Part shown: one piece after another, positions 1-30,696 of the stretch
Layout: every line of letters starts with the position of its first letter
How positions within the stretch are numbered: the first letter of the stretch is position 1
DNA from: a virus
Direction: 5' to 3' (one strand)
IMG/VR virus record: IMGVR_UViG_3300027779_000099
Span: 1-30,696 of that record
Length of the DNA: 30,696 nucleotides
The notes under the pieces: generated by a model
What the model saw: only the letters and a program-made list of their open reading frames with translations
Told to the model about the DNA's origin: nothing
Databases searched by the model: none
Program-made: the position numbers and the translations under genes

Positions 1-2
1 AC

Positions 3-290
3 CAGTCTTCAGATAGAAACTTAAAAGATAATATAGTACCAATTGAATCACCATTAGAGAAACTATCTCAAATCAATGGAGTAACATTTGATTGGAACAA
101 TAAACAAGACCTTTATACAGGCCGGGATATAGGAGTAATAGCTCAAGAGATTGAGAAAGTACTACCCGAAATAGTACAAACTCGAGAAACGGGTTTCAAA
201 GCAGTACGTTATGATAAAATTGTCGCGTTATTAATTGAAGCAATTAAAGAGCAGCAGTTACAAATAGATGAGTTAAAGACTCGTTTATAG
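3..290 (+). CDS. C-terminal end of a tail-fibre protein with S74 intramolecular chaperone domain (5' partial)
   Basis: The window opens inside this gene: the open frame begins at base 3 and ends at the TAG at 288-290, giving the last 95 residues. The visible part is the S74 (endosialidase-type) chaperone domain. It has the SSDRNLKDNI start motif, then an IGVIAQEIEKVLPE helix, a YDKIVALLIEAI helix and a short C-terminal coiled coil. In characterised members this domain trimerises fibre or spike proteins and then cuts itself off at the conserved Ser-Asp. The same domain recurs at the right side of the window (29602-30030) with very similar sequence, so the two are paralogues. What the missing N-terminal part binds cannot be seen. 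Confidence 0.85.
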   Translation, partial: QSSDRNLKDNIVPIESPLEKLSQINGVTFDWNNKQDLYTGRDIGVIAQEIEKVLPEIVQTRETGFKAVRYDKIVALLIEAIKEQQLQIDELKTRL

Positions 291-306
291 CGACCAATCT
301 ATAATT

Positions 307-798
307 ATGGAAAATATGCCAACAGTACCTACTTGGTCACACCAAGGAAGGTTAATCACATCTATTTCAGACATGCCAAAAGGAACTTATGGTTTCATCT
401 ATGAGGTTTACCACAAACCAACAGATGTAAAATATATAGGAAAGAAAGTTCTTTATTTCGAAAGGAATAAAAGACTTGGTAAAAAAGCCTTAGAAGAGTT
501 AAGATTAGAAAGAAAGGCAAAAGGAATAGGAGGAAGAACCCCAGCCAAACAAAAAGTAATAACAGAATCAGACTGGTTATACTACTACGGATCCCAGAAA
601 GAGATACTAAAACTATCTAAAGAAGATAATGCTTCTGAGAATTGGGAGAAAAGAATACTACAGTTTGTCCCTAATAAAAAACTACTTACCTATTTTGAAA
701 CCAAACACCTAATGGTGAGTGGAGTATTGGAGGATGAATTAAGTTCTCACATCAACGATAATATCTTAGGTAAATTCTACCGCAAAGACTTTAAATAG
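307..798 (+). CDS. GIY-YIG family nuclease, Seg-like (putative homing endonuclease)
   Basis: This 163-aa protein carries a degenerate GIY-YIG nuclease pattern. A GFIYE strand lies at residues 29-33, followed by KYIGKK at 43-48. The phage Seg-like signature ESDWLYYYGS is at 87-96, and a candidate metal-binding Glu is at 131 in a YFETK context. The C-terminal stretch with HINDN is also typical of these proteins. Such enzymes nick or cut DNA and often behave as free-standing homing endonucleases in T4-like phages. The ATG at 307 follows the fibre gene stop by 16 nt with no Shine-Dalgarno; a second ATG at 316 is possible. Active mobility is not shown by the sequence. Confidence 0.7.
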   Translation: MENMPTVPTWSHQGRLITSISDMPKGTYGFIYEVYHKPTDVKYIGKKVLYFERNKRLGKKALEELRLERKAKGIGGRTPAKQKVITESDWLYYYGSQKEILKLSKEDNASENWEKRILQFVPNKKLLTYFETKHLMVSGVLEDELSSHINDNILGKFYRKDFK

Positions 799-807
799 AG
801 CAAAGTA

Positions 808-860
808 ATACACTAGGTTTTTAGCGTGTTTATGACTGCCGCCATCGATAGCTAGTGTAT
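808..860 (+). other. Inverted repeat in the largest gene-free gap of the left block
   Basis: ATACACTAG (808-816) and CTAGTGTAT (852-860) are perfect 9-nt inverted repeats separated by 35 nt. No T-run follows, so it is not an obvious intrinsic terminator. The right arm runs into the octamer TATTTATA. It could be an mRNA structure or a protein-binding site. The gap 799-971 shows no tRNA or open reading frame that I trust. Confidence 0.4.
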
Positions 861-865
861 TTATA
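858..865 (+). promoter_or_regulatory. TATTTATA octamer, candidate late promoter element
   Basis: A copy of the TATTTATA octamer that recurs upstream of gene groups in this window. This copy lies 106 nt before the ATG at 972 and overlaps the inverted-repeat arm at 852-860. It is the less convincing of two copies in this gap. Confidence 0.3.
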
Positions 866-941
866 CGTACAGTTATTTCAAATGCATAGAGACAGTTTTT
901 AAATATAGTAAATCTTTTACTTAGAATACATTCATAAAAGC

Positions 942-949
942 TATTTATA
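942..949 (+). promoter_or_regulatory. CTATTTATA, candidate late promoter element for 972-1358
   Basis: TATTTATA preceded by C, ending 22 nt before the ATG at 972. No -35-like box is evident upstream, as expected for a T4-type late promoter that relies on one extended -10 element. Confidence 0.45.
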
Positions 950-971
950 CTAAAGCACACAGTCCTGAAGA

Positions 972-1358
972 ATGAAACTAAGTAAAATAATAAAGGAGAT
1001 TAATAAAGATGAGATCAATATGATTGGTTATGATCTAAATGATCTTGAATTTGAAAATGTCAAACATATATTTCCAAAAATAACAGATGGAAATTACGGA
1101 TCATCAGTAGCATTTCCCGAACCATCCGATAGTATGGTAATGATTGGAAATGAAGACTCTTTAGAACGCTGGAAAGTAGATATTAAAAGCAGATATGGTA
1201 ATGTAGAAATAAGGTTCTACCCTCATGCAACAGCATGGTTCGATAAAGTAAAAGTACACGATAGTAAATTTATACAAGACAAAGAGGATTATACAAACGC
1301 CAAAGGACGTTGGCTAGATAAAGAAAGAAAAGCCGGAAAGTCATCTGGATTAGATTAA
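972..1358 (+). CDS. Small protein with capsid-targeting-like N terminus, function unknown
   Basis: A 128-aa protein that I do not recognise as a family. It starts MKLSKIIKE, the clearest form of the N-terminal tag shared by several proteins here, with Glu9 at the position where a gp21-type protease would cut. The rest is a mixed alpha/beta sequence with aromatic strands (around residues 80-95) and a highly charged, Lys-rich C terminus. By analogy with T4 internal proteins it may be packaged in the head and injected. It is preceded by a TATTTATA element and followed after 10 nt by the kinase-like gene. The tag assignment is inference from pattern; no enzymatic motif is visible. Confidence 0.6.
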   Translation: MKLSKIIKEINKDEINMIGYDLNDLEFENVKHIFPKITDGNYGSSVAFPEPSDSMVMIGNEDSLERWKVDIKSRYGNVEIRFYPHATAWFDKVKVHDSKFIQDKEDYTNAKGRWLDKERKAGKSSGLD

Positions 1359-1368
1359 AATTGTTAAT

Positions 1369-1809
1369 ATGAAAAAACACAGAATCACATTAGGAGAAGT
1401 TCTTCAATATGATCCTGATTTTGAGAATGAGGTTGATAAAATTAAAAATCAAGGAGGAGTATATATTAGCAACAAACCATCAGGAGATTACGGAACAGTT
1501 TTTCTCTTAAACGGCAAAGCCGTAAAAGTTACTACAGATTCAGTAGAACTTGAACATGCACAAAAACTCAAAGGTAAAAAAACCAATAACTTCGTTTTTA
1601 TCTACGATGTAACACAGAGAAATGAGAAATTAGGTATCATTACAATGGAAGTTCTCGGTCAATTAAATCAGCAAATACCGGAAGAATGGGTAGAAGCAAC
1701 TGAAAAAGAAGCACAGAGACTGGGTATAGATCCTGAAGAATTAGATTTTATAGGAGATAACGTGATGGAACATCCTAAAACAGGTAAATTAAAAATGATT
1801 GACGTTTAG
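1369..1809 (+). CDS. Minimal protein-kinase-like protein
   Basis: The 146-aa product reads like a kinase fold cut down to its ATP-binding parts. A glycine-rich loop SGDYGTV lies at residues 38-44 and an AVKVT lysine strand at 51-55 (Lys53). A candidate helix-C Glu is at 60-62, and a hinge-like ITMEVLG at 91-97. A catalytic-loop-like D126-x4-N131 follows, and the protein ends in MIDV, whose Asp145 sits where the DFG Asp would be. The spacing from D126 to N131 (5) and from N131 to D145 (14) matches kinases. The large C-lobe is missing, so it may be a pseudokinase or a reduced enzyme. The N terminus MKKHRITLGE has L-G-E at residues 8-10, a weaker version of the tag seen in neighbours. Confidence 0.5.
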   Translation: MKKHRITLGEVLQYDPDFENEVDKIKNQGGVYISNKPSGDYGTVFLLNGKAVKVTTDSVELEHAQKLKGKKTNNFVFIYDVTQRNEKLGIITMEVLGQLNQQIPEEWVEATEKEAQRLGIDPEELDFIGDNVMEHPKTGKLKMIDV

Positions 1810-1863
1810 TTGGTAGTTTAAGATTTTTTTCATATCTTTACTATAGAGTAGTTACAGCACTTT

Positions 1864-2787
1864 ATGGAATATACCGTTTTACTAGCTTCTGTCGAAAATC
1901 TATTAGGCAAGAGTCACAAGAGGTCTAGGGGCAATCACGCCTTCTCTTGTCCCTTTTGTAATCATAGAAAACCGAAGCTAGAAATTAATTTTGCGACTAA
2001 TGAGGAAGGACAGAATCCTTGGGAATGTTGGGTATGCCAAACAAGAGGAAGAACCATTCGTTCCCTACTGTACCAATTAAAGGTACCAAAAGAAGAAGCA
2101 AATGATATATTAAAGTACCTACCAAAAGGACAGACATATAATTTAGATTTGAGCACCGTAGTTCAATTACCTAAAGAATTCCAGTTACTAACTAATGCAA
2201 CACCTACCTCATATGTAGGTAATATAATTAAAAAGTATCTATATGCGAGAGGATTTACCAACAATGATTTTATTAAATATGGTATTGGATACTGTACAAG
2301 TGGAGAATATGGAGGACGAGTTATTATACCAAGTTATAATGAATCCAACCAACTCAACTTTTTTGTTGCAAGAACTTATGATGGGAATTATTTTAAGTAC
2401 AAAAATCCGGAAGCTAGTAAAGACATAATTATTTTCGAAAACCTTATTAACTGGAATGCTCCTATAGTAATATGTGAGGGTGTGTTTGATGCAATAGCTA
2501 TTAAACGAAATGCCATTCCAATTCTAGGAAAATCAATAAGTAATTCCTTAATGATAAAATTAATACAAAGTAAATCTAAAGAAATATACATTGCTTTAGA
2601 CAAAGACGCTCAATACAAAGCCTTTCAGTATAGTGAACAGTTCTTAAGTATGGGCAAAAAGGTTTTCATGGTAAAAATGGAGGAAAAAGATCCTAGTGAG
2701 ATGGGATTCAAAAATTTCACAAAACATATACAAACTGCAGAAGAGTTGGACCTTCAAGCTATAATGCAATATAAATTAAGCTTATGA
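1864..2787 (+). CDS. DNA primase (CHC2 zinc finger plus TOPRIM)
   Basis: A 307-aa DnaG-type primase that would make RNA primers for lagging-strand synthesis, the role of T4 gp61. A CHC2-like zinc finger uses C29-x2-C32 and C55-x2-C58. A DnaG-core strand GGRVIIPSY is at 150-157. The TOPRIM domain has EGVFDA at 205-210 and ALDKD at 244-248, giving the metal-binding Glu and DxD. There is no helicase domain, so this is a stand-alone primase, unlike T7 gp4. The 54-nt gap upstream has no TATTTATA element, which suggests a different (earlier) promoter from the virion genes. It overlaps the next gene by ATGA, so the nuclease is probably co-translated. Confidence 0.85.
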   Translation: MEYTVLLASVENLLGKSHKRSRGNHAFSCPFCNHRKPKLEINFATNEEGQNPWECWVCQTRGRTIRSLLYQLKVPKEEANDILKYLPKGQTYNLDLSTVVQLPKEFQLLTNATPTSYVGNIIKKYLYARGFTNNDFIKYGIGYCTSGEYGGRVIIPSYNESNQLNFFVARTYDGNYFKYKNPEASKDIIIFENLINWNAPIVICEGVFDAIAIKRNAIPILGKSISNSLMIKLIQSKSKEIYIALDKDAQYKAFQYSEQFLSMGKKVFMVKMEEKDPSEMGFKNFTKHIQTAEELDLQAIMQYKLSL

Positions 2788-3566
2788 TAAAGCAAGGAAT
2801 GAATATTCTAAAAGAGCATTCAAAAAAGAGATTAGAATTCAACCCAGATTTAAAACAAATAAATTTTCTCGATAGAAGAGTGTACCAAAGATCGGAAGGA
2901 GTATTTTACCCATCTGTAACTACAATACTCCAGTATATGCCCAAGAATAAGTTTTTCGAAACATGGATGAAAGACGTTGGGCATAATGCCGATCTAATTA
3001 TGCGGAGAGCAGGTAAACAGGGTACACAGGTACATGAAGCAGCTGAACAGTTAGTATTAGGAGAAGAAATTAGTTGGATAGACGATTACGGTAAAGCAAA
3101 GTATAGTCAACTAGTATGGGAAATGATTCTTAAGTTTTACGACTTCTGGACAACCCATAAACCAGAACTAATATCATCAGAAGACTTTGTATGGTCAGAT
3201 AAACATAAATATGCAGGTACAGCAGACCTAGTAGTAAAGATGAATGGCGAAATTTGGTTATTAGATATTAAAACCTCTAACTCAGTACACAAGTCATTTG
3301 ACTTACAGTTAGCTGCATATGCTAAAGGATTAGAAGAATCTAAAGGCATTAAAGTAGAAAGAACAGGTATCATTTGGCTAAAAGCACATTCAAGAGGTCC
3401 TTCTAAACAAAAGAACGTAATACAGGGTAAAGGATGGAAGTTATTACAGATAGATGATATCGAAACTAATTTCGAATTGTTTAATAGTATTTATAATCTT
3501 TATAGGTTAGACCACCCTACAACAGAGCCTATTTATTATAAATACCCAACAAAATTAAAGATATGA
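2784..3566 (+). CDS. PD-(D/E)XK nuclease of the RecB/Cas4 type
   Basis: A 260-aa single-domain nuclease. The expected motifs occur in order: GTQVHEAAE at 80-88 (His84), an SSEDFV element at 131-136, AGTADLV at 144-150 (Asp148), LLDIKTS at 159-165 (Asp161 and Lys163), and QLAAYAKG at 175-182. Together these form the PD-(D/E)XK active site of RecB-, AddB- and Cas4-like exonucleases. It overlaps the primase gene by 4 nt and the lipoprotein gene by 4 nt. Next to the primase, a role in replication, recombination or host-DNA degradation is likely. There is no cysteine cluster for a Cas4-type iron-sulphur site, so a plain RecB-like exonuclease is the better reading. Confidence 0.8.
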   Translation: MIKQGMNILKEHSKKRLEFNPDLKQINFLDRRVYQRSEGVFYPSVTTILQYMPKNKFFETWMKDVGHNADLIMRRAGKQGTQVHEAAEQLVLGEEISWIDDYGKAKYSQLVWEMILKFYDFWTTHKPELISSEDFVWSDKHKYAGTADLVVKMNGEIWLLDIKTSNSVHKSFDLQLAAYAKGLEESKGIKVERTGIIWLKAHSRGPSKQKNVIQGKGWKLLQIDDIETNFELFNSIYNLYRLDHPTTEPIYYKYPTKLKI

Positions 3567-4537
3567 AGAACTTAATCTACCTATTATTAGTAACATTAAC
3601 AATTTCTTGCTCATCTTTTCGTGTATCTACATTAAACTATGACCCAATCTATGGTCCTGATGGAACTGAAATAAAAGTAGATACTATTGAATCCGAATGG
3701 GAATTAAATAGGAAGTTTAGATTTGATGATAGATTTAGATGGGATTTTGCACAATATGCAATGACACAAAACCTAAGATGGCATACTGATTTTTATTGGA
3801 ATAACAGAATGCATAGAAGTCCATTCGCATCATCCTTTGATTTCTATTGGAACTCAAATGAATACTGGTGGAATTGGGCAAGTAACTATCCATTTAATTA
3901 TGGATTCAATCATTGGGATAGATTTGGATTCTATGGTAACTATGGGTATAATAGTTGGAATAATTGGGGGAGTTATGGATATGGTTGGAATCATTGGGGT
4001 TGGAGACAACAAATGAATACTTATGCTTGGCAACATAGAAATAGACCTAATACAGCTTATATTAATGGTAGAAGAGGTTCAAATATTAATAATAATAATA
4101 TTGGCAGACGTGTTGTAGATATAGTCAATAATAATAACAATAGTGTTAGTAGTGTTATAAGAATAAACAAACCAAGACCAAATACAACAACAGAAACAGT
4201 TGATAATACATTAGATTGGAATATTAATGATATAACAAATACATTAATTAAAAATTTTAATGGAAACGTAATAAGAGTTTATACTAATCCAAACAATGTA
4301 CCTAATGTAATTATTAGAAATAACAACAACAGTAACAATAATAGTAATAACGTAAGAGGTTCTTGGAAACCCAATAATAACTCAAGTAATAATAACGTTA
4401 GAGTTTATCAAAGACCATCGAATAATGGTTCATCCAATATTAGAAACTCATCATCTAATAATACAAAGTCATCATCTTCTTCATCAAATAATACAAGAAG
4501 CAGCGTTAAAAGTGGAAATAATAATAAAAGACAATAA
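3563..4537 (+). CDS. Asn/Ser- and aromatic-rich lipoprotein
   Basis: The 324-aa product begins with a short lipoprotein signal peptide (charged MKN, hydrophobic 4-14, then ISC with Cys16 as the lipidation residue). Residues 58-155 are very rich in Trp, Tyr, Asn and Gly. Residues 172-324 are almost wholly Asn, Ser, Arg and Thr. I know this architecture from flavobacterial surface lipoproteins, which makes it a likely host-derived gene. The mature protein would sit in the outer membrane or envelope of a Bacteroidetes host, where superinfection exclusion or envelope modification are plausible roles. It overlaps the nuclease gene upstream and shares a TAATG junction with the P-loop kinase downstream. 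No catalytic motif is visible. Confidence 0.7.
   Translation: MKNLIYLLLVTLTISCSSFRVSTLNYDPIYGPDGTEIKVDTIESEWELNRKFRFDDRFRWDFAQYAMTQNLRWHTDFYWNNRMHRSPFASSFDFYWNSNEYWWNWASNYPFNYGFNHWDRFGFYGNYGYNSWNNWGSYGYGWNHWGWRQQMNTYAWQHRNRPNTAYINGRRGSNINNNNIGRRVVDIVNNNNNSVSSVIRINKPRPNTTTETVDNTLDWNINDITNTLIKNFNGNVIRVYTNPNNVPNVIIRNNNNSNNNSNNVRGSWKPNNNSSNNNVRVYQRPSNNGSSNIRNSSSNNTKSSSSSSNNTRSSVKSGNNNKRQ
4080..4534 (+). repeat. Low-complexity AAT/AGT-rich coding tract
   Basis: Runs of AAT and AAC Asn codons mixed with Ser codons encode the C-terminal half of the lipoprotein. The tract is imperfect and in frame, so it is a coding low-complexity region and not a microsatellite in non-coding DNA. It would be prone to length change by slippage. 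Confidence 0.6.
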
Positions 4538-5472
4538 TGAAACTAAGCGACATCATTTTAGAAGTTAATAATGGAAAACCAAAAGCAGTAATAATGGCTG
4601 GAGGAGCCGGTGTAGGTAAATCCTATATTCTTAATCAATTGCATTTAGATAGCCTAGAGCAATTTAATGCTGATAAATACGTTGAAGATCCTAAGAGCCC
4701 AATGTATAATAAGTTAGGACCAGCAGCAGCACAAAATGACAAAGATGTTAATTTAGCAATTGAAAACGGAACCAGTTTCGTATGGGATACAACAGCTTCA
4801 GGAGTACGTTTTATGAAGACGTTATCCAAACTAATAAGAAAAGGATACGATATATACATGGTAATGGTGTATTCTCACCCAATGATATCCTATATGCAAA
4901 ACTTTGCTAGAGAAAGAAACATTCCTGCACCAGCAGTATTCTCTACATGGAGAAATGTATACCAAAAAATAGCTGAATATAGTAAACTAGTTAATGGTAA
5001 TATTTCTATATTTGTAAATGACTATAATGGTAAATTTAAAAAAGAGGTAGAAGGTTTTAATACTGCAGCTAAAGGCGGAGTAGACGGAATTAAGAAGTAC
5101 CTAGAAAAATATAATGAACTAAAAGGAGTAGGTCAATCATCATTCTTTACTCCTATAGAAATGACACCTGAAGAAGAAAAAGCATTTGCTTCAGCAGTAT
5201 CCGGTATCAGTAGAGACATTAATAACAGAGGAGAAGATAAAGCTGTTAAAAAAGAATTCTTAAAAACATTTCAAAACAATGGAGTTGGACCTGGAGCAGA
5301 TAAATTAAAATTAGCTATTACTAAATATAACGACAGTAAAGATAAAAGAGATGCAGCCCATAACGATATATTAAAAAATATTGCAGATATGATATTCTCA
5401 CCTGAGTTTCAAGAGATATTAAGACATTCAACACCATCTGAAATAGATAGTAAAATTCAAAACTTTTTGTAA
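4537..5472 (+). CDS. Zeta-toxin-like P-loop kinase with capsid-targeting-like N terminus
   Basis: This 311-aa protein starts MKLSDIILE and is followed at once by a P-loop kinase domain: Walker A GGAGVGKS at 22-29, NADKYVED at 44-51, WDTTASG at 83-89 and a lid-type ARERNIPAP at 124-132 with two Arg. This is the pattern of zeta-toxin and polynucleotide-kinase-like small-molecule kinases. Zeta toxins phosphorylate UDP-N-acetylglucosamine, but the substrate here is not readable. Residues 190-311 form a helical, charged extension without a recognised domain. The tag at residues 1-9 suggests packaging into the head and delivery with the DNA. The start codon overlaps the lipoprotein stop (TAATG). 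Confidence 0.7.
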   Translation: MKLSDIILEVNNGKPKAVIMAGGAGVGKSYILNQLHLDSLEQFNADKYVEDPKSPMYNKLGPAAAQNDKDVNLAIENGTSFVWDTTASGVRFMKTLSKLIRKGYDIYMVMVYSHPMISYMQNFARERNIPAPAVFSTWRNVYQKIAEYSKLVNGNISIFVNDYNGKFKKEVEGFNTAAKGGVDGIKKYLEKYNELKGVGQSSFFTPIEMTPEEEKAFASAVSGISRDINNRGEDKAVKKEFLKTFQNNGVGPGADKLKLAITKYNDSKDKRDAAHNDILKNIADMIFSPEFQEILRHSTPSEIDSKIQNFL

Positions 5473-5475
5473 GAA

Positions 5476-6657
5476 ATGGCAATAGCACTATACCCAGGAG
5501 CATTTAAACCACCTCATAAAGGTCATTTTGAAGTAGCAAAACTACTACTTAATGGAAGTTATAATGGACAAGTATATAATATAGACGATTATACTGAAAA
5601 AGGAGGGAGTGTTCTCAATAACGATAAGAGCACTAAACCGGATATTAGTAAAGTAATAATCTTTCCCGGTGGCGGAGAACGTAACGGTATAACTAAAGAA
5701 GAAGCAACCGCTATATGGACAATGTATGCAAAACACCTACCAGGTGTAGTAATAGAAGATGGACAGAAAAACCCAATGTTTGCAGCTAAAGATTATGCTA
5801 AAGCAAATCCAACACAAGAGTTTTATGCAATAACAGGTATTAGAGAAGAAGAAGATTTAGTAGATTTAAAAAGAGTTACTACATTTAAAAATGTACCTAA
5901 CGTTGGAGGATTAGTTATCTCTAATAAAGCAACTCAAGGAGTTAGAGCTACTAATTTACGCAACATAGCACTACAGGGCAGTCTAGACGATATTAGAGAC
6001 TTCTTCCCAAAAGAACTAAGCAGAGAAGATCTATTAGAAATAATTAATATGTTAAAATCATCAATAATACAAGAAGCTTTTGAAGGCGCAGCATTCAAAA
6101 CAATAGACGACCACTTTTTAAAAGAAGATACTCCTTTCAAAGCAGCACCTTCTAAAGATAGAGAAAAACTTGGAGCACTATACACCCAATTACAGGGTAT
6201 GATTAGTACTGATTCATATAGTTTACAAATGAACCAAGACCATATTAGAATCTCATTAAGTAATAATAAGAGAATAGATAATTTTGAATTCGCACCATTT
6301 ATGGCATCCTTATTAGAGTATATGATAGATGAAGGAATGAAGATAATACCATTACCCGAAATAAAGATTAAACAAGATATTACAGAAGCAGACAACTTCT
6401 TCGGAAGAACAGCTTACTACAATCCAGGAGAAAAAGAACTAGTAGTCTATACATTAGGTAGACACCCTAAAGATGTTATGAGATCTTTTTCACACGAAAT
6501 GATTCACCATGAACAGAACCTACAAGGACGTTTAAAAAGTTACGGTACTACCAATACCAATGAAGACGATGCTTTAGTAGAAATAGAAAAAGAAGCATAT
6601 CTAAGAGGAAACATTACATTTAGAAACTGGGAAGATAAAATAAAGAATGAGCGTTAA
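5476..6657 (+). CDS. Nucleotidyltransferase (NMNAT/cytidylyltransferase type) fused to an HExxH metalloprotease-like domain
   Basis: The 393-aa product has an N-terminal nucleotidyltransferase: LYPGAFKPPHKGH at 5-17 carries the HxGH motif (His14, His17), and SNKATQGVRATNLR at 149-162 corresponds to the C-terminal Ser/Arg motif. Such enzymes move AMP or CMP onto a small substrate, as in NAD synthesis. Residues 192-200 read MLKSSIIQE, a near copy of the tag at the N termini of neighbouring proteins. The C-terminal part contains SHEMIHHEQ at 339-347, an HExxH zinc site (His340, Glu341, His344), with candidate third ligands Glu369-Glu373. The gene may therefore be a fusion, or may contain an internal start at 6049. 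Its end overlaps the HAD gene by 11 nt. Confidence 0.75.
   Translation: MAIALYPGAFKPPHKGHFEVAKLLLNGSYNGQVYNIDDYTEKGGSVLNNDKSTKPDISKVIIFPGGGERNGITKEEATAIWTMYAKHLPGVVIEDGQKNPMFAAKDYAKANPTQEFYAITGIREEEDLVDLKRVTTFKNVPNVGGLVISNKATQGVRATNLRNIALQGSLDDIRDFFPKELSREDLLEIINMLKSSIIQEAFEGAAFKTIDDHFLKEDTPFKAAPSKDREKLGALYTQLQGMISTDSYSLQMNQDHIRISLSNNKRIDNFEFAPFMASLLEYMIDEGMKIIPLPEIKIKQDITEADNFFGRTAYYNPGEKELVVYTLGRHPKDVMRSFSHEMIHHEQNLQGRLKSYGTTNTNEDDALVEIEKEAYLRGNITFRNWEDKIKNER
6049..6657 (+). other. Possible internal translation product: tagged HExxH domain alone
   Basis: An in-frame ATG at 6049 inside the nucleotidyltransferase gene would give a 202-aa product beginning MLKSSIIQE. That matches MKLSDIILE and MKLSKIIKE in length, in Ser4 or Ser5, in the I-I pair at 6-7 and in Glu at 9. 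The bases before it (AATAATTAAT) look like other start regions in this phage. The alternative is a fossil of gene fusion, with no initiation here. Confidence 0.35.
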
Positions 6658-7192
6658 ACTAACAGATTTACTAGAAACATATCCACTACCTGAACAAAAG
6701 GTAGTTCCACCATATCAAATATACTGCGATATGGATGGAGTATTAACTGATTTTGAATCCCGATTCGATCACTTTACTGGAATGCACCCTCAAGATTACG
6801 AAAAGAAACACGGAGCACCAGGATTTTGGGATTTGATTGATAACCAAATTGGAGTTAAATTCTGGGTAGGTATGGATTGGATGCCTGGAGGAGAGCAACT
6901 ATGGAACTTTATTAAACCATACCAACCACACTTACTTACTTCTCCTTCTAGAAATGATAATTCTAGATTAGGAAAAAACCTATGGGTTAAGAATAATTTA
7001 AACCCAAAACCAAAAGTGATATTTGCATACTCAAAAGATAAACAAACAAAAGCTAACCCACAGAGTATATTAATAGATGATAAAGGATCGAATATAAAAG
7101 AATGGGCAGCAGCCAACGGCATTGCAATTAGGTGTAAAGATGGAAATGTAGTCCCTGTTATAAAACAACTAAAAGACTTAGGTTATGAATGA
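6647..7192 (+). CDS. HAD-family 5'(3')-deoxyribonucleotidase-like phosphatase with tag-like N terminus
   Basis: This 181-aa haloacid-dehalogenase-type phosphatase has motif I CDMDGVLTDF at 27-36 (nucleophile Asp28, acid/base Asp30). Motif II is LLTSPS at 96-101, a Lys is available around 120-135, and motif IV is LIDDKGSN at 142-149. The cap region with FWDLID and FWVGMDW resembles 5'(3')-deoxyribonucleotidases, which dephosphorylate nucleoside monophosphates. The N terminus MSVKLTDLLE fits the recurring tag, with L-L-E ending at residue 10 before the domain starts at about residue 22. Overlaps with both neighbours point to one translation unit with the nucleotidyltransferase gene, suggesting a shared nucleotide-metabolism role. 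Confidence 0.75.
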   Translation: MSVKLTDLLETYPLPEQKVVPPYQIYCDMDGVLTDFESRFDHFTGMHPQDYEKKHGAPGFWDLIDNQIGVKFWVGMDWMPGGEQLWNFIKPYQPHLLTSPSRNDNSRLGKNLWVKNNLNPKPKVIFAYSKDKQTKANPQSILIDDKGSNIKEWAAANGIAIRCKDGNVVPVIKQLKDLGYE

Positions 7193-7760
7193 ATCTCTAC
7201 TAAAAAAAGAGTTTAAAGAATCAGATTTAAAAAGAGCAAGAAATTTAGTTAATAAAGACTTTACTTCGAAGACTAAAAATGGTATCGGATATCAGAAAAG
7301 TATAGGGAGAAAAAAAGAAGGAGATATTTGGGAGGATAAAGGGAAGACTTGGACAATTATAAATGGTTTAAAACAGAACATTACTAAATTAGATAAAGCA
7401 AAAGCCGCTATCAAAATGCCTTTAGCATGCCCTAAATGTAAAGGTACTATGAAGTACCGTCTTTCTAAGAAAATGTACAAGATTCATGGATTCTGTTATG
7501 ACTGTACTATTAAATATGAATCTGAATTAAGAAAAGAAGGTCTATTCGAAGCATATGAGAAGAGTATGGTAAATGGAAACATGCAATCTTTTGTTAATGA
7601 TTTAGAAGCTTGGATGTTAGATCAAATAAATACCTCAGAATCCTATGTAACGGAACAAGGAGTCATCGAAGATTGGAAAGGAAATAAAGAAAAAGTAGAT
7701 AAAAAATTTAAAGATTCTATATATGAATACATTGGTTTTGTGAAAGAACACATTAAGTAG
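7185..7760 (+). CDS. Zinc-ribbon protein of unknown function (marine T4-like phage family)
   Basis: A 191-aa basic protein. The N-terminal part (KRARNLVNKDF, then EGDIWEDKGKTWTI at 45-58) leads into a four-cysteine zinc ribbon: C82-x2-C85 and C104-x2-C107. A helical C-terminal region contains NGNMQSFVNDLEAW. I associate this arrangement with conserved hypothetical proteins of marine T4-like phages, from memory and not from a search. A zinc ribbon with many Lys/Arg suggests nucleic-acid binding or a structural role. It overlaps the HAD gene by 8 nt and is the last gene before a 53-nt gap with a promoter-like element, so it probably ends the operon. Confidence 0.6.
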   Translation: MNESLLKKEFKESDLKRARNLVNKDFTSKTKNGIGYQKSIGRKKEGDIWEDKGKTWTIINGLKQNITKLDKAKAAIKMPLACPKCKGTMKYRLSKKMYKIHGFCYDCTIKYESELRKEGLFEAYEKSMVNGNMQSFVNDLEAWMLDQINTSESYVTEQGVIEDWKGNKEKVDKKFKDSIYEYIGFVKEHIK

Positions 7761-7782
7761 TTAATTCTTTATAGGCACTATT

Positions 7783-7790
7783 TATTTATA
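7783..7790 (+). promoter_or_regulatory. TATTTATA, candidate late promoter element for 7814-8185
   Basis: The octamer lies within CTATTTATTTATATAT, ending 23 nt before the ATG at 7814, in the gap after the zinc-ribbon gene. Confidence 0.4.
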
Positions 7791-7813
7791 TATAAAAAAA
7801 AGCTTTTTAATAC

Positions 7814-8185
7814 ATGACACAGAAACAAACTTTAGACAATGTTCTAATAGAATTATTGAATATCAAGAAGCAAATGCCGAACGGAGAGCTAAAAGCTTTA
7901 ATCAGAGATGTTAGAGCTCTAAAAGAAGACCTATCAGAACTTAAACATACCCTACTAAACCCAGAAGATGGGGTAATAGTAAAGACTAATCAAAATACTC
8001 AATTCAGACAAAGACTAGAGAAAGGAGATGCTGATTTTCAAACAACTATACGAGAAATAGATAACATAGGTAGATGGAAAGACGGAGTAACCAAAGCATT
8101 GTGGATAGTTTTTTCTCTACTATTGGCTATCATACTACGTTTAATTTTTGAAAGTACAGGATTAGAAGTATTGAAAAAACCATAG
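7814..8185 (+). CDS. Coiled-coil protein with one C-terminal membrane segment
   Basis: The 123-aa product has a long amphipathic helical region at about 1-50 (VRALKEDLSELKHTLL heptads), a second helical stretch at 60-90 and one hydrophobic segment at 95-113 (ALWIVFSLLLAIILRLIF). It ends in a short basic tail. This is a tail-anchored inner-membrane topology, with the coiled coil probably cytoplasmic. Small phage proteins of this shape are often annotated as holin-like, or as membrane-anchored proteins close to lysis or entry genes, but no endolysin is present in this window. It stands alone between two gaps that each contain a TATTTATA element, so it is probably transcribed as a unit or read through. 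Confidence 0.65.
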   Translation: MTQKQTLDNVLIELLNIKKQMPNGELKALIRDVRALKEDLSELKHTLLNPEDGVIVKTNQNTQFRQRLEKGDADFQTTIREIDNIGRWKDGVTKALWIVFSLLLAIILRLIFESTGLEVLKKP

Positions 8186-8204
8186 AGTTAACATAAATGC
8201 TATC

Positions 8205-8212
8205 TATTTATA
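8205..8212 (+). promoter_or_regulatory. CTATTTATA, candidate late promoter element for the 8251 gene
   Basis: TATTTATA preceded by C, 38 nt upstream of the ATG at 8251. The leader is A-rich and carries no Shine-Dalgarno sequence. Confidence 0.45.
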
Positions 8213-8250
8213 AAAAACTACACTTCTAGGCCCGATTAAAAAAAATAATT

Positions 8251-10752
8251 ATGACTTACGACGAAATAAAAACAAAGTTAAGTATCTGTGAAAAAGCCCT
8301 AACTTTAATTAAAACAGGATCAAAAACTGGTTCTAAACGTACAGGTACAAAACAAAAAATACAAGAGTTAAACTTATTAAAAGAAGGATTAAAGAAAAAA
8401 TTATTAGAAGTAGACGGAGGAACCGTTACAACTGACGACGAAGCAAAAGCAGAAAAATTAGCTTCAAAAGGCATAGACGTAAATCTAACAGCAGAAGCAA
8501 CAGGAGTAGAATTCGGTCAAAACGAAACAGGATTCATAGCTAAAGCTACAGGAAAAGCATTGGCCAAGTCTTTAAAAGACATTGGAGATCAATTAGGCAG
8601 TATGAAAGCTATTCGTATTCAACCAAATAGTTTTGATATAGCCGTAATATATAAAGGGGAAGCAGCCGGAGAAGATGAATTTTCTTTTGATATAGAAAAT
8701 GACAAACTAATAATATCAGACTTCACATTCAGCAAAGTACTAGTTGATGTAGGAGTAAAAGGTTCAGGCGAACCAATAATTAATGTAGATGTCCTAGCAA
8801 ACGAATTTACGAAACATTTTAAGTCTTTAAATGAAGAAGATATAGAAGAAGCTCCTTACGGGAGGCAGTATATAGAGGTGTCAATAAGAGATGCAAGAAA
8901 AGCATTAGACATTTTAGATGACACCTTAAATAAAAGTCAATTTGAGATGAATGGAAGCAATGTTTACTACTTTGCAAAACCCTCCACCGCTTATGATGCA
9001 CTAATGGATTTTAGAGCACACGACGTAGAAATTTTAGATACAAATGCAGATGATGAAGAAGAAGATTTAGAAGATTTTCGTCCTGATCAACCTTATAATG
9101 AAAATATGAAAAAACTAAGAGAAAGTTCATTTTATGAATCAGACTCAGCTAAGATAGATGCTGTGCTTAAAGCAGCAGCAGATCATCAAGGATTTAGTAT
9201 AGACCAACTTAAGAAAGAACTACACCAAGCTTTAACACAAAGAGAAGGAGAAAAAAGCAGTACAGTAGAAGCTATACTAAAGCAATTGTACAAATTTACA
9301 GAACCTAAAATTATTATAAGGCATTTAGAAGGACATAACTCAGACTCTCTAGCAGCAGAAGGAATTTTAGGAAGAAATGCAGTTCCCAATTGGAGAGACC
9401 CTAATTGGTATAAGGACACTTTCGCATGGGCAAATAAAGAACAACTAAAAGTTATCGATGATTTAATTAAGAAATCAAGTCCACAACACGTAGCTAAAAT
9501 GGCATCTAGGGGGAAATACTTTCAAGATCAAATCCAAAAAGTATTAGACAAAAGAGGAGGTTCATATACTCCAGATGAAAAAGTTGAAGAAGGAAGAGGA
9601 GATGGAGCAACAATATTCCAAATTATTAGAGACAGAGCAGCAGAAGATGGAGTATCTGAAAAAGAAGCTGCTATGGAAGTGCTAGAAGCAATAGGAGAAG
9701 AGTATGAAATAAACTTCGAATTCGGAAGGATAGGTGATACTTTAGAAGAGTTAGACGGAGATACAAGTACCGATTCAAACGCATTTGCTTATAGTAAAAG
9801 CGGTGTATCAAAAATACAAAAAGAACATGATGTAGTTATTTCCGTAATGAAAGATCTTGCTAAGAAGTATAAAGCAGGAGACAAATCAGTAGTATCGGAC
9901 CTAAAACTACTTACTAAGAAGAAAAATTACTTAGAAGACCTGTTAGATGCTAAAGTATCCGGTACAGGAAAAGATCAACAAGTGGTAGGTGAAGGAACAG
10001 ATTTATACGAAGATAATTTTTTCCAATTCACTAGAACCAACAAAGGACAAGACGGAATGGCTCTGCAGATTAATAATGCAGCTCAGGGCTCTAATATAAA
10101 AAGAGGGCATATGACTGTTAAAGGTAATCTCTTAACTCTCTTTCAAAAAGCACTAGCAAAATCAATTTCACTTTTTGATGATAATAAATACCAAGGAGTA
10201 AACGAAGAAGATACTGCAAAAGGAGATTATGAAACACGTTTAAAAAACCACCCTGAAAGTGCTAAAATCAAAGCTATCCAAAATCTAGTCAAAAAGCAAA
10301 AGCAACAAATAAAGAAAGAAGGATATTACGGAACCTCAGAAATAGAGACCATAGTAGGAGCAATTGGATATGATGATATAGACCACTTCTTTGAAGATAA
10401 TCCTGGAGCAGTAGATGCAATAATACAGATGATAGGCAGTGTACCCGAATTCAATCGAAAGCTTGGAGTAGAGTTCTCTACATCTGAATTAGCAGATATG
10501 GGATTTTATGACATAGAAGGATATGATAAAGAAGAAGGTGTAGAAAAAACTAAAACCAGGAATAGAAACACCAGCAAAGAGAGACCTTATGGGCATACAG
10601 GTCAAAATGAAGATGCAACACAGGATAAAGCAACCGCTTCTTTAGAAAAGTATAAAAAAGGAAACCTAAAAGAAGAAAAGGTAGAATGTGATAAATGTAA
10701 AGGTAAAGGATGTTCACATTGTAAAGATTTAGGTTACCATTACAAGAAGTAA
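8251..10752 (+). CDS. Large modular protein, possibly internal head protein, with C-terminal CxxC-x4-CxxC
   Basis: An 833-aa acidic protein without a recognised enzyme domain. A helical N terminus (1-55) is followed by an alpha/beta module at about 90-190. A second module at 205-270 (YIEVSIRDARKALDILDD, then MDFRAHDVEILD) recurs in the 617-aa protein at 20211-22064. Helical modules follow, including GYDDIDHFFEDNPGAVDAI at 706-724. The C terminus has a four-cysteine knuckle, C813-x2-C816 and C821-x2-C824, like one DnaJ zinc repeat. Candidate gp21-type sites lie at module borders, for example I-E-E before Ala201 and L-R-E before Ser292. It begins a transcription unit behind a TATTTATA element. 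Packaging in the head is inference. Confidence 0.55.
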   Translation: MTYDEIKTKLSICEKALTLIKTGSKTGSKRTGTKQKIQELNLLKEGLKKKLLEVDGGTVTTDDEAKAEKLASKGIDVNLTAEATGVEFGQNETGFIAKATGKALAKSLKDIGDQLGSMKAIRIQPNSFDIAVIYKGEAAGEDEFSFDIENDKLIISDFTFSKVLVDVGVKGSGEPIINVDVLANEFTKHFKSLNEEDIEEAPYGRQYIEVSIRDARKALDILDDTLNKSQFEMNGSNVYYFAKPSTAYDALMDFRAHDVEILDTNADDEEEDLEDFRPDQPYNENMKKLRESSFYESDSAKIDAVLKAAADHQGFSIDQLKKELHQALTQREGEKSSTVEAILKQLYKFTEPKIIIRHLEGHNSDSLAAEGILGRNAVPNWRDPNWYKDTFAWANKEQLKVIDDLIKKSSPQHVAKMASRGKYFQDQIQKVLDKRGGSYTPDEKVEEGRGDGATIFQIIRDRAAEDGVSEKEAAMEVLEAIGEEYEINFEFGRIGDTLEELDGDTSTDSNAFAYSKSGVSKIQKEHDVVISVMKDLAKKYKAGDKSVVSDLKLLTKKKNYLEDLLDAKVSGTGKDQQVVGEGTDLYEDNFFQFTRTNKGQDGMALQINNAAQGSNIKRGHMTVKGNLLTLFQKALAKSISLFDDNKYQGVNEEDTAKGDYETRLKNHPESAKIKAIQNLVKKQKQQIKKEGYYGTSEIETIVGAIGYDDIDHFFEDNPGAVDAIIQMIGSVPEFNRKLGVEFSTSELADMGFYDIEGYDKEEGVEKTKTRNRNTSKERPYGHTGQNEDATQDKATASLEKYKKGNLKEEKVECDKCKGKGCSHCKDLGYHYKK

Positions 10753-10768
10753 TGCGATAATAATCGCA
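10753..10768 (+). other. Small hairpin between 833-aa and 357-aa genes
   Basis: TGCGAT (10753-10758), loop AATA, and ATCGCA (10763-10768) form a perfect 6-bp stem directly after the TAA stop and 12 nt before the next ATG. There is no T-run, so a role in mRNA stability or translation is more likely than termination. It is short enough to be chance. Confidence 0.3.
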
Positions 10769-10780
10769 AATTTAAATAAT

Positions 10781-11854
10781 ATGAATAGAAAAGATTTAAA
10801 AAGCATTATTCAAGAAGCATACGAAGAAGTATTACTCGAAGCTGATCAGAAGATGTCTCCCGATAATATAGCGAAACCCAGAGAATTGCCAGCTAGTTTC
10901 TTAAAAGGAGTTGAGCAAAGGTACGGTAAAGTATCAAAAGATGATTTCTTTTCAAAAGATCTTAGCACATATTATAAGATGGATGGTAGAAACGATACAA
11001 CAAAATCAGTTTCACATAAGGTAATACGTCTTCCTTCTTTTTCAGAACTTTACAATGACTTCTCAGATATTATACTAGATATCAAAAAGATGATGAACAA
11101 TAAGGATGTTAGAAATGATAGAGCAGCTAGAGACTTATTTGAATTAATAAAAACTAACTTCAGAAAACTTCAGACCTATCTAAGAACTGAACGACCAGAT
11201 CAGTACGCAATGCTCAAGATGAGACGTAATATGGAAGAAGCAATTGCTGGTATAAAGAAAAAATATCCTACCCCTGACATGGTTAGTGAAGATATAGATA
11301 AAGAACCTAAACCAGAAGAACCCGGAGACCCTAAAGCACCTAAAGAAACAGTATTAGAAGATGCTACAGATACCATACTAAGTAAATTTCCTACACTAAA
11401 AGCAGCTATAGTAAAATTACAGACAGAAGACTTTAAAGAATTTGTCGATACTATAGACTGGATTTCACCACGTCCAAGTGCATTTAGAATTAATATAAAA
11501 AATGGACAAGACTACATATTAAAATGGACAGGTAAATCATTCGAAGCACAAATAGGAGGTAAAAGATACTTTATAGATAAGATATCAGAATATCAACAGG
11601 CATTAGATAAATTATCCATACTATATAAAGAAGGACCAATGGACGGTGCCGGAACAGGTGAACCTGCAGATACTGACTCCGGTAGTGGAGGAGGAGGAGG
11701 CGGAGACTTTCCTGGAGGAGATGAAGGAGGAGATGAATTTGGAGGCGGAGATGAAGGTGAAGATGAATTTGGAGGAGGAGATGACGTAGGAGGAGCTGAC
11801 TTAGGAGGAGAAGAAATTGATTTTGAAACAGACGCAGAAGAACCAGAAGCATAA
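10781..11854 (+). CDS. Tagged protein with acidic Gly-rich tail, function unknown
   Basis: The 357-aa product starts MNRKDLKSIIQEAYEEVLLEA, which contains I-Q-E before Ala13 and a second L-L-E before Ala21. Both fit a (L/I)-x-E/A prohead cleavage site. The middle (60-160) is helical and basic. A second domain at about 205-285 contains the strand-rich INIKNGQDYILKWTGKSFEAQ. From about 298 to the end the chain is Gly, Asp and Glu (repeats of GGDEFGGGDEGEDEF), flexible and strongly negative. That tail could mimic DNA or bind a basic partner. The gene lies between the 833-aa protein and packaging genes. A head-core or internal protein is the best inference; I do not recognise a family. Confidence 0.55.
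   Translation: MNRKDLKSIIQEAYEEVLLEADQKMSPDNIAKPRELPASFLKGVEQRYGKVSKDDFFSKDLSTYYKMDGRNDTTKSVSHKVIRLPSFSELYNDFSDIILDIKKMMNNKDVRNDRAARDLFELIKTNFRKLQTYLRTERPDQYAMLKMRRNMEEAIAGIKKKYPTPDMVSEDIDKEPKPEEPGDPKAPKETVLEDATDTILSKFPTLKAAIVKLQTEDFKEFVDTIDWISPRPSAFRINIKNGQDYILKWTGKSFEAQIGGKRYFIDKISEYQQALDKLSILYKEGPMDGAGTGEPADTDSGSGGGGGGDFPGGDEGGDEFGGGDEGEDEFGGGDDVGGADLGGEEIDFETDAEEPEA
11684..11820 (+). repeat. GGA/GAT-rich purine tract coding for the acidic tail
   Basis: A run of GGA, GAT and GAA codons makes the + strand almost purely purine over about 130 nt, in a genome that is otherwise A/T-rich. It encodes the Gly/Asp/Glu tail. The local base composition is the strongest G enrichment in the window. 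Confidence 0.6.
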
Positions 11855-11858
11855 CATT

Positions 11859-12140
11859 ATGATAAGACTAGGACAACTAATTACACTTAAACCTCTACAA
11901 GAGGCAGAAGAAGAAACACAGGATGTACAATCTACAAAAGATGCTGATAGAGCAGGCTCTGCAGAAATAAAGAAGTTAGAACAAGTACTATCAGGACCAT
12001 TAAAAAACTATCTCACCAGAGTTAATAGACCAGAGGAATTAGCTAGAATGTTAGAATTTATACTTAACAACATAAGTACTACCTTAAAGAAAAATGCTAA
12101 AACAAGACCTATACTTAAGTCTCTATTTAATAAATTTTAA
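11859..12140 (+). CDS. Small helical protein with tag-like N terminus
   Basis: The ATG at 11859 is preferred over an in-frame ATG at 11817, because the latter lies inside the preceding gene and would add 14 unlikely residues; 11859 follows that gene's stop by 4 nt. The 93-aa product starts MIRLGQLITLKPLQE, with L-Q-E before Ala16, again fitting a gp21-type site. The rest is predicted helical (IKKLEQVLSGPLKNYL, then LARMLEFILNNIS) with a basic end. It lies two genes upstream of the terminase large subunit, where a small terminase could sit, but the size and sequence do not let me claim gp16. Confidence 0.5.
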   Translation: MIRLGQLITLKPLQEAEEETQDVQSTKDADRAGSAEIKKLEQVLSGPLKNYLTRVNRPEELARMLEFILNNISTTLKKNAKTRPILKSLFNKF

Positions 12141-12142
12141 TA

Positions 12143-13237
12143 ATGAAAGTTACTGACAAGTTATATACTGAATGGGCTTGGAGAACTAAGTCAGGTGTAC
12201 CGGATATTAATAATATTGAGGATAAAATAATTTTAGAAAGCTTAATTTCTGAATTAACTAATACCGATGGCCAAGTTTCTAAACAAGAAGTAATGGACGC
12301 TATTCAAAATGGTAAATTTACTCCTGGTGATTTAAAACAAATACTAAACGGTATATCAGGAGTAGCTTACAAAGGTGATGTAATTGAATATTTAAATAAC
12401 AAAGGGAAAACAGTATCCTCTGCTTCAAGAAGAATATATAATACTTTAGTAGATAATGGAGATATTCAAAATTTTCATTCATACGTTAAAGGTGGAAAAA
12501 TGATTAGTTACGATACATTAGGTACCGGTAAAGGCGGAGGAAACTTAACAACTCAATTTAAAAACCTAATATCAACAGAAACTTTAAAATACCTACTTGA
12601 TCTAAAACCTTCTATAGGTAATATAGCTACAGGAAAAGGAGAAGTATTCTTAAGCGTAATGTGTCAAGATGTTTCAAGTGATGGGAAAGGCAAAGGAGAT
12701 GTCTCTGTAGGCGATATGGGAATTGAAGTAAAAAATAGAGGAGCAGTTCCTATGGGACAAAAAGCAGGGTTTGGTAAAAATTCTGATAAAGTAATGATTG
12801 ATAAGATTATATCTGGTGTTAACAGCTTTTTAATAAGAAAAATTGATACTAGTGTAACTAAAGGTAACAGACCTTTTCATAGAATAAATAAAATATTAGC
12901 AGCAGTAGTAGATCAAAACAAAGATAGGTTTGATGATACTATAGAAATTGCGAATAGAGCAATACTAAGCACCTACCCAGGAATTGATTTTGAAGGGTTT
13001 AATTTATCAAAATATCAAAGCGGTAGCGGAATAGATGCAGACAAATTAGAAAGTCATTTTTCAAAAAAAATAATTAAGAAGTACATTGCTGATGAAGATT
13101 TTTCAGAAGTATTTTTCTTAGATGATAAGAGTGGTACTTTTCAAAGAGTGGAAGCTGATAAGTTAATTGAATTAGTTGGTTCTAAAATTAAAATTGAAAT
13201 GAAAGACGGACTACCTAGATGGTCTTATAATTTCTAA
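12143..13237 (+). CDS. PD-(D/E)XK endonuclease-like protein next to terminase
   Basis: A 364-aa protein with a restriction-endonuclease-like core at about 160-200: GKGEVFLSV (Glu167), then GKGDVSVGDMGIEVKN at 183-198, giving Asp186 and Glu195-Val-Lys197. That D-x8-E-x-K arrangement is the PD-(D/E)XK catalytic pair and lysine. Residues 1-110 look helical and may bind DNA. The C-terminal third (250-364) has no recognised motif. It lies 8 nt upstream of terminase, so it may act in packaging, DNA trimming or host-DNA destruction. It is distinct from the RecB-like nuclease at 2784-3566. The nuclease call rests on motif spacing only. Confidence 0.5.
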   Translation: MKVTDKLYTEWAWRTKSGVPDINNIEDKIILESLISELTNTDGQVSKQEVMDAIQNGKFTPGDLKQILNGISGVAYKGDVIEYLNNKGKTVSSASRRIYNTLVDNGDIQNFHSYVKGGKMISYDTLGTGKGGGNLTTQFKNLISTETLKYLLDLKPSIGNIATGKGEVFLSVMCQDVSSDGKGKGDVSVGDMGIEVKNRGAVPMGQKAGFGKNSDKVMIDKIISGVNSFLIRKIDTSVTKGNRPFHRINKILAAVVDQNKDRFDDTIEIANRAILSTYPGIDFEGFNLSKYQSGSGIDADKLESHFSKKIIKKYIADEDFSEVFFLDDKSGTFQRVEADKLIELVGSKIKIEMKDGLPRWSYNF

Positions 13238-13245
13238 AATGAGTT

Positions 13246-14820
13246 ATGGCACAAGATATAAAAAAAATAATAGCACAAGAATACCTTAAGTGTGCAAAAG
13301 ATCCATCCTACTTTATGCGCAAGTACTGTTATATACAGCACCCGCAAAGAGGTAGAATACTGTTTAATCTTTACCCATTTCAAGAAAAGGTACTACATTT
13401 ATTCAGAAGTAATCAGTATATAATTACTCTTAAATCAAGACAGTTAGGAATTTCTACTCTAGCATCAGGCTATAGTTTATGGTTAATGGTCTTCCACAAA
13501 GATAAAAATGTACTAGCATTAGCAACCACACAAGCCACAGCACGTAACTTAGTAACTAAGACTATGTTTATGTACGATCAATTACCTAAGTGGTTAAGAC
13601 TACCAACAGTAGAAAAAAACAAATTATCATTAAGATTAAGAAATGGATCTAAAATCTCTGCAAAATCCTCTAATGCAGACGCAGCAAGATCAGAAGCGGT
13701 ATCTTTACTACTAATTGATGAAGCCGCCTTTATCGACAATATTGACGAAACCTTTGCAGCAGCTCAACAGACCTTAGCAACAGGTGGACAATGCATGGCC
13801 TTATCCACCCCTAACGGTATAGGTAACTGGTTCCATCAGACATGGACTAAAGCAGAAACAAGAGAAAATAGTTTTATCCCGGTAACCTTACCTTGGACAG
13901 TACATCCTGAAAGAAATCAAGTATGGAGAGATCAACAAGATAAAGATTTAGGTCCTAGAATGGCAGGCCAAGAATGTGACTGCGATTTCCTAACATCAGG
14001 TGATACAGTATTTAACCCAGAAGACTTAGCTTTTTATGAACAGACTTACCAATCAGATCCTGTAGAAAGAAGAGGAGTTGACAGTAATTTATGGATCTGG
14101 GAAGGAGTAGATTATACAAAAACCTATATGGTAGTAGCTGATGTATCAAGAGGAGACAGTGCAGATTACTCTGCATTTCATATATTTGATGTAGAAACTT
14201 GTACTCAAGTAGGAGAATATAAAGGTAAAGTATCCCCCAAGGATCTAGGAAACGTGCTAGTAGGGATAGCCTCAGAATATAATGATGCTCTACTAGTTAT
14301 AGAAAACGCCAATATAGGATGGGCTACAATAGAACAAGTGATGGAACGCCAATATAAGAACCTATACTACAGTTCTACTTCACAAATAGAAACAGTTGAA
14401 TCTTATATGTCAAAGTATGAGAGAGACAAATTAGTACCCGGCTTTACAATGTCAATGAGAACTCGTCCATTAGTAATAGCTAAGATGATTGAATACATAA
14501 GAGAGAAATCTGTAACTATACAGTCAAAAAGACTTATGGCAGAAATGAGAGTTTTTGTATGGAAAAATGGAAAACCACAAGCACAAACGGGTTATAATGA
14601 TGATTTAATAATCTCCTGTGCAACAGCACTATTTGTTAGGGATACAGCACTTAAATTAAGACAACAGGGTATGGATCTAACAAGAGCTCAGCTATCATCT
14701 TTTACCAACCTCAACAGCAAGAACAAAGCTATCATGACAAATGTTGGTAATCTGCAGAATAATCCGTATATTATTAATAGTAATCAAGGTACTGAAGATA
14801 TTTCTTGGTTACTTAAATAG
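13246..14820 (+). CDS. Terminase large subunit (gp17-like packaging ATPase-nuclease)
   Basis: This 524-aa protein translocates DNA into the prohead and cuts the concatemer. ATPase domain: adenine-binding region near LYPFQEKVL (42-50), Walker A SRQLGIST at 64-71, Walker B SLLLIDEA at 153-160 with Glu159 as catalytic carboxylate, and coupling motif LSTPNG at 186-191. Nuclease domain: VVADVSRGDSADYSA at 296-310 (Asp299), VIENAN at 351-356 (Glu353) and NDDLIIS at 451-457. Length and layout match T4 gp17 (610 aa) with a shorter tail. Unlike in T4, tail sheath and tube genes do not follow; the portal gene comes next after a promoter-like palindrome. Confidence 0.95.
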   Translation: MAQDIKKIIAQEYLKCAKDPSYFMRKYCYIQHPQRGRILFNLYPFQEKVLHLFRSNQYIITLKSRQLGISTLASGYSLWLMVFHKDKNVLALATTQATARNLVTKTMFMYDQLPKWLRLPTVEKNKLSLRLRNGSKISAKSSNADAARSEAVSLLLIDEAAFIDNIDETFAAAQQTLATGGQCMALSTPNGIGNWFHQTWTKAETRENSFIPVTLPWTVHPERNQVWRDQQDKDLGPRMAGQECDCDFLTSGDTVFNPEDLAFYEQTYQSDPVERRGVDSNLWIWEGVDYTKTYMVVADVSRGDSADYSAFHIFDVETCTQVGEYKGKVSPKDLGNVLVGIASEYNDALLVIENANIGWATIEQVMERQYKNLYYSSTSQIETVESYMSKYERDKLVPGFTMSMRTRPLVIAKMIEYIREKSVTIQSKRLMAEMRVFVWKNGKPQAQTGYNDDLIISCATALFVRDTALKLRQQGMDLTRAQLSSFTNLNSKNKAIMTNVGNLQNNPYIINSNQGTEDISWLLK

Positions 14821-14823
14821 AAC

Positions 14824-14839
14824 TATTTATATATAAATA
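14824..14839 (+). promoter_or_regulatory. 16-bp palindrome TATTTATATATAAATA; candidate late promoter of the portal gene
   Basis: A perfect palindrome made of TATTTATA followed by TATAAATA, ending 9 nt before the ATG at 14849. The right half is the T4 late -10 consensus; the left half is the octamer that recurs across this window and is preceded by C here too. It is the only copy I found with both orientations joined. Confidence 0.5.
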
Positions 14840-14848
14840 AAAGACATA

Positions 14849-16738
14849 ATGGCAGATAAATCTCTTTTTGGTAGGCTAACTAAACTCTTTTCTACTGATG
14901 TTGTAATAAGAAATATTGGAGGTAACGAACTTAAAATAATCGATGCTAACCAGATACAACGGTCAGGTAAGTATGAGACCAACTCACTAATAGATAGATT
15001 TAGTAGATTATACGTTAATAATCAACAAAACATCTATAATCCTAATCTAAATTACCAGACACTAAGGGTACAACTATACTCTGATTATGAAGCTATGGAT
15101 ACAGATTCTATTCTAGCATCATCACTTGATATACTATCAGACGAAGCAACAGTAAAGAACGATGTAGGGGAAGTACTATCAATTAAATCCTCAGATGAAA
15201 ATATTCAAAGAGTACTTTATAACCTATTCTATGACGTTTTAAACATTGAGTTTAATTTATGGTCATGGACTAGAAATATGTGTAAATATGGAGATTTCTT
15301 TTTAAAACTGGAAATTTCAGAGAAGTTTGGGGTGTATAATGTACTACCTTACACCGTATATAATGTAGCACGACATGAAGGAGTCGACCCGGAAGAACCA
15401 ACTAAGGTAGAGTTTACAATAGATCCTGATGGATTAGCTACCTCTACAGATCCAAACTTTATACCTAGAAAGAACAGTAAGGTATTAAAACTAGATAATT
15501 ATGAAGTAGCACACTTTAGGTTAATATCTGATACAAATTACCTACCCTATGGCCGTTCTTATTTAGAACCAGCTAGAAAAGTTTATAAGCAATTAAACCT
15601 TATGGAAGATGCGATGTTAATACACCGTATAATGAGAGCTCCAGAGAAAAGAATGTTCTACGTTAATGTAGGTTCAATTCCCCCTAACGAAGTAGAGCAG
15701 TTTATGCAGAAGACTATTAACCAGATGAAAAAGACTCCTTATGTGGATCCTGCAACTGGTCAATACAATCTTAAGTTTAATATGCAAAATATGATGGAAG
15801 ACTTTTACCTACCTATTAGGGGTGGTGATGCTTCTACTCGTATTGAAACTACCAAAGGATTAGAATACGATGGTACAAACGATATTGAATACTTAAGAGA
15901 TAAGTTATTTGCAGCATTAAAAATTCCAAAAGCTTACTTTGGATACGAAGGAGACTTAAGTGGTAAAGCTACTCTAGCAGCAGAAGATATTAGATTTGCT
16001 AGAACAGTAGAGAGAATTCAAAGAATCTTAGAATCTGAATTAACTAAAATAGCTTTAGTACATTTATATAGTCAAGGATATGAAGGAGAGTCATTAACTA
16101 ATTTTGAAATTAAGTTAACTACACCTTCTATTATATACGAACAAGAGAAAGTAGCACTACTTAAAGAGAAGATAGATCTTGCTAACCAAATGAAAGATTC
16201 TAAACTATTCTCATCAGATTATATCTACGAACATATATTTGATATGTCAGAAGATAAGTACAATGAAATGAGAGACCTAGTTAGAGAAGATGGTAAGAGA
16301 GCATTTAGAATCGCACAGTTAGAAGCTGAAGGCAATGATCCTGCTAAGTCTGGAAGATCATACGGTACACCACATGATTTAGCTTCAATGTACGGTCGAA
16401 GATCAACCGCAACTGAAAAAGGAGGAGGCCTTGGTCAAGTACCCCCAGGTTACGAAGATCACCCAGCACCACCTAAACACGGTGAACCAGGCCCAGAAGG
16501 AGGAAGACCAACAGAGAGATTTTCAATACACGGTACTACAGATGCTATAGGAGGAAGAGATCCTTTAGGACAGCATGGTATGCATGGCGGTTTTCCAAGT
16601 GATAATGATCAAGTAAACGAAAACTTCACTACCCAGAAAGTTTATGCCCAAAACGAGGAAACACTTAAACAGTTGGATTTCGTAAAAAGAGAGTCAAATC
16701 TCTTAAAAGAAGACAATATTAAAGATTTAGGTGAATAG
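14849..16738 (+). CDS. Portal protein (gp20-like)
   Basis: The 629-aa portal forms the dodecameric ring through which DNA enters and leaves the head and to which the neck attaches. T4 gp20-like features include LASSLDILSDEATVKN in the N-terminal third, FNLWSWTRNMCKYGDFF, and YLPYGRSYLEPARKVYKQL. The region with MRAPEKRMFYVNVG and KATLAAEDIRFARTVERIQ corresponds to the clip and stem helices. It is longer than T4 gp20 (524 aa), mainly through a Gly/Pro/His-rich tail after about residue 500 (YEDHPAPPKHGEPGPEGG). That tail may be disordered and could carry cleavage or interaction motifs. It is preceded by the TATTTATA palindrome and followed by a second TATTTATA element. Confidence 0.93.
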   Translation: MADKSLFGRLTKLFSTDVVIRNIGGNELKIIDANQIQRSGKYETNSLIDRFSRLYVNNQQNIYNPNLNYQTLRVQLYSDYEAMDTDSILASSLDILSDEATVKNDVGEVLSIKSSDENIQRVLYNLFYDVLNIEFNLWSWTRNMCKYGDFFLKLEISEKFGVYNVLPYTVYNVARHEGVDPEEPTKVEFTIDPDGLATSTDPNFIPRKNSKVLKLDNYEVAHFRLISDTNYLPYGRSYLEPARKVYKQLNLMEDAMLIHRIMRAPEKRMFYVNVGSIPPNEVEQFMQKTINQMKKTPYVDPATGQYNLKFNMQNMMEDFYLPIRGGDASTRIETTKGLEYDGTNDIEYLRDKLFAALKIPKAYFGYEGDLSGKATLAAEDIRFARTVERIQRILESELTKIALVHLYSQGYEGESLTNFEIKLTTPSIIYEQEKVALLKEKIDLANQMKDSKLFSSDYIYEHIFDMSEDKYNEMRDLVREDGKRAFRIAQLEAEGNDPAKSGRSYGTPHDLASMYGRRSTATEKGGGLGQVPPGYEDHPAPPKHGEPGPEGGRPTERFSIHGTTDAIGGRDPLGQHGMHGGFPSDNDQVNENFTTQKVYAQNEETLKQLDFVKRESNLLKEDNIKDLGE

Positions 16739-16742
16739 GCCA

Positions 16743-16750
16743 TATTTATA
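16743..16750 (+). promoter_or_regulatory. TATTTATA, candidate late promoter element for 16767
   Basis: The octamer ends 16 nt before the ATG at 16767. The leader ends CATAATG, as does that of the portal gene. Confidence 0.45.
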
Positions 16751-16766
16751 ATAGTAAACGTGCATA

Positions 16767-17621
16767 ATGAAAATAAAACATTTAAAGCTTAGGAATACAG
16801 GATTAATCTTTGAACTGCTAGTTAAACAGATCGCAGCTGACACCCTATCCTCAAAAGACTCATCTGCAGTAAGTATTATAAAGAAGTTCTACGCAGGTAA
16901 AACAACATTAGCTAAAGAATTTAAGTTATATGAATTTATCTTAAAAAATAAAAACGTATCAACTAATAAAGCAGATAATATAGTATCTACTATTACAGAA
17001 ATATCTAGAAAACTTAATCAAGATACATTAAAGAAGCAGAAGTACGAATTGATAGCAGAGATCAAAAAGAGTTATAATTTAGAAGAGTTTTTTAATATAC
17101 AGGTGAATGAGTATAAGCCTTTAGCAGCACTGTACTGTTTACTAGAAGCTCAAAATAATAATGAATTAGTAGACCCTGAGTATTTAGTTAATAATAGAGC
17201 TACAGTACTTGAACACCTCACAAACACAGATATTAATAAATCAGACGTAGAAGATACAGTTATTCAAGAGTTTGCAAAATACGATAAGGACTTAAAGTTA
17301 CTTACGTTTAAGATCTTATTAGAAAAATTTAATGACAGATATAAAGATTTTTCCCCTGAGCATAAAAACATACTAAGAGAGTTTATCACATCAGTAAACT
17401 CAACAACACGTTTACGAAATGTTGTTAATGAAGAATTAGATAAGATATCTAAAGCAGTTGGAAATTTAATACCCACTATTAAGGATGATGTGATTAAGAT
17501 TAAATTACAAGAAGTAGCTAGAAATATTATACCCCTAACTAATAAAGTTAAAGTTTCTGACACACATCTGGTTAATATAATGCAGTATTATGATCTTATT
17601 AAAGAGTTAAAAACCGTATGA
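16767..17621 (+). CDS. Conserved T4-like head-region protein of unknown function
   Basis: A 284-aa, mostly helical, Lys- and Asn-rich protein. The start KLRNTGLIFELLVKQIA and the motif IIKKFY followed by KEFKLYEFIL recall hypothetical proteins that lie next to portal and protease genes in marine T4-like phages (from memory). In T4 the corresponding place holds gp67 and gp68, the prohead core proteins, so a core or assembly role is a reasonable inference. The N terminus lacks the I-I-x-E tag. It overlaps the next gene by ATGA. No catalytic motif, signal peptide or membrane segment is visible. Confidence 0.55.
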   Translation: MKIKHLKLRNTGLIFELLVKQIAADTLSSKDSSAVSIIKKFYAGKTTLAKEFKLYEFILKNKNVSTNKADNIVSTITEISRKLNQDTLKKQKYELIAEIKKSYNLEEFFNIQVNEYKPLAALYCLLEAQNNNELVDPEYLVNNRATVLEHLTNTDINKSDVEDTVIQEFAKYDKDLKLLTFKILLEKFNDRYKDFSPEHKNILREFITSVNSTTRLRNVVNEELDKISKAVGNLIPTIKDDVIKIKLQEVARNIIPLTNKVKVSDTHLVNIMQYYDLIKELKTV

Positions 17622-17845
17622 GGTTAAGTCAACTTAAAGAAATAATAAGAGAGGTATTGCAAGAGTTAGAAGAAGCAAATACAACCAGCAGTGCTGGAGG
17701 GAGTTATTTAACGCCTCATGCATTTAGTAAGAACGGTAGCGACAATAGAGCTACCAAACAAGCTAAACGTGTTGGGTATACTAAGGTGAAAAAAAAGAAA
17801 AGACCGTACAGTACGAAACTTATAGATTATTTAAACAATGAGTAG
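17618..17845 (+). CDS. Small basic tagged protein, candidate internal head protein
   Basis: The 75-aa product starts MRLSQLKEIIRE, a clear instance of the recurring tag with I-R-E ending at residue 12 and L-E-E soon after before Ala20. The remainder changes character: TTSSAGGSYLTPHAF, then a Lys/Arg-rich end (KVKKKKRPYSTK). A short acidic or neutral leader followed by a basic body is the architecture of T4 internal proteins, which are cut by gp21 and stay on the packaged DNA. It lies between the portal and protease genes, where T4 has its small core proteins. It overlaps both neighbours (4 and 8 nt). Confidence 0.6.
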   Translation: MRLSQLKEIIREVLQELEEANTTSSAGGSYLTPHAFSKNGSDNRATKQAKRVGYTKVKKKKRPYSTKLIDYLNNE

Positions 17846-19619
17846 AACAATCACAGCAACAGAAAAGCATAGAGCCGTAAAAAACGGACTTATGGCCGAA
17901 TCTGAATTTACTAGACAAATGCGTCAACTTTACCCAATGTACATATCAGTACTAAGTGGATTTAAAGATACAGTTCAGATTTTAAAAAATAGAGGAATGC
18001 TTTATGAAGAAGTAGAAGAAGATACTTCACATAACTTCTCACCAGAAGCATTACAGAGAGGAACTAATGCCGAACTTGATAAGAAAGGTATTGACTCTGT
18101 GACTGCATCAGAAAAAGATAGAACCGCTTGTGAAAAAGTGGCTATTAAAAAATTAAAAAAAGACGTATTATATTATTTAAACATACTATCAGGAGATTCT
18201 AGTAAAGTTAATAAGCAGGATAAAGCAGTAGAAACTAAAAGAGGAGCATTGGATGTAGATACTTTTAATGGTCTTAAGAATGCAGAACTTAATGAAGGAG
18301 CAGTAAAGAATAAGATATACGGCTATGCAGAAAGAATAGTGAGTGAATACATAAAACAGAAACAAAATGGTAGTTCCGTTACACTAGAGGATTTATTAGC
18401 TAAGATTAATGCAGAAGATGCTACTAATATGGGAATGGATTATAAGTTCCTTAAAGATCAAGAAGGTAATATACTTAACGCATTGAAAGATATGATGAAA
18501 CCTTCTAATCAAAGATTAAAAACTATACTTAATAGAGGTATAGAAACTATAAAAGCAAAATATCCATCTGTAGCTCATGAAGACATAATTGCATTCATTA
18601 AAACTCATAGAAACGACGTACTAGGAGGAGTTGATATTGCTGACGAATTTGAAGAGTTTGCAGACGCTAATGATATATTAGTAAAAGAACCAAAAGGAGG
18701 TTTAGATAAAGAACCAGGACTAGGAGCTGCATCTATTGCAGATATTGAAGCAATGAAGCACGAACTAGATCCACTTACAGGTAAGAAGATAGTAATGTTT
18801 AAAGAAGACGAAGAAGATAATGCAGTTAACCTTAAACCTTATGAAGTAGGAGATATGTTTTCAAGTGATTTTGATTACACAGGAATGCTTAAAGCAGGAT
18901 TAAGGGTTAGAATTAATACTAATATAGATCAATTAAGAAAACTATATGATTCTTTTGAAGATGTGAATTATCATAGGGAAAATCGACACTTAGGAAGAGC
19001 AATAGACGCAATCGAAGATCAAAATAAATCGGAAGCATTAGATGCTATAAAAGATTTTAAAATAGCTATCTCAAAAACTATTAAAGACATATCCGAAAAT
19101 ACAATCTCAGAAGTAAGAAATCCCCAATCTGAAGATGATTTTGACTCTGAGGATCCAGATGGAAATATGACTAACCAGGAGAAAAGAGCATTAGAAAAAT
19201 TTCATTCGATGGCAGAAGTTAAAGCTGCAGTTAAAGTTGTTATTGAAGGTATTTTAAATGAAGCACAAACAGAAACACTTCAAAAATACATTTCATACGA
19301 AAATAAAGATAATGAAGATTTAGCAGAAAGAATCAGAAACTCAGCTAAAGGATTAACAGATGTATTAGAAGATATGGAAAGATCTTTTCTTAAACACAAA
19401 TCTAAAGTAGAAGGCTACTTAAAAGATGTAGGGTCATTTATGTCACCATCATTAGAGAACGCTTTTAAAATAGACTTAAGAAAAATGAATAAAAATTATG
19501 AAAGAATAACTGGTCCTACGACTAGAAAACTTTCACCTGAGGAATTAGACGCTATCAACAAACAAACTGGAAAAGAGTTAGGCGGGGATGTTTATTCACT
19601 ATCAGAGTCTAAAGAATAA
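17838..19619 (+). CDS. Large helical head-region protein of unknown function
   Basis: A 593-aa, acidic, mostly helical protein between the portal and prohead protease genes. The start region (AVKNGLMAESEFTRQMRQL at about 14-32) looks like a conserved family signature that I have met in phage head regions but cannot name. Internal (L/I)-x-E sites are frequent, including ILNE before Ala474 in a VVIEGILNEAQTE context. The place and composition suggest a prohead core or internal protein that gp21 would process. It overlaps the 75-aa gene by 8 nt, and its end is followed by the protease start 13 nt later. No enzymatic motif is visible. Confidence 0.5.
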   Translation: MSRTITATEKHRAVKNGLMAESEFTRQMRQLYPMYISVLSGFKDTVQILKNRGMLYEEVEEDTSHNFSPEALQRGTNAELDKKGIDSVTASEKDRTACEKVAIKKLKKDVLYYLNILSGDSSKVNKQDKAVETKRGALDVDTFNGLKNAELNEGAVKNKIYGYAERIVSEYIKQKQNGSSVTLEDLLAKINAEDATNMGMDYKFLKDQEGNILNALKDMMKPSNQRLKTILNRGIETIKAKYPSVAHEDIIAFIKTHRNDVLGGVDIADEFEEFADANDILVKEPKGGLDKEPGLGAASIADIEAMKHELDPLTGKKIVMFKEDEEDNAVNLKPYEVGDMFSSDFDYTGMLKAGLRVRINTNIDQLRKLYDSFEDVNYHRENRHLGRAIDAIEDQNKSEALDAIKDFKIAISKTIKDISENTISEVRNPQSEDDFDSEDPDGNMTNQEKRALEKFHSMAEVKAAVKVVIEGILNEAQTETLQKYISYENKDNEDLAERIRNSAKGLTDVLEDMERSFLKHKSKVEGYLKDVGSFMSPSLENAFKIDLRKMNKNYERITGPTTRKLSPEELDAINKQTGKELGGDVYSLSESKE

Positions 19620-19632
19620 TAAAAGAAACAAT

Positions 19633-20211
19633 ATGGCACAATTATTAGTAGACGTTACCCCGTTTAAATCTACACTAACAGAATCCAAAACTAAACCTGG
19701 TATTTTTGAAGTAGAAGGTGTTATGCAAAGAGCTGGATCGACCAATCAAAACGGTAGGGTTTATGACAAGGAAATACTAGTAAGAGAGTCTAAGAGATAT
19801 GTAGATGAGTTCGTTAATAGAGGAAATGCCTACGGAGAACTCGATCACCCAGAATCACCAATCGTATCATTAAAGAATGCTTCACACATCGTAAAAAAAT
19901 TATGGTGGAAAGGAGACGATTTAATGGGCAAGGTAGAACTTCTGAACACCCCTTCCGGAAACATTGTTAAAGAGATTATTAGAGCAGGACATACAATAGG
20001 TATTTCATCAAGAGGAACTGGTTCAGTTGAACAAACAAACGAAGGCGCTTTAGAAGTCCAACCTGATTTTGAATTAGTATGTTGGGACTTTGTATCTAAT
20101 CCATCAACCCATGGAGCATTTATGAATCCTATAGCACTACAGGAAGGTAAGACTAAAGTAAACAAATTCGCATTAGTTGATGCTATTATTAACGATATAT
20201 TACGCGCTTAA
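19633..20211 (+). CDS. Prohead protease (gp21-like)
   Basis: This 192-aa serine protease processes the prohead by cutting scaffold, capsid and internal proteins, typically after (L/I)-x-E. Evidence is GRVYDKEIL at 41-49, [10 protein letters not shown] at 67-76 with the catalytic His72, GISSRGTG at 123-130 with the nucleophile Ser (125 or 126), and the closing DFVSNPST at 152-159. The in-frame ATG at 19588 lies inside the preceding gene, so 19633 ([11 protein letters not shown]) is the better start. T4 gp21 is 212 aa. Its presence here supports the reading of I-I-x-E tags as cleavage signals. The stop overlaps the next start (TAATG). Confidence 0.93.
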
Positions 20212-22064
20212 TGAAGTTACTAAAAATTTTATTAGAATCTTATGAAGACGATTTAATCACTTTTGGATTTGATTTAGACTATATACAAGAAGTAGTTGAT
20301 CACTTAGAAAATAACTATAAAGAAGGGCAAGATTATGAGTTACATGTAGGAAGAGGAGACACTCACCCTAACGCTGTAACTATTAAAAACCCAGCTCTAC
20401 ATAGAGATGCTGATTTAAATGATATGCTTAATGCAGCACAAGGTGATGAAGATAGGTACGATAGTTATGATGATGAAAATCTGAGAGAAGGAGAAGGAGA
20501 TGATCACCACTACATTAAAGTTAAGTCACACGACTATAAGAAAGCTATGGCTATCTTAGATCAAAATGTAGACCCAACCTATGTTAAAATGGAGGTTGTC
20601 GATAACGACGGAGCAGGTAATGTAGTTATATACTTTATATTTAAACATGAATCAGGGTTTGACGATATGTACGATGACCCAGAAGGAAGAGATTCAGAAG
20701 AATTGTATCAAGAACCAGAAGAAGATTCACAAGCATTTGTTTACGATGTTGTAATGGATTTACGAGCAAACGATATTGAACTTGTAGACCAATCTGCAGA
20801 TATGGATGAAGCAATGGATATTAATGATCCAGTTCTTATGAAAATGAGGGCAGCTAAAATGAAAACACTTCGACCAGAACCAACTAGAGGAATAGATAAT
20901 GATGAAGCTTTAAATTTAAGAGCTATAAAATCAGAAATAGAAGACAGAATAACACAGCTATGGATTGATATGGAGCAGGAAGCTGAGCCTGAAGGTGGTC
21001 CAATTGCAGACAGATATGGAGCTGAGCTAAATAAACTTGAAGATCGTTTAGAAAAAGTTCAAAAGCAATTGAGAGATTATGATATGAATGAAGGAAAATC
21101 CGCTAAGGAATTAAAAGCACATATTGCAGCTCTCTCTAAAGCAAGAGCAGCAGCGGCATCTAGCGGTAAAACCACACTACTCAACAGCCTACATAAAGAT
21201 ATATCTAAAGCACAGAAGGAATTAAGAAAACTATCTAATGCTGGAGATATTAGTGAAATTCATGTAGAAGATAATAGAATCTACCCACTACTTAAAAAAG
21301 GAGGGCAACCTACAGACAATCAACCCTATATTCTATTAGATAAAAACCAGAAGAATATTATTGCTTTCACCTCCTTTAAGCAACCATCAGTAGTAAAGTT
21401 TGCTAATGCATACGGTTTTGAGGAAAGTAATTGGCTAGGACAACTTAATAATTGGACTGGTAAGTGCTCAATAGAACACAAAGAAGAACTTATCAAAACT
21501 ATAGCAGCAGCCAATGCAGCAGAAACTGAAAGTAAAGCATCTTGGTATACAGCAGCTGGAGGAATCGGCTCAATCTCAGAGAATGAATTTACACAATTAG
21601 CAACCGCTATTGAAAAAGAATTAAAAGATAAAGCCCCTGTAGAAGAATCAATTGGAGTTGTAGGTGTAATTAGTTATATACTTCTTTCCAATACAGTAGC
21701 AAGTATGGTATCTGGAATGGCTAAAAGAATAGCTAAGAAGCAAGGATGGGAGAATGTAGAGAACAAAGCAGAAGCTATTTACAATTGGACTAGTAAGAAT
21801 GAAGCAGCTTTTATGTCCCCAATAAAAAGAGTTTTATCTGTTATAATGATAGGTAAGTCTAAAAAGTATATAGAACCAGTGACCAAGGGTATTTATGCTG
21901 TACTAATCTTCGCCATGGCAGGACAGTATGGAGGAGAAGCTTTAGCACAGCTAAAGAACTCTAGATGGGGAGCAGGTATATTTAATACTCTCAAGTCCTT
22001 TGTAAAAGGAAAAGAAGTACACACAATCTTCCGTCATATATTAGGAGATTTAGGTCTAAGTTAA
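20211..22064 (+). CDS. Tagged modular protein with hydrophobic C-terminal region
   Basis: The 617-aa product starts MKLLKILLE, an instance of the tag. Residues 99-198 ([19 protein letters not shown], then [13 protein letters not shown]) are a module shared with residues 205-270 of the 833-aa protein. A candidate cleavage site L-R-E before Gly94 lies just ahead of it. The middle (230-345) is long charged helix or coiled coil. Residues 350-450 form a compact domain. Residues 481-503 and 561-580 are hydrophobic, with amphipathic Lys-rich helices around them, which could insert in a membrane. Head packaging and a role during DNA ejection are inferences. It sits between the protease and scaffold genes. 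Confidence 0.5.
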
Positions 22065-22092
22065 ATTTAGCTCTGTTTTCCTAATTTCTATA

Positions 22093-22100
22093 TATTTATA
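22093..22100 (+). promoter_or_regulatory. TATTTATA, candidate late promoter of scaffold and capsid genes
   Basis: The octamer lies 95 nt before the scaffold ATG, giving the longest leader among the structural genes. The leader contains two hairpins. Confidence 0.45.
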
Positions 22101-22107
22101 TACGAAT

Positions 22108-22173
22108 ATATCGTCACCTTATACGATATCGAATCAAAAGTATAAACTTTTATTACGTTTACAAATAAACGTA
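22108..22173 (+). promoter_or_regulatory. Structured 5' leader of the scaffold-capsid mRNA (two hairpins)
   Basis: Hairpin 1 is ATATCGT (22108-22114), an 8-nt loop and ACGATAT (22123-22129). Hairpin 2 is TACGTTTA (22154-22161), loop CAAA and TAAACGTA (22166-22173). The direct repeat AAACTTTTA (22144-22152 and 22183-22191) flanks hairpin 2. There is no T-run, so termination is unlikely. mRNA stabilisation or translational control of the most abundant virion proteins is a plausible role. Confidence 0.45.
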
Positions 22174-22195
22174 CAATACCCAAAACTTTTAAAAA

Positions 22196-23197
22196 ATGGC
22201 AAACAAAGAACTATTTAAGCAAGCTATTGCTGAAGCTAAGTCTGTTCGTGAAGCTGCTATTGCAAACGCTAAAGAAGCATTAGAAGAATCGTTAACACCT
22301 CATCTTAAGGATATGTTGGCTGCTAAACTTCAGGAAATGGATGACTCCAATACTGATGAAGAAGTAGTTAATGAAACTGAAGCTGATGTTGACGAAACTA
22401 AAGAAGCAACTAAAGAAGAAGCAATAACAGAAGAAGAACATGATGAAGAAACAGGAATAGAAGCCGAGGATGAATCTGAAGAATCAGAGGACGGAGCAGA
22501 GCTTACCGCAGATCTAGAAGGAGAAGAAGTAGAAGATGACATCAACGTAGGAGATATGAAATTATCAGACCTTAAAGATGTAATCCAAGACTTACTTTCC
22601 CAAGTAGTAGGTGGAGAACAAGAAGAATTAGGCGCAGAGTTAGACGGAGGAGAAATCGATGCAGCACCATTAGATGGAGCAATCGAAGAACCAGCTGACG
22701 AAGAAGAAATCGATCTTGAAGAACTACTTAGAGAATTAGAAGGTACTAACGCAGCTGTTGCAGAAGAAAAAGCAACAGAAGAAGTAGTATCTGAAAAAGT
22801 TACCAACGAAGAAGAAGAAGAAGTTAAAAAAGAAGCAGTAGATGCTGAGTTAAACGAAGCTTTAGACACAGTAAAAAGCTTAAAGACTCAATTATCTGAA
22901 GTTAACACTTTAAATTCTAAACTACTTTACGTTAACAAAATATTCAAAGCTAACAACTTAACTGAATCACAAAAGGTGAACATTATCGCAGCCTTTGATA
23001 AAGCTGAAACAGTAAAAGAAGTTAAGCTTGTTTATGAAACTGTTGCTGGAAATATCGCTAAACCTGTTAACTCAATAAAAGAGGTAAAAGGAATGGCAAG
23101 TAAGGCTACTGGTACAACAGCTAAAAAACCAGGAGTTATTACAGAAGCAAACGAAACAGTTCGTAGAATGCAAAAATTAGCTGGAATAATAAATTAA
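22196..23197 (+). CDS. Prohead core scaffold protein (gp22-like)
   Basis: The 333-aa protein has the composition of a T4-type scaffold: Glu/Asp/Ala-rich, helical and coiled. The start is MANKELFKQAIAEAKSVREAAIANAKEAL cut in two helices, with I-A-E before Ala14, an ideal gp21 cleavage site. A long acidic stretch covers residues 55-215, and a helical C terminus ends with VRRMQKLAGI. The scaffold builds the prohead core and is degraded to small peptides by gp21. Its position just before the capsid gene matches T4 gp22. It has a long structured leader and no Shine-Dalgarno sequence. Confidence 0.85.
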   Translation: MANKELFKQAIAEAKSVREAAIANAKEALEESLTPHLKDMLAAKLQEMDDSNTDEEVVNETEADVDETKEATKEEAITEEEHDEETGIEAEDESEESEDGAELTADLEGEEVEDDINVGDMKLSDLKDVIQDLLSQVVGGEQEELGAELDGGEIDAAPLDGAIEEPADEEEIDLEELLRELEGTNAAVAEEKATEEVVSEKVTNEEEEEVKKEAVDAELNEALDTVKSLKTQLSEVNTLNSKLLYVNKIFKANNLTESQKVNIIAAFDKAETVKEVKLVYETVAGNIAKPVNSIKEVKGMASKATGTTAKKPGVITEANETVRRMQKLAGIIN

Positions 23198-23227
23198 ATC
23201 AATTAATAACCCTTTTATTTTTAAACC

Positions 23228-24826
23228 ATGGAAATTAACAACCTATTAGAAAGCGCAAACTCCTTCAAAAGCTTACAAGCTGATGCAGGTCGTTTAGCTG
23301 ACAAATGGCAAAAATCAGGTCTTCTTGAAGGTCTTGAGAAAAAAGATACCCAAAACATGGCTATGATCCTAGAGAACCAAGCTAAGCAAATTGTTGCTGA
23401 AGCAAATTCAACAGGAGCTACTGGAAGAGGTGTTGGCTTTACAGCCGGCGCTGGAGAACAGTGGGCAGGAGTAGCTTTACCGTTAGTAAGAAAAGTATTT
23501 TCTCAGATCGTAGCAAAAGACTTTGTATCGGTTCAACCAATGAACCTACCTTCAGGTCTAGTATTTTATCTAGACTTTAAGTACGGAACTACAAAAGGTC
23601 AAAGAACAGACGGAGACAATCTTTACGGAAACGTAACAGAAGGTTCTACGAAGATGACTATTGACACTGAAGCTTCTGGAGGTCTTTACGGCGCCGGAAA
23701 ATTTGGATACTCTATCAACGAGCACAGTTTAACTGTTGCTTCACAAGATACTGGATCCGCTGCCACATCTGCATCTATTGCATACAACGACGAACTTATA
23801 CCATCTACATTCAACACTTATGTTGTTGCAATGTCAGCTGTAGATTTCGACGCTGAAGCAGTTAGATCATTTAAACTCTATTCTGCATCAACTGATGTTA
23901 CTTCTAACCCAGAATTAACTACAGTAAGCGGAACAGATGTAACTTTCGTAATTACTGGATCACATGCAATACCTGTTACAGGAGCATTTGCTGGATCTGT
24001 AAAATACTCTCAAGCACCTGGAGACAGTTCAAGAGGCGACTTTGAAGCTTCTGGATCTGCTGCAGTAGATAGCTCAATCACAATACCTGAAATAGACGTT
24101 CAGTTAAAAAGTGAAGCAGTTGTTGCTAAGACAAGAAAGTTAAAAGCACAATGGACACCTGAATTCGCACAGGATCTTAATGCTTATCACTCAATCGATG
24201 CTGAAGCAGAATTAACTTCATTATTGTCTGAGTACATCTCAATGGAAATCGATTTAGAGATCCTTGATATGTTAATTGTTAATGCTAGAACTACTGAAAA
24301 GTGGTCAGCAGAAAACAATAAAGTATGGAACGGTACAGCATTTACTACTTCTACTTCTGATTTTTATAATACTCAAGGACAATGGTTCCAAACATTAGGA
24401 ACTAAAATCCAAAAAGTATCTAATAAGATTCATCAGAAGACTCTTAGAGGCGGTGCTAACTTTATCGTTTGTTCTCCAACTGTTGCAACTATTCTAGAAT
24501 CAATTCCAGGATATGCTGCTAACACAAGTGGTGATCAAGACCAATTTGCAATGGGCGTACAAAAAGTTGGTGCATTAAATAACAGATTCCAAGTTTACAA
24601 GAATCCTTACATGACAGAACAAATCTTATTGTTAGGATACAGAGGAAGTCAATTCCTTGAAACTGGTGCTGTTTATGCTCCATATGTACCTTTATTAATG
24701 ACTCCACTAGTATATGATCCTGAGACCTTCACTCCAAGAAAAGGCCTTATGACAAGATATGCTAAGAAGATCATTAGACCAGAATTCTACGGAAAAATCT
24801 TTATCTCTGATTTAAATCAAATCTAA
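23228..24826 (+). CDS. Major capsid protein (gp23-like)
   Basis: The 532-aa protein (T4 gp23 is 521) builds the head shell. Recognisable T4 gp23 elements are VQPMNLPSGLVFYLDF (about 102-117), the KTRKLKAQWTPEFAQDLNA region followed by HSIDAEAELTSLLSEYIS, and the C-terminal DPETFTPRKGLMTRYAKK. The likely gp21 cut is I-V-A-E58 before Ala59, close to the T4 gp23 cut after residue 65. The N terminus MEINNLLESA itself resembles the short tag. Residues 170-290, rich in Ser, Ala and Thr, probably correspond to the insertion domain. A strong intrinsic terminator follows the gene. Confidence 0.95.
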   Translation: MEINNLLESANSFKSLQADAGRLADKWQKSGLLEGLEKKDTQNMAMILENQAKQIVAEANSTGATGRGVGFTAGAGEQWAGVALPLVRKVFSQIVAKDFVSVQPMNLPSGLVFYLDFKYGTTKGQRTDGDNLYGNVTEGSTKMTIDTEASGGLYGAGKFGYSINEHSLTVASQDTGSAATSASIAYNDELIPSTFNTYVVAMSAVDFDAEAVRSFKLYSASTDVTSNPELTTVSGTDVTFVITGSHAIPVTGAFAGSVKYSQAPGDSSRGDFEASGSAAVDSSITIPEIDVQLKSEAVVAKTRKLKAQWTPEFAQDLNAYHSIDAEAELTSLLSEYISMEIDLEILDMLIVNARTTEKWSAENNKVWNGTAFTTSTSDFYNTQGQWFQTLGTKIQKVSNKIHQKTLRGGANFIVCSPTVATILESIPGYAANTSGDQDQFAMGVQKVGALNNRFQVYKNPYMTEQILLLGYRGSQFLETGAVYAPYVPLLMTPLVYDPETFTPRKGLMTRYAKKIIRPEFYGKIFISDLNQI

Positions 24827-24854
24827 GATAATTTCTACATAGAATTAAATTAAG

Positions 24855-24881
24855 AGAGGGCCTTGTGCCCTCTTTTTTTTT
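24855..24881 (+). terminator. Intrinsic terminator after the major capsid gene
   Basis: AGAGGGC (24855-24861), loop CTTGT and GCCCTCT (24867-24873) form a perfect 7-bp GC-rich stem followed by an unbroken T-run to 24881. It is the only convincing rho-independent terminator in the window and insulates the capsid gene from the neck genes. Confidence 0.9.
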
Positions 24882-24884
24882 GAC

Positions 24885-24892
24885 TATTTATA
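24885..24892 (+). promoter_or_regulatory. CTATTTATA, candidate late promoter of the neck operon
   Basis: TATTTATA preceded by C, three bases after the terminator T-run and 15 nt before the ATG at 24908. A terminator followed at once by this element is the best positional support for promoter function. Confidence 0.55.
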
Positions 24893-24907
24893 AACAAACG
24901 CATACAA

Positions 24908-26050
24908 ATGGCAGATATATCAATATGGGATGGTTCTTCAACCTTCGCCACCGGATCTACACCTTTTGGCTTCTATGATACTGACAGTTCTTTTCAAACA
25001 GACGCTGATAAGGTTGCAAATTTTTGTACTACAAGGTTAGGGTATCCCTTAATGGATGTAGAACTAACCTCTGCATCTATATATGCTTGCTTTGAAGAAG
25101 CAGTTACCACTTATGGTACAGAAGTATTCAATTACAAAATTAGAGAGAATTACATTAATTTAGAAGGATCATCAACAGGTAGTTCAGTAAACAATCAGTT
25201 AATAGATCCATCACTTAACCGTATTATACAGATATCTAATCACTACGGTACTGAAGCCGAAGTAGGAGGTAATGTTAGAAAGTACTCTGGATCAATAGAA
25301 ATATCAGCAAGTAAGCAAGAATATGACATGGACCTTTGGGCCACAGATGCAGGTATAACAGGAGGTATTGAGATACGTAAAGTATTTTATGAAGCACCAC
25401 CAGCTATTATGAGGTATTTTGATCCTTATGTAGGAACAGGAACAGGTATACAGTCTATGATGGACGCATTTGGATTCGGAAGTATGTCACCAGGTATTAA
25501 TTTTATGATGATGCCTGTATCTTACGATATGGCACTACTACAAGGAATTGAATTTAATGACCAGATTAGAAAATCTCACTATTCATTCGAATTAGTAAAA
25601 AATAGATTAAAAGTATTCCCAGCACCTACCGCATCAGGAAGTCTTCAATTCGAATACTTCCAAAAATCTGATAAAACATCAATTAATAGTGATAGTAGTA
25701 CGTCATTAATTACCAACGTAGGAGAAGTCCCTTACGAAAATATAACATACTCCCACCTTAACGCAGTAGGTAGACAGTGGATATTTAGGTATACACTGGC
25801 TTTAACAAAAGAAATATTAGCCTATATAAGAGGTAAATACTCAACAATCCCTATACCGGGAGCAGAAGCAACATTGAATCAAGCAGACCTATTATCAGAT
25901 GCTAGATCAGAAAAGACCTCACTGTTAACAGAACTTACAGAAATGTTAGAACAGACTTCAAGAGGAGCACAATTAACAGCAAAGGCACAGGAAGCAGAAG
26001 ATGTACAGAATACATTAAAAAGTGTGCCTATGAAAATATTTGTAGGATAA
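24908..26050 (+). CDS. Neck protein (gp13-like head completion protein)
   Basis: The 380-aa protein follows the capsid gene and precedes a gp14-like gene, as in T4. Its N-terminal region (KVANFCTTRLGYPLMDVEL, then ACFEEAVTTYG) and the central YFQKSD and YENITYSHLNAVGRQWI match my memory of gp13 homologues in marine T4-like phages. T4 gp13 is 309 aa. It would join the portal ring and help close the filled head and attach the tail. It starts a run of five genes with overlapping stop-start codons or gaps of at most 3 nt. Confidence 0.8.
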   Translation: MADISIWDGSSTFATGSTPFGFYDTDSSFQTDADKVANFCTTRLGYPLMDVELTSASIYACFEEAVTTYGTEVFNYKIRENYINLEGSSTGSSVNNQLIDPSLNRIIQISNHYGTEAEVGGNVRKYSGSIEISASKQEYDMDLWATDAGITGGIEIRKVFYEAPPAIMRYFDPYVGTGTGIQSMMDAFGFGSMSPGINFMMMPVSYDMALLQGIEFNDQIRKSHYSFELVKNRLKVFPAPTASGSLQFEYFQKSDKTSINSDSSTSLITNVGEVPYENITYSHLNAVGRQWIFRYTLALTKEILAYIRGKYSTIPIPGAEATLNQADLLSDARSEKTSLLTELTEMLEQTSRGAQLTAKAQEAEDVQNTLKSVPMKIFVG

Positions 26051-26352
26051 TGATAAAACTAAGTCAAATTATAACTGAGGTAGAGTTTAAAACATACGAA
26101 GCCATGGTGAAAGTTATCTACGGAGAAGTAGAAGCTAATAAATTAGGTGATGTACTTAGAGCTCTACCAGGAGTTTTAACAGTTACCAATGCTGGAGGCA
26201 ATGCAGAAGCAAGTAGCTCTACATTTAAAGTAAAGATTATTTCACAAAAAGAACCTCAAACAGCATTTGACGCCTTTAAGACCAATGCAACTACTAAGTA
26301 CAGTTTTATTAATACTGTAGAAATAGGAATAGAAACAATAGAAGAGAAGTAA
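26050..26352 (+). CDS. Small tagged protein between neck genes, function unknown
   Basis: The 100-aa product starts MIKLSQIITE, a typical tag with I-T-E ending at residue 10. The remaining 90 residues look like a compact alpha/beta domain (ANKLGDVLRALPGVLTVTN, a strand FKVKIIS, helix TAFDAFKTNA, strand VEIGIETI), similar in order to a ferredoxin-like fold. It is inserted between gp13-like and gp14-like genes, with TAATG overlaps on both sides. T4 has no gene there. It could be a neck or decoration protein, or an internal protein; no motif decides. Confidence 0.55.
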   Translation: MIKLSQIITEVEFKTYEAMVKVIYGEVEANKLGDVLRALPGVLTVTNAGGNAEASSSTFKVKIISQKEPQTAFDAFKTNATTKYSFINTVEIGIETIEEK

Positions 26353-26840
26353 TGTTATTTGGATCAACTAGAGATTTTAATTTATTAACAAAAGTTAATA
26401 GAGAACTACTTGCCGACATTGTCGAGCAAGAGATACTTTACTATAAGATGTCATTGGCAGATGTCAGTACAAATATTTACGGTGAAGCATTAGAAAAATC
26501 ATGGCTCACAGCAGTCAAAATGAATTGCTTGATAACAAGAGGAGACCAGGTAGTGACAGTAGATGATCTAGGACCAGATGTGAATAGAGAAAGTTCTTTT
26601 GCATTTCTCCGTAAGGATTTAGAGTCGCTCAACGTAGTACCCGAGGTAGGTGATATAGTCTTATGGCATGAAGATTACTATGAGGTAGACACGGTAAAAG
26701 AGAACCAACTGTTTTTAGGGAGAGATGAAACATACAACTTAGGGGAGTACGGAGGCCAACATGGAGAATCTGTTTCTATTATAGTTGATTGTCACTTAAC
26801 TAGAGCAGATAAAGTAGGATTAACTGAAAACTTACAATAA
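26352..26840 (+). CDS. Neck protein (gp14-like)
   Basis: A 162-aa protein in the gp14 position. LLADIVEQEILYYKMSL near residue 18 parallels the T4 gp14 segment that begins with QILADVLVAESI, and VGDIVLWHEDYYEVDTV around residue 98 parallels its GDLIYFP strand. T4 gp14 is 256 aa, so this is a shorter version lacking the C-terminal part. It would form the neck with gp13 and connect head to tail. Junctions with both neighbours are TAATG. Confidence 0.75.
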   Translation: MLFGSTRDFNLLTKVNRELLADIVEQEILYYKMSLADVSTNIYGEALEKSWLTAVKMNCLITRGDQVVTVDDLGPDVNRESSFAFLRKDLESLNVVPEVGDIVLWHEDYYEVDTVKENQLFLGRDETYNLGEYGGQHGESVSIIVDCHLTRADKVGLTENLQ

Positions 26841-28063
26841 TGGCTGAAAGAAGTAAACAACTTAGTAAGACACCTGCACAACAATTCGAAGCAACTGTTG
26901 AACCATTAGTACGTGATAGACTAGCTAATGAAGATCTAACTAAAAGAATTAACCAAAAAACAGTATCAGGTGATTCACACTCAGATTTTTCAATAGGTAT
27001 TAAAGATATAGATGAATCAATTCACTTCTATTTTAATAATGTAATTAAGCCTAATGTAATACAGAACGGAAAAAGAAAGAACGTTCCTATTATATACGGT
27101 AACCAAGAAAGATGGGCAGCAGTCCAAAAAGACGGCTTTTATAGAGATAAAAACGGTAAAGTACAAGCACCTTTAATAATGTATAAGAGAAAGAGTCTAG
27201 AGAAGAACAGAGCTCTTGGTACTAAAATAGATGCAGTAGCTCCTCAGAACTTAATAATTTTCGAAAAGAAATACTCAAGGAAAAACTTCTACGATAGACT
27301 AAGTACACTAACAAATAGAAAAGAAGAAAAGGAATTTCAAGGAGTAGTAATGCCCGACTATGTTACATTAACATATGAATGTATGATATTTACTGATTAC
27401 ATAGAACAAAACAATAAGATAATAGAAGCAGTTAATTATGCTTCGGATAGTTACTGGGGAGACCCTAATAAATTTAAGTTTAGGTCAAGTATTGACTCAT
27501 ATGATACTCAAACAGATGTAGCACAAGGAACCGATCGAGTCACCAAAACTACTTTTACTATTAAATTAAATGGATACATAATACCTGACTCAATTAATGC
27601 ACAGTTAGCAGGAAATAGAAAATTTTACTCTAAATCCTCCATTATTTTTGGAATGGAAACAACATCAAACACAGCAGCAACAACTGCAACCCAGACTAAT
27701 ACAAAAAAAGCATCAACTAAGTTTCATGATAAACCTGGGATAAGAATTAAACTAGACTCAGAATCAGTAAGTATGACAACAGCACAAATAAACTACGTTT
27801 CCTTAAACACTACAGCAGTAGCTAGTAGTATAAGTGGAACCACCACAGCAGTATTTAATGGAAAAACATTAGCAACTCCTCCATCAGGTTTTACACTTGG
27901 TCAAGAAGGATTTGCAGCATATATAAACAACACATATATACCTAATTCACAGAGAACAGTGTCACAAGTAAGTTCAAATATCAATGTAGTATTCACTACA
28001 GACGATATAGGATACCTTTTAAACAGTACTGACGAAGTTATACTAACAGGTAAATTTAGTTAA
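26840..28063 (+). CDS. Tail terminator/sheath stabiliser (gp15-like) with a C-terminal added domain
   Basis: Residues 1 to about 275 resemble T4 gp15. VPIIYGNQERW, the strand NLIIFEKKYS, LTYECMIFTDYIEQNNKI and a closing TFTIKLNGYIIPDS all occur in gp15 order, where the protein caps the tail and binds the neck. T4 gp15 is 272 aa. Here a Thr/Ala/Asn linker (about 278-295) leads to an extra 107-residue beta-rich domain (301-407). That domain is repeated, without gaps and at about 74 % identity by manual count, as most of the next protein. The added domain contains SGFTLGQEGF, then YIPNSQRTVSQVSSN. Confidence 0.75.
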   Translation: MAERSKQLSKTPAQQFEATVEPLVRDRLANEDLTKRINQKTVSGDSHSDFSIGIKDIDESIHFYFNNVIKPNVIQNGKRKNVPIIYGNQERWAAVQKDGFYRDKNGKVQAPLIMYKRKSLEKNRALGTKIDAVAPQNLIIFEKKYSRKNFYDRLSTLTNRKEEKEFQGVVMPDYVTLTYECMIFTDYIEQNNKIIEAVNYASDSYWGDPNKFKFRSSIDSYDTQTDVAQGTDRVTKTTFTIKLNGYIIPDSINAQLAGNRKFYSKSSIIFGMETTSNTAATTATQTNTKKASTKFHDKPGIRIKLDSESVSMTTAQINYVSLNTTAVASSISGTTTAVFNGKTLATPPSGFTLGQEGFAAYINNTYIPNSQRTVSQVSSNINVVFTTDDIGYLLNSTDEVILTGKFS

Positions 28064-28534
28064 ATTATGGCATTAGTAAATAAGAGAAGTTTCCTCTCGA
28101 ATAGTACTTTCGATGTGAAACCAACGACAGAAAGAGGATCAGCTGCCACAAAGGCACTAAGTCCAAATAAAATAAAAAGAACGACAGCATCATTTTTTGA
28201 TGGACCTGTCACCAGAACTAAATTAGATTCAGAATCAGTAAGTATGACAACAGAACAAATAACATATCTAAGCTTAAACACTACTTCTACAGCAAATAGT
28301 ATAAGCGATTCTAACACTGCTGTATTTAATGGAAAAACAATAGCAACCCCCCCTACAGGATTTACACTCGGACAAGAGGCATTCTCACTATTTATAAATA
28401 ACACATATATACCCAACTCTCAGAGAACAGTATCACAGGTTAGTAGTAATATAAGTGTATCTGTTGTGACGAATGATTTGGGATATTTATTAAATAATGA
28501 CGACGAGGTAGTACTAGTAGGAAAATATAGTTAA
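27740..28534 (+). repeat. Tandem duplication of a 324-nt coding unit
   Basis: Copy 1 is 27740-28063 (end of the gp15-like gene, including stop) and copy 2 is 28211-28534 (end of the next gene, including stop). Both are exactly 324 nt, align without gaps, and are about 79 of 107 residues identical by my count. Some stretches are nearly identical in DNA, such as CAGAATCAGTAAGTATGACA. Confidence 0.9.
28067..28534 (+). CDS. Stand-alone copy of the gp15-extension domain
   Basis: The 155-aa product has a basic, Ser/Thr-rich N terminus of 48 residues (MALVNKRSFLSNSTFDVK), then the 107-residue domain repeated from the upstream gene. The domain has no catalytic residues that I can identify. Strands with YIPNSQRTVS and short Gly turns suggest a beta-sandwich. 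The two domains probably arose by duplication and are likely exposed on the virion at the neck or tail, possibly as decoration or adhesion modules. The gene starts 3 nt after the gp15-like stop. Its N terminus differs from that of the gp15-like protein, so only the domain was duplicated. Confidence 0.7.
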   Translation: MALVNKRSFLSNSTFDVKPTTERGSAATKALSPNKIKRTTASFFDGPVTRTKLDSESVSMTTEQITYLSLNTTSTANSISDSNTAVFNGKTIATPPTGFTLGQEAFSLFINNTYIPNSQRTVSQVSSNISVSVVTNDLGYLLNNDDEVVLVGKYS

Positions 28535-28539
28535 AAATT

Positions 28540-29484
28540 ATGGCATTAATAGAATGGAACCAACTCTCCGCAGACCTTCTGACATATGGTCAATTAACAG
28601 GGTCTTTAAATATAAGTGGATCTTTAGTAGCTGATGGTGATTTACTCCCGGCAGTTGCAGAACTACATGACATTGGTAGTGCTGCTAAGCCTTGGAAAGA
28701 TTTATACTTAACTACCGGATCCTTAAAATTTGTTGATAACGGAGTAGTTCAAGCTACTATATCAGCTGTAGAAGAAGGTATACAAATTGGTAATATAAAA
28801 ATTACAACTAGTTCTATTGATATTGTAAATAATGCTGGTGATATTATCTCTACTGTTGCAGAAGCATCATCATCTGCAGGTGATGTTACAGGTACTGAGG
28901 TATCTCCTAACATTTTTGCAGCAACAGGCTCTTTCGTATCTACTACTAACAACACTCAGATTACCGGTTCGTTAGGTGTAAGCGGTGATATAACAAGTAC
29001 TGGTATAACAGCAGGTAATATACAAACAGGAATCACCGGAGACAATGAAATTGACACGGTATCAGGAAACCTTACCATTGACTCAGCTGGAGGAACTATT
29101 ACGATGGATGACAATGTAGTCATTACAGGTAACTTAACAACACAAGGAGACCAAACAGTTATAAGTACCACTAATTTAACAGTAGAAGACAAGTTCTTAG
29201 TATTTGCCTCAGGATCAACATCAGCTACAGACGGTGGAATAGTGATTAGTAAGCAATCGGATGGAGCAGGATTTGGGTTAGGGTACGATACAGCAACCAC
29301 AAGATGGGGTGTAGACAATGATTTAGCTATAAATGCAACAGATATCGTTCCTGATGCTTATCTAGGTACATTAACCTATTCAACAGCAATCCCAACAGGC
29401 AATCCTACTTACGGAGGATCAGCAGCCGGTTACGGTCATATGCATGTTAAATCAGATACAGGGGATATATACATATTCGCATAA
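28540..29484 (+). CDS. Tail-fibre or baseplate-associated structural protein
   Basis: The 314-aa, Ser/Thr/Gly-rich protein is built of short beta repeats. The hallmark ELHDIGSAAKPWKDLYL at about 46-62 occurs in many marine phage fibre proteins, as do repeats such as GNLTIDSAGGTITMDDN. The C terminus (AAGYGHMHVKSDTGDIYIFA) looks like a closed fibre tip. It probably forms a trimeric fibre with beta-helix segments. It starts 5 nt after the previous gene and ends before a 117-nt gap. No lysis or enzyme domain is present. Confidence 0.75.
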   Translation: MALIEWNQLSADLLTYGQLTGSLNISGSLVADGDLLPAVAELHDIGSAAKPWKDLYLTTGSLKFVDNGVVQATISAVEEGIQIGNIKITTSSIDIVNNAGDIISTVAEASSSAGDVTGTEVSPNIFAATGSFVSTTNNTQITGSLGVSGDITSTGITAGNIQTGITGDNEIDTVSGNLTIDSAGGTITMDDNVVITGNLTTQGDQTVISTTNLTVEDKFLVFASGSTSATDGGIVISKQSDGAGFGLGYDTATTRWGVDNDLAINATDIVPDAYLGTLTYSTAIPTGNPTYGGSAAGYGHMHVKSDTGDIYIFA

Positions 29485-29515
29485 AAATTAAAGAACTTTC
29501 TTTCGTATTTATTGC

Positions 29516-29523
29516 TATTTATA
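29516..29523 (+). promoter_or_regulatory. CTATTTATA, candidate late promoter for the S74 protein
   Basis: TATTTATA preceded by C, 78 nt before the ATG at 29602. The leader contains the 10-bp palindrome CTCAATTGAG at 29570-29579. Confidence 0.4.
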
Positions 29524-29601
29524 AGAAAATATTATATATTAGATATATTATTGGCCTAACGGAAGTGGGCTCAATTGAGTAACCAACCATAATATTGTAG
29601 A

Positions 29602-30030
29602 ATGCCGAATTGGAAAAAAGTAATAACATCAGGTTCTGCCGCCCACCTAGCGAGTCTTAACGTAGCTGGTGAAATAACAGGTTCAAATGGACATTTATCC
29701 GGGTACCTAAGGGTAACAGGAGATGTTACAGCATATTACTCTTCAGACCGTAGATTAAAAGAAAACATAGTGCCTATTGAAAGCCCCTTAGAAAAGGTAT
29801 CTCAACTTGGAGGTTACTACTTTGACTGGATTCCAACAGAAGGTATACATATTAACGAAGGACATGATATAGGGGTAATAGCCCAAGAAGTAGAAGAAGT
29901 TCTACCAGAAATAGTTATTACAAGGCCTAACGGATATAAAGCAGTTCAATATGAAAAAATTGTAGCACTACTAATTGAAGCAAATAAAGAGCTAAAAGAA
30001 AGAGTTGAAAAATTAGAACAAAAACAATAG
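29602..30030 (+). CDS. Short fibre protein with S74 intramolecular chaperone
   Basis: The 142-aa protein has about 45 residues of beta-rich fibre sequence (KKVITSGSAAHLASLNVAG), then the S74 domain: SSDRRLKENIVPIE, GHDIGVIAQEVEEVLPE and YEKIVALLIEANKEL, with a C-terminal coiled coil. The Ser-Asp dyad needed for self-cleavage in characterised members is present. It is a close paralogue of the fragment at 3-290. A fibre part this short means it either trimerises a small tip protein or acts in trans. The gene has its own TATTTATA element. Confidence 0.85.
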   Translation: MPNWKKVITSGSAAHLASLNVAGEITGSNGHLSGYLRVTGDVTAYYSSDRRLKENIVPIESPLEKVSQLGGYYFDWIPTEGIHINEGHDIGVIAQEVEEVLPEIVITRPNGYKAVQYEKIVALLIEANKELKERVEKLEQKQ

Positions 30031-30033
30031 GTT

Positions 30034-30549
30034 ATGGGGTTACTACTAAATATAGACATCGATACACATAGAGGTCCAAGCACGGCACCGTATATGAGAA
30101 TTGATCAAATTACTGTTCAAAGAGAAGCTAATAGAATGATAGTTTCCACAGCACTCTATTCCTGTAGAGAAGATGTTAAACTAAAACAGAATGTACCTGG
30201 AGATGCTATCTTTTACACAAACAGATCTGATTCAGGCGAACAAGTTAATATTCCATTATCATATAAATTTAACCTATCAGAAAAAGTAAATAAGGTAGTC
30301 CCTGTATATGAAAAACAAATGATAATAGAAAAAGTACCCTTTGTAAGTTTTGATCCAGAAACAGGAGATGAAGTAACAGCATTCGAAGAAGTAAAGTCTG
30401 AAAAGATGGTTAAAGTAGATGAAAAAGAAGAATGGGTTGATGTAGATAATTTTGCAATGATTCAAAAAGATATTTTTTCTTTAGCATATAATAAGATACA
30501 AGAAGAGTTAGAATCTCTTTTTCCTGATAATGATATAATAGTAGACTAA
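30034..30549 (+). CDS. Unknown protein in fibre cluster
   Basis: A 171-aa acidic protein without a family that I recognise. The N-terminal part has beta strands (LLNIDIDTHRG, then MRIDQITVQREANRMIVST). The middle is a Glu/Lys/Val-rich segment with repeated strand-like units (EKVPFVSFDPETGDEV, then EKMVKVDEKEEWVDV). A helix with IQKDIFSLAYNKIQEELESL ends the chain. It lies 3 nt after the S74 gene and 1 nt before the next fibre gene, so it is a structural accessory or assembly protein by position only. Confidence 0.5.
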   Translation: MGLLLNIDIDTHRGPSTAPYMRIDQITVQREANRMIVSTALYSCREDVKLKQNVPGDAIFYTNRSDSGEQVNIPLSYKFNLSEKVNKVVPVYEKQMIIEKVPFVSFDPETGDEVTAFEEVKSEKMVKVDEKEEWVDVDNFAMIQKDIFSLAYNKIQEELESLFPDNDIIVD

Positions 30550-30550
30550 G

Positions 30551-30696
30551 ATGGCAGTTAAGACATATAACACAACAAATATATCTTGGAGTAGTACAGA
30601 TGATTGGGCAAACGAAATAGCTAGCAATAGTAATATCTCAGTTTCAGGATCAGCTACATCTTTCGGTGATGACCTCTACCCAGCAACAGGAGCATC
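30551..30696 (+). CDS. Start of a further fibre or structural gene (3' partial)
   Basis: An open frame starts at the ATG at 30551, one base after the previous stop, and runs off the window after 48 codons. The visible protein begins MAVKTYNTTNISWSSTDDW and is Ser/Thr/Asn-rich, as in phage fibre proteins. The function cannot be determined from this fragment. Confidence 0.6.
   Translation, partial: MAVKTYNTTNISWSSTDDWANEIASNSNISVSGSATSFGDDLYPATGA

What the first reader, a model, noticed from the sequence alone, without database searches (positions are those of the whole stretch)
972..26352. A shared capsid-targeting-like peptide on many unrelated proteins, including enzymes: a candidate injected-effector set
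Seen: proteins with no other similarity start with a short peptide ending in (I/L)-x-E at residues 8-15. Examples are MKLSKIIKE (972), MKLSDIILE (4537, P-loop kinase), MSVKLTDLLE (6647, HAD phosphatase), MNRKDLKSIIQE (10781), MIRLGQLITLKPLQE (11859), MRLSQLKEIIRE (17618), MKLLKILLE (20211) and MIKLSQIITE (26050). Weaker versions occur at 1369 (mini kinase), 22196 and 23228. Known: T4 internal proteins IPI-IPIII and Alt carry a similar N-terminal capsid-targeting sequence cut by gp21 at (L/I)-x-E, and a gp21 homologue is present here. Inference: this phage packs enzymes in its head and delivers them with its DNA. Caveats: residues after the cut vary (A, S, V, T, I), and leucine- and glutamate-rich starts can arise by chance.
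Basis: partly seen in the sequence, partly recalled or inferred. Interest (0 to 1): 0.85.

Follow-up and report, generated by a model that had tools for sequence, protein, structure and literature searches.

The report
Phage head-targeting tags on many proteins
This virus of bacteria, like its relatives in the sea, appears to put the same kind of short, removable address label on many otherwise unrelated proteins, probably to load them into the virus head so that they can enter the next cell together with the viral DNA.

Summary
The window is a fragment of a T4-superfamily phage related to Flavobacterium phage immuto. The shared N-terminal peptide is real. In relatives, 30 of 133 protein families carry it at the N-terminus, against 0-2 at eight internal offsets. 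Ten window families have an LxE-type tag in 73-100% of homologs; terminase, portal, neck and tail-side families have 0-5%, primase 18%; the exonuclease (91%) is an unresolved exception. Beyond my search rule, E-6 is hydrophobic in 42 of 53 families, against 215 of 577 internal matches; E-6, E-3, E-2 and E are the T4 IPIII residues reported to matter for targeting (4, 7) and processing (8, 10). The rule finds 7 of 10 chosen T4 head proteins and 8 of 248 others. Several tag dialects exist: one on 44 unrelated bodies, one on 52. A 484-kb phage tags 41 of 646 genes. All 15 long tagged contigs tested encode a gp21-type protease. Best reading: capsid-targeting sequences cut by gp21, expanded far beyond T4. 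Cleavage, packaging and injection are inferred. Some tagged proteins are core or shell parts. Listed example 11859 is unsupported.

The parts
972..998 (+). tag MKLSKIIKE of a 128-aa protein (gene 972-1358) of unknown function
   Evidence: 90% of 10 homologs with LxE motif, 0% strict; M1 K2 L3 I6 I7 invariant in 10 sequences while the next residues vary; residues 1-12 are the only stretch with pLDDT under 50 in the model
1369..1398 (+). degenerate tag MKKHRITLGE of a minimal protein-kinase-fold protein (gene 1369-1809)
   Evidence: 100% of 29 homologs with LxE motif, 10% strict; relatives read MKLSRVILGE / MKLSKIILEG; fold match to protein kinases Z 9.4 over 108 residues, rmsd 3.3
4537..4563 (+). 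tag MKLSDIILE of a P-loop kinase of the Zeta_toxin family (gene 4537-5472)
   Evidence: 73% of 51 homologs, loose and strict; Pfam Zeta_toxin E 3e-10, above the curated cut-off
6647..6676 (+). tag MSVKLTDLLE of a HAD 5'-(deoxyribo)nucleotidase-like protein (gene 6647-7192)
   Evidence: 87% of 47 homologs loose, 17% strict; phrog_2643 E 3.5e-19, match starts at residue 23
   Evidence: 75% of 48 homologs loose, 73% strict; hydrophobic segment read from the translation
10781..10816 (+). tag MNRKDLKSIIQE of a 357-aa acidic protein (gene 10781-11854)
   Evidence: 93% of 45 homologs loose, 89% strict
17618..17653 (+). tag MRLSQLKEIIRE of a 75-aa protein between portal and protease, roughly the place of T4 gp67 (gene 17618-17845)
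   Evidence: 96% of 56 homologs loose, 71% strict; T4 order 20-67-68-21
20211..20237 (+). tag MKLLKILLE of a 617-aa protein directly after the protease (gene 20211-22064)
   Evidence: fits the strict pattern; no homolog at 50% coverage; phrog_23411 E 1.8e-9 at residues 19-76
26050..26079 (+). tag MIKLSQIITE of a 100-aa protein (gene 26050-26352)
   Evidence: 97% of 33 homologs loose, 70% strict
22196..22234 (+). N-terminal LxE-type site MANKELFKQAIAE of the scaffold (gp22-like, gene 22196-23197)
   Evidence: 98% of 64 homologs loose, 0% strict; compare T4 gp22 MLKEQLIAE; called scaffold by gene order and start, no family match
23165..23194 (+). scaffold C-terminal segment RMQKLAGIIN, a sequence that in other phages stands at protein N-termini
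   Evidence: 67 of 71 scaffold-like proteins have QKLAGI in the last 12 residues; N-terminal copies on 111 proteins in 52 body families
23228..23251 (+). [quoted passage not shown]
   Evidence: 100% of 46 homologs loose, 0% strict; further conserved sites LLE, ILE and VAE up to residue 58 in the rows printed
23399..23401 (+). Glu58 codon of the major capsid protein, predicted maturation cut IVAE|AN
   Evidence: conserved in most printed rows of the family alignment, near but not in one column with the T4 gp23 FLTE site; inference
19633..20211 (+). gp21-type head maturation protease, presumed processing enzyme
   Evidence: phrog_207 E 2e-51; immuto homolog 77% identical, annotated prohead core protein serine protease

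Best explanation
The peptide is a capsid-targeting sequence of the T4 kind. During head assembly it binds the tagged protein to the scaffolding core, through hydrophobic residues upstream of the cut (typically E-6 and E-3). The gp21-type protease then cuts after the Glu of the hydrophobic-x-E motif and leaves the protein free inside the head. Core and shell proteins carry such a site for maturation. The other tagged proteins (kinases, nucleotidase, many small unknowns) are cargo that leaves the head with the DNA and acts in the new host cell. In this phage group the device has become a general address label in several dialects, placed on dozens of unrelated bodies. Shown here: tag, modularity, conservation, dialects, protease in the same genomes. 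Inferred: core binding, cleavage, packaging, injection, action on the host.
For: N-terminal and modular: 30 of 133 families against 0-2 at eight internal offsets, each tagged family scored with a profile that leaves it out. Class C tag (NFDLRKFLxEN...): 181 of 189 occurrences at the protein start, 134 proteins, 44 body families. Class D tag (RMQKLAGIITE): 115 of 126 within residue 25; 111 proteins in 52 body families. 484-kb phage: 41 of 646 genes against 2-7 at internal offsets, 40 body families. Near-complete relatives: 8-15 genes each by a fixed pattern, 1-2 expected from internal stretches. T4 control: 7 of 10 chosen head proteins against 8 of 248 others, P 5e-8. Residue logic: hydrophobic E-6 in 42 of 53 families against 215 of 577 internal matches; review passages assign IPIII targeting to residues 4 and 7 and processing to 8 and 10. 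Protease in 15 of 15 long tagged contigs, none in the tool's 14 control genomes. Replication genes of immuto: strict pattern 0 of 24. Both models are disordered only at the tag. Cargo type: the 1369 kinase lacks the C-lobe but keeps invariant active-site positions, as published for kinases of predicted injected proteins of Bacteroidetes phages.
Against: I found no virion proteome for these phages, so cleavage, packaging and injection are untested. The residue after the Glu is variable (N 0.22, W 0.11, E 0.11, V 0.10, S 0.10); the W comes from families starting MNLIDKVILEW and is odd for a cut site. Hydrophobic E-6 is not universal: 11 of 53 families lack it, and the 972, 1369, 6647, scaffold and capsid families mostly fail the strict pattern. 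The exonuclease carries the loose motif (91% of 57). Some tagged proteins are core, shell or membrane-like proteins. S-PM2 has gp21 but 0 of 59 strict and 2 of 59 rule matches in its head region, so the protease does not imply the tag. Of the ten T4 proteins only four pass with E-6 required. The regional enrichment is weak in G004 (P 0.052).
Confidence: 0.76

Rival explanations
1. The tag marks building parts of the scaffolding core. Tagged proteins help to shape or initiate the prohead, are chopped up by gp21 and leave; they are not delivered to the host.
For: Scaffold, major capsid protein and the gp67-position protein carry such a site; 7814 has a hydrophobic segment, and T4 proheads detach from the membrane after maturation (review passages). 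Many tagged bodies have no known domain.
Against: Folded enzymes carry it (kinase fold, Zeta-toxin kinase, HAD nucleotidase relative). In one genome 41 tagged bodies form 40 unrelated groups, unlike an assembly core.
Confidence: 0.14
2. The peptide is a docking signal for something other than gp21 processing, for example a chaperonin, a membrane site or a phage compartment.
For: The tags of classes B, C and E go on past the first Glu; the residue after Glu is free. Immuto encodes GroEL and GroES (annotation).
Against: The same rule picks out T4 proteins that gp21 is reported to cut. In class C a second hydrophobic-x-E follows in 111 of 134 against 18 of 95 background stretches.
Confidence: 0.07
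3. A DNA- or RNA-level element at gene starts (translation enhancer, recombination site, promoter) that happens to encode a peptide.
For: Class C tags are more alike within a genome than between genomes at the DNA level (0.729 against 0.637; 0 of 500 label shuffles). Some codons in class A tags are skewed, for example ATC for Ile6 0.31 against 0.10 at other N-termini.
Against: All the main synonymous codons are in use in the 139 class A tags; class C also occurs in frame inside fused reading frames; within-genome likeness also fits tag exchange by recombination.
Confidence: 0.02
4. Chance: leucine- and glutamate-rich starts.
For: Single matches are common: 15 of 258 T4 genes match the rule, no more than at internal offsets (0.058 against 0.025-0.051); 2-7 matches are expected in the 484-kb phage.
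Against: Family-level and offset controls, per-gene table, dialects on tens of unrelated bodies.
Confidence: 0.01

Closest known systems
T4 capsid-targeting sequence (CTS) of internal proteins IPI-III and Alt, cut by gp21
   Same: 10-19 residue N-terminal propeptide, L/I-x-E end, hydrophobic residues at E-6 and E-3, gp21-type protease, unrelated bodies behind one leader (passages of PMC9026906 and PMC12373910)
   Different: T4 packages four such internal proteins; here 8-15 genes per near-complete genome match one fixed pattern, over tens of unrelated bodies and in several dialects. Targeting and cleavage not shown here.
N-terminal propeptides of inner head proteins in SPN3US and phiKZ
   Same: inner head proteins lose N-terminal propeptides by a prohead protease cutting after Glu; proposed targeting role (passages of PMC10052503 and PMC5694885)
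   Different: six of eight SPN3US N-terminal propeptides are 111-254 residues, two are 20 and 24; no shared short tag on many proteins is described in those passages
Polyvalent proteins of phages and conjugative elements (PMC5512222)
   Same: domain kinds predicted to be injected: protein kinase without C-lobe, ADP-ribosyltransferases, peptidases, nucleotidyltransferases (passages)
   Different: those are multidomain proteins; here mostly single-domain proteins share a short N-terminal label
Flavobacterium phage vB_FspM_immuto
   Same: nearest named relative, same order of the head genes, carries classes A/B, C and D
   Different: its annotation table does not mention the tags

Membership tests
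T4-type capsid-targeting sequence | short N-terminal extension of 10-19 residues | tested here: met
   Glu at residue 8-13 by the rule; in two models tag residues are disordered and a folded body follows
T4-type capsid-targeting sequence | ends in L/I-x-E | tested here: met
   family-weighted E-2 is I 0.54, L 0.33, V 0.10; a hydrophobic residue there is required by the rule, so not independent
T4-type capsid-targeting sequence | hydrophobic residue at E-6 (IPIII residue 4) | tested here: met
   42 of 53 families against 215 of 577 internal matches, P 2.9e-9; not part of the rule. Not met in 11 of 53; the 972 and 1369 families have it at E-7
T4-type capsid-targeting sequence | gp21-type protease in the same genome | tested here: met
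   window phrog_207 E 2e-51; 15 of 15 long tagged contigs
T4-type capsid-targeting sequence | same leader on otherwise unrelated proteins | tested here: met
   44 and 52 body families for classes C and D, by BLAST at E 0.01
T4-type capsid-targeting sequence | cut by the protease; protein in the mature head; injected | not testable with these tools
   needs virion proteomics
Polyvalent-protein type kinase (for 1369) | kinase fold without the C-terminal lobe, active-site residues kept | tested here: met
   model residues 29-146 align with residues 6-146 of CDK2 (Z 9.4, rmsd 3.3, 108 aligned); G39, G42, K53, E60, E62, D126, N131, D145 invariant in 20 sequences; their catalytic roles are assigned by me from recalled kinase motifs
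Polyvalent-protein type kinase (for 1369) | conserved glutamine in the last N-lobe strand; insert between His and Asp | not tested
   named in PMC5512222 passages; the paper's alignment file is not held
Polyvalent protein | two or more disparate domains in one polypeptide | tested here: not met
   1369 is one small domain of 146 residues; the paper mentions stand-alone versions of this kinase in Bacteroidetes

The most novel reading that the evidence does not exclude
T4-superfamily phages of Bacteroidota and at least one huge phage use a general protein-packaging code: several interchangeable N-terminal dialects, one of them a copy of the scaffold's own C-terminus (RMQKLAGII), that let any protein be loaded into the head, cut free by gp21 and injected. 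A large part of their unknown late genes would then be delivered effectors, readable from the first 12-25 residues.
Probability: 0.55. Interest if true: 0.9.

Novelty: new variant of a known kind. Interest (0 to 1): 0.82.

Why it matters
If true, the first dozen residues tell which unknown phage proteins travel in the head. That would sort many functionless phage genes into a class of candidate early-acting effectors, give a ready list for virion proteomics (immuto is an isolate), and offer new leaders for loading proteins into phage heads. It would show that the T4 internal proteins are a small case of a much more widely used delivery system.

Tried and rejected
Chance and composition: rejected by offset, shuffle and family controls. 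DNA-level element: rejected as main cause because synonymous codons vary, though some are skewed. Exonuclease 2784: left undecided; I had first meant to dismiss it because it fails the strict pattern (2% of 57), but 972 (0%) and 1369 (10%) fail it as well. 11859 as tagged: no support (0 of 2). 12143: its 14 homologs have 0%; other families that start MNLIDKVILEW are tagged. The DNA primase start in the 484-kb phage (121589) matches the pattern and is probably chance.

Functions by Pfam: of the thirty proteins (29 tagged candidates and the untagged 12143) the only hits lie below the curated cut-offs; the same for the ten, of which L121:7131-9851 is not tagged. PADLOC: 0 of 10. The 972 model gave no convincing fold match (best Foldseek E 0.53, best Z 3.9 over 59 residues, rmsd 3.6), which is no evidence of a new fold. 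Weak or absent elsewhere: S-PM2 head region 0 of 59 and crAss001 first 50 kb 0 of 42 by the fixed pattern, second huge phage LR756511 1 of 74, RM378 region 3 of 52 by profile score, Mel-JY01 first 50 kb 2 of 44.

Caution on my own controls. The profile was trained on loci fetched around the protease, exonuclease and terminase, so the regional enrichment (P 9.5e-5, 5e-5, 6.8e-8, 0.052) is partly built in. The 484-kb phage count (27 of 105 genes at 140-240 kb, 14 of 541 elsewhere) used a fixed pattern not trained on it. The class A and E patterns contain ATG, so their N-terminal counts (115 of 123; 46 of 46) are partly by design. Class C and D patterns fix most of their own residues, so conservation inside them proves nothing. 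Body families are single-linkage clusters at BLAST E 0.01 and may split remote relatives. For one search I chose 15 contigs over 100 kb from the printed lists; the contig of L553 and immuto itself were left out, and I have no rate for untagged long contigs. The replication control (strict 0 of 24 against 17 of 219 in all) is small. On re-checking I lowered the main confidence from 0.78 to 0.76 because of the exonuclease and the strict-pattern failures.


Full report
WHAT THE WINDOW IS. The window is a 30,696-base IMG/VR virus record. It carries terminase (13246), portal (14849), gp21-type protease (19633), a scaffold-like protein (22196), major capsid protein (23228) and a neck protein (24908), with DNA primase (1864) and an exonuclease (2784) upstream. 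The nearest named phage found is Flavobacterium phage immuto: capsid protein 69% and protease 77% identical, similar gene order.

THE OBSERVATION. In 32 window proteins the strict motif [IL][IL]xE with Glu at 8-12 occurs 7 times, against 0.54 in shuffled N-termini and 0.30 in internal stretches. To go beyond one genome I fetched 80 loci around each of the protease, exonuclease and terminase and whole contigs of six relatives. Genes were called with a script that found 52 of 52 stops and 46 of 52 starts of an annotated immuto stretch. The 3,032 distinct complete proteins were grouped by their bodies, without the first 20 residues. Of 133 families with four or more members, 31 follow the rule in at least half of their members. 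Scored with a profile that leaves the family itself out, 30 of 133 pass at the N-terminus and 0-2 at eight internal offsets.

WHICH WINDOW GENES ARE TAGGED. Two fixed patterns were applied to the homologs of every window gene. By the loose one, ten families lie at 73-100%: 972, 1369, 4537, 6647, 7814, 10781, 17618, scaffold, capsid protein, 26050. By the strict one, which asks for a hydrophobic E-6, only 4537, 7814, 10781, 17618 and 26050 stay high (70-89%). 972 and 1369 relatives have the hydrophobic residue at E-7 instead (9 of 10, 24 of 30). The homologs of 17838 are at 79% of 19 (loose), but the window copy is not tagged. Terminase, portal, 16767, neck and the tail-side genes are at 0-5%; protease 14%, primase 18%, 7185 24%. 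The exonuclease is the exception, 91% of 57 loose and 2% strict, and stays undecided. 11859 has two homologs, neither tagged; 20211 has no homolog at 50% coverage. In immuto, 24 annotated replication and nucleotide genes match the strict pattern 0 times, the rule 2 times and the loose motif 3 times; all 219 genes match 17, 22 and 48 times.

THE RESIDUE LOGIC. My search rule fixed hydrophobic residues at E-3 and E-2, and the Glu. The tagged families show a further one: E-6 is hydrophobic in 42 of 53 families, against 215 of 577 internal matches to the same rule (P 2.9e-9). In T4 IPIII (MKTYQEFIAE, translated) these are residues 4, 7, 8 and 10. The passages of PMC9026906 that I read state that targeting lies mainly in residues 4 and 7, processing in 8 and 10, and that gp21 cuts after L/I-x-E. 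As a positive control I chose ten T4 head proteins. The plain rule finds seven (IPII, IPIII, Alt, gp21, gp22, gp24, gp68; not IPI, gp67, gp23) and 8 of 248 other T4 genes (P 5e-8). With E-6 required, 4 of 10 and 4 of 248 remain. Two of those four others, gp2 and 61.1, look like candidates.

DIALECTS. Class A is MKLSxIILE, class B the longer MKRSxLxxLVKE. Class C is NFDL(K/R)KFLxENKLTxNSxxLxE. Over these and the earlier loci the class C motif lies at the protein start in 181 of 189 cases, on 134 distinct proteins in 44 body families. A second hydrophobic-x-E follows in 111 of 134 (background 18 of 95). Locus L264 has four neighbouring genes with this tag whose bodies fall in different families. 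Class D is RMQKLAGIITE: 115 of 126 proteins within residue 25, 111 proteins in 52 body families. The same segment closes the scaffold protein, as QKLAGI in the last 12 residues of 67 of 71; the cargo leader may thus copy a scaffold contact, which is inference. Class E (KLRxIIKEE) occurs in the 484-kb uncultured phage LR756508 and in IMG/VR contigs (25 distinct proteins, 21 body families). In LR756508, 41 of 646 genes are tagged against 2-7 at internal offsets, in 40 body families; 27 of the 41 lie at 140-240 kb, where protease, scaffold and capsid genes are. In 84,980 bacterial and archaeal genomes the class C DNA pattern has 4 matches; my script confirmed one at a protein start.

PROTEASE LINK AND CONTROLS. 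All 15 long tagged contigs that I tested carry a phrog_207 protease (E below 1e-50); the tool's 14 control genomes carry none. I have no rate for untagged long contigs, so this is consistency rather than proof. S-PM2 (0 of 59 genes by the fixed pattern, 2 by the rule) shows that gp21 does not require such tags. In class A tags the synonymous codons vary, with some skews (ATC at Ile6 0.31 against 0.10 at other N-termini), so selection looks mainly protein-level.

CARGO. Most bodies tested have no known domain. Known ones: 4537 and a tagged gene of LR756508 are Zeta_toxin-family P-loop kinases (E 3e-10 and 8e-9, both above the cut-off); 6647 is a HAD 5'-nucleotidase relative. 1369 folds as a protein kinase cut off near the metal-binding Asp (model mean pLDDT 85; Foldseek best E 1.2e-5; Z 9.4), with the residues that I take as catalytic invariant (roles recalled). 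PMC5512222 (passages) describes kinases that lost the whole C-terminal subdomain in predicted injected proteins of Bacteroidetes phages, including stand-alone ones, an independent argument for injection. Some tagged genes of LR756508 resemble ADP-ribosyltransferases, but weakly: best Pfam hit PTS_2-RNA 6e-5, below the cut-off, and PDB RNA 2'-phosphotransferases at 7e-4. T4 Alt, the injected ADP-ribosyltransferase, is the obvious comparison.

HOW TAGS SPREAD. Class C tags on unrelated bodies are more alike within a genome (DNA identity 0.729, 28 pairs) than between genomes (0.637, 8,197 pairs; 0 of 500 shuffles reach it), as expected if tags are copied between genes. In L298, L299, L318, L365 and L390 the tag sits inside a longer reading frame; a cut there would release the second half (inference).

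WHAT IS KNOWN. CTS-led internal proteins, and the thought that the CTS lets T4-like phages package varied proteins, are in print (PMC9026906 passages; PMC12373910 passages). A description of these tags in Bacteroidota or huge phages did not turn up in my searches, which cover openly licensed PubMed Central only and were read as listings except for the passages cited; a search for immuto and its host gave no proteome. Hence 'new variant of a known kind': same device as far as it can be tested, but on another scale and with new dialects. The decisive evidence, virion proteomics, is missing.

Noticed in passing
window 5476-6657: A nucleotidyltransferase-like protein (phrog_395, E 4.5e-4) whose second half holds an HExxH motif, with two hydrophobic-x-E sites (SIIQE, FLKE) in between. 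Its immuto counterpart is a 907-aa protein annotated NadR whose peptidase part matches Peptidase_M91 weakly (E 0.006, below cut-off). Not tagged at its start here; a cytidylyltransferase-like protein of Microcystis phage Mel-JY01 starts MGKLINILLSE.
   Followed up: partly
L298, L299, L318, L365, L390; also L057, L058, L391, G003 61182-62867: Class C tag inside (first five) or at the very end (others) of longer reading frames, as if a tagged gene had fused to an upstream gene.
   Followed up: partly
L528, L532, L534 (LR756508): Several tagged proteins with possible ADP-ribosyltransferase motifs and one with a kinase-like motif in one 484-kb phage; only weak or no profile support.
   Followed up: partly
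window 2784-3566: Exonuclease whose start (MIKQGMNILKE) keeps a loose tag-like motif in 91% of 57 homologs: look-alike or a further tagged enzyme.
   Followed up: partly
window 26840-28063 and 28067-28534: The C-terminal part of the first protein and the second protein share a repeated segment (KLDSESVSMTT...), a local duplication among tail-side genes.
   Followed up: no
window 3-290 and 29602-30030: Two related tail-fibre-end-like proteins (RxLKxNIVPIESPLEK...) at both ends of the window.
   Followed up: no
window 3563-4537: Asparagine-rich protein that starts like a lipoprotein signal (MKNLIYLLLVTLTISCSS), between exonuclease and P-loop kinase; no PHROG match.
   Followed up: no
L121 17631-18632 (immuto 117631-118632): Annotated cob(I)alamin adenosyltransferase (PduO) but carries a class C tag and no Pfam match; the name may be wrong.
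   Followed up: partly
T4 18966-19130 (61.1) and 76061-76885 (gp2), L284/L285: T4 61.1 (MKTFKEFIKE) and the DNA end protector gp2 (MAIFQIINE) fit the full pattern and may be unrecognised gp21 substrates.
   Followed up: no

Follow-up and report, generated by a model that had tools for sequence, protein, structure and literature searches.

A conserved (I/L)-x-E element between transferase and metalloprotease modules suggests a head-protease-processed cargo precursor in T4-like phages

Why does a peptide resembling the N-terminal tags of neighbouring proteins lie in the middle of an enzyme? The question is raised by a 393-aa protein encoded on a stretch of 30,696 nucleotides (IMG/VR record IMGVR_UViG_3300027779_000099), here called the window, which is a structural-gene fragment of a marine T4-like phage. 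Residues 192-200 of the protein read MLKSSIIQE, with an ATG at 6049 and 202 residues from Met192 onward. A loose 9-mer pattern that fits this peptide also fits the N-terminal tags MKLSKIIKE (972) and MKLSDIILE (4537). SHEMIHHEQ occupies 339-347 of the protein, and ITE lies at 302-304, just ahead of Ala305. The peptides, the start at 6049 and the length from Met192 had been reported in a first-pass annotation of the sequence and were reproduced here. The features of the gene are as follows (coordinates of the window).

5476..6657, plus strand: putative precursor gene, NMNAT/PPAT-like nucleotidyltransferase, linker and HExxH metalloprotease (393 aa; 79 related viral loci)
5476..6057, plus strand: nucleotidyltransferase module (NM), residues 1-194, from Foldseek PPAT/NadD matches and the ends of the transferase-only proteins of L207 and L208
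6058..6075, plus strand: site A, SSIIQE (195-200), predicted gp21 site with the cut after E200, from conservation and tag-end homology
6076..6126, plus strand: linker 201-217, ending in a possible site B (L215-K216-E217); pLDDT <50 over 204-224
6151..6270, plus strand: small alpha/beta segment (226-265), missing from several relatives
6307..6654, plus strand: metalloprotease module MP1 (about 278-393)
6493..6510, plus strand: HEMIHH (340-345), HExxH zinc site with H340, E341 and H344 invariant

Conservation of the junction element and its position at the module border

A Pfam search found no family for the 393-aa protein (P0001), and its match to the PHROG 395 cytidyltransferase was weak (E=5e-4). 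The HxGH-type motif in GAFKPPHKGHF (PPHKGHF) and Foldseek matches of the transferase part to PPAT (E=3e-5) and NadD (E=1e-4) suggest that the upstream module adopts the fold of the NMNAT/PPAT family. The downstream module is a predicted zincin metalloprotease, in which H340, E341 and H344 are invariant across 42 sequences. No cellular relatives of MP1 were found among pattern matches in genome contigs.

Taken from one sequence alone, the likeness of MLKSSIIQE to N-terminal tags is suggestive only. Internal matches to the 9-mer numbered 0.002 in the shuffled window proteome, for a pattern that was widened afterwards to cover its target, and the [IL][IL]xE core occurred internally 20 times against 14.9 expected in the window proteome, which is not unusual. 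The rarity of the 9-mer was rejected as evidence, the pattern being post hoc and IIxE alone not being enriched. Because this single-sequence evidence is weak, it is conservation that argues against a chance resemblance.

The relatives encoded at the 79 viral loci were represented in an alignment of 43 rows, comprising 31 non-redundant sequences. E200 was retained in 30/31 of these and Ile, Val or Leu was found at position 198 in 26/31, while residue 199 varied (S, A, Q, N, D, E or T). A fixed E200 and a hydrophobic 198 around a variable 199 form the pattern expected from a protease specific for (I/L)-x-E. T4 gp21 cuts after L/I-x-E (PMC9026906), and in the window protein IIQE occupies the corresponding position, 197-200. 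At the linker, relatives carry strings such as SIVAE, AIVSE and SIIAE, close to the capsid protein sequence KQIVAE↓AN (arrows mark the border after the element). Exceptions included K or Q at P3 in two relatives (L055 and L061), PSE in a third (L060) and the Flavobacterium phage immuto, which has Ser at 200 but VVKE↓GSSGT downstream. Residues 201-225 are variable, with indels, and a zinc ribbon is inserted there in L014-L016.

Two transferase-only proteins, L207_7 (ending ...IEQILKF) and L208_26 (ending ...IAKILGI), both align to about residue 194 of the window protein. Because they stop there, Met192-Leu-Lys is read as closing the transferase, not as opening a tag. The likeness claimed in the first-pass annotation is thus kept for the junction element SSIIQE (195-200) and given up for the starting Met, since Met192-Leu193-Lys194 forms part of the final helix of the transferase. 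A check for a domain boundary near residue 190 had been proposed in the first-pass annotation. An AlphaFold model built from 42 sequences, with immuto left out, predicts a boundary near residue 200: confidence collapses after about this position, the block values across 181-220 falling from 85 to 69, 47 and 38. Despite this drop, the model draws a single helix through 183-215.

In most marine relatives a second Glu lies right before GSSGT, about 17-22 residues after E200. It is often part of [ILV]xE (DITE↓G, DLKE↓G, VIKE↓G, ALQE↓G), and several relatives have KKE or TKE; the window counterpart is HFLKE217↓DTP. A two-site linker that would lose a small peptide is therefore a possible reading of the sequences, though a weaker one than site A. 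The first-pass annotation had placed a second site at ITE304, which we discard: it lies in the ordered metalloprotease fold (block pLDDT 84) and is not conserved. A second site, if there is one, is more likely E217 (LKE), ~17 residues downstream of E200.

The element as a tag of stand-alone genes and at other junctions

If the two modules were once separate, metalloprotease genes that stand alone and open with the tag might be found, as the first-pass annotation had pointed out. The search returned 12 distinct genes (L218-L221, L226, L253, L256-L258, L261, L264, L265). Their products start with a tag of ~10 residues that ends in [LI]xE directly before a conserved YAEPSK, for example MIKLSSLLSE↓IYAEPSKF, MTKLVNLLNE↓IYAEPSKF, MITLTNLLNE↓VYAEPSK and MVKLVSLINE↓IYAEPSK. 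Fused relatives carry KTP[IL]xE at the position of the tag end (KTPIEE↓MYAEPSKF, KTPIDE↓VMYAEPSKF). At the seven sampled loci (L194-L199, L202) stand-alone MP1 lies between an exonuclease gene and a homologue of window gene 7185, and the same slot in the window is the region of the fusion and its neighbours. Both modules thus exist separately elsewhere, which together with the tagged MP1 genes supports the proposed fusion of once-separate modules.

On well-supported branches of the MP1 tree, the label 'no transferase upstream' changes at least six times. Because this label takes in a fusion with a broken frame (L058) as well as two further forms (L201, L205), it is safer to speak of at least three changes that involve tagged stand-alone genes. 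In L058 (2641-3859) an apparent frame break interrupts the metalloprotease module, and the fusion was recovered as two overlapping tblastn pieces.

The element also recurs at other borders. At the junction before MP2 (GRYD...), Glu was present in 44/44 distinct strings and L, M or I at P3 in 42/44, with 12 different residues at P2. Stand-alone MP2 genes begin MKYIKQFENFLINE↓GRYD and MKYIKMFESFTLNE↓GRYD. Where MP1 follows other upstream modules it is still preceded by [ILV]xE (LALQE↓MYVEPS in L231, EDLKE↓G in L271, NLKE↓G in L272). Inserted segments in L230, L223 and L255 are bounded by two sites, and in L080 a whole tag-like stretch separates the transferase from a polymerase-beta-like module. 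In the predicted structure of the three-module protein L068, residues 4-14, 190-201 and 292-331 are among the stretches of low confidence, and these three coincide with the tag and the two junctions; the mean pLDDT of this model is only 68, and more low segments fall within modules, two of them in MP2. Since [IL]xE is also found inside the metalloprotease fold, accessibility must matter for cutting. Depletion of [IL]xE within modules was considered as a sign of protease avoidance and set aside, the ratios (0.65 overall, 0.29 for MP2, 1.24 for MP1) coming from homologous, non-independent sequences.

In larger fusions of 747-1428 aa (L091, L092, L089, L109, L146), the transferase and the two metalloproteases are joined by a HAD-like phosphatase and zinc ribbons, with LNE or INE at many of the borders. 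Various module junctions (L014-L016, L123-L133 and others) contain an inserted rubredoxin-like zinc ribbon (CDNCGWSW...CHKCGHDN), and these insertions repeatedly adjoin (I/L)-x-E sites.

Predicted processing in the prohead and its alternatives

The proposed cutter and the head-related occurrences of the element in the window are as follows.

19633..20211, plus strand: prohead protease gp21 (Peptidase_S77), proposed cutter; start re-set to MAQLL
23390..23401, plus strand: major capsid protein residues 55-58 (IVAE), with KQIVAE↓AN as the likely maturation site; immuto has KQIVSE↓AN
4537..4563, plus strand: tag MKLSDIILE of the adjoining Zeta-toxin-like kinase (4537-5472)
6647..6676, plus strand: tag MSVKLTDLLE of the downstream 5'-nucleotidase (6647-7192)
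972..998, plus strand: tag MKLSKIIKE of a small unknown protein

The prohead protease gene lies in the same genome as the fusion, and its ORF from 19588 matches PF03420 (E=6e-33) and PHROG 207 (E=7e-52). The protease itself bears FKSTLTE near its N-terminus. By its sequence, the capsid site is likely to be a maturation site of the same type as site A. In immuto, [IL]xE ending at residues 7-20 was present in 21/31 head or cargo proteins versus 27/188 others (Fisher P=2e-9), and control residue windows were flat, with no [IL]xE excess. Among the genes of the window, 16/32 have the motif ending at 7-20 versus 1-7 per later residue window. The pro-region of the capsid protein (window 23228-24826, residues 1-60) contains the (I/L)-x-E sites NLLE, GLLE, MILE and IVAE, and that of immuto is similar.

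We propose that the 393-aa protein is a precursor cut in the prohead by gp21 after E200, possibly also after E217, freeing two enzymes that are retained in the head; we put the probability of this reading at roughly 0.8. The element, its conservation, its position at the module boundary, the tagged stand-alone modules and the gp21 gene were observed directly. Cleavage, head localisation, injection and the enzyme roles we infer from these sequences, as follows. The transferase-metalloprotease would be synthesised as a single chain and enter the prohead core, where gp21 would cut after E200 (I-I-Q-E↓A) and perhaps after E217 (L-K-E↓D). The products, an NMNAT-like enzyme and an HExxH metalloprotease, would both be kept in the head and presumably injected with the DNA. 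In single genes the (I/L)-x-E element would close an N-terminal capsid-targeting tag, and in fusions it would be the junction site. That gp21 could separate the two enzymes had been suggested in the first-pass annotation, and the fit of the site to gp21 specificity is consistent with this.

Several points count against such a cut. Site A is not universal among the relatives, given the exceptions listed above. The helix through 183-215 in the AlphaFold model would need unfolding. The transferase is untagged in the window clade, the window protein beginning MAIALYPGAF with no N-terminal tag, and its entry into the head would be without T4 precedent; relatives in the L068/L070 clade do have N-terminal tags. 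The (I/L)-x-E element may itself act as an internal targeting signal that brings the transferase in; no precedent for an internal targeting element was found in the literature searched.

The main rival is that the metalloprotease domain cuts the precursor itself, with gp21 uninvolved. Its HExxH site is intact and invariant, and autoproteolysis by a built-in peptidase has been proposed for the polyvalent proteins of phages and plasmids, for example P1 DdrB (PMC5512222). However, (I/L)-x-E tag ends are also found on proteins that have no metalloprotease (the kinase, the 5'-nucleotidase, the scaffold and gp21), the element resembles the capsid protein site, and MP1 keeps a tag when it stands alone. 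We therefore regard self-cutting as improbable.

Alternatively, the protein may remain an uncut bifunctional enzyme, with E200 and the hydrophobic residues kept merely as part of an amphipathic C-terminal transferase helix. The continuous helix of the model and the partial conservation of M192, L193 and K194 would fit this. Yet transferase-only proteins stop before site A, the tags of stand-alone MP1 end at the equivalent residue, and the collapse in confidence begins at site A. Above all, [ILV]xE persists when the upstream module is not a transferase, and because the element stays when its upstream neighbour changes, we consider an uncut protein unlikely.

Internal initiation at Met192 (6049) to give a second, tagged metalloprotease product, the other option of the first-pass annotation, is very unlikely: the A/T-rich upstream context is like that of real starts, which show no obvious ribosome-binding motif, and an internal start is also described for T4 gp21 (PMC9026906), but Met192 is present in only 19/31 relatives, is replaced in the other 12/31 (by Ile, Leu, Thr, Ala or Asn) and belongs to the last transferase helix, and relatives more often keep Met202 (25/31), which is absent from the window.

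Gp21 processing thus remains our preferred reading, and the gene is best read as one member of a modular cargo polyprotein family in T4-like phages related to immuto. Somewhat better than even, in our estimate, are the odds of a broader proposal, that these are true head-cargo polyproteins. Several enzymes in one chain would enter the prohead jointly by internal targeting peptides and be released by the maturation protease, and the window clade would lose 201-217 as a short excised peptide. Tagged single genes and fusions would have been converted into each other repeatedly, because tag and junction would be the same element.

Comparison with known systems and implications

Tagged head cargo trimmed by the head protease is already known from T4, as are multidomain proteins delivered into the host. 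The T4 internal head proteins (IPI-III, Alt) share with the present family a short peptide ending in (I/L)-x-E, a gp21-type protease and a presumed place in the prohead core. In T4 the targeting peptide is terminal (Alt is also trimmed C-terminally), whereas here the element separates two enzyme modules within the chain. The polyvalent proteins (Iyer et al. 2017, PMC5512222) are likewise multidomain, often include a metallopeptidase and show extensive domain shuffling. They are delivered with the DNA and are proposed to be processed by a built-in peptidase; in the present family delivery is presumed, the junctions carry a head-protease motif and the modules also exist as tagged single genes.

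NMNAT-like proteins have been detected by mass spectrometry in the virions of cyanophages S-CBWM1, S-SZBM1, S-SCSM1 and S-CREM2, in proteomes that may contain highly expressed contaminants according to their authors (PMC10665884, PMC9602691). These virion data suggest that NMNAT-like cargo is common. The cyanophage NMNAT-like/cytidylyltransferase proteins that we examined belong to the NMNAT family, as here, but bear N-terminal T4-type tags (MKSYKEFLSE↓A, MKKFSDFLTE↓A and similar) and have no metalloprotease; identity to the window protein is only ~25-29% over the transferase region. The closest cultured homologue is immuto gp088, annotated as a NadR-like NMNAT (39% over 390 aa). It is longer (908 aa), site A is not conserved in it, and its modules run polymerase-beta-like, transferase, MP1, MP2. 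Its gene (L001 19122-21845), annotated as a single NMNAT, thus encodes four modules, two of them HExxH. Neither a publication on immuto virion proteins nor a virion proteome of this phage group was found in the open-access literature.

RNA viruses and retroviruses offer well-known examples of polyproteins processed by a maturation protease. In the literature searched, the tailed-phage cases concerned either the trimming of single proteins or polyvalent proteins presumed to process themselves. No family of enzyme polyproteins with head-protease motifs at the junctions and tagged single-gene modules was found in the open-access literature. If the proposal is true, (I/L)-x-E at module borders would reveal the head cargo of many uncultured phages from sequence. 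Annotations would be corrected, immuto gp088 giving up to four products in place of a single NMNAT, and the entry of an NMNAT-like enzyme and metalloproteases into the host at the first moment of infection would be explained. A role of the transferase in NAD supply during infection, or in restoring NAD against an NAD-depleting defence, would be a reasonable idea.

Two further observations concern the head region. The motif RMQKLAGII or WQKLAGII is found C-terminally in a scaffold-like protein and again close to the N-terminus in other proteins of the head region (window 22196-23197; immuto gp067 and gp083; L200, L201), and is possibly a second scaffold-binding tag. Between the nuclease gene and the tagged kinase gene, the window carries an Asn/Ser-rich, low-complexity, lipoprotein-like gene (3563-4537; MKNLIYLLLVTLTISCSSF) with no Pfam match.
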